64,000 nt of DNA, taken from contig NC_089730.1 of assembly GCF_035083965.1 (NCBI RefSeq), forward strand, positions 22,088,027 to 22,152,026, written 5' to 3'. This document shows, in pieces, positions 1 through 64,000 of this stretch. Positions within the stretch are counted from its first letter, which is position 1; every line of letters starts with the position of its first letter. The notes beneath the pieces are model-generated. The model made no database searches. It had not been told where the DNA came from and worked only from the letters and a program-made list of their open reading frames with translations. Made by a program: the position numbers and the translations under genes. The stretch is from Branchiostoma lanceolatum (taxonomy: Eukaryota > Chordata > Leptocardii > Amphioxiformes > Branchiostomatidae).

Positions 1-334
1 ATGCACAACTTGAGTAAGCCGCCACTTTGTCTTTGGTCATGTATTTGATTCCTCTTTGAATAAAAAAATATATATCTCGGTTGCAGTGCGCTTGCAGCTC
101 AGTCTAGTGGAATGCCGTGTGATGAATACTGTAATAATGATGAATAATCGCGATCGCGCGTTTTGTTCGCTCTAATTCCCTGATTAGAATCGACACCTGC
201 TGACGGCCTGACGGGTGACGCCTGTTTGCCACAAATCGATCCCGGCGGCCTGGCGCGTTTCATCACGGACCCGACCCGTACAGGTAGACGGCGGCCGGTT
301 GTGCTTCATCGCTGGGCCGACCAGGCAATCTGTT
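1..334. other. No gene recognised
   Basis: Unique-looking sequence, AT-rich up to about 180 and GC-rich after it. No exon with supporting homology or splice sites was found. The GC-rich part resembles the tandem array that starts near 540. Confidence 0.4.
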
Positions 335-530
335 AGCCTCCGTACCAGGCCCCGCGGATGGCTGGGAAAATAGTAGAAATTGACCAAATAGAGTGAATTG
401 TATGAAGGGAGTCGGCTCCGCAGAGAGGGTCCAATCTGCAATCCTAGGCCTGCGAATGAAACCCTCGATGGCCAAACTCCCCTGGCAAATATTTTGCCTA
501 TAGCCGGCGCGGTTAGTCTGGTAGAGACTA
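335..530. mobile_element. MITE family A, diverged copy
   Basis: Shares the internal block (gctgggaaaatagtagaaat and following) and the right end (ctggtagagact) with copies at 16599-16790 and 52869-53106. The 52869 copy shows that the family ends are inverted repeats starting near ctctaccagtctc. This copy has decayed ends and no coding capacity. It is a non-autonomous DNA element; the superfamily is not assigned. Confidence 0.6.
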
Positions 531-539
531 GCAATCTGT

Positions 540-1230
540 CCCGGACGCCTGTAGCGGCACGGACCCGGCACTCCGTACGTACCCGGCAGCCTGGTGTGTT
601 TCATCACGGACCCGACCCGTACACGTACCCGCGGCCTGTAGCGACTAACGGCACGGACCCGGCACTCCGTAAGTACCCGGCGGCCGGGTGTGTTTCATCA
701 CGGACCCGACCCGTACACGTACCCGCGGCCTGTAGCGACTAACGGCACGGACCTGGCACTCCGTAAGTACCCGGCGGCCGGGTGTGTTTCATCACGGACC
801 CGACCCGTACACGTACCCGGACGCCTGTAGCGACTAACGGCACGGACCCGGCACTCCGTACGTACCCGGCAGCCTGGTGTGTTTCATCACGGACCCGACC
901 CGTACATGTACCCGCGGCCTGTAGCGACTAACGGCACGGACCCGGCACTCCGTACGTACCCGGCAGCCTGGTGTGTTTCATCACGGACCCGACCCGTACA
1001 TGTACCCGCGGCCTGTAGCGACTAGCGGCACGGACCCGGCACTCCGTACGTACCCGGCGGCCGGGTGTGTTTCATCACGGTCCCGATCCGCACACGTAGA
1101 CGGCGGCCTGTAGCGAACGGACGCGGCACTCCTTACGTACCCGGCGGCCGGGTGTGTTTCATCACGGACCCGGCACTCCGTAAGTACCCGGCGGCCGGGT
1201 GTGTTTCATCGCGGGGCCGACCAGGCAACC
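540..1230. repeat. GC-rich ~93 bp tandem repeat, ~7-8 copies
   Basis: The motif ggcacggacccggcactccg recurs at about 558, 651, 743, 839, 932, 1027 and later in a shortened form, so the unit is ~93 bp. Each unit also holds gtgtgtttcatcacggaccc. The open frames crossing it on both strands come from the repeat and are not genes. The last units, up to ~1230, are shorter and more diverged. Confidence 0.85.
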
Positions 1231-1569
1231 CGTCCCGGCCTGGGCGGCGCGGAACGGGTAACGCCGCGGAACGAACGCCCGTCTATCGGGGAGGGCGGGC
1301 CCGTAACTCTGCTGGCGCTGGAGGATTGTTGTCAGTTTGCTGGTGAGTTGGAAGTTGTTCACTGATCATCCGCTACATCTGTCTGTTTTCTATAGCCACT
1401 TTTACGGCCGTCGGGCGATCCTAGCCTGACGAATCGCGCTCCTAGTGGCCAGCCGCTCCTGTAACCGCCATCCCCCTAGATGGGTGGGGGTCAGTAAACT
1501 CCGACCGAGAGCTTGTGTAAATACAGGCTAGGGCGATCCTACCCGCGGTCGGGCTGGTACCTCGGGTGA

Positions 1570-1985
1570 TACGGAATACACCGTGTTGTATTCTATATGT
1601 AAGGCCTATTTTCAGTGTAGCACACTAGCTTCTGTATCTGTTTTGTATTGTATTGTATAGCCTCTTTTTAGCGTAGCACACCAGCTTCTGTATCTGTTTT
1701 GTATAGCCGCTTTTCAGCGTTATCTCATCAGCTTCTGCATCTGTATTGTTCTGCGGGTATAACCGCCCTTCAACGTAACACACTCTGTATCGGAATAGCT
1801 AGTATAACTTCTCTTCGGCGTAACACACCAGCTTCTGTATCTATATTGTATAGCAGCTTTTGTATTGTATAGACGGTATATAATCTATGCTGCTGCATAG
1901 TATAGCAGGTATAACCGCACCAGCTTATGTATTGTATAGCCAGCATAACTTCCCTTCGGCGTAACACATCGCCTTAGTGGCAACG
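1570..1985 (-). repeat. Degenerate array of a LINE-like 3' tail
   Basis: About six or seven degenerate units of 50-90 bp carry ggcgtaacacaccagcttct plus gtataac-cgcccttc. On the minus strand this is aagctggtgtgttacgcc followed by ggttatac, which is the sequence found just downstream of the LINE reverse-transcriptase remnant at 30831-31270. The stretch therefore looks like a tandem amplification of a retrotransposon 3' untranslated end. It has no coding capacity. Confidence 0.5.
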
Positions 1986-2939
1986 AGTTCCATTCTACGG
2001 TACTGTATCTGATCATGTCTAGTTTCTGTCATAACCTATCATCACGCCATATATGAAACCTATTCATTCAGCCGTTATTGAATGAATGAATGAAATACCT
2101 TTATTGCACGTTTATGCTCTGTTGAGCCAAGTACATGTCATGGTGACAAGTAGAAGTACAGTTACAGTGATAACTACATCTAAAGACTAATTAATACCGC
2201 TATGTACATATTGAGTTATCTTGGTGACGAACTCACAAACACACCTAAATATTGCATGTCTAACTCCTGGCGTTGTCTAGAGCCATCTAGTGAAGATGCT
2301 CCTACTGTAATTAGCATGTCAGACGGCTGCGCAATTTTGCAGCAGGTAGGCGATGCCGAAACGATGGTTCTGGGCCGTGCCAATAACAGGTAACGACCCG
2401 GAAAGGCCGGCCGCCCAGCGAAGGGAGACGGGCGCGTTAGCCGGGCTGCCCGTAGGCTGGAATGACAGTTAGCGGGGAGGCCCGTTATGTTAAGGTCCCA
2501 AATGCGCCGGTGCCCGTCGGGGGTGTAGTCCCGGCCGGGGCCCGAAGACACAAAATTGTCCCGGTGGACTGCCGGGTAAAGGGGGGGGGGGCTACCTGTC
2601 GGTACTCGCACGATCAGCTCACGGCGTCTATTTGTTACAAGGTCCCGCGTTGATTTTAAGGCCGAGTTAAAATGATTCGGGGTCCCGGCCGGGCCCAAAA
2701 ATAGCCCGGCATCCGCAGTGTGTCCCACGGGGCCACGCCAAAACTAAATGCACAAAAAAGCCCTGAAACTACCCGGCGGGCCACCCTTGCTAATCGGGAC
2801 CCAAGCATTAGCCGGGATGGGCCGCATCTGCGCAGGTGCCGTTTTTGTGCGGGCAGTTCACACGGAGCTGCTGATTGATTAGCGGGCCGGCAGTTTGGAG
2901 AAAGATGCCGAAATAACGGCTTCGGAGCGGGCTGAATGG
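1986..2939. other. Non-coding, with a retroelement tail and a GC-rich block
   Basis: At 2080-2125 there is a short retroelement-tail-like stretch (gaatgaatgaatgaaatacc then tttattgcac). From about 2390 to 2940 the DNA is GC-rich with open frames on both strands, but none matches a family I know or has convincing splice context. Confidence 0.4.
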
Positions 2940-4880
2940 TGTCTGTAATTTAGAGGATCGAGGGGACGGGTCAATACGTGAGTACTTAGCTCTACTCAGT
3001 CAGGCAGGCGTTGGTGTATGTGTTTGTCTCGTGTGCCAGTAGAAGTTGGCAGATGAATGTGGATATGATATGATATGATATGATATGATAGTGACGGACG
3101 TAGCGAGCTAAATGATGTTCTGTGTTACAGTAATTTAGAGGAGCGAGCGGACGGGTCAATACGTGAGTAATTAGCTACACTCAGTCAGGTAGGTAGGTAA
3201 GGTTTTGGCAGCGGCTGGCTGCGACGTTCTGTTGGTGTCTTGTGGTGTCTCGTGTGATAGCTATAGTACAAGTTGGCAAATGAATGCTGGTAACATATGA
3301 TTATCATAGACGTAGTCAGCTGTGAGTGTACGGTAATTTAGAGGCCGCTTTGGCATGTGTTTGGGCAGCGGCTTGTTGCGAAGTTGTGGATGGATGTTTT
3401 GGTGGCGCTTGTGACCGTACATGCTGGCAGATAAATGCTAATATCATAGCTATGGACTACTAAGCTAAATGGTGTCTGTTATTCAGAGGCCAGTTCAATA
3501 CCTGACTACTTTGGCATGCAGGCAGGGTTTTGGCAGCGGCTGGTTGCGACGTTTTGGGTAGACATGGGTGTCTTGTGTGTTTGGCAGTACAGGTTGGCAG
3601 ATGGATGCTGATACGATAGTTATGGACTATTAAGCTAAATGGTGTCTGTAATGCAGAGGCCGGTTCAATACCTGAGTACTTTGGCAGACAGGCAGGGTTT
3701 GGCAGCGCTGGTTTTTTAAGCTTTGGGTGGAGGTGTGGTGTGGAGGTACAAGTTGGCAGATAGATGCTGATATGATCATGATTCATGAATTTGACTGCCA
3801 CTGTCAGTTCGTGTAAGTTTTCCTAATAAACCATTCATCATCATCATCATCATATATGATAGTCATGGACGTATAACTACCTAAATGATGTAGGGTAATT
3901 CAGAAACCGGGTCAATACCTGAGTACTTAGCTACAGGCAGGCAGTTTTGGGCAGCGGCTTGTGGCAAAGTTGTGGGGGGATGTTTTGGTGTCTTATGTGG
4001 CAGAACGGCAGGCTGGCAGGTAAGGGATGATGTGATATATGATGGTTAAGGACGAAGCTATATATAAATGGTGTCTGTAATTCAGAGGCCATTTCTATAG
4101 TACTTAGTGATAGCTATGGTCTAGTGAGCTAAATAATGGGCTGTAATTCAGAGGCCAGTTCTATTATAGTACTTAGTGATAGCTATGGACTAGTGAGCTA
4201 AATAGTGGGCTGTAATTCAGAGGCTAGTTCTATAGTACTTAGTGATAGCTATGGACTAGTGAGCTAAATAGCGGGCTGTAATTCAGAGGCTAGTTCTATA
4301 GTACTTAGTGATAGCTATGGACTAGTGAGCTGAATAGCGGGCTGTAATTCAGAGGCTAGTTCTATAGTACTTAGTGATAGCTATGGACTAGTGAGCTAAA
4401 TAGCGGGCTGTAATTCAGAGGCTAGTTCTATAGTACTTAGTGATAACTATGGACTAGTGAGCTAAATAGTGGGCTGTAATTCAGAGGCCAGTTCTATAGT
4501 ACTTAGTGATAGCTATGGACTTCTGAGCTGAATGGTGGACTGTAATTTAGAGGCCATTTCTTACTCTCCAAGCAGAGGAGTGGGTCCGGCAGGTTTTTGA
4601 CGTGTTTTTAGGCGTTTTTGTCGGGCTTTCTACTTTGTCATGGTTTCTTTCTATCTTTAACCCACTTAATAGTGGGCTGTAATTTAGAGGCCAGTTCTAT
4701 AGTACTTAGTGATAGCTATGGACTAGTGAGCTAAATAGCGGGCTGTAATTTAGAGGCCAGTTCCATGCCTGAGCGCTTTGACAGGCAGACAGTTTCAAAG
4801 TTTTGAGTAGATGTTTTGGTGTCTTGTTTGGCAGTACAAGTTGGTACTACTAGATACATGTCAACATGATGATTGGATAC
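2940..4880. repeat. ~180 bp degenerate satellite, left block, with a 66 bp sub-array
   Basis: Units carry a fixed order of landmarks: gtaatttagagg-, then caatac-tgagtactt, then ggttttggcagcggctgg, then gtacaagttggcagat, then gatag-tatggacta-tgagctaaatggtg. About ten diverged units are visible. Between about 4075 and 4560 a 66 bp part of the unit (attcagaggctagttctata to gctaaatagcgggc) has expanded into seven or eight nearly identical copies. The same satellite resumes at 6720. Confidence 0.8.
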
Positions 4881-4962
4881 TAGATTAGCTTATCTTATCC
4901 TTTTCTTCTACCATGTATGTTTACACAATGTACTGTACATATTTCACTGTATATGATTACTA

Positions 4963-6623
4963 ACGGGGGGTGCCCAAATATCGGACGTTTTTTTACGCGC
5001 TGGAACTCACGGCGCTCCATTGCTGGTTGCCAGAGAATGGTCATGTTTTAAAGGGGCATATTGTGACATGAACATAAAACAAAATTCTTTGTTTTTGATT
5101 ATTTTTCTACATCATTAGTTGAATCCACCTTATTACACTGCACAGCAATATTCATCACGTACGGATGCGACTTAGTAGTGTCGTGCGAACGTCTTGAAAA
5201 AAATTATATACGCAATCCCCACCGCCGCTTGAATTGGCCGCCATCTTGTCCAACATTCCGACTAACCACCAAACACGCGATCGAACGCCCGACGTTCTGA
5301 AGTTTGTTCACTTGTGGTGATTTTCCTGTGACGCTCGAACTCAGACCATAACGGTCGATTCGGATTTTTCGTAGCGTTCTACGCTGGCTTATTTGCATTT
5401 TAAGTTGCGGGACGCAAGTTAATATGTAAATGAACCAGATTTTACACGTTTTGCGTTTTTCGTCGTTTATTAATGGTGGAAATGTGACAAAATGACGGGA
5501 ATATGTTGGAAATAAGTAACAAATAAGTTACAAATGTGAATCTTAGTGTAGATCTTTCAAATTCTTACTATTTGTAGTTTTTGTCCACCATATTCTACAA
5601 TATGCCCCTTTAATGAATGAATTTTGAACACATTCATCTAAAGACCATACTTGGACAAAAAATGTATTCATACTGTTCATGCGCCCTTCATGCTCCGCGT
5701 TACATGCGGAAGACGCTGTGAGACATTTTCACGAATGTACCTTCTGATTTAGTGCTACGCCAGATAGTGTGCCTAACTTCCTACGCTTTGGTAATTTTGC
5801 TCTCTTCGGAAGTTGGTGATGAAGTTAGGGAAATGTAAATTAGGCTTGAAGTCTGCTATATTCTAGCTTTCTTTTGACCGGAAAATTTTGACTGTGTGCA
5901 CTTCTCACGTCATTTAGAAGGGCTATATCTAGCGCATCCCAGTTCATGTTTCCACGGGAGATAGGCTACTACGCGGCCCGACGTACGTATTGAATGCGGC
6001 CCGACTTACGAAATCATTACGAATAAACGACACCGCTGACATCAACAATACTCCGTCTACTTATTGGGAAATATCTTCGCCATCTCTGTATTCAGTTTCC
6101 TTTTCATAGACGGTACCAATCACATGTTAGAGCGTAACAAAACTGTGCGTTGAATCGTTTCGCTACCATCGCGGCCCCAAAAAATGGCGGGAAAACAACG
6201 TCGTCAGACGACAGCAATGTTGACGCTGTTTTTCTTTGGTCGGTTTTCTTCTCAACAAACACTTAAAGACCCTAATTTTTAGTGTTTTATGAAGTTATTT
6301 TTCTTATGTGTATAATAGCTGTGTGACTTATGTATCTGCTTGGCACAGGTCGTATATTTAGGTGCCGGGCCGTCTAGCTACGCAGTGACCCTCTACTCAG
6401 CGCTACCATCATTATTGTCAAAATACTACTTTTCGACAAAACAAGAAATGAATATGTACACATATGTTTTGAATGTAAATGACAATTATGTGCATGAACT
6501 TGGGTTATTTACCTTCCTTATCAGCTTAGTCATTGGACACAAACACGGCGTACTTATGCAAAATAAGATCAGTAAAAAATCCATGCGATGTTAGGGCGCG
6601 TCCGAAGTTCGGGCAACCCCCGT
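4963..6623. mobile_element. TA-flanked DNA transposon (1.66 kb), non-autonomous or decayed
   Basis: The left end is ACGGGGGGTGCCCAAATATC and the right end read inward is ACGGGGGTTGCCCGAACTTC, each followed by GGACG, giving ~25 bp imperfect terminal inverted repeats. Both ends are flanked by TA (4961-4962 and 6624-6625). The element splits the ~180 bp satellite. Inside I see no transposase; the open frame near 6340-6594 has no recognisable motif. A second element with TTAA ends sits inside it. TA flanks suggest a Tc1/mariner-like integration mode, but the superfamily is not proven. Confidence 0.7.
5052..5609. mobile_element. TTAA-flanked MITE nested in the larger transposon
   Basis: Ends are AGGGGCATATTGT on the left and its complement ACAATATGCCCCT on the right. 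Each is flanked by TTAA (5048-5051 and 5610-5613). TTAA target duplication is typical of piggyBac and Kolobok-like transposons. At 558 bp without a transposase this is non-autonomous, and it is younger than the host element. Confidence 0.75.
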
Positions 6624-6627
6624 TATA

Positions 6628-6715
6628 TGTCACTTAGATGTTAGTTAGGTTTGTGTTAAACGACCTGTATCTAGCCCCTCGGGGCACGAACATACAATAA
6701 AGGTCTTCAATCAAT
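6628..6715 (+). mobile_element. Retroelement 3' tail with AATAAA
   Basis: The stretch cctgtatctagcccctcggg, then gcacgaacatacaataaagg and tcttcaatcaataag, looks like a plus-strand LINE or SINE 3' end with a polyadenylation signal and a short simple-sequence tail. It sits between the TA transposon and the resumed satellite. Confidence 0.4.
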
Positions 6716-6719
6716 AAGA

Positions 6720-7940
6720 TATATGATAGTTAAGGACGTAGCGATATTTAAATGGTGTACGGTAAGTAAGAGGCCGGTTCAATACGTGAGTACTTGGGCA
6801 TGCAGGTCAGGGTTCGGCAGCGCCGGTTGTTAACGTGTGGGCTGATATGTCCTGTGGCTCAGCACAAGTTCGCAGACAAATACTGATATGGCAGTTATTG
6901 TATGGACGGACCTGTACATGCCGTACTGTAATCAATAGAAGCCAGAGCTAGTTCGATACCTGTCATTTAGCACGAGGGGTTTGTCCATGATCCAGTGCTG
7001 GATGTGAGGCTGTGGGCTTATATGCCGTGTTGCTCAGTACAGGTTGGCAGAGAGATGCTGATAGTTATCGACGTGGTCACTGAATGGTGTACTGTAACTC
7101 AGAGGCCATTTCAACGCCTGTGCGCTTGGCACGAAAGTAGGGTTTTCCAGCAGTAGTTGTTAAGTTGCGGATTGATTATGTCGTGTGGCAGCACAAGCTG
7201 GGAGATAAATGCTGATATCATCTGATAGATTTGGATTGGATTTGGATTTATTGGAATTGCAACAGTGCAATACACGTGGGACACAGGCAGCTATTGCTGA
7301 TGTTGTGACCCCCACACATAATGTACCCGATTTTTACACTTGGGTGGGGAATATCGTGTTAAGTGCCTTTTTTCCCAATGGCACAAGATCGGTGGCAGCA
7401 GGGGATTCGAACCCGGAACCCCTTGGTTATGAGTCGAAAATCCAGCTGCCGTTACGCCACACGACCCCACTATGGACGTAGTGAGCTAAATGGTGTACTG
7501 GAATTTAGAGGAGCGAGAGTTCAATACCTGAGTACTTTGGCAGGCAGGGTTTTGGCAGCGCTGGCTGAGAAGTTTGCAGATAAATTCTGTTATGATAGTT
7601 ATTGACTAGCGAGCTAAACGGTGACTGTAATTCAGACGAGTGAAAAGCCAGTTCAATAGGTGCAGATAGGTAGGTAGTTTTTTGGCAGCGCTGATTGTAC
7701 ATACATTATATGTCGCGTGGTTCAGTACAAGTTGGTAGATACATGCTGATATGGCAGCTATTGTATGGACGGAGCTGAATGTATGCTGCACCGTAATCTA
7801 GAGAGGCAAAAGGCCAGTTCAGTACATGAGTACTTACTATAGGCAGTCCGGGTTTTGGCCGCCCGCTCAGAAGTAATTACGAAGTAGCTTAATGATTCCG
7901 CATGGCTGTAAAATGTGCTGATATGATGCTGAATTTACAG
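6720..7940. repeat. ~180 bp degenerate satellite, right block
   Basis: The same landmark order as at 2940-4880 (gtactgtaa-tcagaggcc, gagtacttggca, ggttttggcagcgc, agtacaagttggcagat, atggacg-agtgagctaaatg) runs through about six or seven more units, interrupted by a SINE at 7225-7478. Confidence 0.75.
7225..7478 (-). mobile_element. tRNA-derived SINE, about 250 bp
   Basis: Read on the minus strand, the 5' part has RNA polymerase III internal promoter boxes: an A-box TGGCGTAACGG and a perfect B-box GGTTCGAATCC, in a tRNA-like stretch with ACTCATAA at the anticodon-loop position (7380-7475). A non-tRNA body follows and the 3' end is aattccaataaatccaaatc with a repeating tail. The same 3' end lies at 13612-13660 on the plus strand, so this is a family. 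It is inserted in the satellite. Confidence 0.75.
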
Positions 7941-7956
7941 CTTATGGACCGAGCTG

Positions 7957-8115
7957 CATCCATCCATCCATCAACCATCCATCCATCAATCCATCCATCG
8001 ATCCATCCATCCATCCATCCTTCCATCCATCCAACCATCCATCCATCCACCATCCATCTATCCATCCATCCATCCATCCATCCATAATCCATCCATCCAT
8101 CCATCCATCCATCAA
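7957..8115. repeat. (CATC)n microsatellite
   Basis: About 40 imperfect copies of the tetranucleotide ATCC. The reading frames through it (Ile-His-Pro-Ser repeats) are artefacts. Confidence 0.95.
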
Positions 8116-8507
8116 CTGTATGTGTAATCTTTTGACAAATATTTAAACCTTACACAAAATATAAATAGTTTGTTCTGAGAAGCTTTCGAGACGAACTCTC
8201 TGTCTCCTCTTCAATGTGTAATCAATGTAATCTAGATGAGAAGAAGGTTATTACATGGCCAAAGCACTCGGACTGGTTCGCAGTCGGCAGCTGGGTATGA
8301 GATGGTGTTGTGTGTGGTAGGCAGTGGAGACCCAGGAATTTGTTTGAGTTTGATTTTAATTCAAAGTTTAGTTTATTGCACAACAAATGTAACGGGTACA
8401 ATGTATGGCAAGTTCGTAAGTAGTACAAAATGTCAAGACATTTTTTAATTGCGAGGTTATGAGTTGCCATCATGATCTGCTGGTTATGTCGCCTTTAAGC
8501 CTTGCAC

Positions 8508-9215
8508 CGTGTATTTCAGGGAGGCGCTAATGAGGCCTGAATTGCGAAGCTACTGGCTGCCTTAAATGTTTCTCTTGCGCCGTGTGTTTCAGGTTGTCTA
8601 CTGATGAGGCCCGGATTGCGAAACTACTGGTTGTCTTATATGTATATAGTGGTTCTGTCTCCACTAATGCTAGGGTCACATTTCAAATCCGGGTCCCGGT
8701 GGGCGGCAGTCGTTGGGAACAAAAAGTATGATATAAAAGACAACAAAAACATAAAACATGCCAAAAATTATTTAAAAGCAAAGCTGGTACATATTCATTG
8801 ATAAATACTTAAATTTTTCGTTTCCGCAAACAGCCCGGCTGAGCCCCGGTTGGGAAATGTGACCCTAGCATAAGCCGTGTGCCATGTATGTGTCTCAGGT
8901 TGCCGCTGACGTGGCCTGGATTTGCGAGGCTGCGATTGCCGTACATGTATCTCATTGTCTCCACCAATCCATATCCCGTGTGCTTCATGGTAACAATGAA
9001 ATGTATTGTAAATTTGATTATTGATATTGTGAACAAGCCTGTTAATTCAGCCTCAGGGCTGCCATGAGGCCTGTATCTGTTTGTCTACTGAATAAACCTG
9101 TCATCATCATTCAGGCTGCCGCTGACGAGGCCCGGATTGCAAGGCTACGTGTTGCCTTAGATATATCTATATATTGGTTCTGCCTACCCTAATCCGTGCG
9201 CCGTGTGTTTCAGGT
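8508..9215. repeat. Degenerate ~95 bp repeat interrupted by a MITE
   Basis: The landmarks ccgtgtgtttcaggttg-cg, ctgatgaggcccggattgcg and aggctactggttgccttata recur at about 8508, 8580, 8875, 9110 and 9200. The block is split by the MITE at 8671-8867. I find no coding region here. Confidence 0.6.
8671..8867. mobile_element. Short MITE with TAGGGTCACATTTC ends
   Basis: The left end TAGGGTCACATTTC (8671-8684) and right end GAAATGTGACCCTA (8854-8867) are perfect inverted repeats, extended outward by atgc/gcat. The 197 bp body is non-coding. The element interrupts the ~95 bp repeat. Confidence 0.8.
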
Positions 9216-10083
9216 CGCGGCAGATCCGTCTCCGATTGTGGGCTCAGGGTGACTGATCGGACCCAGAGCGGGACGCGCTGTGTGAAAGCCAGTAGGCTGG
9301 ATCTGGTCGGGACGCCTTCTGAGCCCTTCAGGACGTCACGTGCGGCTCGGGAGGTTTATCTGACGCGTGAGGAGGCTGATGGGCCGGGTTCCGCCGGGCG
9401 CGTCTCGTGACTGTCACGCGCTGGACGGGCAGAGCCAGCGGGAGTCTGTCAACTACGCGCCGTGAGCGGCAGGGAGGACTTTCTGCGGAAATGTCAGGGT
9501 GCGAATGTTGAGCCTGCAACGATTTCTGTGAATGTCAACTTTGAAGAAGCCTCCAGGAAGACACCGGAGGGATTGTAACGTCATGACTTTTGATTGCGAG
9601 AACGATGCCGGCTAGCAGTCTTAAGTTGGGATTCCGTATTTGATCGCGTCTTGGATGATCTTGGATCGCGTCTTGGATCACATCTTAGATCGAATCTAGG
9701 ACACATCTTGGATCACGTCCTGGATTGCGTCTTTGATCTTCGTCTTCGGCCCTGGATCTGGTGTACTGCAAGTTGGACCACGGCCAGTTGCTGTGTGCAT
9801 TGTGTACAAACACACATCTGCACCTGTGAGAATTTACTTGAAGAAACGGTAAGGTTTGCCAAGGGTTTGCTGTGCTAAGTCTTCACGGGGGGACGGTACA
9901 TTGCCTATCCTGGGCGCTGGTGGCTCTAGACTGATATCCACAGTGGTGAGAGACCGCGGCCAGTTGTTCTGTGGATTGTACGTACAAATATCTGCGCTGG
10001 TAGATTTTGAGATGCAGGTTGAACTGCTGACGTTTTGTCTGCACCCCGGGACGGTACATTACCTCTACCGGGTGGTGGTGGCC
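9216..10083. other. Upstream of the YHYH gene; gatc-rich degenerate repeats
   Basis: From 9640 to 9760 a short degenerate repeat (cttggatc-cgtcttgga) is visible. At 9891 and 10048 the phrase gggacggtacatt recurs, and again at 10110 inside the first YHYH exon, so a small tandem duplication surrounds the 5' part of that gene. No promoter can be placed with confidence. Confidence 0.4.
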
Positions 10084-13000
10084 ATGAGCGCCCTTCTGTG
10101 GCTCCAGGCGGGGACGGTACATTGCCTGTCGCGGGGGGAGGTTGCGGCGCTGAGGGCGGCCGCGGTGGGGAAGGGACGGTTCTACATCAGCGCCGGAAGT
10201 GGACCGTACCATGTGGTGACGGGGAACGGGGTGCCGACTCACGCCATGGGCAGGTCCCTCTGGCTCTGGTCCGGGTTCCGCAGAACGCCGCCTATAGTAG
10301 GGCACTTTCACTTTTCTCTACTGTATTCCTACTTTCACTTCACTAACCTTATCACAGGACGCCGCCTATAGTAGGACACTTTCACTTTTCTCTACTGTAC
10401 CCTTCCTTACACTTCATACCTTATCACAGGACGCCGCCTATAGTAGGGCACTTTCACTTTTCTCTACTGTATTCCTACTTTCACTTCACTAACCTTATCA
10501 CAGGACGCCGCCTATAGTAGGGCACTTTCACTTTTCTCTACTGTATTCCTACTTTCACTTCACTAACCTCATCACAGGACGCCACCTATAGTAGGGCACT
10601 TTCACTTTTCTCTACTTTACCCTTCCTTACACTTCACTTACCTTATCACAGGACGCCGCCTATAGTAGGGCACTTTCACTTTTCTCTACTGTATTCCTAC
10701 TTTCACTTTACTAACCTTATCACAGGACGCCGCCGATAGTAGGGCACTTTCACTTTTCTCTATTGCATTCCCACTTTCACTTTACTAACCTTATCACAGG
10801 ACGCCGCCGATAGTAGGGCACTTTCACTTTTCTCTACTGGACCCTTACTTTTACTTTACTAACCTCATCACAGGACGCCGCCTATAGTAGGGCACTTTCA
10901 CTTTTCTCTACTGTATCCCTACTTTCACTTTACTAACCTTATCAAAGGACGCCGCCTATAGTAGGGCACTTTCACTTTTCTCTACTGTACCCTTCCTTAC
11001 ACTTCACTTACCTTATCACAGGACGCCGCCTATAGTAGGACACTTTCACTTTTCTCTACTGTACCCTTCCTTACACTTCATACCTTATCACAGGACGCCG
11101 CCTATAGTAGGGCACTTTCACTTTTCTCTACTGTATTCCTACTTTCACTTTACTAACCTTATCACAGGACGCCGCCGATAGTAGGGCACTTTCACTTTTC
11201 TCTACTGTATTCCTACTTTCACTTTACTAACCTTGTCACAGGACGCCGCCTATAGTAGGGCACTTTCACTTTTCTCTACTGTAGTCCTACTTTCACTTTA
11301 CTAACCTTGTCACAGGACGCCACCTATAGTAGGGCACTTTCACTTTTCTCTATTGCATTCCCACTTTCACTTTACTAACCTTGTCACAGGACGCCACCTA
11401 TAGTGGACACTTTCACCTTTCTCTACTGTACCCTTCATTACACGTCACTTACCTTATCACAGGACGCCGCCTATCGTAGGGCACTTTCACTTTTCTCTAC
11501 TGTATTCCTACTTTCACTTCACTAACCTTATCACAGGACGCCGCCTTTAGTAGGGCACTTTCACTTTTCTCTACTTCACTAACCTTATCGCAGGACGCCG
11601 CCTATAGTAGGGCACTTTCACTTTTCTCTACTTCACTAACCTTATCGCAGGACGCCGCCTATAGTAGGGCACTTTCACTTTTCTCTACCGTATTCCTACT
11701 TTCACTTTACTAACCTTGTCACAGGACGCCGCCTATAGTAGGGCACTTTCACTTTTCTCTACCGTATTCCTACTTTCACTTTACTAACCTTATCACAGGA
11801 CGCCGCCTATAGTGGACACTTTCACTTTTCTCTACTGTATTCCTACTTTCACTTTACTAACCATATCACAGGACGCCGCCTATAGTAGGGCACTTTCACT
11901 TTTCTCTACTGTATTCCTACTTTCACTTTACTAACCGTATCACAGGACGCCGCCTACAGTAGGACACTTTCACTTTTCTTTACTGTATACCTACTTTCAC
12001 TTTACAACCTTATCACAGGACGCCGCCTATAGTAGGGCACTTTCACTTTTCTCTACTGTACCCTTACTTTTACTTTACTAACCTTATCACAGGACGCCGC
12101 CTATAGTAGGGCACTTTCACTTTTTTCTACTGTACCCTTACTTTTACTTTACTAACCTTATCACAGGACGCCGCCTATAGTAGGCCACGTTCACTTGTGT
12201 TCACTTATTTCCGTTAACCCTGATATTAACCCTTGTCTTTTGTAAACGTGTAATTCTTTAATTCTTTAATAGATACCCATTTCCACCGGACGGGCGGATG
12301 GACAGACTCGTGTTTTTGGTATGAATTTTTCGCTCGTAAGCACCCGATTTGTTCTCTTGTCGCCATCTTGGATCCATGCGTTCCTCCAACATGGCGACCA
12401 CGGCTTACTTTACGTCGCGTGCAAAAGCCTTTGGAGAGAGATGGGCTCAATTTCTGTCTCGGCTCAAAACGTTACCAGTCGCTCTGGGAAAGTAAAGATC
12501 TCCATGGATGGATGGATGGATGGATGGATGGATGGATGGATGGATGGATGGATGGATGGATGGACGGACGGACGGATGGATGGTGGATGGATGGATGGAT
12601 GGACGGACGGACGGATGGATGGATGGTGGATAGATGGACGGACGGATGGATGGCTGGTGGATAGATGGATGGATGGATAGATGGATGGAAGGATGGATGG
12701 ATAGCGGATGGACAGACTCGTGTTAGTGGCATGAATTTTGCACGACGACAGTTCACTCATAAGCACCCGATTTGTCTCAGCTTAGGCGCTCAATTTCTAA
12801 CCTTGAATAATGCAAACTCATCGCCTGGTTTCATGTCGAACGGCTGCTCCTCCGATGGGTCTCAATGAATTATTTCGCTTTGCATTTTGATGGAAGTGCC
12901 TAATTTTCAATCCACTCAAATCAACCACTATTATTTTTCATGTTTGATAAATTGTCGGTGCATCTTAACTTAAGGAATACAAATAGATATCAGGAAAAAC

Positions 13001-16000
13001 GTACGGATGCAAAGAAAAAGATACCATGGACCCATGCTTGAGTATATGAACATGTGTTGGGTTAGGGTTAGCCAACCACCAGCCAACCCATTCCAGACCT
13101 CCCGTGCACAGCCGAGTTTGATTTTTTTCCCCAGATTTTTTCAAAACCGTTTTCGGCTGGCGCAGCAGAACACCAGCCGACCACAGCCGACCTAGCTCCC
13201 GAACTACTCCCAACCATGGTTGGGGGAAGGTGGGGAGGCCATGTTCGGCTATGTGTGTGACCGGGGCTTTCGGTCCGGTTATTAGCTCCTGGAGTGATGA
13301 CCCCAAACCGTTATTAGCCGTTCCGCCGCGAGCCGCTGGGGAGATGCAGAATTGATGCGGAGAAACCGACCGGAAAGGATAATCAGCGCTGTTACCGCGG
13401 GACAGCTGAGGCAGGTACAAGAAACCAGGAGCAGATAAACTAGTCTAGTTACAAACATTTAGATCAGTTGTATCAATCTGATATATATGCATTCGGAAAA
13501 TTTCATATCAAACTCTGAGAAATTATGTGTCTGGCAAAATATTATTTAGTGATACAATATCAAGGCCCATATCTTAAAACAACAAGACTTTATATCTTGG
13601 GTACCAAATCAACTGTATTGCACTGTTCCAATTCCAATAAATCAAATCAAAATCAAATCAACTTGAAACACTTTATACAATTGGCCGCTTTTTGTGCGAA
13701 CATGGAACCTTCTGTCTGCGGCATTCGACAATATGCATACCCGGTCTGCAATGGAAAGAAAAAAGACTTCAAGAGCTCAAAAAGTGCTGCCAGGTTTACG
13801 TCAGTTTAAGTTTTTCATGTCGTAAATAGTCTGTTAAGTATCGACGCATCGACTTGTCATTGACCCGCAAACTCCCACGGCAACTCTCGCGGGGTTTCCT
13901 TTGGCAACTCTCGCGAGAGGACCGACTCGCCATTGACCCGCAAACTTCCGCGGCAACTCTCGCGGGATTTCCTGAGGCAACTCTCGCGAGAGGACCGATT
14001 TGTCATCGACCAACAAACTCCCGCGGCAACTCTCGCGGGATTTACTGCGGGAACTCTCGCGAGAAGACCGACTCGTCATTGACCCGCAAACTCCCACGGC
14101 AACTCTCGCGGGATTTCCTGTGGCAACTCTCGCGAGAGGACCGACTCGTCATTGACCCGCAAACTCCCACGGCAACTCTCGCGGGATTTCCTGTGGCAAC
14201 TCTCGCGAGAGGACCGACTCGTCATTGACCCGCAAACTCCCACGGCAACTCTGGCGGGATTTCCGGCGGCAGCTCTCGCGAGAGGACCGACTCGTCATCG
14301 ACCCACAAACTCCCGCGGCAACTCTCGCGAGAGGACCGACTCGTCATCGATCCAAAAACTCCTGCGGCAACTCTCGCGGGATTTCCTGTGGCAACACGCG
14401 AGAGGACCGACTCGTCCTCGACCCAAAAACTCCTGCGGCAACTCTCGCGGGATTTCCTGTGGCAACTCTCGCGAGAGGACCGACTCGTCATCGACTCGCA
14501 AACTCCTGCGGCAACTCTCGCGAGAGGACAGGACAGGGGGTAATCTGACACCTCTTTAGTTACAGTTGCTACGGAAGCTGCTGCCTCCGTCCGGCTGTGA
14601 CAGCTCACTGTTACCCGGGAGACACAAAAGAAACACTTGTTCGATTTCCCGATGTTTGTGGGCAGGTGATGAATGATGCTGACATTCGCGCGGCGGCAGA
14701 TTCACAGATTTCAGTCTCCGGTGGAGATGCGAACTTTTGAGCCGAGAACTTCCAGAGACTGGTGGGTTTGGGTGTCGCAAACAGGGGAGAAGCAATAGAA
14801 GTGGAGAAGTGTTCTGGGGCGAAGCTGCGACCCAACTTGTCCTACCTCAGAAATCTGGTCCTAAGACGATGTACCCTGGGAGAGACTCGATCCGAGATTT
14901 GGCGCGATCACCCGAACTTTGCCGGCCCCAGTGTCCCGCTCGCCCCCGCGATCCAGCGCTCCCCCACTATCCGCTTGCCGAACGCTGTCTTTTGGTCCTA
15001 CATTACCTGATATCTAATTACCTAAGAAGCCCGGTCCCCAGACTAGCAGCGGCCTCAGCTGGCCCGGTACATCTCTGATTGCACCGCACACCGTTAATCA
15101 GTATGGAAATCCCCTCCGCTACTACCCTCAGGAGTCCGGTCCCCAGACTAACTGTACACGTACCACCCTCACGAGCCCGGTCCCCAGACTAACTGTACAC
15201 GTACCACCCTCAGGAGCCCGGTCCCCAGTCTAGCTGTGTACACGTACCATCCTCAGGAGCCCGGTCCCCAGACTACCCGTGGCCCCAGCTGGCCCGCTAT
15301 GTCCCTGATTGCCCCGAATGCCGGTAATCTGTATGGAAATCCCCGCCGTAACCGCCGCAGCTGGAGACCGGGGAATGGGCGACCTGTTGCCGGCGGAGGT
15401 GGTTATAATCTCCGCGCAGGTCTGCAGACCTCCGTCTGGTGATGTGCGGTGTTTAGTAGCGGTCTGCTCGTCTCTAGGCTCGGAAAAAAATTAAAGGGTT
15501 GCTGTCGTTCTGTATGGTGGATTGTAGTTCTATGAAAACCGCATTTTTACCTTTGGAGTTTGGACTTACGCTCAGATTTACTAGTTCATTATCTAAATGT
15601 ATGATTGTCTTGTTAAATATTCTATTCTATATGCGAGGAGTTGTATAGACACAGAAAACCAAGCCGATAATCGAAACGTGAATATGCCCGTAGACTCGGG
15701 GGGAAATGACCAGGTATTTCCGTGGGAGCCAATATTTCCGGCATCCATCATATTTAACTCCCTGTTATCGACATCCGCCGTACGACAACCTGCAGCAAAA
15801 TCGAAACTAAAATTACGCCTGCTTGTAGATTCGGTGATGGTTTCAGCGGGGGTCGGCCATAAGGCTACCGTAACGCCACCGTAGTGCCATCTTAGCGCCA
15901 CCCACTGGAAGTGCCAGCGTAGCGCCATCATAGCGACGTCCTAGCGACGTCCTAGCGCTACCATAGCGCCACCGTATCGCCACCGTAGCGCTTCGCAGTG

Positions 16001-19000
16001 CCATCTTAGCGCCCAGGTCAGGCCACCGTAGCGCTTCGCAGTGCCATCTTAGCGCCCAGGTCAGGCCACCGTAGCGCTTCGCAGTGCCATCTTAGCGCCC
16101 AGGTGAGGCCACCGTAACGCTTCGCAGTGCCATCTTAGCGCCCAGGTGAGGCCGCCGTAACGCCATCTGTCCTCATCTTCCCTGCCCGAATATCGACCTG
16201 TTCGGAACAACCGGCGTGACCTCTATTTCCGCGGCCGCCGGGAGCAGAAGTGATCTCCGGGGCTCCCAGCAACGGGAATTACACGGACCAATGAACCCGA
16301 AAACCTCTGGTGTCAGAAGTACGGCCGTGGCCTTGAGGGCTGCTTCTGAAAGATGGAGGATTGAATCCTCGGTCATTGTCGTTTATCTGTCCCAGGGCTT
16401 CCCCAGCAACGGGAATCACACGGATCGATGCGTGTTGAACATCGTGGGTTGAACTTTGCAACCTCTGGTGTCCTTCAAAAGTACGGCCGTGCCCTTGGGG
16501 CCGGCTTTCGAAGGATGGGAGTTTGAATCCCGGGCTACTGGGGTCCATCTGTCTCGCATGCTAGGGGAAAAGATCTCCGGTCCGGGCGTTCCTCACTAGC
16601 CTCCACCAGTCTCTGCGGGTCGCTGGGAAAATAGTAGAAATTGGCCAAATAGAGTCAATTGTATGAAGGGAGTAGGCTACGGAGAGAGGGTCAAATATGC
16701 AACCCTGGATGGAAATGTTATCCTCCATGGCCAAAGTCCCCCGGCAAATGTTCTCTCTATAGCCGACGCTGTTAGTCTGGTAGAGACTAGTTCCTCACTA
16801 CGGGCGTTACGCGGAACGATGCGTGGTGAGCATTACAGGAAGAATCTGGCCTTTGAATCCGGGGCGGTTGTAGATCGTCGCTACGAGGAATGATCTGTAA
16901 ACTGTAATCGGAACAGAGATCACCCTGCGATCTTTGGTCTTCTCTAAAAAGTGTCTCTGGGGCTTAAGTCTCAAGTATACAAAAGGTTTAGTGTTCGAAT
17001 CCCAACAACCACCTGTTCTATGACGGACAGCTACTGGTAAAGGCTGCGGTCCCTATGAAAAGGGTTCATGAGTGTTTAACATCAGTGTCGAACGGTGCGT
17101 TATGAACGGGATCGAACCTCTGCCCAATATTCTAGAGTCCATTTTAGGTCCCTTTTCCTAATGACATCACGGCGGGTCCGACACGGAACCATCACTGTAT
17201 AAAACCTCACCGTGTTCATTGAAACAAACGTCATACAGGATCTAGTGGACTACCGGAATTTTCTTCACTTGGAATTAGTTTAATTCTTTTTTTTTTCATA
17301 TGTAACTTGCCAACTCAGATGAACTTTCATGGCAGTACAGGATCGGCTGTCCCGAAGTGAACCAGCCGACCTCTGACCTTTTGTGCGTTCGGCTGCAGAT
17401 TGCAAACGACTCTGATATCGAACGGTGTAACCTCTGCCCTACTAGACATCATGATGCCCCATCGTCATATAACACCACTATTGACGTACTGTTCACAATG
17501 AGGTCTGTCCCTACACCTGTGACCTGTTCTTATTTTCCCACTCTTGGCTGTAGATTAGAAATGAGCGTCTGAATATCGAACTTTGTAACAATGCCTCTGC
17601 CCCGCAGCCATCATGTAATCTTTATTGGCACAACAAAAGTACAGTCATATAACATCATTATTGTTCACAACGCGGTCCATGCGAACAAATTCAATAGAAG
17701 ATAAGCTTCTAATTGCTGAGCGTAAATCAAAATCACCCAGTTCTAGATATTCTTCCATGGAATATGATGTTTTGCATGCCTTGTAAAACCTTAACTTGCC
17801 TGTATCCATACTCAGATTATGACAGAAAGTTTGGGTGTACATATCGGTAATTCTGGACCTTATCGTAGTACAAACTGACTTGATGTCACTGGATGAATTA
17901 CAAGAACACATAGGAATGACACATTTGCCCTTCTAGAAACCATGGAGTGAAGTGAACTGTCTGCTCCTTTACCCGTGGCCTGTCCTCATTTACCTCAGGC
18001 TTGGCTGTAGATTAGAATAGCCTTCTGAATATCGAGCGTTATAAACACCTTTGCCCTATCTGACATCGCGGATTCCCGTCCCCACAGCACATCATTACAA
18101 CCCGATAAACCTGGCGTCTTACGGACAAACTCAATATCTAAGGGCGGGTTCACACGAGTGCGGATATTCAACTCCGTATGAATTCTGTTTTGACAATTTT
18201 TGGCTAAGCTAAATTAAAGTTTCCGGCAAAGAACTAGTTAAAACCATGCCACACAACGTTGTGTCAAAGTAAAAAAAAATACTTCTCCGCAAACCTTAGG
18301 GCCTGTTCACACTTGTGCATACATTCGCATGAGTTCAGTTGTGTATTTGGTTTAGGTAAATAAGACATGATTGTTTTCTACTTTGACCCACCGCCTTGCA
18401 GCCAGGTTAACCAAAAGAAAATTGCTTCTTTGGCCTCAAACTTCACCCAAAGCAAAGAAACGTCAATACGGAATTCATACGGACTTAATATATATTACGC
18501 ACATGCGTGACAGCCCTAACAGTTAGGGGAGGGGAGACAATGTACGGTGTCACCTTATTGACACCATGGCCCCTAGAGAAACTGCCCTGGTCATTTTTCA
18601 CAGACTTAACTGCGGATCCGAAAGTACCGGCCGATATCGAACGATGTAAACCCGTTTTCCCTGTCGGGTATCATCTAGTTCCATCATCACATAACCTCAC
18701 CGGGAGCGCAGAGATCACAATCTGGTGCTACAGGAGACTACCAAACTGTGCAGCTCATAACGTCTGCCGCTCTCCAACCCGAGACCACGGGGTAGACCCC
18801 ATAGACTGCCCTGGTCATTTTTCACAGACTTAGCTCCGAGTCAGAAAGAACCGGCCGATTTCGAGCGATGTGAACTCGTTTTCCCTAGCTTCATCATTAC
18901 ATAACGTCACCGGGAGCGCAGAGATTACAATCAGGTACTGCAGAAGACTACCAAACTCTATAGATCATAGGAGCTCTCCAACCTTACAGCACGGGGAAGA

Positions 19001-22000
19001 CCCCAAAGACTTGGAAAAGATCAATTAAAAGATAACGCTGGAAACGTGTCGATAGAGGAGGATGAAGCAGTAGCTAAGGACGTTGCTACCAGGTAATAAA
19101 TGGTAACAGGAACAATAGGCCTATTTTCTTGTATCACCACTTCAGTGGGGATCTCACAAGACCAGGAAATTACGCCAACTTTGAGCCAATTTGCGCCAAT
19201 CTGCGCCTATTTGCCCTTGCGGTCACACTGACGTGCGACGTGTTCGGAGAAAATACGTGACCTCTACAAACAAAATGTTGCATTTCCTTCAGTTTCGGCC
19301 CCAATGAGATACAGGATAGAAACTCTATTGGAAGTCACAATGTTGCAACTACGCTGTTAGAATGCATTCTTACGCAGGGAAGAGTTCCTGTTTAGTACAA
19401 ACATTTCCGTTGCGTTACGGAGCATTCTCGAGTACAATCTGAGAAGGATAAACGCGCGTTAAATTTTGTGCCGTTGTTGTAACATTCCCGGCCCACTAAC
19501 ATTCCGTCTGAAGCATTGTTAGAGCTTTATTATTATGACTTGAGGGTATCTGATACTATTTATGTATATTGCAGAATAAACTGTGGACCCTTGATTTTAT
19601 AAATCACTACTTCAGTCATCATTTCATAGCTCGTGTGTCTAATGTGCCGTTCTTAATTACTAACCAATCACAGCTGATGATTCATACAATGATAGACAGT
19701 CCACCAATCATAATTGATGACCCATCTAAATACCTGTAACTAGCCAATCATAATCGATGACCCATAGAGGCATTAATGATCCACGATTAACCAATCACAG
19801 CTGATGATCCATTTAATGACTAGTAGTTAGCCATTCACAGTTGATGACCCATACATAAAGTAATGATCAACAATTAACCAATCACAGTTGACGACCCATT
19901 AGAGATTTAATGAAGATGTATATGACAATTCTGCCATCAGAAACACCGTACAAACATATATTAACTACTATTTTTCAGTTAAGCCTGTCTTTACCTAGTA
20001 AATACCTTAGTATTTACCTATACTAGTAATAGTCTTTATTGCATGTTCCTGCCCAGATGGGCTAAATGCACAGAAAACAACACAAGATCTATACTGTGCA
20101 GTCTCTAAGAAATAGAAGTGGGAACGTTTGCAAATTTGACTGTCTTTGGCTTGCCTGTGTGTGTCAGTGTGTCTGTATGTATGTTTGTGCATATGTGTGT
20201 TGGGGTGTGCTGCGTGTCTGTCTGTGCTTGTCTGCGATTCCCAACATACGCAATGCAGCGTTGCCATACTCGGCATGGCACTGCTATACTTTTTGTCTAT
20301 GGGAATGGAAGGATCGCAAAGCAGTATGGGTAAGGGGTTAAGTCTGCCATCTCGGATTGCCCTGCTTGTAAAAGACAGCTTCATTTATTTTTGGATTTTT
20401 GTATCAGCGATACGTGAAAAGCAGGCTTGTTGTCTCAGTGTATTTTTCCCTGTATACAAAATAAATGATTGAATAAATTTTCCCTGTACACATAGTAAAT
20501 AAATGCAATCTAAATGCCGAGGAGTGAACCACATTTGCGTTTAACGATCGGTTCTATTGAGAACTGTTCAAGCAGGTTTTATAACCACCGTTCATTCTCA
20601 GTTCGTCCCGGCCCGCGTTTCGCGTCTGCGGTTCGCAGATAAGAGCAGAGCGCGACTCGCTCCGCGCGGAACGGTTCATCCCAGCAGGGGCTGATAAAGG
20701 GTGGCATAGTGACTCCGGAATGGCGACGGAGAAACCGGAAAATTTACCCGAAGAGCAGAAGAGAGCCGACAGGAGAACTAGTAGAGGAACTGTCCCCAGA
20801 GCACAAGCCTTCTTCCTTCTCTAAGTGGCTTCCAGTCAATGAACTTCTTCGCTGTTCCGGTCTCCCTCATTCTCGGGACATGTCCCAGCCATCTTTAGCC
20901 TTCTTTCTCTTACCATGTCTGACACTTCCTTCTGGTTTGTTCTGTGGTAGTCTTGGTTTGCTATATTGCCCCTGTATGAGATGCCCTACATGCATGTTAA
21001 AGTTTGACTGTATTTTTTATTCCCGCCCTGCAGAAACAGCCGCACATCTACCGCGTGCAGCGGAACGCGACCTTCGCCTCCCGGCCGAGCTGCCTGCCCG
21101 ACGGGCCCATAGGTCAGTTCTGTTTACGTACCGCTTTTATCGGGTTTACGTGCTATTTTCATCGGGTCTATGTACTGTTACTACCAGGTTTATGCGCTGT
21201 AATTACAAGGTCTATGTACTGTTTTTGTCAGGTTTACGTGCTGTTTTGATCTGGCCTATGTACTGTTTTCCAGGCATGACGGTGAACGGAGTGCCTATCT
21301 ACAGCCCTTACGTCACAAACCGGTGTTATGACGCGGGACTGCTGTACAAGGCGGGCGGGTTTGACCTCTGCAGCGGTCATGTCGACCCGCAGAGCAACTA
21401 CCACTACCACGTCATACCCAACTGTCTGCTCAACCAATCACAGGTAGGAACCGTTCTCACGTCATACCCAACTGTCTGCTCAACCAATCACAGGTAGGAA
21501 CCGTTCTCACGTCATACCCAACAGTCTGCTCAACCAATCACAGGTAGGAACCGTTCTCACGTCATACCCAACTGTCTGCTAAACCAATCACAGGTAGGAA
21601 CCGCTCTCACGTCATACCCAACTGTCTGCTCAACCAATCACAGGTAGGAACCGTTCTCACGTCATACCCAACTGTCTGCTAAACCAATCACAGGCAGGAA
21701 CCGCTCACACGTCACATCCAACTGTCTGCTCAACCAATCACAGGTAGGAACCGCTCACACGTCATACCCAACTGTCTGCTCAACCAATCATAGGTAGGAA
21801 CCACAACTGTCTGCTCAACCGATCACAGGCCAGCCCCCTGCAGCTGATTGGTTGATGATAACAAATGTTGGGACAGTTTGAATACAACGAAGGCTAATCT
21901 AACTTGTTGTAAATGCAGTAGTCAGTGAAGTTCCCTGTATTCAGTGGTAAAACTAGTTTACTACATCATTCTGTCTGAACCTGTTTAAGTCTTGGGTCGA

Positions 22001-22644
22001 GGACGCAAACAAAATGGGGGAGGGGCGGCCACCCGCTCGTTCTCAGTGCAAAAGACACCAAACTGACAATGATATAGATAGACATTAATCTTGTTTCGAA
22101 ACAAAACCCACTTAAACGAACCTGCCCTGACTTCACTGACATCAGCCACACCTTCCCGTTACAGGTGCCGTCCGCCATCATTGGGGTCGCCTTTGACGGG
22201 TTCCCCATCTACGGGCCCAGGACAGAGGACGGCACGACCTTGACCTCCGCTGACCTGGACGAGTGTCATGGCCGCCTGGTGGACGGGAGATATCGGTATC
22301 ACGTGACGGAGGACTTCCCGTATTTCCTGGGCTGTTTCAAGGGCGTCGTGATGGACGTCAAGGTCAAAATGGCCGACTGCAAATGTTACGGTCCCGTCAA
22401 CCCTTGCAATCCACCACAGAGAAACGCATATGATGTGGTCATCATAGACAGCAGTCAAACGCAACGAGAATACAGGTTACAGATTAATGGCGGGAGAATC
22501 GCCTGCAAGTTAGTCGAAAACAGAAATCAGAGCGCGTCGCCCTCCCCCGCCTCCGCAAGGAACTGCAAAATATCGTCTGCCATGTCGTCCGTTGTCATGG
22601 TTACGGGTCTGGCTCTGGGAACGATGTCCCTGCTGCAGCGGTGA
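10084..22644 (+). CDS. YHYH-domain protein, probably GPI-anchored cell-surface or secreted
   Basis: Four exons join in frame: about 10084-10296, 21034-21112, 21274-21443 and 22165-22644 (stop TGA). The family signature is clear: NGVPTHAMG in exon 1, [16 protein letters not shown], then the name-giving [11 protein letters not shown], and later [12 protein letters not shown] and a DECHG-like motif. The C-terminus is a short hydrophobic stretch ([17 protein letters not shown]) at the very end, as in GPI-anchor signals. The exon 1 to exon 2 join is phase 0 and rebuilds the family pattern, with TPPI followed by KQPHIYRV where relatives have NPN-I--Q. The start is uncertain: the Met at 10084 is the nearest plausible one, and another upstream exon with a signal peptide may exist. 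Intron 1 is ~10.7 kb and repeat-filled. The biochemical function of YHYH domains is not established. Confidence 0.72.
10286..12190 (+). repeat. Exon-boundary minisatellite, 27 copies, at YHYH exon 1 donor
   Basis: A unit of about 70-76 bp (two are ~57 bp) begins at the last bases of YHYH exon 1, ACGCCGCCTATA, and includes the donor gtagggca. It then runs through cactttcacttttctctact and tttactaaccttatcacag and repeats. The phrase gacgccgcctatag occurs about 27 times. Each unit also ends with ctaac plus a pyrimidine-rich stretch and cacag, which resembles a branch site and 3' splice site, so one unit looks like a tiny exon between two splice sites. A pair of longer identical blocks (near 10360-10430 and 11020-11092) shows internal higher-order duplication. 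Confidence 0.9.
12504..12700. repeat. (GGAT)n microsatellite with GGAC variants
   Basis: An imperfect tetranucleotide run, the complement type of 7957-8115. It is flanked on both sides by copies of a phrase containing gcggatggacagactcgtgt (near 12294 and 12706), so the microsatellite sits inside a duplicated segment. Confidence 0.95.
12701..13599. other. No gene recognised (intron 1 of the YHYH gene)
   Basis: Mixed-composition DNA inside the long first intron. A 151-codon minus-strand open frame at 12965-13420 shows no recognisable domain, and its middle is a degenerate cagccgac repeat. I do not call it a gene. Confidence 0.45.
13600..13662 (+). mobile_element. Truncated SINE 3' end
   Basis: Carries gtattgcactgttccaattc and ccaataaatcaaatcaaaat, matching the 3' end of the tRNA-derived SINE at 7225-7478 in the opposite orientation. 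Only the tail is present. Confidence 0.7.
13845..14530. repeat. ~72 bp tandem array of the TCTCGCGAGA palindrome
   Basis: About ten units of cattgacccgcaaactcc, then caactctcgcgggatttcct, then caactctcgcgagaggaccg. Each unit holds one perfect TCTCGCGAGA palindrome (first at 13909-13918) and one half-site TCTCGCGGG; one unit (~14395) has lost the palindrome and one is shortened. In mammals TCTCGCGAGA is a known promoter motif linked to CGCG-binding proteins such as Kaiso/ZBTB33. Function here is unknown. Confidence 0.9.
14531..15839. repeat. Mostly unique DNA with a ~42 bp tandem repeat at 15125-15290
   Basis: Between 15125 and 15290 the phrases aggagcccggtccccagact and aactgtacacgtaccac repeat four or five times, with flanking diverged copies near 15030 and 15310. 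The rest, including an open frame at 15597-15884, has no recognisable domain. Confidence 0.6.
15840..16165. repeat. ~43 bp tandem repeat of accgtagcgcttcgcagtgc type
   Basis: Four good copies (about 15990-16160) of ggccaccgtagcgcttcgca followed by gtgccatcttagcgcccagg, preceded by shorter degenerate tagcgccac units. Confidence 0.9.
16240..16560. repeat. Two ~140 bp direct copies with tRNA-like B-box
   Basis: The order agcaacgggaat, acacgga, aacctctggtgtc, agtacggccgtg, cttctgaaagatgg or ctttcgaaggatgg, then ttgaatcc occurs twice (near 16265-16375 and 16400-16545). The second copy ends GGGAGTTTGAATCCCGGG, close to a pol III B-box, so the unit may be an old tRNA-derived repeat. It does not fold as an intact tRNA. 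Confidence 0.5.
16599..16790. mobile_element. MITE family A, copy 2
   Basis: Starts ctccaccagtctctgcgggt and ends ctggtagagactag, with the same interior as 335-530 and 52869-53106, including gccaaatagagtcaattgta and tgaagggagt. The ends are imperfect inverted repeats. Confidence 0.75.
16791..17609. other. No gene recognised; first units of a degenerate repeat
   Basis: Contains degenerate copies of the phrase tcgaac-gtg-aacctctgccct near 17085, 17120 and 17415. It also contains a T-rich tract near 17285. Nothing coding was identified. Confidence 0.4.
17610..17930 (-). mobile_element. LINE fragment, 3' end with reverse-transcriptase C-terminus
   Basis: The minus strand encodes [20 protein letters not shown] followed by an RSLSSIEF stretch. 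This resembles the C-terminal region of non-LTR retrotransposon ORF2 proteins (pattern KLRFY, LELGDF-LRSAI). It is followed by a 3' tail with CAATAAAG (complement of ctttattg near 17623). The 5' part is missing, so it is a dead truncated copy. Confidence 0.6.
17931..19659. repeat. Degenerate dispersed repeats, no gene
   Basis: The segment gccgatatcgaacgatgtaa to agactaccaaactgtg at about 18625-18750 recurs at 18850-18960 in diverged form, together with the shared phrases cataacctcaccgggagcgc and agagatcacaatc. Near 18140 and 18298 two similarly oriented copies of gggttcacacgagtg / tgttcacacttgtg occur. From 19010 to 19659 no feature is visible. Confidence 0.5.
19660..19915. repeat. Degenerate ~50 bp repeat containing CCAAT motifs
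   Basis: About six diverged copies of taaccaatcacagctgatga followed by cccat and an AT-rich spacer. Each copy carries a CCAAT or close variant. The block lies in intron 1 of the YHYH gene. Confidence 0.75.
20030..20120 (-). mobile_element. Retroelement 3' tail (hairpin type)
   Basis: The sequence ctttattgcatgttcctgcc then cagatgggctaaatgcac reads on the minus strand as a short hairpin (AGCCCATCTGGGC) followed by CAATAAAG. The same 3' end is seen at 25335-25400 and 40280-40420, always in this orientation in this window. It is probably the end of a LINE or SINE family. Confidence 0.5.
20812..20905 (-). mobile_element. LINE reverse-transcriptase C-terminal remnant
   Basis: The minus strand reads [18 protein letters not shown], the conserved block near the C-terminus of many non-LTR reverse-transcriptase proteins (WLGHV-RM). 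It is short and truncated, with no active element. A longer fragment of the same kind is at 48000-48330. Confidence 0.55.
21113..21273 (+). repeat. YHYH intron 2, built of acceptor-like ~30 bp units
   Basis: The 161 bp intron consists of about five degenerate units such as ggtctatgtactgttactac-cag and ggcctatgtactgttttccag. The last one is the real 3' splice site before 21274, so the intron appears to have grown by duplicating its own acceptor. Confidence 0.65.
21444..21830 (+). repeat. Exon-boundary minisatellite at YHYH exon 3 donor
   Basis: The last 36 bases of exon 3 (from cacgtcatacccaactgtct to aaccaatcacag) plus the donor gtaggaaccg repeat as a 50 bp unit. About eight extra copies follow the authentic boundary at 21443. 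Each copy keeps CAG|GTAGGA, a good donor. Because 50 is not a multiple of 3, use of a later donor would shift frame in most cases. Confidence 0.93.
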
Positions 22645-22775
22645 AATGGAAAAACGGGATTCCAAAATATGAAAGGAGATGCAACAACCTGCGTGTCCTA
22701 TAGTTCTGACACAAGCTAACCTTGTCTGGGATCCCTAGCGGGTGTTTTCAGAACATCGCAACATTACAGAGCTGG

Positions 22776-22781
22776 AATAAA
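22776..22781 (+). promoter_or_regulatory. Polyadenylation signal of the YHYH gene
   Basis: AATAAA lies 132 bp after the stop codon on the gene strand, giving a short 3' UTR. No closer signal was seen. Confidence 0.6.
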
Positions 22782-22799
22782 GTTAGGTACGCCCAGAAG

Positions 22800-23850
22800 A
22801 CATATCGCTTATCGAACAGGCAGCGGCGTTCCTGCCAAGATCCGTGGTGGGTTTAGGGAGAGAAGACTGTAGAACACCGCTAGAGTTTCCGAACGCCTCC
22901 TGCATGCTGGCAGACTAGTCATGTAGCATCCTGCACTGCTGCTAGTAATCAATAGGTGGCGCAGTTGCTAGGTGAAAACAGCGTCCACGCCACAAGGATG
23001 CGATGCAGTAGCAACCCGGTAGAGGAAAACATGTGTAGGCACAGGTAACGGAGAACATGGGCTTCCCAAAAAAAATTGAACAACTCATCTGTGCGCCATG
23101 GCATTCACAATGCAGGCAAACCTTTATGTAGTGACCACCCAAGGAACTCGAACAAAGTAGTCATAACAGACAGGTGGTCATTGCAGACAGGACTCTAAAA
23201 CAATGGCGACCCACCGAAAAGTGGCTACAATGGACAGGTGGGCCTCATGTCAAGGTGGTTTCTAGAACAGGTTTGACTGTACCTCTTTACACATCGACTT
23301 TTGCCTGTTGCACATGGGCACTGACAGCACCACATACAGTATAATCATACTACATTCGATTTTGACATGTATCCAATATCACAGCTTTGCTACTTAACAA
23401 GAACTATTTGTTATGCAAAACTGTGACTGTTTTACCTTTAAGTCACATGGGTGCCGCCATCTTGTTTAAATCACTTTACATGCGCAAAGTATACTTCATC
23501 TTACTTTATGATGGTACAACATAGACAGAAGTTTAAAGTTTTGTTGTCAAACACAGAAATTTACGACTTTATTTCTCCTAAGATGAAAAATGTTCATGTT
23601 ACATCAAGAAGTGTCAGTTGAGACAAAAGTCCTGTATGACAAGTTACAAACACAGAAATAAAAAAAACTAACATCATCTAATGACAACAGAATTAATTCA
23701 CATGACAGAATCATCATCACATCATGAGAAACTCCAACAGACTTTCATTGCTACATTAGACCTGCGCTTTTACAACCATTTATCATATGATATACATAGT
23801 TGAATGGGGGACTAAACTTGAAACTGAAAAGCCAACTATATCGTCAGAAC
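22800..23850. other. Intergenic, no gene recognised
   Basis: AT-leaning unique sequence between the YHYH 3' end and a hAT-like element. No splice-supported coding or repeat structure was found. Confidence 0.5.
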
Positions 23851-24326
23851 TAGGGGTGGGTACCGGTACCGTGTACCGGTACAAAACCGGTATTTCTTAA
23901 TGGACCGGTAAAAAAAAAACGGTCCGTAAAAAAATCAGTGGACCGGCCTATGGACCGATTAGAAAATTCATAGTACCAGGCTACCAGCAGGCGGCCACAT
24001 AACTGGTCTAAGAAAATACAAAACAGCAGATTTAACGAGTCGTTTTCGAAGACGTTAGCTGTGAATAATATCTAGAAACACTTAAAGGATGAGTAAATAG
24101 ACGGCGAGGAGAGTATAGTTATAATTTTGAGACAAAGTGCAAATCTAAGAAATTATATCGTTCCAGACATGACGTTTGGAGACTTTTACGTGTGTCTCGC
24201 TCTCCAAAACACGATGTACTGCGACACTACTATAACCAGGTACAGGTACAGGTCCGGACCTGGACCTGACCCTCTGGACCTGGACCTGGACCGGACCTGA
24301 ATTTTATGTACCGGTACCCACCCCTA
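23851..24326. mobile_element. hAT-like MITE (476 bp)
   Basis: Ends TAGGGGTGGGTACCGGTACC and the inverted GGTACCCACCCCTA form terminal inverted repeats. The flanks gtcagaac (23843-23850) and atcagaac (24327-24334) are an 8 bp target duplication with one mismatch. An 8 bp duplication and YAGGGGTGGG-type ends are typical of hAT elements. The interior is rich in ggtacc/ggacc steps and has no transposase. Confidence 0.85.
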
Positions 24327-24334
24327 ATCAGAAC

Positions 24335-25935
24335 TGATAGGGACAGGCCGCTACCTGACGTCACCAAATTCAGCAAGTCGAGTCGCCGTCAGCACGGCGT
24401 GAGTGCCCTGAACTATGGCAGACTTGAAAAACAAGTGAGAACTTGACTTTGGGGTATACATACCATAGTATGGAAGGCTTTTCAATTCTAATTTTAACTC
24501 CCCTATTAGTCCTCACAATCAATATGGGTGCTTTCTTAAACACTTGGCTACAAATAGGCTGATCAACTGCACAATCTGTTATTTTCACATGTCAGCAAGT
24601 TTGTGACAAACTGCACAATCTCTTACATTCAACTATACAATTTGTTACTTTCAATACCCACAAGCATTTGTTCATTTGATACAATGTAAGCAAGCTACAT
24701 CAATATGATACTTGACATAATTAACATAACTCTCTGGAAAATAGATTTGATACGTTTTGTGCCTCTTTTCATTAAGTACAATTCAATAAGATAACTAGAT
24801 GCAGCTCATTCATTTTTTACGAAATGTAACATGATCATAATACACTTCATATATATTTCTTATTGTCTTCATTTAGTTAAGATTCCGCCTGGCTAAATTG
24901 TTACCTGCTCAGTTGCATCATGTCTTACACTTTGGCACTGATATGGTTTAAGACATAAACCCTAGTCTTAAATAGTGTCTTGACTGTTTAAATCAATTTC
25001 CTTGTGCGTAACGGAGAGACATCACTGATTATATTAAACATAAATCAACCCAAAATTCTTAGGACAAACCTGAGTTTGGTACATTCAGAACAACATTCAT
25101 TTTGTATTCATATCTGTTGACAATTAAAATCACCTCGATCTGAAGTAGAAAATGTAAGTTTTAGTTATTAAAGCATTACATGAAGGTGACAGAATCCACT
25201 TTTTGGCCCTTTGAATCACCGACCTTCAATTCGGGTAAACCGTCCCTTATTGTTGGCTTGAGTTCAAATATACAGAAGGTGTGAGCTAGCCAATCGATCT
25301 ATGTTGACCTGCCCTGTCAATCATCTGAAACAATGAAAGTTTATTGCAAATTCCTGCCCGTAGGCTAATTGCAAGTACATGTACATGAACATGTAACACA
25401 AGTGGAGGGACAGACAATAATGAACAGTATAACATATGTCTACTCTAGTCTTGACTACTGCCACTAAGTACTAACTTATTGAGTTTGACTTCTTTTTCCG
25501 AGACAGTGGAAGACCAATGATCCCACTTTTTCTGTGATATGTGGGTTTTGTGATGTTAAGAGGAGAGTAGTTTTCTTTTCGTCTGAAAACGTGGAGAAAT
25601 TAGGATGAAATATGGTGGCCTCTCAATAATCAATACTCAATGCAAAGATTAGACTTTTCTGCCATAAAAAAGCCAGTATGGGTCCCTCAAAGTCAGCATG
25701 TCCCTTCAAATATGAATGATGATTATATTCAGTTCAAAGGACAAAAAAGTCTTTAGATATTGTTTACTTTACTCCAATGCCAAAAAGACATCTAGGTGGC
25801 TCGGTTTTCTATTCGTTGTTTTCCCCCTGCAAAAGGGCTGAAAAAACAAAGCAGTTCAAAGGACCAAAACTTGAATTTTGATACCTCCCCTTTTTATGCT
25901 AGATGGTTAATCTACGCTGCCTGGTTTTCGCTGTT
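24335..25935. other. Downstream flank of the DOPA decarboxylase gene
   Basis: AT-rich DNA that should contain the 3' UTR of the minus-strand decarboxylase. I cannot place its polyadenylation site. A retroelement 3' tail (tttattgcaaattcctgccc, 25335-25400) gives a minus-strand CAATAAA, but that motif belongs to the repeat. Confidence 0.5.
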
Positions 25936-28900
25936 CTAACTATTTCCGCTGTTTCCGCCCTGTAAAAGACCGGCCGCCAGCTGACTAATGATCTCCCAGG
26001 CGAACGTGATGTCATTCGACGCGGTCGTCGCGGCGCAGACGGCGAATCTCAGGAAGTAGGTCCCTCGCACCTGAGACGGCACCAGGTGGATCTTCTTCCC
26101 GTCGTTTATCTTCTTAAGTAGCTGCTCGTTAACCTCATTCGAGCCCTGCAGGTGTGACATGTACAAAGACATTGCAGCTTCTAAATGATACAAGAAGCTC
26201 ATCTGCATATCTCCAGTGAGGCTTAAGTTACTGCTCTTTACTAAGCTACAAAAGGCAAAGTGAGAGCCTTACACAGTTTCTAAGATTCTAGTCAGTCCTC
26301 ATTCTTAAAAAGGGTTTCATGATGTTCCTGACTTAGGGAGAAGGGAGGCTGTTACAGTTACAATGTAACCCATCACCTTTTAGTGGTCTTTGGATCTTGC
26401 TATGTGGTGACCATTAAGTAAAAAAAAAACTGAAAAAATTGCATAAAGATACATTTCTGAAGTTTAAATTTGGGGCAATATGTTCAGGTCTGGGAAGCAA
26501 CGTTGAAACTACAACTTATAAGTTGATTGACAGATGTTAGGTTACAAACATTTCCTGAAACAAACTCATCATGCAAACCATACAGAACCCTCTACGTCTT
26601 AAAGAAAACCTTTCTCCGAGTCGCCCACCTTCAGTCGGAAGCAGACCAGGCCCATCACCACCTCAGCCGTGACCTCAAACCGCTCGTCGCTCCTCACGAG
26701 GGCCTCAAACTCCTTAGCCAGGCCGATTTGCTGGAGGGAGAGTCAGAGTAAGGAACGTCTTGGTAGAAGGGAATACTAGTACCACAGCAAGTTCAACTTC
26801 AAGTTCTTCATCTGTCTTAAGATGTACAGCGTCTGACTGTTACGGCAACAACTTGATTACCTGAGTATCCTTACATAATGTACAACACCGAAATGACATC
26901 AGTGGCCACAAAGGATAATCAGGTTAGGACCTAAAGTGTGATGTGCAAAAGCAGTAATAAATATGAATATGCTGATTCTTAATCAATCCATCCTTTACTT
27001 ATGGACAGGGTCAATAATGTTGTAATACTGAGAGAGGTATGACCCTTACCTCTCCCCTAATAACCTCAAACAAACAAACAAACAAACAAACAAACATTCT
27101 TATTACTCTTCTGTCTCACCTTCCTGATGTGGTCCTGAAGACCTTTGACCCCAAACATGCGTAACACGAACCACAGCTTCAGCGAGCGGAAGCGCCGCCC
27201 TAGCGGGATCTGCCAGTGCTGCAGGGTCAAAGTTCATTAATGCCACCTACCAGTATCAAACAGTACTGCAGGGTCAAGGTTCAGTTAATGCCCCCCACCA
27301 GTATCAAACAGCACTGCAGGGTCAAGGTTCAGTTAATGCCCCCTACCAGTATCAAACAGTACTGCAGGGTCAAGGTTCAGTTAATGCCCCCCACCAGTAT
27401 CAAACAGCACTGCAGGGTCAAGGTTCAGTTAATGCCCCCTACCAGTATCAAACAGTACTGCAGGGTCAATGTTAAGTTAATTCCCCCTACCAGTGTCAAA
27501 CAGTACTGCAGGGTCAAGGTTTAGTTAATGCCCCCTACCAGTGTCAAACAATACTGCAGGGTCAAGGTTCAGCTAATGCCCCCTGCCAGTATCTAACAGT
27601 GTTGCAAGTCAGAAATCAGCCCCAAAATATGACAGGAATATTTTCAATTCAACTATGAACATCAAGACAGTAGTAGTACAAATAAAATTTCCGTCAGAAT
27701 TTTTGCTGTGATTAAGTAAAACAAAGCACATTTCTGTCACAATCTTTGATAAAAAGAAGGTATGAATACACAGCGAACAAGCAGAGAAAACAGCAGACCA
27801 GAGAAACTGCAGGTTTAGAGAAAACTATTCATGGTTGCTGAGGAGATCAGAAAGCCAGCTCACCCTGTAGTCAGTCACCAAACCTTCAGCACCAAGGAGA
27901 GAGAAGAACCCGGGTTAGCCCTGCACCAGTTATGTACACGCACAACAGGAACAATCTTACTACTACAAGTGCTACAAGTAATGTATGATTAAGGCCACTC
28001 AGATCCCATGGCATGTGTTAGTCCTGCACCAGTTATGTACACGTACAACAGGAACAATCTTACTACTAGAAGTGCTACAAGTAATGTATGATAAAGGCCA
28101 ATCAGATCCCATGGCATGTGTTAGTTCTGCACCAGCTATCCATGTATGTTTTAAGTCATCCAGCAATGGGATGAGATGAGATATATGTACACAAAAGTAA
28201 CGGTCTTATAAGTGCTACAAGTTTATGTATAAGAAAAGACCAATCAGATCCCATGGCATGTGGGTAACATGTGTGAGTTGTGCACCAGTTATACATGCAT
28301 GTATGTGTAACCCATGTAGCAGTGAGATGAGATATATATAGTTGTACACAACAGGAGCTGTCTTACTAGTGCTACAAGTTTATGTATAAGAAAAGACCAA
28401 TCAGATCCAATGACATGTGCATAACACATGAGAGTTTCACCAGTTATGCATACACAACAAGAACAGTCTTACAATTGCTACAAGTACTGTATAAAATGAC
28501 CAATCAAAACCAGGATGACAAGAGCGTAACAGGTCGCTGACCGGCTGACCTTGGACTGACCTTGGTTGTCGTGCTTGAGGTAGAGCGGGTCCAAGTTGAA
28601 CGCGTCCACGATGTCTGCTCGGTTCCGAATCCTGAAACGAATCAGAACATGTCAGAACGTCTGCTTTTTTGTCACATGAAGTGTACATGGTGATCAATCA
28701 AATACGCCGAGCAAGATGGAACCACAAACTGGTGTTGCTGACAAAAACAGCAATGATTCTGTATGCATTCATATTCATGCTCAGCACATGACTGAGCAGT
28801 CAAAGTTCATTAAGGGTCAGAGATGAAAGGTAAGGGGTCAGGATTGACTGAGTTCAGGACTCATCACATGGCTGAGCAGTCAAAGTTCATGTAGGGGTTA

Positions 28901-31900
28901 GAGTTGAAAGGTTAATGGTCAGGTTGATGTATGAGTTTATGACGCACCACATGTTTGAGAAGTCAAAGTTCGTGTGAGGGTTAGAGGTGAAAGATCAGGG
29001 GTCAGGGTTGATGACTGATCGAGTTATGACTCACCACATGGCTGAGCAGTCAAAGTTCACCCTCATCCACTTGTGAGGGTTAAAGTTGAAGGAATCTGCA
29101 AACTGGGGAAAAATAAAGGAATAATTTCATTACCTGCTTTTTAATAAAAACATGATATATGTCTAAGAACCACAGAAATGGAGTGTTGTTGCCGAGGAAA
29201 GAGCACCGACCTCGACCCCGTCCAGCAGGGGTCGGTACTCCGGACAGATGAAGGCACTGCCCGCATACGCCGCATCGACATGCAGCCACATGACCTCCTC
29301 ACGACCTGGGGTTATAGGTCACACAGGTAAGGGCAAAGGTCAACAGCATGGTCAAAGGTAAGAGTGATGCCAAATGTAAATTATCAGATTGACTGAAACA
29401 GAATAATTGATGCAAAGGACAAGATTGGAAAGTTTTTTTTTTTTTTTTTTAACGATCTCGCTCAATGCAAGGCCGTAAGAGGCCACTTCTCGACATTGAA
29501 CTAATTGAACTAATGTGGCCTAGGTGAGAGACAGCGGTGTGTGTTTGTTTTAAAGGTTTGTAGGTTGTATTCGGGGGGAAAGCAGTGGGCTTAGCCAGGG
29601 AGGGAATTCCAGAGTTTTTCGGTTCGTGGAAAAAAGTTGCACTTTTGGCCTACTTTATCGAGTTTTCATGTTACATAGAGGGTTTGCCAAGTGAAAGTCA
29701 GCATTTCCCAGAAGTTCTTATATTTGTTTTTCAAAGTAAAAAAAAAATATTCCAAATGTCATGAATCCATTCAGCCCAAAGTGAACAACAGCAAACAGAA
29801 GAGGGAAATGGACGAAAGGAACTCTCAAATGGAACCAACTAACAACTAGAAACAAAATCTTCAACTAGAAACAAAAAGAAAGAGAAACGTCTCTCACAGA
29901 CGGGTCCCAGCTCCTGTAAGTTGTCGAAGGCACATGAGGGCGTGGTCCCCAGGGTAGCAACCACCTAGCAACGGCAGGGAAGAACAGAGACTGGGATGAG
30001 AGGCCACAAATTCATTTTGCACAATCAATGTTACAATCGCATATCAATACAAACAGCATGACCGGGATGTGAGGTAACCATAGATTCATTGGTAAAACCC
30101 CCTGACAACAATTTGTTTCCTTGGCTAAAAAGACAATTCAAAGAGAAAATCAAGCAAGACGTTAAGATGAAAACATAAGGCGTGGAGTTCAGCCATAATC
30201 TGACTGGGTTTTTGCATACCTAGAACTGTGTGTTCCGAGGACTTTCCCCCTCAGACTCTGTTTTCATGTTGTTCAGAATTATCCTTAAATCTGAGAACCA
30301 GCAAATCCAATTGGTGTGGCCCAGAAAAAAGTTGAGCTTACCAAGAAGGGCAGAAGCCCTTTAGCTTTATCTTCCTGTATAGCAGCCTGCAGTACCGCTC
30401 CCCTCAGCGCGAGGGCCTCGTCGGTCTGCAGCTTCCTGCACTTGACAGCACCCAACATGGCCGCCCGCTCTACCGAGGAATGGGCCTGGGAGGGGGGTAT
30501 GAAATTGATCAATTCTCCATGGGGGAAATGCTTGAATGTGAATCATGTAAAAGAAATCCACTGATTTCAGGCCAAATATAGAAAGTGACATTTTAAAGCT
30601 TGTTACTTGTTAAAATCCGGGGATTTTCTACTAACTTCTCCTTTTCAAGCATATTACCCAAATCATCATTACTCGAGGGCATTACCCAAAATAACTCAAA
30701 AAACAGTAGCTGCATCCTTGTTTCAAGTCATATTTTGGGTACTGCTGTAACAGTTAGAAAGTAAATGGCAGGAGACAACAGGATGACATATTTCAAGACA
30801 AATTACAGACATTCCTCTGAGAGTCTGAGTTGCAGACCTGCAATGGATGTCACTTGAGGACAGGAGAACAATGTCCAGACTTTGCATGATGTACAAGATG
30901 ACTAATAAACTTGTGGACGTACCGACTGATAAGTATCTAATGCCAGCTCAGAAGAGGACCAGAAATAGTCATGCTTTTAAGTACCAGAGTTATCAGCCAA
31001 GGATTGACGTGTTCAAAAATTCGTATTTCCCGAGAACCATAGTAGAATGGAACTCGTTGTCATCAAGTACTGTAGGAGCTTCATCACTAAGTAGCTTTAA
31101 AGAACGGTTGCAGTCAGATATGCAAAGACTAGGTGTAACAGACCGTTCGGTGTAATATGACCAGCTGCTGCCGCGCCGCGTGCCTGCGAAGCTGGTGTGT
31201 TACGCCTGATGGCGGTTATACCGGCTATATAGATACAGATACAGATACAGATACAGATACAGTTAGCCTTTACTTGATCAGACGTGTAGATGACCAGTTT
31301 GCCCATGATGTCGTGGTCCGACATGTCGGGATGTTCCGTCTTAAATTTCTGTAGAGCCTTGGAACGAGCGGCAAGGAGCGCTACCAGGGTCGCCTCACTA
31401 GCTGTGCCCTGGGAACAACAACAACAAAAACAACAATAACAACAATTTTGTCAGTTTTTAAATTCTGCACTGCCTTGAAGCAAGCCGCAAGCAAGGCTAC
31501 CAGTGTCGCCTCACTAGCTGTGCCCTGGGAACAACAGCAACAATAGTTTTACATTCTGCACTACCTTCAAGCGAAAGGAAAGCAAGGCTACATGGGTTAC
31601 TTCACTAGCTATACCTTGGGAACAGCAACAACATTAGAGACGTAACAGGCAGACAAATAAGCAATACCCTGTCAAACAACTGACATGAATGCTCTCCTTG
31701 GTGCTGATTGGCTATCTTACAGGAAACAGATTGACTGGTTGAAATGCTGTTCTTGGTACTGATTGGCTATCTAACAGGAAAATGATTGGCTGGTTTGAAT
31801 GCTGTCCTTGGTGCTGATTGGCTATCTAACAGGAAACAGATTGGCTGGATTGAATGCTGTCCTTGGTGCTGATTGGCTATATAACAGGAAACAGATTGAC

Positions 31901-34900
31901 TGGTTTAAATGCTGTCCTTGAAGCTGATTGGCTATCTGACAGGAAACAGATTGGCTGGATTGAATGCTATCCTTGGTGCTGATTGGCTATATAACAGGAA
32001 ACAGATTGACTGGTTTAAATGCTGTCCTTGAAGCTGATTGGCTATCTACAAGGAAAATGATTGGCTGGTTTGAATGCTGTCCTTGGTGCTGATTGGCTTT
32101 CTGACAGGAAAATGATTGGCTGGTTGGAATGCTGGCCAAGGTGCTGATTGGATATTTGACAGGAAACAGATTGGCTGGTTGGAATGCTGTCCTTGGTGCT
32201 GATTGGATATCTGACAGGAAAAAGATTGGCTGGTTGGAATGCTGTTCTTGGTGCTGATTGGCTATCTGACAGGAAAATGATTGGCTGATTGGAATGCTGT
32301 CTTTGTGCTGATTGGCTATCTGACAGGAAAATGATTGGCTGGTTGGAATGCTGTCTTTGTGCTGATTGGCTATCTGACAGGAAAATGATTGGCTGGATTG
32401 AATGCTGTCCTTGGAGCTGATTGGCTATCTCACACGAAGCAGATTGGCTGGATTGAATGCTGTCCTTGGTGCTGATTGGCTATCAGACAGAAAAATGATT
32501 GGCTGGTTTGAATGCTATCTTTGTGCTGATTGGCTTAATGACAGGAAAATGATTGGCTGGTTTAAAAGCTGTCCATGGTGCCGATTGGCTATCTGACAGA
32601 AAGTGATTGGCTGGTTGGAATGCTGTCCTTTGTGCTGATTGGCTATCTGACAAGAAAATGATTGGCTGGTTTGAATGCTGTCCTTGGTGCTGATTGGCTA
32701 TCTGACAAGAAGATGATTGGCTGGTTTGAATGCTGTCCTTGGTGCTGATTGGCTATCTAACAGGAACAGATTGGCTGGTTTGAATGCTGTCCTTGGTGCG
32801 AATTGGCTATCTGACAGGAAAGTGATTGGCTGATTCAAATGCTGTCCTTGGTGCTGATTGGCTATCTAACAGGAAAATGATTGGCTGGATTGAATGCCGT
32901 CTTTGGTGCTGATTAGCTATCAGACAGGAAAATGATTGGCTTATTTGAATGCTGTCCTTGGTGCTGATTGGCTTTCTGACAGGAAAATGATTGGCTGGTT
33001 GGAATGCTGGCCAAGGTGCTGATTGGATATTTGACAGGAAACAGATTGGCTGGTTGGAATGCTGTCCTTGGTGCTGATTGGATATCTGACAGGAAAAAGA
33101 TTGGCTGGTTGGAATGCTGTTCTTGGTGCTGATTGGCTATCTGACAGGAAAATGATTGGCTGATTGGAATGCTGTCTTTGTGCTGATTGGCTATCTGACA
33201 GGAAAATGATTGGCTGGTTGGAATGCTGTCTTTGTGCTGATTGGCTATCTGACAGGAAAATGATTGGCTGGTTGGAATGCTGTCTTTGTGCTGATTGGCT
33301 ATCTGACAGGAAAATGATTGGCTGGTTGGAATGCTGTCTTTGTGCTGATTGGCTATCTGACAGGAAAATGATTGGCTGGTTGGAATGCTGCCTTGCTAAA
33401 ATAAATAAAATGAAATGATTGTTGGCTATTCCTTGCAATCTTCCTGAAGCATCTTGCACCATTAAACACATTACACTGTATGTGCTGCAATTAATATATT
33501 TTGCTCGTAAAATACCTAGTCATATAACCTTGAGACTGACCTGTATGACACCGCCCCCCTCCCCCGATGTTCCGGCCAGGAAACACTCCGGCAGCTGCAG
33601 CATCTTCCCTAACCAGTCTAGCACCACTGTCTCCAACTCTGTACAGGCAGGGCTGGCAGCCTGGGGGGAGGGGGGCACAATTAACCTTCAGCTTAACCTC
33701 TAGTAATTACACCTTCCCTAACCAGTCTAGCACCACTGTTTCTAACTCTGTACTACAGACTGATCTGGCAGCCTGAAGGGGGAGGGGGGCACAATTAACC
33801 TTCAGCCTGGGGGGAGGGGGGCACAGTTAACCTTCAGCCTGGGGGGAGGGGGGCACGGTTAACCTTGAGCCTGGGGGGAGGGGAGCAGTGTGAGGGTAAA
33901 TACTTACCCAAGAGAAGCCAATACAGCCGACAGCCCCAGACAGCATGTCCCCCAGCAAGGTAGCAGTGTGAGGGTTAATACTTACCCAGGAGAAGCCGAT
34001 ACAGCCGACAGCACCAGACAGCATGTCCCCCAGTAGGGTAGCAGTGTGAGGGTTAATACTTACCCAGGAGAAGCCGATACAGCCGACAGCCCCAGACAGC
34101 ATGTCCCCCAGTAGGGCAGGGTAGCAGTGTGAGGGTTAATACTTACCCAAGAGAAGCCGATACAGCCGACAGCCCCAGACAGCATGTCCCCCAGTAGGGC
34201 AGGGTAGCAGTGTGAGGGTTAATACTTACCCAAGAGAAGCCTATACAGCCGACAGCACCAGACAGCATGTCCCCCAGTAGGGTAGCAGTGTGAGGGTTAA
34301 TACTTACCCAGGAGAAGCCGATACAGCCGACAGCCCCAGACAGCATGTCCCCCAGTAGGGCAGGGTAGCAGTGTGAGGGTTAATACTTACCCAGGAGAAG
34401 CCGATACAGCCGACAGCACCAGACAGCATGTCCCCCAGTAGGGTAGCAGTGTGAGGGTTAATACTTACCCAGGAGAAGCCGATACAGCCGACAGCCCCAG
34501 ACAGCATGTCCCCCAGTAGGGCAGGGTAGCAGTGTGAGGGTTAATACTTACCCAGGAGAAGCCGATACAGCCGACAGCCCCAGACAGCATGTCCCCCAGT
34601 AGCGCAGGGTAGGAGTTGGCGCAGGGGAAGTAAGCATGGAAGTGTGGACTGTGCCAAAATGTCACCTGGAGAGGGGGGAAGTGTTTATGGTTAAAAATCA
34701 TCTTACAGGCAAATATGCAATGCAAGACTTATCTGTTTAGGCACAAAATATCCAACAGAAAACAATTTAATGAATCTACAATTGCGCATCAGCTTGTGTT
34801 GAACATAAAATCAGGTTCTATGGTTTTACAGTTTCTGAATTTATCATGGTTCTGATGCCATTAAGACATTTATTTTAAATTTCCAAACTGTTCGATAGAG

Positions 34901-36866
34901 CTTATTAATAAGGGACCATGATAGCACAGCAAAGTTCCCCCCCACATGTCACTAATGGAACACCATTAACTATAATCACAACATTACATGCTGCATTTAA
35001 CCTGCAGTAACAGCCTGGGACTTTCTCTTCTGCCTTCTGAGTCTAGCAACTCTACTGTAGATCTTTAAATGTTTGCAATGGTTCAATTTTCACAATCTCC
35101 ACAGCAAATTCATGAAGAATTTGAAACACCGCAAAAACCACCTTTAACTTCTGTCACTAATAAGTTAACTCCCAGCAAAAATAACTGGATTTACAGTATG
35201 CTGAAGCAAAGTGCAACCAGAATTTTTATTCAATTACAGTTCAATTTTGATTTCTACCAACACAGATGAACTTTCAAGCTGAATTCACAGACTATTCTGA
35301 ACTGCATATAAAAGATATTTTGTCTTAAATCCTCTGTATTTGTAGCCTGGGTGCCATCCTATCTCTACCGGGCTCTCCTACACTCGCTACTCAAAAAAAA
35401 ATATTTTTAGGGTAGCGAGTGTAGGAGCCCCGGTAGAGATAGGATGCCACCTAGGCTATGCTAAGTTTAGAGTGTTCCTAAAATGCACATAAAGGAGATA
35501 CAGAGAATGCAGGGTTCTCTGTGTTTGTTTGTTTGTGTTTGTTTGATCTTGCTGAAATGCGAAGGAACCAAAAGACGACCCACTGACCCCTGGCATGATG
35601 ACCCTCTCGATGTCGGCCTGCACGGCCTCCCAGCTCTCGGGGTCCTGCGGCGCCGCGGCGGGAATCAGCTCACGGAGATACCTGCCACGGAGAGAGATGT
35701 GTCACGTTATTAAGAAGAACTTTATTGCACGACAATTGTACAAGTATGGCGAGAATCCATAAACATAATAAAAAGTAGAAGTATAGAATAACTAATTATT
35801 CATACAATACAATAATGGCTAGCATACGTTTTTGATATATAATGTTATAATCGAGTTGATTTATTCATTAGTTTCGGTATTTTTTCTAATGTGAAAGCAG
35901 TCGTTTAGATATTTACCTATTTTCGCATTGTGGGGATTGTTGCATTTAAATATACTCAAACGGTTGGTAGCATCCAGCCTTTTAAAACTTGTACTTGTTT
36001 CGAGAAATGTGAATAACTTATCACGTAAAACGTTATGTAAACACACATTACAGACTGGTACCTGTAATGGGACATGGTTTGTCACTGGAAAAGAGGGGAT
36101 ACAGGGCAGTGAAAGCAATATACTTCCCTCTCTTATAGAAGATTGATAATGATAATCATATCACAAATATGTCTCTGTACTGGCCATATATATCAGGTGA
36201 TAATGATAATCATATCACAAATATGTCTCTGTACTGGCCATATATACCAGGCACCAGACAAGCATGATCAGGGTGGACAGTTACCACTACAGTGAAAACA
36301 ATAGATGGAGAGATAATCAACTGAACCTAGGGTTGGTTGATTGATAGATTGATTGATTGATTGACAGATTGGTTACCCTGGCTTGACGCTGGGAAACACG
36401 GGCTGCGTCTCGTTGATTGATTGATTGATTGAACGATTGATTCATTGACAGATGATTACCCTGGCTTGACGCTGGGAAACACGGGCCGCGTCTCGATGCC
36501 CTCCATGAAGTCTGCGATGTAGTCCACCATCTCCTTCCCCATCCGCCGGAACTCTGCGTGGTCCATGGGAGGGGTGGGGATGGGCTCTGTGCCCCCAGGG
36601 GTGGGGATGGGCTCTGTGCCCCCAGGGGTGGGGATGGGCTCTGCATCCACTGGGGTGGGAATGGGCTCTTCATCCCCAGGGGTGGGGATGGGCTCTTCAT
36701 CCCCAGGGGTGGGGATGGGCTCTTCATCCCCAGGGGTGGGGATGGGCTCTGCATCTGCTGGGGTGAGGGTTGACTGGGGGGTGGGGGTGGGGATGGACTG
36801 GGGGGTGGGGATGGGCTCTGTCATGAGGGGGGTGGGGGCTGCTCCTCCCTTCCCTTCCTTCGGCAT
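25936..36866 (-). CDS. DDC: Aromatic-L-amino-acid (DOPA) decarboxylase
   Basis: PLP enzyme that decarboxylates L-DOPA and 5-hydroxytryptophan to dopamine and serotonin in the cytosol. Fourteen exons, all in phase: 36866-36460, 35681-35588, 34665-34552, 33660-33541, 31408-31274, 30485-30342, 29964-29898, 29305-29211, 29102-29035, 28631-28561, 27883-27864 (20 nt), 27218-27120, 26730-26629, 26145-25936; 581 residues. Group II motifs: [55 protein letters not shown] (PLP-binding Asp), and [17 protein letters not shown] with the Schiff-base lysine. [13 protein letters not shown] and LDPLYLKH favour DDC over histidine decarboxylase (NPSKW). From the inner Met at 36566 (MDHAEFRRM) the protein would be 481 residues, close to the ~480 of vertebrate DDC. 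From 36866 it gains a ~100-residue Pro-rich leader. The upstream ATG has A at -3, so both starts are possible. Confidence 0.96.
27219..27610 (-). repeat. Exon-boundary minisatellite at a DDC acceptor (exon 12)
   Basis: The 48 bp unit, on the gene strand, ends in tgaccctgcag plus the first exon-like bases tactg/cactg. The authentic acceptor ctgcag|CACTGG lies at 27219-27224. Seven or so copies follow upstream with the same ctgcag. Because 48 is a multiple of three, a long open frame appears on the plus strand, which is not a gene. Confidence 0.9.
27864..27883 (-). CDS. DDC: 20-nt microexon of DDC (exon 11)
   Basis: The microexon supplies the bases that restore HDNQ-GLVTDYR-HWQ across the 28561 and 27218 boundaries, the equivalent of the SGLITDYRHWQ stretch in vertebrate DDC. 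Acceptor ctgaag and donor gtgagc flank it. It is too short to appear as an open frame of its own. Confidence 0.85.
27900..28450. repeat. ~105 bp degenerate tandem repeat in a DDC intron
   Basis: Four to five copies of ctgcaccagttatgtacac, then caacaggaacaatcttacta, gtgctacaagtaatgtatga and aatcagatcccatggcatgt. It sits between exons 10 and 11 of DDC. Confidence 0.85.
28785..29034 (-). repeat. Exon-boundary tandem repeat at the DDC lysine-exon donor
   Basis: The end of the exon carrying the PLP lysine (aactttgactgctcagccat then gtg) plus its donor gtgagtc is repeated about three more times, at ~85 bp intervals (near 28790, 28865, 28950). The copies are diverged but keep ctgagcagtcaaagttc on the plus strand. 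Confidence 0.8.
29428..29452. repeat. Poly-T tract
   Basis: About 20 T residues in a DDC intron, possibly the poly-A tail of a minus-strand insertion, since a non-coding block of unknown origin follows at 29453-29700. Confidence 0.5.
30831..31270 (+). mobile_element. LINE fragment: reverse-transcriptase C-terminus and 3' tail
   Basis: The plus strand encodes [20 protein letters not shown], then [12 protein letters not shown] and SLSSFKERL, the typical end of CR1/Jockey-like ORF2 proteins, ending at 31155. A 3' UTR with aagctggtgtgttacgcc and ggttatacc follows, ending in five GATACA-type hexamers, a simple-repeat tail as in CR1-like LINEs. It is 5'-truncated, lies antisense in DDC intron 5, and ends only a few bases from exon 5. 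Confidence 0.8.
31409..31630 (-). repeat. Exon-boundary tandem copies at a DDC acceptor (exon 5)
   Basis: The start of exon 5 (gggcacagctagtgaggcga on the gene strand) with its acceptor ttcccag and upstream aac-rich stretch is copied twice more, near 31470-31540 and 31560-31625, with increasing divergence. Confidence 0.85.
31685..33405. repeat. ~52 bp minisatellite, ~33 copies, dense in CCAAT boxes
   Basis: Unit: gctgattggctatctgacag, then gaaaatgattggctggttgg, then aatgctgtccttg. Each unit has two ATTGG motifs (CCAAT on the other strand), so there are over 60 in 1.7 kb. A block of about 310 bp starting near 32081 is repeated without visible change near 32956, evidence of a recent 875 bp-offset duplication. 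The open frames through it are artefacts. It lies in DDC intron 4. Confidence 0.95.
33661..33890 (-). repeat. Exon-boundary copy at a DDC acceptor (exon 4) plus G-rich units
   Basis: The first ~70 bases of exon 4 (plus strand: ccctaaccagtctagcacca onward) and its acceptor are duplicated at 33715-33780. Beyond it the acceptor-proximal tract gcctggggggaggggggcac repeats at about 34 bp spacing three or four times. On the gene strand these are strong pyrimidine tracts with cccccag. Confidence 0.85.
33895..34551 (-). repeat. Exon-boundary minisatellite at DDC exon 3 donor
   Basis: Exon 3 ends [17 protein letters not shown] followed by donor gtaagtatt. That coding tail and donor are repeated about eight more times downstream in units of 75-85 bp, each keeping an intact donor and the coding text nearly unchanged. 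Short open frames here repeat the residues [13 protein letters not shown]. Only the copy at 34552 follows a complete exon with a real acceptor. Confidence 0.95.
35343..35458. mobile_element. Fold-back palindrome (116 bp)
   Basis: Left arm tagcctgggtgccatcctat and right arm ataggatgccacctaggcta (with ctctaccgg and cactcgctac inside each) form a near-perfect ~48 bp inverted repeat around an A/T-rich loop. It is probably a short MITE, in DDC intron 2. Confidence 0.85.
35705..36135 (-). mobile_element. LINE fragment, C-terminal ORF2 with 3' tail
   Basis: The minus strand encodes [18 protein letters not shown], then [15 protein letters not shown] and [14 protein letters not shown], resembling the Cys-containing end of non-LTR ORF2 proteins, followed by a tail with gcaataaag (plus strand ctttattgc at ~35723). 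Truncated, in DDC intron 1. Confidence 0.65.
36365..36459 (-). repeat. Exon-boundary copy at DDC exon 1 donor
   Basis: The last ~35 bases of exon 1 with the donor (plus strand ttaccctggcttgacgctgg onward) reappear at 36372-36412, separated by a gattgatt tetranucleotide run. Two mismatches are visible between the copies. Confidence 0.8.
36566..36800 (-). repeat. 27 bp coding minisatellite at the DDC N-terminus
   Basis: Read on the gene strand, seven units of nine residues (GDEEPIPTP, with [18 protein letters not shown] and ADAEPIPTP variants) lie between the upstream and inner Met codons. Unit length is a multiple of three and the frame stays open into the enzyme. If translation starts at 36866 this becomes an acidic, proline-rich tail; if at 36566 it is 5' UTR. 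Related but shorter PTP phrases extend it upstream. Confidence 0.9.
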
Positions 36867-36874
36867 CTTGTTAC

Positions 36875-38690
36875 CCTGCAGGGAGGACAAGAATATGTAT
36901 TAAAGATTACATTTGTAGCTTCAACAAATTCTCAGGTTGAATTTCAGAGTGATGTACAAGGCAGACCTTTTCCCAGCAGTTTCTCCAGCTGGAAACAAGC
37001 TGACTTTAACACAGACTTTCCTCAGTGAAACACAAACTCTGCTCACACAGTATCAAATACCAACTACATTTGTACTAGCATAGATTAGATTACTACTCTT
37101 GGCTTAGCTTCGCTGACGAAGATTTCAGGGATTTCAAAGATTTTAGATAACTACCATTCTCCCAGTAAATCACACCCTCTTACTCAGTATATAATCCAGT
37201 ACCACTGTAGCATAGAGTTCTCTATCCTTACACATATATATGTACAATACTGTAGCACAGATACCTTCTGTCTGAGTGAAACACACTACTAGTAGCACTG
37301 CCTCCTAACATATATATGCTCAATACTGCAGCACAGACCCTCTCAGTGAAACACACCCCCTGTTCACACATGTATGTACAATCTTGTAGCTTCTCTGTCA
37401 ATAAAACGCACCCCCTGTTCACACAGTACAAAGTGCTGAATAAACGTCACCATTTCCCGAGTCCACAGTTTTTACTGTTCTTCCTGCGGCAAACCCACAC
37501 CACCTGTTCAGGCTGCCTGTACCAGACTGTGCTCACATTACATACAGCTTCTATCTATGGCCATCAGGATATAATAAGTACATAGGGCAGTGTGAAGACA
37601 GTGCTGTATTTCTTGTCACAAGGAAGATTCGGTACATGTCTGATGGCAGCTACGAACTTTAAAACGACGTCTAATTGATAAAGCAGAACGAAATTGACCA
37701 TGAAAACAATTGTAAATACATGATATATGAAACAATTGTGTAAGAGTTTGATCATAAGTGAACGATACAGTTTCCAGTCTCATAAAAAAATCAATGTGAC
37801 ATGATAAAAATATATGTTTTCTTTCAATTTGAATGAGAAAAGAGAACTGGTTATTCATCATTCATGTAGCAAGACCAGAATATGTGATGTGTAACATGTT
37901 ATTAATTTCAAGAGGCCCACCACCTGAATTGGTCAATTAGCAAAACCACCACACAGCCAGCTCAAATTACCTTCCTGCCCTTTCATGTGGCAATTGGTCC
38001 CCATGGCAACTGTGAGATGATTGCATCACGTTGCCAGGAGACCAAAGTTTGATTGGAGGATGGGCAGGAGGTGATGATGTCTTCTCACGTGTTGCCATGA
38101 CAACGGGCAGAGAGTCGGCCTGGAGATAACGTCAGGTGCTGACCTGGGCACGAGAGGTCATGACCTGGGGTCACACAGGGCAGATACTGTATGTACTCTT
38201 ACTACTGCGATCTACATTAAATGGGCAGCAGAATCGCAAATGTCCAACCTTGTGTTATGGCGGGTTACCGATGCAGGACAACAACAACAACATAACAATC
38301 ACCCATGTGGTTTTGATTAATTGGCTGTTAATCCAGAATAAACTTATTTAGCTATATTTACGTATAATGTCATGTTACAGTACTTAGTTATACAACAAAG
38401 TCCATGGTCATCGGTGTCAGTAACCCTGGTTCCGAACAAACAGAAATAATTAATAATAAAGAGTAGGATTCAGATATAAGTTATAACGTTATTCATTTTT
38501 GGAACAACACTTAAACCACTATAGAAGATCCTGTTAACATGTTTAAAACATGGAAGCGAAGCTAAAGAGCTTCGTGAAATGTTAGTAAACATTACCTACA
38601 GCCCGGAAAACCACGCCGGTGTCTCGCACCGACGTTACAACAGCTGACAAACCTCACACAAGGACACAAGTGACCTTGGCGGCTGTGAAC
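36875..38690. other. DDC 5' flank or intron; no gene recognised
   Basis: A 3' splice site ctgcag|GG at 36875 just upstream of the first ATG shows that DDC has at least one further, non-coding, 5' exon. The stretch is AT-rich and has no coding support. Short degenerate repeats of cagtgaaacacac type occur at 37270-37430. Confidence 0.5.
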
Positions 38691-38695
38691 CTCAC

Positions 38696-38880
38696 CTTGA
38701 GACCACTGAGCCCTGAGATGTGCCCCGAACTTGACCTTCCCGGGTAGTGAAAGTTGTTTCCCCGGCAGTGAAAGTTGTTCCGCGACACCCCTGAGCCCAG
38801 ACGGTACCATCTCCGCCACATGTGGGCGTCAGCTGATACAGGGTCATCAGAGGTCAATATGGCTGCGCGAACTTTGATCG
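38696..38880 (-). other. Candidate 5' non-coding exon of DDC
   Basis: On the minus strand a strong donor, tcaag|gtgagg, lies at 38696 in a locally GC-rich stretch with CCGG-containing duplicates (gtgaaagttgtt twice). It lies ~1.8 kb upstream of the splice acceptor at 36875. Only the donor and composition support this; transcript data would decide. Confidence 0.25.
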
Positions 38881-39227
38881 TTCGGAATGGCGTCAGATTT
38901 CTAACGGACATATGGGCACCTGACGAAACTTCGGAACTGTTACAAAATCATCCAAGTCCAAAAGTTTAACATTCCCGAAAATAACATTTGCCCAAAGTGA
39001 ACTATTACAAAGTCATTCCAGTCCAAAATGGAGCTGTTCCCCATATGCAAAATGGACTCTTCCAGAGGAACCTATGCATAATGGCCCATTCTGTAAAAAA
39101 AAAAACTCTTCCACTAAAATAAATGGCTTTTTCGTGCCCCAGTCCAAACTTGAAAAAAAAGTGTGCATGCAAGAATAGACTCTTCCAGCGGCCCGCCCAT
39201 GCAAAATGGACCAGTCCAAAATTACTT
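38881..39227. repeat. Degenerate ~40 bp repeat, no gene
   Basis: Phrases such as ccagtccaaaatgga-c, gcaaaatggactcttccag and ccactaaaataaatggc recur. The reading frames here are not credible genes. Confidence 0.5.
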
Positions 39228-39497
39228 ATAATATCAGGTGTATTTGCAGCCAGTGCCACAGGCAGGTACCCAATGTGTAGGGTAATGAGGCTGTTTTAAC
39301 GTGTTCGAGGCACCTCCTCGAGCACGGGACCCCCGTTTTACGTCCCTCCCGGAAGACGATTTCGTGGAAAGCTTCGTGAGGCTACAGCAATCCGGACGTC
39401 CTTGGTTGGTCCCCCATCCAAGCACTGTCCGGACCGCGCGTTGCTTAACTTCCGAGATCGAGGGATCGGGTGTATCCAACGCGCCACGCGGCCGTAG
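39228..39497 (-). mobile_element. 5S rRNA-derived SINE (or 5S pseudogene with tail)
   Basis: The minus strand from 39497 to about 39378 aligns along its length to eukaryotic 5S rRNA: TACGGCC, CCCGATC-CTCGATCTCGG, AAGTTAAGCA, GTGCTTGGATGGGGGACC and GCTGTAGCC near the 3' end. These include the A-box and C-box of the internal promoter. A unique ~150 bp tail follows (ggacgtaaaacgggggtccc, then gtacctgcctgtggcactgg). It is too diverged for a functional 5S gene; the composite fits the SINE3 type. Confidence 0.75.
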
Positions 39498-40279
39498 ACA
39501 AACATGAACTGCTATTATTCTTAGATTACTCCAGTCTGAAATAGAGTGTTCCAAATTAACCCCATTTCAAGAATACCCTCAGTCGTTCAGGACACAGCAA
39601 AAAAAAATGTACACGTTTGGTCTAAAGTTGGCCAAACATCGCAAAATTAATCAATTTCGATTAATATGCACCAAAAGCGTGAATATTGAATGTCCTGTGG
39701 GCATGTGTCACAGGCATCGTCGTACAAAACGTCTGACTTGATTTGGTTTCGGTACCAGGGTCAGGAGACAACACCGTACATTTTTGGTATAAAAAAGGCC
39801 AAGATCACAAAATCAATCATTATAAGTGAAGTGGTGTATGCAAAAAGTATGAATACATCAATCATTTTGAAGTGGTGCGTGCTAAAAGTATGAATAAAGT
39901 CATGTTGACATATGTCTAAGGCGCACCTGTACCAAATGTCAGCTCGTAGGTCATCTAGTTGTACATGTTTTTACCAGGACACAGGAGATCAAAATATACA
40001 TTTCTCTAAAAATGTCCAAAAGAAAACTCAATGAAATAATTCATAGGCCTGGCTATCATAAAAAAGTGATCAATGAAATAAAACTCTACCCTCGGTCCAA
40101 ATTTTAATTCTGGTTACAAAATGACAGAGATAAACCAAGAGGAAGATTCGACAGGAGGGTGGGGGGGAGAAGAAACGTCAGAAAAAATCATATATTACTT
40201 TTAATATCTGTGGTACCTATTAAGTGGACTACAATAATGCTGAAATAATGGTAGTAGCACTTATAATTAAAGTGGCGTT
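39498..40279. other. Intergenic, no gene recognised
   Basis: AT-rich sequence with short degenerate repeats of gtatgaatacatcaatcat type at 39830-39895. Nothing coding. Confidence 0.5.
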
Positions 40280-40420
40280 AAATAGAAAGTTTATTGCAAT
40301 TTTTCCCCTTAAGCTAATTCTGAGTGAACAACAATGATTGCGGCATTTGAGACAGATGATGATGATCTTTATTTTCAGGTTCTTGCCGACATGAGCTAAA
40401 TGTATTAATTATACTTTTCA
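40280..40420 (-). mobile_element. Two retroelement 3' tails (hairpin type)
   Basis: tttattgcaatttttcccct at 40288 and ctttattttcaggttcttgc followed by gagctaaatgta at 40367 match the tails at 20030 and 25335 in sequence order and orientation. Confidence 0.4.
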
Positions 40421-40823
40421 ATCAAGTAGAGACAAATTAGTTAAGCATGAAAATATATGCTTCTATTAAATCTACTGTATATATGTTATCACAAAAATCT
40501 ATCATTCACAAAACAATTAAACATTTACAGTTATACTACCGCTGAGTCTACTATGTACATGTTAACCCTCAATCTATTGTTTACATTTAAACATAGAGAG
40601 CTACGCTACTACTAAATCTATCGTATAAGTGATATCACGAAATCTATCCATAAACAGTTATATAAATCGCAGATATATAAATCTCTGCTACCACCAAGGA
40701 CAGGGCCCTAGGAAATACGAATTCCTGTATGACGCATATATCCTACTGTACATGTAAATACGTTTGTCCTTTTGGTACATTAAGAAGACAAACGTTACAG
40801 ATTTCATTTTGAAACCAAGATAT

Positions 40824-41044
<221 letters not shown>

Positions 41045-41291
41045 AGCATGTAACGTTAGCTACATGCCAGGTCGCCCAACTAGTGAAGGCTTAACTAACA
41101 TTTCCACAGACAATATTTCGAAACACTGCAATCTTGGCACGTGAAATCTTTTTCCAAATCTTCTCTATCGGAATGGATAGTAAATGAGGAGAAAGCGTCT
41201 ATGACGTCCAGATCGCGCTTGTCCTGCACTGTCCGTGCTTTCCGCTAGTCGGCGCTGGTGCAGCGCTGCCATCATCATCATCATTTCCACA

Positions 41292-44200
41292 ATGGCGGCC
41301 TACAGGGCCAGGTGGGTGTGTTTACCTGCGCTTTTTCCCGTCTTCGCACTTCTTAAGATTAGATCTGAGCAGTCGCTGATCGTCTTGGTTTCTTACAGAT
41401 TGAAGGAGTTCGAAGACTGCCTTGAGACGGAGAAGATAGACCTGAAACATCTGAGATCGCTGTGCTTCCAAGGTAGGACCGCCGTCTCGTGACCGGAGCA
41501 CCGTTTGTTTGTTTGTTTGTTTGTTTGGTTTGTTTATTTCTTCCGTCGTGGCTCGAGTTTGAGCTTATGTGCCAAGTTGGCTTCGTAAACTAGCGAAGTC
41601 TTTCGGCAAGGAACGGAAATAGTCTTTGTTTTATAAACGTCAGCTTGACTAAGTTTAGTTTTAATAGTAAATGTGACATTCATCATGTACTAGTATTAGT
41701 AACGTGGCAGCTAAAGTCACCGTCATACCGAAACTTGAAGAGGTTACAACAGGACTCTACCGGAATGATGATATTCGCTTCAGTTGCTTTGCTCAATGAA
41801 ATATGGATGCAAAAATAGAGCAAGAAGTCTTTGTTTATATGACACTGACCTTTGACCTAGAATGGAGCCCCTTGTGTCACTAATTTGTGACAGAGGAAAA
41901 GTTACTAGTAATGCAGGTCTGAGATCCGCTATTGATGTACAATTATCGAATGAAATAACCTTAACCAGAACACATGGTAGAAGCCACTTCTGTAGAGCAG
42001 TTGATCATGAAATGCATGGGGCGAGTAGCTCAGTCTCCTGGCTCCCGGGAATCGAACCCGGGCCCGCCAGTGCACAAACCTAACACACATACCTCTAGGC
42101 TAAAAGGTCCGCACCAGTTAGACTGGTCAGTAAGTGGTGCTTGAACCCCACTTTTACAGTTCAAAGCTGGGGAAGCTTATTACGACAACCCTAGCTCTGC
42201 CCAGCTGTGGGATTGAAGTCAGGCCCCAGCGTGTCTGTATAGCTGGTATAGCCGCTCTTCATTATTTTGATGGTTTTGTTTTCATGCACCATTTTCCCTC
42301 CACCACCGGCCATAATGCCTACAACCTCTGAATTTGTGATGCGGAGACATATCGAAATTTTAACCGCTGGCATGTGGTGCAACAGATCCGTACATGTGGG
42401 GTTGGGCACTGTAGATTACGCCTGTTTGGGTGTAGGGACCCTCTGGTACAGAACCAGGATGGATCGACCGGTGCTCTGCTATGACTGATATAAACCTGCT
42501 CAACTGTTCTCCCATCCCAGGAATCCCGGACGGGCGCGGGCTGAGGTCAAAGTGCTGGAAGGTGAGCAGAAACACCCACATCCCATCGGCACGACTACAC
42601 AACACCCCCCCCCCCCCCAACACACACGTCCCATCGGCACAACTACACCCCCCCCCCACCCCAACACACACCCACATCCCATCGGCACAACTACAACCCC
42701 CCCTCAACACACACACAAACATACACATAACATAACCCCCTCAACGCACACATAAAATAACACATGAATAAGAGAACACACACATAAAGTAACCCCCACA
42801 CAAACACATATATGTACCTCACACACAAACACACACATACATTGTAACGTAACACCCCCAACACACACACAAGCACACACTCATAAAGTAACACACACAA
42901 ATGCACACATAACATAACCCCCTCCCCCTACACATACATAACGTACCCCCCCTCCAACACACACACATACTTTAGTACAGAAACACAAACACTCATACAA
43001 CTTCACACTGACACACAAACATACACAACATAACTCCAAGTCCAATGTCTAAATTGAACATAAAATGAAAATATTTTTGATCAATAGCAAATCTTTGAAT
43101 TCTTTTCTGCTTGTAATAAAACAAGGCAACAGCCATTGCTAGGTTTGACCTTGACCTCCCCAGATCCTGCTGAACTACCTGCCGCCCCTCACGACAGACT
43201 GGACAGACTTCCTCAAGAAGCAAAGGTCAGACACTCAAGGACACGGGCTGTCTTACTCTTACATGTGAAGTTCATCAGAGCTTAAAGGACTCTTGTCGCT
43301 CAAGTTCATGTCGCTCAATACTTTAATGTAGAAATTCCCTATGTCAGGGGTCATTGCTCTAACTGTGTAAATGTGCACAGGTTTCAATGATGTAACCAAA
43401 TGTACACACACTTCTGTGATGTAACCTGGACCATATATGTGCACAACTTTCAGTCATGTAATCAGAACTTTGCAAATATACGCAGATATCAATGATGCAA
43501 TTTTCTGTGATGTAATCCAAAACAATGTGCACAGCTTTCTGTGATGTTACCTGGACCAAACATGCACAAATTTCAGCTATGTAATCATGACCAAATGTGC
43601 ACAGGTTTCAATAATGGAGCCATCTAAAGTGCACAACTTTCAGTCAAGGATCTCCCTAAAGAATGGAACAGTGGCGCTCCTCCATCCTGATCTAATCACA
43701 GCTCCATCCTGTTGATTTTCAAACTTAGGGTATTTTTTTCAATTTTTACCCTATCAATCAATTTTTACCCAGCAAAGCCTTTAATTTTGCTCAAAACTAG
43801 AAATTTCAGAATGATGTAAAGCTCAAGTTGCAGTAAATGACTTCCATTATATCTGAAAAAGGCAAAATGCAACAGCTGCTCTCCTTTTGAGAGGCCTGCG
43901 CCCCTCTCCAGACCTCCCCCCTCGCCACACATATCCTGTGCCTGGCACCCTCCCCCCATCCTGCTTTATATTTCTGGGGAGATCCCTGTTCAGTGATATA
44001 ATAAGGAGCATAATATATGTCGAGAGGTTTCAGAATATGTTATCAGGGGGATCCCACAATAGCTGATAATCCCTTTGGAAGGTCATCGGAAATTCGGTAG
44101 GTCAGCAGTTCTCCTTCCCCGGTGAACATGTTGGCAGCTTCCCTGCTTTGACCTTGACCTTGAGTTTGTGTGTTGCAGGGCCCTGTACCAGCAGCTGTTG

Positions 44201-47200
44201 GAAGAGCTGATCATCACCCCCGGGAAGCAGCAGGGCTCGGGGAACTCACGGGAGGACGTCACCTTCGCCGACCATGTAGGTTTAAATCATGCGATGCAAA
44301 ACTTTCTTCCAACACTAAGGTATTCACGGATCAAATTTTCAACGACCACTGTCGCCTTCTTCAGGATCAATAATAACCAATCACTGCCGAACATAAACTT
44401 GCGAGAGTTACAAACACATGACTTAATTGACATGTGTCATTGCGGATACGTGACGTCAGCAATTGGTCAAACGTGCCAGGAAGTGTTGTAAGAAAGTTTA
44501 GCATTGTGCTATGATTACTACTGCATTAAAGTTAACACAGATGAGCTTCCGTGACGACCATGTAGGTGTTGATATATCAACGCTGGTCGCTAGTTTGTCA
44601 TTGATTATGATCTTCAGCTCTTGTTTTTTTAGATATTTAGTATCCATCCATCCATCCATCCACTCACTCATTCATTCCCCCGCTCCTCCCCACAGCCGCT
44701 GAACCCAAACCCAGACAGCCAGTGGAGTCAGTACTTCAAGGACAACGACGTTCTTCTTCAAATTGACAAGGACGTCAGGTAACTTCTTATCATTTGTTTA
44801 AGACATCAGGTTTAAGATGTCCGGTAACTTCTTATCTAGTAATCTACAGTCTTGGGAGCCAGAATGATAAATGATAATCAATGATCATCACATTAAGGCA
44901 GCATTGATGCCAAACTGCCCAGGGATCTGGACTGAGACGGCATCAATGCCCAAAATGCCAGGTCAGACTGGCATCAATGCCAGGCCTAGCTGTTCAGCAC
45001 TGCACATCACTTTCGCAAGGGTGTATCATTCTGTACTGCTAACCACCCGGTGTTCTAGCAATGGTTGTTTCTGTACTAACAACCCGACATGGAGGTTGCT
45101 GTTTTTTAAATTTTTTTATTTATTTGTTCGTTGTTGCAGGCGGTTGTGTCCGGACATCTCGTTCTTCCAGCAGGCGACGGATCACCCGTGCGAGCGACTC
45201 GTGAACGCGGAAAGCGGCATCGAGACGTTGCGTAAGCGCGTGGAACACACGATACTGAAGGCCGCTAGTGTGGGGAAGAACCGGCTCGGAATTACAGTCA
45301 CAAACGTGAGTCCGTTTGTTTGTTTGTTTGTATTGCATACCTGGTAAACTGTCCCATGGTGTCTCACAACCGTCTTGAAATCACCATCACAAACGTGAAT
45401 CATGGGGATTTTCTGCAGCTTGGTTTGCTGATTGGCTACAGAATTTTTTCTAGGTTTGTTTGTTTGTTCATGACGAGTGTTCCTGTTTACTCCAGAGCAC
45501 GCGGCGGAAGGTTGCGGTGGAGGAATACGAGACGTTGCCTGAAGGTCAGGAGGCCCACTGGGAGGTCGTGGAGAGAATTCTGTTCCTGTACGCCAAACTG
45601 AACCCCGGCCAGGGCTACGTACAGGTGAGTTCTGTTCCTGTAGGCCAAACTGAACCCCGGCCAGGGCTACGTACAGGTGAGTTCTGTTCCTGTAGGCCAA
45701 ACTGAACCCTGGCCAGGGCTACATACAGGTCAGGGGTCATTTGTTTATGCTATTTGCTAAACTCAATTTGGGCAGGGCTATGTACAGGTCAGTTTTTTTT
45801 ATTATTTGTTTGTTATTTGAAGCCTGCACAGTTTAGGTAGTAACAGGTAGATGTTAACTGAGTCTCCCTTTATGTCATGCAATGAAACTATGACTTGTCT
45901 GCTATTTTGTTTTATTTGAACCTTTGTTTATTTACGACAAGCTCTCCTTGACCTGCAGGCCACTTTTGTAGCGTCTGACTCTCATGTTTTTTCTGCAGGG
46001 GATGAACGAGATCATCGGGCCGGTGTACTACCTCTTCGCTTCCGATCCTAACAAGGAGTGGCAAGGTACGGGCCAGTCTGTTTCTTATTCCGTGTTGGGA
46101 GCTGTGAACTCCCGAGATGTGATATCACAGATGATGTAACCAAATGTGCACAAGTTTTAGTGATGTAATCAGGAGCAAATGTACACAGGTTTTAGTGATG
46201 TAATCAGGAGCAAATGTACACAGGTTTTAGTGATGTTATCAGGAGCAAATGTGCACAGGTTTCAGTGATGCAAATGTGCACAGGATCAGTGATGTAATCA
46301 GGAGCAAATGTGCACAGGTTTCAGTGATGTAATCAGGAGATAATGTGCACTGGTTTCAGTGATGTGATCAGGAGATAATGTGCACTGGTTTCAGTGATGT
46401 TATTGGGAGCAAAGGTGCACAAGTTTCAGTGATGTAGATCAGGTGTCAGTGAATTAATCGGGAGCAAATGTGCACAGGTTTCAGTGATGTGATCAGGAGC
46501 AAATGTGCACAGGTTTCAGTGATGTGATCAGGAGCAAATGTGCACAGGTTTCAGTGATATAATCAGGAGATAATGTGCACAGGTTTCAGTGATGTAATCA
46601 GGAGATAATGTGCACTGGTTTCAGTGATGTTATTGGGAGCAAATGTGCACAAGTTTCAGTGATGCAATCAGGAGCAAATGTGCACAGGTTTCAGTGATGT
46701 AGTCAGGAGATAATGTGCACTGGTTTCAGTGATGTTATTGGGAGCAAATGTGCACAAGTTTCAGTGATGTGATCAGGAGCAAATGTGCACAGGTTTCAGT
46801 GATGCAATCAGGAGCAAATGTGCACAGGTTTTAGTGATGTGATCAGGAGAAAATGTGCACTGGTTTCAGTGATGTTATTGGGAGCAAATGTGCACAAGTT
46901 TCAGTGATGTGATCACAAGCAAATGTACACAGGTTTTAGTGATGTAATCAGGAGCAAATGTGCACAGGTTTTAGTGATGTTTGTTTGTTTAGAGCACGCG
47001 GAAGCCGACACTTTCTTCTGCTTCACCAACCTGATGTCTGAGATCAGAGACAACTTCATTAAGATGCTCGACGACTCGGCCTCGGGCATCGGCTCGGGCA
47101 TGCAGAACGTCTTAACTCTGCTGAAGAAGCACGACCAGCAGCTCTGGAGATGTCTGGTAAGGAGCCGAGACTTCTTAAACATTCAACAGCGTCTTAAACC

Positions 47201-49924
47201 TTCTACAGCTTCTTAAACCTTCTACAGCTTCTCTGGTAAGGAGCCAAGACTTCCTAAACCTACAACAGCGTCTTAAATCTTCTACAGCTTCTTAAACCTT
47301 CTACAGCGTCTTAAACCTTCTACAGCGTCTTAAACCTTCTACAGTGTCTTAAACTTTCTACAGCTTCTTAAACCTTCTACAGCATCTAAAACCTTCTACA
47401 GCGTCTTAAACTTTCTACAGCATCTTAAACCTTAATTCTACAGCATCTTAAGCCTTCTACAGCATCTTAAACCTTCTACAGCTTCTTAAACCTTCTACAG
47501 GGTCTTAAACCTTCTCCAGAAGAAGTACAATAATATTATTGTCTTGGTAATGTCTTGAGTTTTTTGTATAAGTTTGGAGTTGGGCCAGCCAGAAGAATTC
47601 CAAGAAATATTTTCTGACAAACATTTTCTGTCCTCAAAGCAGAATGATGGCGATGTGTCACACCACAGTTCTTCCTGTTCAGATGACTGATGTTGTTTGT
47701 TTGTTTGTTTGTGTGTGCAGGAGGAACGAGAAGTAAGACCACAGTTCTACCTGTTCAGATGGCTGACTCTACTATTGTCCCAGGAGTTCAAAATGCCAGG
47801 TAAGAGATGGCAGACTTCACCCCCTTGCCCATACTGCTTTGCAACCCTTCCAGTAAAAAAACAACAACATAGACACACCGAGCATGTATAAATATGTCGC
47901 AGTTTGTATTTTGGGAATCGCAGAAACACAGACACACAATCATACATTTGACTTACCCTAGACTTTAGTTCCTCCCACAACATCAGTGTGTATTCACTCA
48001 CTCACTCATGACCCATGACCTCTGTGGTCGTAGGGGCGTCATGACAGCCAGCCGCAGTGATCCATGCCTATCCTGTTCTGTCCTCGGCCTCTCTGATCAG
48101 CTGTGCAGTGCTCAGGCCAGTCCGTGTCTTGATGTTGTCCAGCCAGTGCTTCTTTTGCCTTCCTCGTTTCCTCCCTCCTGCTACTGTACCTTGCAGAATG
48201 GTCTTGGCAAGTGTGTTGTATCGGCATATGTGCCCGAACCACTTCAGCTTCCGGCGCTTGACCGTCGACAGGAGTGTTGGATGTCTGCCGCAGACAGCCT
48301 CTACCTCCCTCCGTACCGTACAGTGTGTATTATAGGTCGCAAATGGTGCTCCTCTGATCCAGAGATCTCGGTTCTATGCCGCTGATTCCATTTCCTTCAT
48401 TGATTAAGAACAAAGAGGACAAAACAATAGTTCCCTTTGGACTAAATTTGCTGTTACAGATAAATGTTGAAAGAAACATAAACCAACATTTCTGACTTGA
48501 GTGAAAAGTACAGCTTGTCAAACCGTCTTAACAAGTGTTGTTTTTCCTTTTCCTTCAGATGTGATCCGAGTCTGGGACTCGCTGTTCGCTGATCGGCAGA
48601 GATTCGACTTTTTGTACTGTGTGTGCTGTGCCATGATCATGTACGTAACACATTTATTTATTGAGATTTACCACATTTGTGGAAGGATTGACATAACAGG
48701 TGACTATCACATTTTCAAGATGTCAACCTGGCGCAGACTGTAAGGTTTGATCCACTCACACCGGGAAGGACCCCTTAGTAATGCATTGTGTGTTCATGGC
48801 CCTGTGGTTATGTTTTTGGACATGGAATCGGGAGGTCCCTGAGGCAGTTCCAGGCTAGACGTTGTGTGCTGGCAAAAGTGATTTTCCTCACTGGACTCAG
48901 GTATAAAAATGGGTACCTGACTTTGGTTGGGGAGGTATCATGATTCTGCTATTATGTTCATCTCTGTAGATATCATTAATCAAAAATGTTGGGTCAGGGA
49001 GGCGTGAAAGAGGCGTGAATTGACAGCCTACTGTTGTGTTGTTCTGCTTGTGTTTAGTTGTTTATGTTTACATGTTTATCTATTAATATTTCATGTGTTT
49101 CAGCTGCATCCGGAGCCGGATTCTGGAGGGAGATTTCTCCGACACCATGAGAACACTACAGGTGAGTGGACAGGTGTGACAGGTACAGGTGTGACAGGTA
49201 CAGGTGAGTGGACAGGTGTGACAGTTACAGGTGTGACAGTTACAGGTGTGACAGGTACAGGTGTGACAGGTACAGATGTGACAGGTACAGGTGTGACAGG
49301 TACAGGTGTGACAGGTACAGGTGTGACAGGTACAGGTGTGACAGGTACAGGTGTGACAGGTACAGGTGTGACAGGTACAGGTGTGACAGGTACAGGTGTG
49401 ACAGGTACAGATGTGACAGGTACAGGTGTGACAGGTACAGGTGTGACAGGTACAGGTGTGACAGGTACAGGTGTGACAGGTACAGGTGTGACAGGTACAG
49501 GTGTGACAGGTACAGGTGTGACAGGTACAGGTGTGACAGGTACAGGTGTGACAGGTACAGGTGTGACAGGTACAGGTGTGACAGGTACAGGTGTGAGGAC
49601 AGGTGTGACAGGTACAGAACACTACAGGTGCATGAGAGGTACAGGTGTAGGACAGGTGTGATTTGTATACGACAAGTGAGAGTTGGGCTGTGTACAAGTA
49701 CAGGACAGGTGTTGTCAGCCACTCAAAAAGAGTATGGACAGGTACAGGTGTGACAGGTGCAGGGTAGGTGAGAGTAGGACAGGATAGGTGTGGCTTAAGG
49801 GCTGTGCACAGAGACAGAAAAGGTACAGGATTTAATTATTTTTTAATTTGTTTACTTACAGAATTACCCAGACGGGGACATCCATGTTGTCTTGAGGAAA
49901 GCTGTGGAGATCTGTCCGTCTTGA
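41292..49924 (+). CDS. TBC1D13: TBC1 domain family member 13, Rab GTPase-activating protein
   Basis: Rab-GAP that speeds GTP hydrolysis by Rab proteins in membrane traffic (vertebrate TBC1D13 acts on Rab35). Fourteen exons in phase: 41292-41311, 41399-41472, 42521-42561, 43164-43225, 44179-44275, 44696-44778, 45140-45305, 45496-45624, 45999-46065, 46993-47156, 47721-47799, 48559-48640, 49104-49161, 49862-49924; 394 residues against about 400 in humans. Clear blocks: [48 protein letters not shown] (arginine finger IDKDVRR), [28 protein letters not shown] (glutamine finger), [32 protein letters not shown] and [11 protein letters not shown]. The start ATGGCGGCC has a purine at -3, with a CRE-like tgacgtcc about 90 bp upstream. 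Every intron is GT-AG; several carry arrays that copy their splice donor. Confidence 0.97.
42005..42118 (-). mobile_element. tRNA-derived SINE head
   Basis: The minus strand carries A-box TAGCCTAGAGG and B-box GGTTCGATTCC about 50 bp apart, the pol III internal promoter layout. The sequence between them is too altered for a functional tRNA, so a SINE or tRNA pseudogene is most likely. It is in TBC1D13 intron 2. Confidence 0.6.
42580..43060. repeat. CA-rich low-complexity tract
   Basis: Starts with three or four ~40 bp units (catcccatcggcacaactac plus a C run) directly after the donor of TBC1D13 exon 3, then becomes irregular cacacacataa sequence. Confidence 0.85.
43370..43650. repeat. ~35-40 bp minisatellite, TBC1D13 intron 4
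   Basis: Seven or eight degenerate copies of gtgatgtaacc then ggaccaaatgtgcacaggtt and tca. The same family fills intron 9 at 46130-46985. Confidence 0.85.
44285..44516. mobile_element. MITE with ~32 bp inverted ends
   Basis: Left end aatcatgcgatgcaaaactt-tcttccaacact and inverted right end aatcatagcacaatgctaaa-ctttcttacaacact. It is inserted nine bases after the donor of TBC1D13 exon 5. It carries a minus-strand copy of the CTGAAGA-stem-GAAA motif discussed in the findings. Confidence 0.8.
44640..44676. repeat. Short (CATC)n and (CATT)n run
   Basis: A small tetranucleotide run immediately before the acceptor of TBC1D13 exon 6. Confidence 0.8.
45625..45730 (+). repeat. Exon-boundary copies at TBC1D13 exon 8 donor
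   Basis: The end of exon 8 (gccaaactgaaccccggcca then gggctacgtacag) and its donor gtgagttctg repeat twice more in a 52 bp unit. The second copy keeps the donor, and the third has gtcagg instead. A weaker fourth copy may lie at 45760-45790. Confidence 0.92.
46130..46985. repeat. ~35 bp minisatellite filling TBC1D13 intron 9
   Basis: About 24 copies of aatcaggagcaaatgtgcac followed by aggtttcagtgatgt, with variants gagataatgtgcactggt and tattgggagc. A subset of variant orders recurs, showing block duplication. It runs almost into the acceptor at 46993. Confidence 0.95.
47157..47520 (+). repeat. Exon 10 donor copy and ~16 bp array
   Basis: The donor region ctggtaaggagcc-agactt of TBC1D13 exon 10 is duplicated at 47231-47250. 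About eighteen copies of cttaaaccttctacagc then fill the 5' part of intron 10. Each copy ends in a pyrimidine tract plus ctacag, an acceptor-like sequence. Confidence 0.9.
48000..48330 (-). mobile_element. LINE fragment, ORF2 C-terminus
   Basis: The minus strand, allowing one frame change, reads [32 protein letters not shown] and DHCGWLS, which is the GR-K--W-DNI block near the C-terminus of many non-LTR ORF2 proteins. Truncated and inactive, in TBC1D13 intron 11. Confidence 0.75.
49162..49650 (+). repeat. 15 bp array growing from TBC1D13 exon 13 donor
   Basis: Exon 13 ends ctacag|gtgagtggacag. Immediately after it gtgtgacaggtacag repeats about 28 times, mixed with a few gtgagtggacag and gtgacagttacag variants. 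Each unit contains ACAGGT, an exon-donor-like junction. The frames coding TGVTG, RYRCD or CTCHT repeats are artefacts. Confidence 0.95.
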
Positions 49925-50430
49925 GACATGCTGCATCTTAGACACACGTCTTAGCCATCCCCTGAAGATGCATCACTTCTTAGACTGTCTTTGTAACGTC
50001 TACCTTTTCTAAGACATTTCCTGAGACATTCTGTCTTGAGACATCTTAAACATCCCCTGAAGATATGTCCCTTCTTAGACCCGGCCATCCTTGTGATGTC
50101 TACCTTTTCTAAGACATCTCCAGAGATACTGCTTCTTATACCAGAAGTGTTTCTGCCATCTTTAAGACTATAAAATCCTCTACAATTGGCCTCCTTAGCT
50201 ATGTTGTCTTTGATACGTCGATGAGGGTTAGACATCCAGGTAGTAAGATATGCGCAGTAACAGCTACTCAAGCAACTGGATAGATTTAGATCTAAATCTA
50301 TCCAGACCTTAATCTATCCAGCTGTTTTCTTGCAAATTTTGTCTTCAGGAGATTTTTCCTGAGCTCATTGAGAATTACCCAGATCACTAAGAACATGGTT
50401 TATCTTGAAGTTTGCCTTTTATCCTATGGA

Positions 50431-50666
50431 ATATAGGAGGTTCTTTGTACACAACCAGGTATAGTTCTCACCTGCTAACGTTTCGATGTCTATCAGACAC
50501 CTTCTTCAGAGCTTCTGACTGGAGTGCTGTTTCATCGGCTACTTATAGCGGTGAGAAACAGTACTCCAGTCAGAAGCTCTGAAGAAGGTGTCTGATTATT
50601 AAGACATCGAAACGTCAGCAGGTGAGAACTATACCTGGTTGTGTACAAAGAACCTCCTATATCCTA
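50431..50666. mobile_element. Fold-back MITE (~236 bp) with CTGAAGA-stem-GAAA motif
   Basis: Left arm ataggaggttctttgtacac-aaccaggtatagttctcacc and right arm ggtgagaactatacctggtt-gtgtacaaagaacctcctat are inverted copies over ~100 bp with a short loop. The right arm holds CTGAAGA (50579-50585), a perfect TGTCT/AGACA stem and CGAAACGTC. Confidence 0.9.
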
Positions 50667-52045
50667 TATTCTACCAACCTGATGAAATTATTTTCGGATG
50701 CCTTTTATCCTTTTCAAACATTTTAGTCATTCTTTTATCTCGACAGCTAAAGCCACTAGACTTTGGTAGTTCTAGGTTAAATAGTTCTAAAGTTGTTAAA
50801 TTTGATGACGTGATTATTGTTAACATTCTTCCATGTTACTCTGTGTCATCACAGTATTTTACGTTTCTGAGGAAGAACTTGTACTATGTTCATGTATGTC
50901 TGTTTTTAAGGCAACATCAATTCACTTTGTTGTCTCTCAGACGTTTCTGCGCAAAATTTCATCAAGAGGAGATGAAAGCAGAGGCCTGGGAGTAAAGCTT
51001 GACTCTGACTTTATTCACACCTTGAAACTGCGTGAACCAAGGTACAGACTTTCCCTCAGACTCTGTTTTCATGTTGATCCTAAAGTTCAGTGTTACTTTT
51101 TTTATACTAGAACCAACGAAGTGAATTGTAGCTGTGGCCTGGTTATTGTGGCAATACTTCAACAAGTTCGCACAGTGTGTCACCTTTTTTTTGTAATTTA
51201 CCTTTAGTTTACCTAGAGCCCCATCCTCATGCCTGGGGTCAGGGACTATCGTGGCATCCAGTTCTTTGTAACAAATACCTGTAAACTACATGTAAAGTAG
51301 CAAACGCACCTCTTACAGTGTAACAGTCTACATGTATATTTGCCACATTTTTGCCACTTTCGGTAATCCCAAACATGTATCAAGTTACATTAACCAGCTG
51401 AGTCAGACATGTTAATAACAATTTTGTTACTTTTACTTTTAAGATGATTTTGTTCATATTTCATTCATGAATTTGCTGATTATCTCTTGCTTTTGATTAT
51501 GTTTTATTAGTTATTCAAAATATTTGGGAATTTTTCACTGCAAAAAGTTATTCTGCAAGTAATACTTTACAGGGAAGATTTGAACACTGAAAGTGAGAAA
51601 GTTAGATAGGATTTTTCCTGAGCTGCTTGTATGAAACCGTACATGTGCAGGGGGATTGTACTTGGGGAACTTCAGTTTTGGTTACAAACAAAATTCTGGT
51701 AATTTCAATACAACTTCTTACAAATTTAATGTTTGATTTTTGAATACAAAATAGAAAAAAATCCTCCCGACGGAAACATGGTTTTGATGAAATGTGGCGA
51801 GCAACAACCCAAGATCAACCTTTTCAGCGAGTAAAATGGAGAATTAGTCTTGAAACAATTATAGTAGACAAAGTTCTAATTTATTTTAACCTCTCAGCTC
51901 TGTTTAATTTCTCTAAGATTGTGCTTTTAACATTAATTTCACCCGAAAGTCTGCTCTATTTGATTGTTCTTCATCTTTGGAGACGCAGGATATTTTACAT
52001 TATTATTTACCTGTACATAAAGCGATGAAGGTCATGAGATATGAC
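50667..52045. other. TBC1D13 3' flank or UTR, no gene recognised
   Basis: AT-rich sequence without splice-supported coding. Immediately after the stop codon (49925-50150) degenerate ttgagacat-ttaagaca-tcc repeats occur. It may be a long 3' UTR ending at the AATAAA at 52046. Confidence 0.4.
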
Positions 52046-52051
52046 AATAAA
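52046..52051 (+). promoter_or_regulatory. Candidate TBC1D13 polyadenylation signal
   Basis: AATAAA on the gene strand, 2.1 kb after the stop codon. It is the clearest canonical signal before the convergent whirlin side, but such a long UTR containing a fold-back element is not certain. Confidence 0.35.
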
Positions 52052-52089
52052 TGAAGGAAACTGACTGGTCTGAAGTACATGTGTGTTGT

Positions 52090-52590
52090 TTTCAAACATG
52101 GCTCACACATACTTGTATACACACACCCATACTTAAACACAATTGTACTCAAACACACACCTATGCACACATATCCACACCCAGGCGCATGCACACACAC
52201 GCACACTCATACACAAACATACACACAGACCTGCACACACGACTCATAATTAAGCACACACCCTCCTACTCATACGCACACACTCGCACACACACGCACG
52301 TTTATGCACACACTCGCACACACACACTCTACACGTTTATGCACACACTCGCACACACTCTACACGTTTATGCACACACTCGCACACACACGCACGTTTA
52401 TGCACACTCGCACACACTCTACACGTTTATGCACACACTCGCACACACACACTCCACACGTTTATGCACACACTCGCACACACACACACAATCCACATGT
52501 TTATGCACACACTCGCACACACACACTCCACATGTTTATGCACACACAGACGTACAGAGTCACACAGACAGACACACAGACAAAAGAACG
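52090..52590. repeat. CA-rich ~33 bp minisatellite
   Basis: About nine units of acgtttatgcacacactcgc plus a variable cacacacactcc part, preceded by irregular acacac sequence. The His/Thr-rich frames are artefacts. Confidence 0.9.
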
Positions 52591-52660
52591 GTACTACCTT
52601 TCCTTGATAGGAAATAACACCACAGCAGCCCGTCTGTTTCGTACTAAAATAGTTCAGATC

Positions 52661-52666
52661 TTTATT
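52661..52666 (-). promoter_or_regulatory. Possible minus-strand polyadenylation signal
   Basis: AATAAA on the minus strand. It could end a very long whirlin 3' UTR, although another AATAAA on the same strand lies nearer (about 57627-57632). Not decided. Confidence 0.2.
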
Positions 52667-52868
52667 GAAAAGAAAACTTTAGCCTGGCGATCAGGTCCTT
52701 TTTCACACGCAAGCAATCGTCACCCATCATTTCCTACTCCTACAGAACAGCCAGCACAAAACACAGGAGAGCCAGGCTATCCGGGCCACACCAAAACTAT
52801 CTGGTGGTTCTGGGATTCACGTGCACTGGAAGCTCAACATGAAAACAGAGTCTGAGGGGAAAGTTTTA

Positions 52869-53106
52869 GACTCTACCAGTCTCCCCCGGTCGCTGGGAAA
52901 ATAGTAGAAATTGGCCAAATAGAGTCAAATGTTTGAAGGGAGTCAGCTACGGAGATAGGGTCAAATTGGCAACCGAGGAGACTGTGAAAAGTCGGCGAGA
53001 ATAAAGGCAATAAAATTAATCCGCTCATTTTCTGTACAAAGGTAGTCAAACTCTATTTGGCCAATTTCTACTATTTTCCCAGCGACCGGGGGAAACTGGT
53101 AGAGTC
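52869..53106. mobile_element. MITE family A, best-preserved copy (238 bp)
   Basis: Inverted ends of about 60 bp: gactctaccagtctcccccg then gtcgctgggaaaatagtag, and on the right the complement ending actggtagagtc. The body is non-coding and contains gggagtcagctacggagata. This copy defines the family ends for 335-530 and 16599-16790. Confidence 0.9.
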
Positions 53107-53192
53107 AAGGAAAGTCTGCACCTTGGTGCACTCAGTTTTAGAACTTGAATATAGTCCAGGGCTACGTTTGTGAAGGTTAGACATCCAGGTAA

Positions 53193-53520
53193 CCCATATA
53201 TAAAGAGAATTCAAACTCTACAACTGGATACGAATTCGGAGATTTGTTTCCGGACGTTTCGAGTGACATCCATCACTCTTCTTCAGCGTCACTAAAGTGA
53301 ACTAGCAGAACTAACCAGTCCTTATTTACAATAACTAACAAAAACGGTTTTACATGGCAAATCACACAGTCATGCATAAGACGTATTGAAATGTAAAACA
53401 AGATCTGGAAGGTTCCTATGGTAAGACAACACCACAAGAGTGATGGATGTCACTCGAAACGTCCGGAAATAAATCTCCGAATTCGTATCCAGTTGTAGAG
53501 TTTGAATTCTCTTTACATAT
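53193..53520. mobile_element. Fold-back MITE (~330 bp) with CTGAAGA-stem-GAAA motif
   Basis: Inverted arms of about 100 bp: ataaagagaattcaaactct-acaactggatacgaattcgg and the complement near 53455-53520. The left arm, read on the minus strand, carries CTGAAGA, stem GAGTGA/TCACTC and GAAACGTCCGG. Confidence 0.9.
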
Positions 53521-56500
53521 AGTCCAGAGCTGTCTCCAGGACCCATCCTTCTGTCCCGGGACGGAAATTTGCTTGTTGGGCCGGGAAAAAATTTAACCCC
53601 TTCCGTCCGAAAAATATCAATTTCATGAGATAAAACTGATGAAAATGTATTTCTTAGCTTAAAATGACAAATTCACCAATGAAAATTTAAAAAATCGGCT
53701 CCCAAACAACGAGGGGGACAGAAAAAAAAAAAGCTGAAGACAGCCCTGATATAGACAGAATCAAGTTTTCCTCCCAGTACTCAGTTTTCATCTGGACATT
53801 TGCTAAATTTTTTGTTGGAATATCCGAGAACCGATGACATGACTTGATGTGGCCTGACCTGGTAATAAAAGCCTTACAGAGTCTAGAACACCAGAAACTT
53901 TACAGGACAAGAACGGTATTGCTTCAGAACAAATACAACCTATCTACGACCTCGCAAATCAAGTCTAACTAAAAAAGGCACCTTTCTTCAACATGTACAT
54001 TATAAGGGTTCGACTCCATTCTTTGCTGGAAATCATGATCGAGAGAACTTAAGGAATTTTTCAACTTTTAGTTTCTCTTCAGTACAGGAGAAAACGGACT
54101 TGGTAGGACCTGAAGGCAGCTGTAGTAACTGTTATAGGCCTTCAGTAACTGTCAGTAACTGACACCTTTAGTAACTGTCAGTAACTGTTACACCTTCAGT
54201 CCTCGTGCCCTAACATTGCAGCATAGTCACAAGCTGGAAGCTTCGGCGGTAAGCAGGGAAGTTCTACAGTGGACTTCACAAAGCGTGTGCTAGTCACATA
54301 GCAGTGTGCTAGTCACATGTAGGTGTGCTAGTCACATAGCAGTGTGCTAGTCACATGTAGGCGTGCTAGTCACATAGCAGTGTGCTAGTCACATGTAGGT
54401 CTGCTAGTAGCAGTGTGCTAGTCACCCAGTGATGTGCTAGTCCCATAGTGGTGTGCTATTCACAGTGGTGCGCTAGTCAGAGAATCATGCTAGTCACATA
54501 GCAGTATGCTAGTCATGTAGCAGTATGCTAGTCATACAGCAGTGTGCTAGTCGCAGCAACATGCTAGTCACATAGCGATGCAATCAGCACACCGTAGTAC
54601 AGTCAGTCTGACCTTCCAAACACACCTGGTTCTACCCAGTGTTGAAGTCTCCGAATGGGTCCTATCTGAGGATTGTCCGTCTGAATTCTAGACATGTTGT
54701 CTTAGACTTAGGGCTGTAAAGAATCGGCTGTTTTGTCTAAATCTTTAACAATGTTCCTCTGATAGACTGCAACCAAACAGGATAACGTTAAGGATTGAAC
54801 GGTAATGAGACTCCATCACAAAAACAGCTTCTGGATTTACCAGTTTATCAGAATTACACGATAAACTGAGAATTAACTTTTAGCATGTCGATCAGGTAAT
54901 ACGGAATCTAGGTTTTCAAAAGTGACAGAAACGTAACGCCAAAAGTCGTTTTCAGACTACGACGCTGGGCGACAAGAGGTGTGTTTGAGATGAGACTGGC
55001 GTTACCGGCGGCACCAGAGACCAGAGATGCATCAGGCCCACTACTAGACTGCAACAAGGGGGACTACATGTCCGCTGTAAAGGTCCATAGCCTTGTTTTG
55101 AGGCTGTAGGGGCAGTGGTTTGTTATCCACTGTGTCCAGGGCGCACTACCAGACGGAGTGCAGTGCTTTGTTGTAGTCCTACCAGACGGAGCTCAGTGCT
55201 TTGTTGTAGTCCTACCAGACGGAGCGCAGTGCTTTGTAGTCCTACCAGACGGAGTGGAGCGCTTTGTTGTAGTCCTGATTCTTCAGAACCAGGTTTGAAG
55301 GAAATGGGTGCTTTTCCCTCTGGCCTTATTTGGGAAAGTGGAACAAATATACAAAATATGCTTCATACTACATGTAGAAAAATCAGGAATTGATTCTGTT
55401 GAAACAATTTTTAGATGAGAAAAAAGATTCCATTCCAACTGACACATGATATATGCCTACTTATTGTTCCTTCATGATGTTCAGGAAAACAATCTACTTT
55501 ATGGCATGTTGTTTTCCTCGGGGGCTATTACTGACTAAAGCTGCCTTCTTCACAACGCCTGCCGATTGGTTCTCTGGTCTCTGATGTCACTTTTCAAATC
55601 CACCAATGAGACGTTAGCTAAGTAACACTAGTGCGGCGTATATGCAGCTTAAAGCACACCTAACACAGACAGCTCCTGTCATTGGCTACACCGAGACTAC
55701 ATTTATACACAGTTGCAGCAGGATCTACGCTATGTCTATATCAGTACATGAGGCAACTGCAGCTACGGCGACTGCAGCTATGGCAACCGTAACTATGGCT
55801 ACCGTAACTACGGCAACCATAACTACAGCGCATGCCTTTGGCACCGGCACGCTATTGGGTGTCTGCAGTCACATGACTATAACGGCGGCCATGTTGGACG
55901 GTCAAACCTGTAAGTTGCCTGGTAAATTTGAATCTGTGCCATGTGATTATGGCGTAGTGCTAAACGTCTGCCATATCTGTGGTGCACTTATGGTTTAACC
56001 ACCCAACATGGCTGCCGTGACGTCACCTGCTGACTCCCTATTGCTTATATCGGACACGTCGTGCGCAGGGGGGGGGGGGGGGGGGGTCGGTAAAGTCAGC
56101 TGTGTGGTTCTCGACACTGTCATCCAACCAGTCTGCAGTACCAACAGCAGCCACAGGAGGCGCTGCTGCTGTCTCATGGCTGACCGCTGCAATCACTTGT
56201 CTAAAAACAGCCCTTTTTTTATTGCCGCCTGACTTTTAAATATTTCTTTAAACTTGCTGAAAACCACACAACGCCCTTGACCTGACCTTGTGACATATTT
56301 GAGGTTAGGTATGACACCGTGACAGGTTCTTTTGTGACTAAGATCAAGTTTTTTGCTATGTTCACCTACAAATCCTGCTATTTCTGGCCTTTTTGCATAA
56401 TAAATAAAGCAACAAACACTTCATGAGGCTGGCGAGATCAGAACACACCTGTCCTGCAAATTGCCTGTTCTAAATTCATTAGTCATACAAGTATTAAAAA

Positions 56501-57379
56501 ACAATATCTTTCACTGAAGTCTCTGACTGAAAGTAATTAAAATCTATAAAAACTAATTGAAACGAAGAAATTTTCCACATGGTTTACTAATACGATCTAG
56601 AAGAAAGATAAGCTATAATTTCTTATCTATGGTCAAAACACACTCAATGGGGGAAAACACACCTTATAAAATACATTCAACTCAATTTTGTCAAAATATA
56701 AAAGTGCAAACTTTGAATAAATCTAAATTTCAGCTCTTCTTGGTTTAGCTGCAAACCTGGACGGTAAAGGCAAAACACCTTGAGTTTTTCTTATTGTTTC
56801 TTGCAACTTAAAGAAAGTTTCTAAACAAACAAACAAACAAATAATTTCCTGTCATGTCTGTTAGAATACCATGGCCATGACAGACATTGTATCTGAACTT
56901 AAAGTCATCATACTTTAACTAAAAACCTATCGCATAGTGTTTCAACCAGTTTCCATGGAAACGGACTGATAATGGCTTCCTGTGCAGTGGAGAGAAGTCG
57001 GTACCATATATTTTTGTTTTGACAATGTACATCATATATCTCACCGTGCGTGATGAGCTGTCAGCAGTGCTATTGCAGCAGGCATTACGTATTGCGTGAC
57101 GGGCCACCCCAATTCACTTCGCTGGTTCTCGGTTTTAGAAAAAAAATCCTGAACTAGAAAAAAATCAACTTGGAAACAGAGTCTGAGGAACTTTAACTCT
57201 GTACCTTTGAGCACACAATTTCTGTGAGATTTTCTCCTAACATTTACTAATTACAAATCTTACAAGAAAATGGCCGAGAACCGATGAAATAAATTGGTGC
57301 AGCCCAGAAGCTCTTGAGTGCAGCGGGAGGGGGGCAAGCGTCTTTGCTATTGCATGAACTTATGTCTAATATGTACACT

Positions 57380-57411
<32 letters not shown>

Positions 57412-57859
57412 CACATCTTGCCTAGCCTATATCCTAATATTTAGTATTTAGAAACATGGCATATGTCAGAGTCACATGTAGAGAAAGGTTAGGGTGTCTC
57501 TCAGCATGCCCAAGGTCGGCTGTACAGAAGGTCAAAGGTCAAGGTCAGCCCCTGGTGAAGGTTGAATCTTACAAAACGTAACTGACTGACTGACCTTCTC
57601 TGAGAACTTGCTCAAAGTGTGGTCTGTTTATTTTACGACTTGTCTGACAAAGTTAGCTGCTCGGGTTCCTCCAACACACCTTAGTTAGTGGCCATTTCAT
57701 CAGCGCCAAATCGAACTAACATAATCAATATTTTCTCATCATTGTTTGAGTACAAAAAACACATTTGCCAGCAGGCGCATGATTAACTACTCTGAAGCCC
57801 TGTGTGAAACTCCCAGACAGCCGAGGGACAGGTCGAAGTTCTTACAACTGAAAGGTTTT
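53521..57859. other. Intergenic or whirlin 3' flank with several small tandem repeats
   Basis: No gene recognised. Small arrays: ~20 bp gtgctagtcacatagcagt at 54290-54560; ~36 bp ctaccagacggagcgcagtg plus ctttgttgtagtc at 55140-55290 (four copies); ~12-18 bp actatggctaccgtaac at 55750-55830; an 18-base G run at about 56069-56087; an AT dinucleotide run at 57378-57410. Open frames over these arrays are not genes. Confidence 0.55.
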
Positions 57860-57919
57860 CAGCCCGAACCCTGGACATGCTGAGCGGCACACGATGAGTT
57901 AGTCAGACGTGATGAACCT

Positions 57920-58531
57920 GCCTGCAGTACCAACTGCACCTGCAAGGGGCGCTGCTCACATTCTCTGCAGTACTGATGGCAGCTGCCAGGAGAGCTGCTC
58001 ATAGCTGCAGTTCCAACTGCACCTACCAGGGGCGCTGCTCTATATTGTCTGCAATGCCGACAGCATCTGCCAGGAGTGATGCTCATAGCTGCAGTTCTGA
58101 CAGCAGCTGCAAGGACAGCTGCTCATGTTTCCTGCAGTAACAACTGCGACTGCCAGGAGAGCTGCTCACCAAGTGCAGTACCAACGGCAGGTGCCAGGGG
58201 TGGTGTGCAGTTAAAATCACTGCTGTTCTAACAGCGGCCACTGGAAGCACTGCCGCACCAGGGCTCTAGGCTGACCACTTCAGTGACTTGTCCTGCAGCA
58301 GTGTGGAAGGGCGCCCCTGGCAGACACAGTTGGTACTGCAGGCAGGTTCACCAGGTCAGCTATGACTTGTCCTGCAGCAGTGTGGAACAGCGCCTCTGGT
58401 AGACACAGTTGGTACTGCAGGCAGCTTCACCAGGTCAGCTATGACTTGTCCTGCAGCAGTGTAAAACGGCGCCCCTGGCAGACACAGTTGGTACTGCAGG
58501 CAGCTTCACCAAGTCTCCAGGCTGACCACTA
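57920..58531 (-). repeat. Whirlin 3' UTR minisatellite derived from the last coding bases
   Basis: Units of 75-80 bp at 58265-58531 contain atgacttgtcctgcagcagt, cgcccctggcagacacagtt and ggtactgcaggcag. The authentic exon end atgacttgtcctgcagcatg (58533 on) encodes the last residues MLQDKS, so the repeat copies the coding end and stop. Further degenerate ~60 bp units (ctgcagtaccaactgcacct, gccaggggcgctgctca) continue to 57920. Confidence 0.85.
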
Positions 58532-61500
58532 CTATGACTTGTCCTGCAGCATGACCAGGAACTGCACATAGTCTTTGGCGGGAGTTCGGAAGGCCTGTGC
58601 GATGGCTCGCGCCGCGTCCTTGTGCTCCAGACCTTGTAGAGACTTGCCGTCAACCTCCAGGATCACATGACCTACCTGCAGGGCCCCTGATTGGTCAGCT
58701 GAGCCGCCAGGCTTCAGGAAGGAAAACAATCATTATTTCAAAAACTTAATCTGCAGAGCATGATGCATCTATCACACCTAGCATTAAACAATGTCATGAA
58801 TATGAAGTTGTAACCGACTGGTTTGCAAGGGGTGTGGGGGAGACAAGGCAGCACCTTATCTAAATTAAACAGGGGGCGTCACTATCTCGGGGCGTCACTA
58901 TCTCAAGCCTGTATATGACTGTCTCTTGTCACGTGGTAGTCAGCATCATCAGTCACGTGACAAGAGAACTCCAAGATGAGATTACCGGGTTGAAGAAGGG
59001 TGCATCTCGAAAGCTCCCCAAAGGTAGCAAACATTTTTCATTGTGTGTAAAGGTTGAACATTTGTCAATATAAGTTGTAATACTACAGTGAAAATACATG
59101 CAGAGTGACTGTATAGTGATGTTACACACCTGTATAGTGATGATTCTGGGCAGCGGTTGCCGGGTGTTGGCCCCGCCCTCTATCGCTATGCCCAGCGTCG
59201 GGGCGACTTTTGGCACTGTGACTAGGTAGGGGTGGTTCACACTGGGGCTGGAGACCTGGGGACAGAATCAATCAATCAATAAGTCATTCAATTAATCAAT
59301 AAATAAACAAATCTGAGTACAGAAATCACACTGGGGTTTGAAACTTGAGAAAGTCAATCAATCGATCAATCAATGTAGCAATAGTCAATCAATTGATCAA
59401 TTAATCAACCCCCCCCACTCACCATGGATTCTGCGGGACTGTCTCCCCTCGGCGTTCCTGTGCCGTTAACCATGTCCATTCTCGGCGGCGGCGGTGGGGG
59501 CTGCTGGGGCTTAACCGGGGGTGACGACCTCTGACCTCTGTCCCTCTCGTTCCACTGGGTGGGTGACCCCTGCCCTCTGTCCCTGTCTGGCAGGTCGTTG
59601 TGTCTGTCGTCCTCCGGTCTTCTTTGATTGACGTCTTCTTCTTGCAGCCCATTGGTCATCTGCGCAGGCGCCCTGCCAAATTTGGGCGCAGTGTCTGGCG
59701 CCTCCCTCCCATTGGTCAGTCTTGGTGGGGTTTCCACGGCGGCAGAGTGGAAGGAGGAGTCGGGAGTTTCGTTAGCGGTCTGGAATGAGGTTTCGCGGAG
59801 CGTGGAGTCGTCTCCGCTGTCGTATGCGTGTTCATGAACCTCCCTGATGGTGACGGGGTTAGGCGATATGGTCACACTGGAGACACAAGGGGAGAGCAGG
59901 TTAGCGGGGTGGTGAGGGGAACGTCTGTTAGAGACCAGGGAACGTCTGTGAGAGACCTAACCTCGCTGATGGTGACGGGGTTAGGCGATATGGTCACACT
60001 GGAGACACAAGGGGAGAGCAGGTTAGCGGGGTGGTGAGGGGAACGTCTGTTAGAGACCAGGGAACGTCTGTTAGAGACCAGGGAACGTCTGTAAGAGACC
60101 AGGGAACGTCTGTGAGAGACCAGGGAACGTCTGTGAGAGACCAGGGAAGGTCTGTGAGAGACCAGGGAACGTCTGTGAGAGACCAGGGAACGTCTGTTAT
60201 AGACCAGGGAACGTCTGTTATAGACCAGGGAACGTCTGTGAGAGACCAGGGAACGTCAGTTAGAGACCAGGGAAAGTCTGTGAGAGACCAGGGAACGTCT
60301 GTGAGAGACCAGGGAACGTCTGTTAGAGGCCTAACCTCGCTGTTGGTGACGGGGTTAGGCGATATGGTCACACTGGAGACACAAGGGGAGAGTGGGTTAG
60401 CGGGGTGGTGAGGGAAACGTCTGTTAGAGACCAGGGAACGTCTGTGAGAGACCAGGGAACGTCTGTTAGAGACCAGGGAACGTCTGTGAGAGACCTAACC
60501 TCGCTGATGGTGACGGGGTTAGGCGATATGGTCACACTGGAGACACAAGGGGAGAGTGGGTTAGCGGGGTGGTGAGGGGAATGTCTGTTAGAGACCAGGG
60601 AACGTCTGTTAGAGACCAGGGAACGTCTGTTAGAGACCAGGGAACATCTATTAGAGACCTAACCTCGCTGTTGGTGACGGGGTTAGGTCATCTGATATGG
60701 TCACACTGACTGGATACACAAGTGTTGAGTGGGTTAGCAGGGTGAAGGGAACGTCGGTTAGAGACCATGAGTTGAAATGCAGGATTCTGACACACAGCTG
60801 GAATAGCGAGATGGTGGAGCTGATAACCATGCATTAGTAACTAACCCCACTGACAGTCTGAGAGAGTATCTTAAAACTGTCCACATGGCTTGCAAATCAA
60901 AGTAATAGGGAGGTCTCACACAGGAGTTTGAAAGCTGGTCTCATACATGAGTTCATGGCTGAAATGGCGTATACTAGTCTCACAGTTAAGATCATGGTCC
61001 CATACATACATACATACAAATGGATTTGAGCCAGTATGCATTAGAAATGAAGGGGTATCACATAGGAGTTTAAACATGACACATGCATAACTGAAAAAGG
61101 AGGTCTCTGAGATACTGCACACTCTGGGAGTTCTAGAGACCTAGCCTGACATGCATATACATGTAACAGTCAGGCGGTCTCACACATGAGTTTTTGGGTA
61201 ACATCATGTATTTAGAATTAGGTATCACACAGGAGTTCATGGCTGACATGACATGCATTAGTAGGGGGAAGGTCTCACAAATAAGTTTCTGGGTGACATC
61301 ATGTCTTTGGCATGAGTTATCACACAGAAGTTCACGGCTGACACGACATGCACCAGTAAGGGTCAGGTCTGACAGGAGTTATAATGATGGTCTCACACAT
61401 GAGTTTATTGCTTACATGACATGCAGTAGTAAAGGAGGAGGTCTCATGCAGGGGTTTACTGATGACATGCATTACTGAGGGTCTCACACAGGAGTTTAAG

Positions 61501-63501
61501 GGGCGGAGAAGTGAGGCGACACATTTACCTCTTCTTCTTGCTGCATTCACACGGGGAGGAGCAAGCACCAAGCAGAACCATGCAAAACAAAAGGCATCAG
61601 TTAACCAAACGCATCGCATGGGGACATGGAGCATTTGTCAATCTGACTACAGCGTTGTTACATGTAGGTGTGGCGAGGTACAATCTGAACAACATTGTTA
61701 AATGTGTGTGTCGAGAGGTACAATCTGAACAACATTGTTACATGTGGGTGTCGAGAGGTACAATCTGAACAACATTGTTACATGTGGGTGTGGCGAGGTA
61801 CAATCTGAACAATATTGTTACATGTAGGGACTGTGGCGAGGTAGAAGGAGACATGTCTCAATCTGCACAATAAAGTTACATGCGGGTGTGGTGAGGTAGA
61901 AGGAGACTGTGATATGTGATGTCTCAATCTGCACAATAAAGTTACATGTGGGTGTGGTGAGGTAGAAGGAGACATGTCTCAATCTGCACAATAATGTTAC
62001 ATGTGGGTGTGGTAAGTTGAGACATGTCTCAATCTGCATAACAATGTTACATGTGGGTGTGGCGAGGTGAATGCAGGGAGACATGTCTCAATCTGAAGAA
62101 CAATGTTACAATGTCATGTTGGTTGTGGCATTGTGGTGAAAAAGGGGAGTTGGCAACAGGTGGGTTGGTGTGTGTAGCAGACATTTATTAACTACAAGGT
62201 TAGAAATCTTTATAAATCTATAATTATTGTAATTTTAAAAGAGTGTCCTGTTTACCATAATTGCGTCTGTTATAGATAGTTCTAATTCAGTTATATTTTT
62301 CAACAGAGGACAGATATGTACAAGACCGCTTATGGGGAAAATGGAGAAATTTTACTTCTCTAATTGAGTCCTTTAAGGAGACCTTTAATTTGGAGACTTC
62401 CAAAATCTGGCATCAAAACTTGCATCCGAGATGTCATCAAAGAAATAGGAGTCAGTGGCAGATACAGGAACTTAGAGATAAACATTGGTTAGAGACCAGT
62501 GAACTTCTGTTAGAGACCAGTAAACAATTCTGTTAGAGACCGTTGAACTTCTGTTAGAGATCAGTGAACTTGTGTTAGAGACCAAGGAACTTCCGTTTAT
62601 TAATAGAGACCAGGGAACTTCTGTTAGAGACCTGGCTCACAAGAGGAACATCTGTTAAAGACCAGTGTACTTCTGTTAGAGACCAGTAAACTTCTGTTAG
62701 AGACCATTGAACTTCTGTTAGATACCTCACTCACAGCAGAAACTTCTGTTAGAGACCATTGAACTTCTGTTAGAGACCGTTGAACTTCTGTTCTGTTAGA
62801 CACCACTTAACTTCTGTTAGAGTCCAGTAAACTTCTGTTAGAGACCTGACACACAGGTACTCACAGGAGGAATTTTTCCGCCAGGCCTGACCAGAAACGC
62901 GACCAACACTGGGCCAGACGCCCGAGTGTCGTCCTGAGCCGCAATGGGGAGAAATCAAAAATTTTCTTTTGGCTTTTGGGTCACGAAGACAACAAGATTT
63001 TTGTTCTTTCTTTATTTTCTTCACAAGGGATGAGACCAAAACTTACTATGCCTGTGTGGGTTACTGATTTTCTGGGGAAGGTTGGTCTTTACTGAGTCAA
63101 GGGGAAGAAACTGTCTCTATATGGAAGATTAGCGTTGTAAGGACTGTTCCATTCTACATCCAAGGGGGACAATGGTGTCAAGGCAACATTATCACTTCAC
63201 AAAAGACAGTTTAAAAAGTTTGAGCTATAATTAATATTAGAAGATAACAGACCAGAAGGGATCCCACACAAAAATGGACTAATCTAAAATAAAAGTTTTA
63301 CTGCATCCCCCCATGGAATCCAGAATGGAACAGTCTGTTGGAGTATTTCCCGTGTGGGCATGTCTTAATAGACAAAAAATAAATCAATAAATAATCCCAC
63401 CTCTCTTTGCTGCCGTTGTTACTGTTGAGCGTCAAGTCCACCCCGCTGTCCTCACTGACACTGGACTGCTGTCCCAGGTCCTTCCCTGGCTTCAACGCAC
63501 T
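58532..63501 (-). CDS. WHRN: Whirlin, C-terminal part (partial gene)
   Basis: PDZ scaffold of stereocilia tips and the Usher protein complex in vertebrates. Four firm exons in phase: 63501-63401, 59876-59423, 59255-59130 and 58711-58532 (stop). The last two encode the third PDZ domain: VPKVAPTLGIAIEGGANTR (carboxylate-binding loop LGIA) with QPLPRIITIQ, then GGSADQSGALQVGHVILEVD and AARAIAQAF, almost identical in order to vertebrate whirlin PDZ3. The large exon 59876-59423 is a disordered linker with polyproline (PQQPPPPPPR), and 63501-63401 encodes a Ser/Asp stretch (SSVSEDSGVDLTLNSNNGSK). The protein ends QDKS, a few residues after the domain. PDZ1, PDZ2 and the harmonin-homology domains must lie beyond 64000. 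A 12-nt microexon is possible in the 3.5 kb intron (61529-61540). Confidence 0.92.
59260..59400. repeat. AATC-type microsatellite-like stretch
   Basis: Degenerate caatcaatcaat and aattaatcaat runs in a whirlin intron, with a duplicated phrase (cactggggtttgaaactt at 59329 against the exon start cactggggctggagacct at 59240). This is a faint copy of the exon 59255 boundary. Confidence 0.6.
59877..60760 (-). repeat. Exon-boundary repeat at whirlin acceptor plus 23 bp array
   Basis: The start of exon 59876-59423 (gtgaccatatcgcctaaccc then cgtcaccatcag) and its acceptor tgtctccag are copied near 59960, 60340, 60500 and 60670. Between the copies a 23 bp unit agagaccagggaacgtctgt repeats over 20 times. 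Each exon copy is followed by cgaggttagg, a donor-like end, so it has the shape of a 37 bp mini-exon. The 23 bp family recurs at 62470-62850. Confidence 0.92.
60900..61500. repeat. ~65 bp degenerate repeat
   Basis: Seven to nine diverged copies of ggtctcacacaggagttcat, gctgacatgacatgcattag plus a variable part, in the whirlin intron between 63401 and 59876. Confidence 0.8.
61529..61540 (-). CDS. WHRN: Candidate 12-nt microexon of whirlin
   Basis: On the minus strand, a pyrimidine-rich stretch and gaatgcag precede CAAGAAGAAGAG, followed by gtaaatgt. Its length is a multiple of three and it fits the phase-2 junction between 63401 and 59876, inserting three lysines (S-KKK-S). Acceptor and donor are plausible but there is no homology evidence. 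Confidence 0.35.
61640..62110. repeat. ~50 bp minisatellite
   Basis: Nine or so copies of aacaatgttacatgtgggtg then tggcgaggta, with a later variant including gaaggagacatgtctcaatc. In a whirlin intron. Confidence 0.92.
62470..62850. repeat. ~21-23 bp minisatellite, same family as 59877-60760
   Basis: About fifteen copies of agagaccagtgaacttctgt with single-base variants. Sequence and length match the agagaccagggaacgtctgt array 2 kb away in the same intron. Confidence 0.9.
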
Positions 63502-63609
63502 CTGTAAACAAACAAACAAACAAACAAGTAAATACGTTATGTAAACTACTGCTGTACGGCTACAGTAATGGTGCTGTACATACTGATTAATTACTGACAG
63601 TCACATTAC

Positions 63610-63614
<5 letters not shown>

Positions 63615-63641
<27 letters not shown>
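63615..63641. repeat. (AGT)n trinucleotide run
   Basis: Eleven or so copies of agt abutting a minus-strand retroelement 3' end, probably its simple-repeat tail. Confidence 0.9.
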
Positions 63642-63642
<1 letters not shown>

Positions 63643-64000
63643 AATGGTTTATTCAATTTCCTCAGAAAAACAACAACCTGATCGCGGCCTAACGGCCGAA
63701 TTGTCAGCTTGTTTACATATACCAATGTCTACATAACAGATTAAAATTGTCTACATGTAGAAGATTATACCATTAAAATATTGTTGTGGCTGAATATTGT
63801 AAAATCTAATATTCTATTTGTCCTTTGCTTAGATAGGGTTACAACGTCTCCAGTCCATTCAAAAGCCTAATCATAGCTGGGATAGCACTTGACAGATAGC
63901 GCTTCGTTCCAGTTGGGTGTTGGTACTGGGTACAGTTACGGAGCTGTCGTCCATGTTGTTGTGCACGTGTAGGAGGTAGCCACTTGGAGAATCGGGGAGA
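63642..64000 (-). mobile_element. LINE fragment, 3' end of ORF2 and UTR
   Basis: The minus strand from 64000 encodes QLRNCTQYQHPTGTKRYLSS then AIPAMIRLLNGLE and a stop, resembling the terminal residues of LINE ORF2 proteins (Y-Y-S--P--IRLLN). A 3' UTR follows, ending in cctaacggccgaattgtcag (plus strand) and the AGT-run tail. It continues past the window edge. Confidence 0.5.

Follow-up and report, generated by a model that had tools for sequence, protein, structure and literature searches.

The window, a stretch of 64,000 nucleotides from Branchiostoma lanceolatum (GCF_035083965.1, NC_089730.1:22,088,027-22,152,026, forward strand), contains four genes that were rebuilt with 65 splice junctions and intact frames: YHYH, DDC, a TBC1D13-like gene, and the 3' part of whirlin (Table 1). 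The YHYH model matches Branchiostoma protein P0001 (90% over 96%, exon-junction residues included), and the DDC model matches P0121 (93% over 100%, 474-aa query) and is also consistent with PDB 3rbf. The in-window part of whirlin agrees with B. lanceolatum P0242 (100% over 100%). Support for the TBC1D13 model comes from its reading frame, which is complete, and from a match to Pfam RabGAP-TBC. The exon limits inferred in an earlier sequence-only reading of this DNA give intact frames in all four genes, and Branchiostoma proteins agree with them for YHYH, DDC, and whirlin. A whirlin microexon and an upstream DDC exon were found later; their junctions lie outside the 65 and outside the junction scan described below.

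Table 1. Genes and junction-spanning repeats in the window (positions counted from its first nucleotide; a slash marks the splice junction; E, exon; exonic nt, exonic nucleotides in the unit).
Feature	Positions	Strand	Junction or exon edge	Description
YHYH gene	10012..22644	+		exons 10012-10296, 21034-21112, 21274-21443, 22165-22644
YHYH E1 donor mirage	10281..12205	+	10296/10297	74-bp unit, ~26 copies, 16 exonic nt; ATA/GTAGGG
YHYH E3 donor mirage	21400..21830	+	21443/21444	50-bp unit, ~8 copies, 36 exonic nt; CAG/GTAGGA
DDC gene	25936..36566	-		14 exons, count starting at MDHAEF
DDC E12 acceptor array, weak case	27198..27606	-	exon start 27218	48-bp unit, ~8 copies, ~5 clear exonic nt
DDC E9 donor mirage	28780..29059	-	exon end 29035	83-bp unit, 3 decoys, 25 exonic nt; GT gone in two decoys, site kept in 1/3
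DDC E5 acceptor mirage	31335..31637	-	exon start 31408	shifts 116 and 91 bp, 2 decoys, 74 exonic nt; AG gone in one decoy, site kept in 1/2
DDC E4 acceptor mirage	33601..33887	-	exon start 33660	decoy at 112-bp shift, ~60 exonic nt; three nested acceptor copies at shifts 146, 178, 210 with ~4 exonic nt; nested 32-34 bp repeats inside the 112-bp unit
DDC E3 donor mirage	33875..34616	-	exon end 34552	units 78-83 bp, ~9 copies, 65 exonic nt; TGG/GTAAGT identical in every copy
DDC E1 donor mirage	36331..36498	-	exon end 36460	83-bp unit, 2 copies, 36 exonic nt
TBC1D13-like gene	41292..49924	+		14 exons
TBC1D13 E8 donor mirage	45575..45733	+	45624/45625	52-bp unit, 3 copies, 47 exonic nt; fourth, decayed copy immediately past
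TBC1D13 E10 donor mirage	47142..47260	+	47156/47157	79-bp unit, 2 copies, ~6 exonic nt; 19-bp array next, reaching 47519
TBC1D13 E11 acceptor, probable decayed duplication	47615..47766	+	47720/47721	76 bp; absent from the earlier list
TBC1D13 E13 donor array	49150..49617	+	49161/49162	15-bp ACAGGTGTGACAGGT, ~30 copies, ~5 exonic nt
Whirlin, 3' part	58532..63501	-		63501-63401, microexon 61540-61529, 59876-59423, 59255-59130, 58711-58532
Whirlin linker exon (in-window E2) acceptor mirage	59837..60767	-	exon start 59876	164-bp unit, 4 decoys, ~43 exonic nt; nested 21-bp units inside

The repeats that cross these splice junctions are amphioxus "mirages," a kind already known. A self-similarity scan scored every position of the window, junctions included, and a score of 18 was taken as the mirage cut-off. 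Twelve of the 65 junctions, about one exon edge in five, reached at least this score, as compared with 0.02% of positions in shuffled sequence. These are the same 12 junctions, in all four genes, that the sequence-only reading had listed as about a dozen boundary-crossing repeats. Its claim that both donors and acceptors are affected was likewise borne out (8 of 32 donors, 4 of 33 acceptors), with no clear bias between the two types (P 0.21). The choice of cut-off affects the count at its margin (15 junctions at 13, 14 at 15.5, and 11 at both 20 and 25); those added at the lower cut-offs are the donors of TBC1D13 E5, E6, and E7 (scores 13-16.5), which were left out of the mirage count. Chance in random sequence as the source of the pattern is ruled out by the shuffled positions.

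Units range from 15 to 164 bp, beyond the 15-85 bp given earlier (DDC E4, 112 bp; DDC E5, 116 and 91 bp; whirlin, 164 bp). The earlier range of 2-27 copies holds at its minimum, whereas the maximum is about 30. In 10 of the 12 cases the unit length is not divisible by three. As read by eye, at least 16 exonic bases fall within the repeat unit in 9 of the 12 mirages; in TBC1D13 E10, TBC1D13 E13, and DDC E12 only about 5-6 do. The exonic share of the unit extends from 0.08 to 0.90 (KS P 0.84, 12 hand-read values), and a breakpoint fixed relative to the junction found no support in this spread. Use of a 112-bp unit for DDC E4, rather than the earlier 146 bp, moved the KS P from 0.46 to 0.84 and left the excess reported next nearly unchanged.

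Repeats make up 37-40% of the intron sequence in the window. A null fairer than random sequence let tandem duplications arise at any place within gene bodies that leaves the protein unaltered. The input was 33 hand-curated gene-body arrays with a period of at least 10; microsatellites were dropped, and five dispersed duplications were excluded except in some settings. Junction-crossing arrays were 1.7- to 4.6-fold more numerous than under random seeding across 36 settings, in one window chosen for the pattern. P was below 0.05 in 35 of these settings (largest 0.086), and earlier versions of the null agree (largest multi-gene P 0.058); the smallest P over all versions was 0 of 200,000 simulations. 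Depending on the setting, random seeding alone explains 2.0-6.4 of 7-13 crossing arrays. Taken singly, the genes gave P values of 0.02 (YHYH), 0.10 (TBC1D13), 0.13 (DDC), and 0.55 (whirlin). The statement that the pattern is far more than chance is thus correct against random sequence, whereas the fairer null leaves only the above excess, in a selected window. The suggestion of a mutational mechanism tied to junctions is favored by the excess in 36 settings; the lack of a fixed breakpoint offset counts against it.

A position-by-position comparison gave a different picture, with local repeats covering 18% of junctions and 40% of intron interiors. It was not used as the main null because array expansion inflates intron coverage. 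This depletion at junctions runs counter to the sequence-only reading.

It had also been proposed that every copy preserves a usable-looking splice site and that selection might keep such sites as spares. The former is accurate for 61 of 65 decoy copies, which have GT or AG intact in a hand-read count, and fails for the other four, DDC E9 and DDC E5 decoys among them; TBC1D13 E13 was omitted from the count because its 15-mer contains many CAG-GT sites. These intact sites are what favors a reserve kept by selection to replace damaged ones. Among decoys with GT or AG preserved and with similarity to the main site, none of 60 outside TBC1D13 E13 gave an open in-frame extension of the exon: all led to a frameshift or a stop. 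In TBC1D13 E13, 1 of 63 sites gave such an open extension. Mirage splice sites are no weaker than the other sites (P 0.71 for donors, 0.85 for acceptors), and the idea that weak sites draw mirages found no support in the same comparison. In four arrays, the fractions of windows as conserved as the splice-motif columns, or more so, were 0.35, 0.74, 0.34, and 0.04, so that no clear difference in conservation sets these columns above the remainder of the unit; the last value is that of the DDC E12 acceptor, whose motif columns lie within the most conserved 4% of windows. Moreover, young, homogenized copies retain their sites regardless. The reading as spare splice sites is largely refuted, and we regard selective upkeep of replacements as most improbable.

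Signs of two mirages are also seen in B. belcheri. Model P0250 of this species contains the same intronic repeat as whirlin E2 (41.6 bits vs. 26.9 for the best of 30 shuffles), and model P0124 the same intronic repeat as DDC E4 (30.4 vs. 23.5 bits), both in orthologous places; the sharing consists of these two cases, seen through predicted proteins of which one is labeled low quality. The cases surfaced because gene predictors took decoys for exons. Virtually no similarity has been reported between B. belcheri and B. floridae introns (PMC4284660). Some mirages may be very old, older than the split between B. belcheri and B. lanceolatum. All four whirlin decoys carry the codon AGC (serine), while the B. 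lanceolatum exon itself has AGG (arginine); serine also occupies this position in the proteins of B. floridae and B. belcheri. Within B. lanceolatum, copy number appears to vary: in the predicted proteins of a second record, the start of the 63501 exon occurs four times in whirlin, as compared with once in the window, and the DDC model seemingly has more E4-like pieces. Decoy- or intron-derived residues are found inside the predicted models P0124, P0125, P0241, and P0250. P0001, P0121, and P0242 match without decoys; the other predicted models include them. A coding role for the whirlin 21-mers was considered and found no support, their variants being 5 silent and 10 replacement against 17:46 possible.

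We consider the mirages to be probably ordinary tandem duplications whose breakpoints flanked a splice junction by chance. The spread of exonic shares is the pattern that random breakpoints predict. A duplication across a junction would be silent at the protein level because the exon would retain the splice-site copy directly attached to it, and further copies, each an exon piece with a decoy site, would end up within the intron. The array could then grow and shrink by unequal exchange or slippage. Duplications confined to exons would be purged, those in introns or across junctions tolerated. Given how short and minisatellite-rich the introns are, random seeding alone is expected to yield about one fifth to three fifths of the arrays observed. 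The remaining excess may reflect longer survival: selection on the exon would fix one copy, so that deletion could not remove the whole array. The exon-attached copy is the functional site in the models that match Branchiostoma proteins, in three of the four genes, and from these proteins, not from RNA, we infer that it is the one spliced. Evidence against ordinary duplication includes the excess over random seeding in every multi-gene setting, for which survival bias is a proposal only, and the conserved motif columns of DDC E12. Furthermore, plain neutral turnover does not predict two mirages recognizable in B. belcheri if introns saturate. It is conceivable, although we hold this only tentatively, that junction-spanning arrays outlive ordinary introns through exon anchoring or a role in splicing, that those of whirlin E2 and DDC E4 predate the split with their intronic units still recognizable, and that the decoys are fossils of ancestral exon edges, in line with the serine codon kept in the whirlin decoys.

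The same excess, present in 36 of 36 settings and significant in 35, would be expected if splice junctions were hotspots of tandem duplication, owing to exon-edge chromatin, base composition, or transcription-linked breaks, and G+C within 40 bp of mirage junctions is indeed somewhat higher (0.54 vs. 0.49, P 0.08). Yet units have no fixed offset from the junction, donors and acceptors do not clearly differ, only YHYH falls below 0.05 among single genes, the window was selected for the pattern, and longer survival would yield the same excess; we regard a hotspot as an unlikely source. The sharing with B. belcheri at orthologous places, against introns otherwise reported as virtually dissimilar, could point instead to decoy arrays with a function, for example in regulating splicing or as conserved elements of the intron, that selection maintains. 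Against this stand the small number of cases and the way they surfaced, the lack of coding constraint on the whirlin 21-mers, the absence, in three of four arrays, of clearly higher conservation at the motif columns, and the seemingly variable copy number within B. lanceolatum, and we find such a function rather improbable. Exon-edge copies might also be intermediates of intron gain or mini-exons, as in the Rogers model and the proposal made for globins (PMC3087553). As read by eye, TBC1D13 E8 decoys have gained an AG that creates a potential 33-nt in-phase mini-exon, and AG and GT flank the whirlin decoys. This origin is very unlikely, as no decoy exon occurs in the matching proteins of the three genes compared, P0242 (whirlin), P0001 (YHYH), and P0121 (DDC), and the four models with decoy- or intron-derived residues are predictions. 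An assembly artifact, by which repeats were collapsed, expanded, or misplaced, might be suspected in a repeat-rich genome, the more so as a B. floridae globin mirage was apparently misassembled in a draft (PMC3087553), but many substitutions separate the copies in several arrays and repeats occur at the same junctions in other records and species, which makes its probability practically negligible.

If the density seen in this window holds genome-wide, much of the amphioxus complement of splice junctions lies next to arrays of almost perfect decoys, which offers a natural experiment on the choice of the exon-attached site by the spliceosome. Mirages also explain errors in amphioxus gene models, namely the four with decoy- or intron-derived residues. 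If they outlive ordinary introns, old exon edges are preserved in them, and it could be tested whether anchoring by a constrained copy lengthens the life of a tandem array.

Several known systems resemble the repeats described here. In amphioxus VCBP3, introns contain full or partial exons with splice sites that resemble the adjacent exons; the available text of that report describes no tandem minisatellites across junctions (PMC2632668). The dual-specific AGGT repeats of human UBC and VCX3A are similar in that their units carry splice sites and link repeats to intron evolution, but there one site serves as both donor and acceptor, intron lengths in the UBC type are multiples of the repeat unit, and the UBC repeats are coding (PMC10809524), whereas the arrays at our locus lie outside the inferred message and AGGT is found at the junction in only three of eight donor mirages (YHYH E3, TBC1D13 E8, and TBC1D13 E13). 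The Rogers model of intron gain (cited in PMC3087553) shares duplication across splice signals; here no new intron built from duplicated copies was seen. The closest likeness is to the mirages described in amphioxus Adh3, the globins BflGb6 and BflGb9, TnC, and PGBD5 (PMC3087553), which confirms the precedent at amphioxus Adh that the sequence-only reading had named. Those of Adh3 are reported from both B. floridae and B. lanceolatum, and Adh3 data together with globin RT-PCR suggest that regular splicing is undisturbed (PMC3087553). As in these cases, the units at our locus span the exon-intron boundary, lie at 5' and 3' boundaries, and belong to a cephalochordate genome. Many, not all, copies of the known mirages have AG/GT, which compares with the proportion of intact decoys given above, TBC1D13 E13 uncounted. 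Known mirages are also characterized by lengths that are unstable from allele to allele and, in Adh3, by somatic instability. We found no genome-wide mirage study in the open-access literature searched. The present case differs from the known mirages in its density, at 12 of 65 junctions in four neighboring genes, in the seeding null, in the tests of decoy usability and site conservation, and in the signs that two mirages are shared with B. belcheri.

Each position of the window was scanned by asking whether the six bases to its left and the six to its right form part of a local repeat at a shift of 8-1500 bp. The four rebuilt genes contain 65 splice junctions (32 donors and 33 acceptors), and 12 of these scored at least 18, a value reached by 0.02% of shuffled positions. 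They are the same 12 junctions listed in the sequence-only reading. The observation is confirmed and is of a known kind, the mirage, a tandem repeat whose unit spans an exon-intron boundary; its intronic copies, or decoys, carry a piece of exon with a splice site. Other score cuts gave 15 (at 13), 14 (at 15.5), and 11 junctions (at 20 and at 25). As read by eye, the unit includes 16-74 exonic bases at nine of the 12 mirage junctions, and only about 5-6 at exons (E) 10 and 13 of TBC1D13 and at DDC E12. The acceptor of TBC1D13 E11 is a probable decayed thirteenth mirage. Units measure 15-164 bp, in 2 to about 30 copies; the lower limits noted earlier (15 bp, two copies) hold, and the upper ones (85 bp, 27 copies) were too low.

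YHYH intron 2 is filled almost completely by 22-bp repeats (GTTTAC...CAG type), and its final repeat supplies both the polypyrimidine tract and the AG for the exon 3 acceptor. A C-to-G change in the TBC1D13 E8 decoys creates an AG, so that a 33-nt in-phase mini-exon could in principle be spliced.

Rebuilt genes and other features of the window
Feature	Position	Strand	Remarks
YHYH		+	Frame intact; agrees with Branchiostoma proteins
DDC		-	Frame intact; agrees with Branchiostoma proteins
TBC1D13-like gene		+	Frame intact; based on frame and Pfam domain
Whirlin, 3' part		-	Frame intact; agrees with Branchiostoma proteins
Whirlin microexon CAAGAAGAAGAG	61529-61540	-	12 nt; flanked by TGCAG and GTAAAT; adds KKK
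Whirlin exon start	63501	-	
Apparent DDC upstream exon and N-terminal extension	38836-38702 and 36878-36567	-	Both regions match B. belcheri DDC model P0124
Minisatellite, 27 bp	36570-36755	-	Coding (PIPTPGDEE) if the DDC extension holds
YHYH intron 2	21113-21273	+	
TBC1D13 E8 decoys	45644-45676	+	
Intronic array, 73 bp	13850-14529	+	Matches C-terminal part of B. lanceolatum gene model P0005
ORF piece in TBC1D13 intron	48074-48181	-	Resembles N-terminal part of gene model P0002 (44%, E 4e-5)

The window is lancelet DNA, and its whirlin part shows 100% identity along the full length to the B. lanceolatum protein P0242. The KKK of the whirlin microexon is present in gene models P0241 and P0246-P0249 and absent from P0242. 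The apparent DDC upstream exon contains a 21-bp pair. The one YHYH gene seems to have been modelled wrongly twice, as P0005 and as P0002, and the ORF piece is perhaps of mobile-element origin.

Three nulls gave differing answers on an excess at junctions. Compared with random sequence, the pattern stands out overwhelmingly. Compared with intron positions, junctions lie in repeats less often: at score 18, repeat membership was 12/65 (18%) for junctions, 40% for intron, 19% for intergenic, and 8% for exonic positions. A fairer null counts each array as a single seed duplication, since its ends stay where they are when further copies are added. Junctions were crossed by 13 of 33 curated gene-body arrays (11 without two weak cases, 9 when at least 12 exonic bases were required), against an expectation of 2.5-3.4 when introns keep their full length and of 3.6-5.0 when every array is reduced to a single unit (P ranging from 0 in 200,000 simulations up to 0.014). 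Adding five dispersed duplications gave 9-13 of 38 versus 3.2-5.6 expected (P 0.00003-0.034), and leaving out YHYH gave 7-11 of 25 versus 2.0-4.8 (P 0.000005-0.086). Taken singly, the genes gave P values of 0.02 (YHYH), 0.13 (DDC), 0.10 (TBC1D13), and 0.55 (whirlin). The picture was the same in earlier versions that used a less refined formula or a different DDC E4 unit (largest P for several genes together, 0.058). Crossing arrays exceed random seeding 1.7- to 4.6-fold, in a window that was selected for showing the pattern; enrichment is supported here and not settled for the genome. The suggestion of far more than chance placement is partly supported; it holds against random sequence.

How mirages stay silent may be explained neutrally. 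After duplication across a junction the exon would keep the splice site attached to it and the remaining copies would fall into the intron, thus leaving the protein unchanged. As this reading predicts, the exonic fraction of the unit varies widely, between 0.08 and 0.90 (KS P 0.84), and splice sites at mirages are no weaker than elsewhere (P 0.71 for donors, 0.85 for acceptors). No clear difference in mirage occurrence was seen between donors and acceptors (P 0.21). In three of the four arrays examined, conservation of the splice-motif columns did not exceed that of the other columns in the unit; the exception is the DDC E12 acceptor, where 4% of windows were as conserved as the motif columns. 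Selection keeping spare splice sites, as had been proposed, is not supported: 0 of 60 decoys outside TBC1D13 E13, and one of 63 sites within it, give an open in-frame extension. As a less likely alternative, splice junctions may be hotspots prone to tandem duplication; the repeated seeding null was more consistent than its first version, and this moves the balance slightly from the neutral reading towards a hotspot.

The arrays appear to vary within B. lanceolatum. In a second record of this species, the predicted proteins include residues that derive from decoys at DDC E3/E4 and whirlin E2 (the linker exon), and its whirlin model P0241 has SALKPGKDLGQQSSVSEDSG four times at the exon start at 63501, where the window has it once. 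Two of these places, whirlin E2 and DDC E4, also show repeat text of intronic origin in B. belcheri predicted proteins. For whirlin, the best eight matches listed all fall within the window's whirlin array; the top one scores 41.6 bits, against at most 26.9 for 30 shuffled queries. The breakpoint, after SEV, and the 21-bp unit (SLTDVP) are shared as well. For DDC, the six highest-scoring matches fall within the E3-E4 intron (30.4 bits at best, against at most 23.5 for 30 shuffles). All four whirlin decoys have AGC (serine), and serine is also what the B. floridae and B. belcheri proteins have at this position; at the corresponding codon the B. lanceolatum exon has AGG (arginine). One study dates the B. 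belcheri-B. floridae split to 120+/-10 Myr and finds that orthologous introns of the two species have virtually no similarity (PMC4284660). Since the B. belcheri repeats nevertheless match, the whirlin and DDC mirages seem to be older than the split and to have survived longer than ordinary intron sequence does. Younger dates for the split are found in other studies. Both cases come solely from predicted proteins and surfaced because predictors took decoys for exons. The most interesting lead to come out of this is that mirages may persist for a long time. Outside the window, other whirlin exon edges are repeated in the B. belcheri whirlin model P0246, where VGDQILDVNSV... and SHAPPPRPD...NGAAAGK both recur several times.

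Searches of the open-access literature listed no genome-wide mirage survey. The amphioxus Adh precedent named in the sequence-only reading is borne out: the term was coined for Adh3, with globin, PGBD5, and TnC cases following, and the globin authors suggested that mirages are possibly general in cephalochordates and could give rise to new introns (PMC3087553, PMC3902484). VCBP3 is described as likewise having exon-like pieces within introns (PMC2632668), and human repeats with dual-specific splice sites are a related case (PMC10809524).
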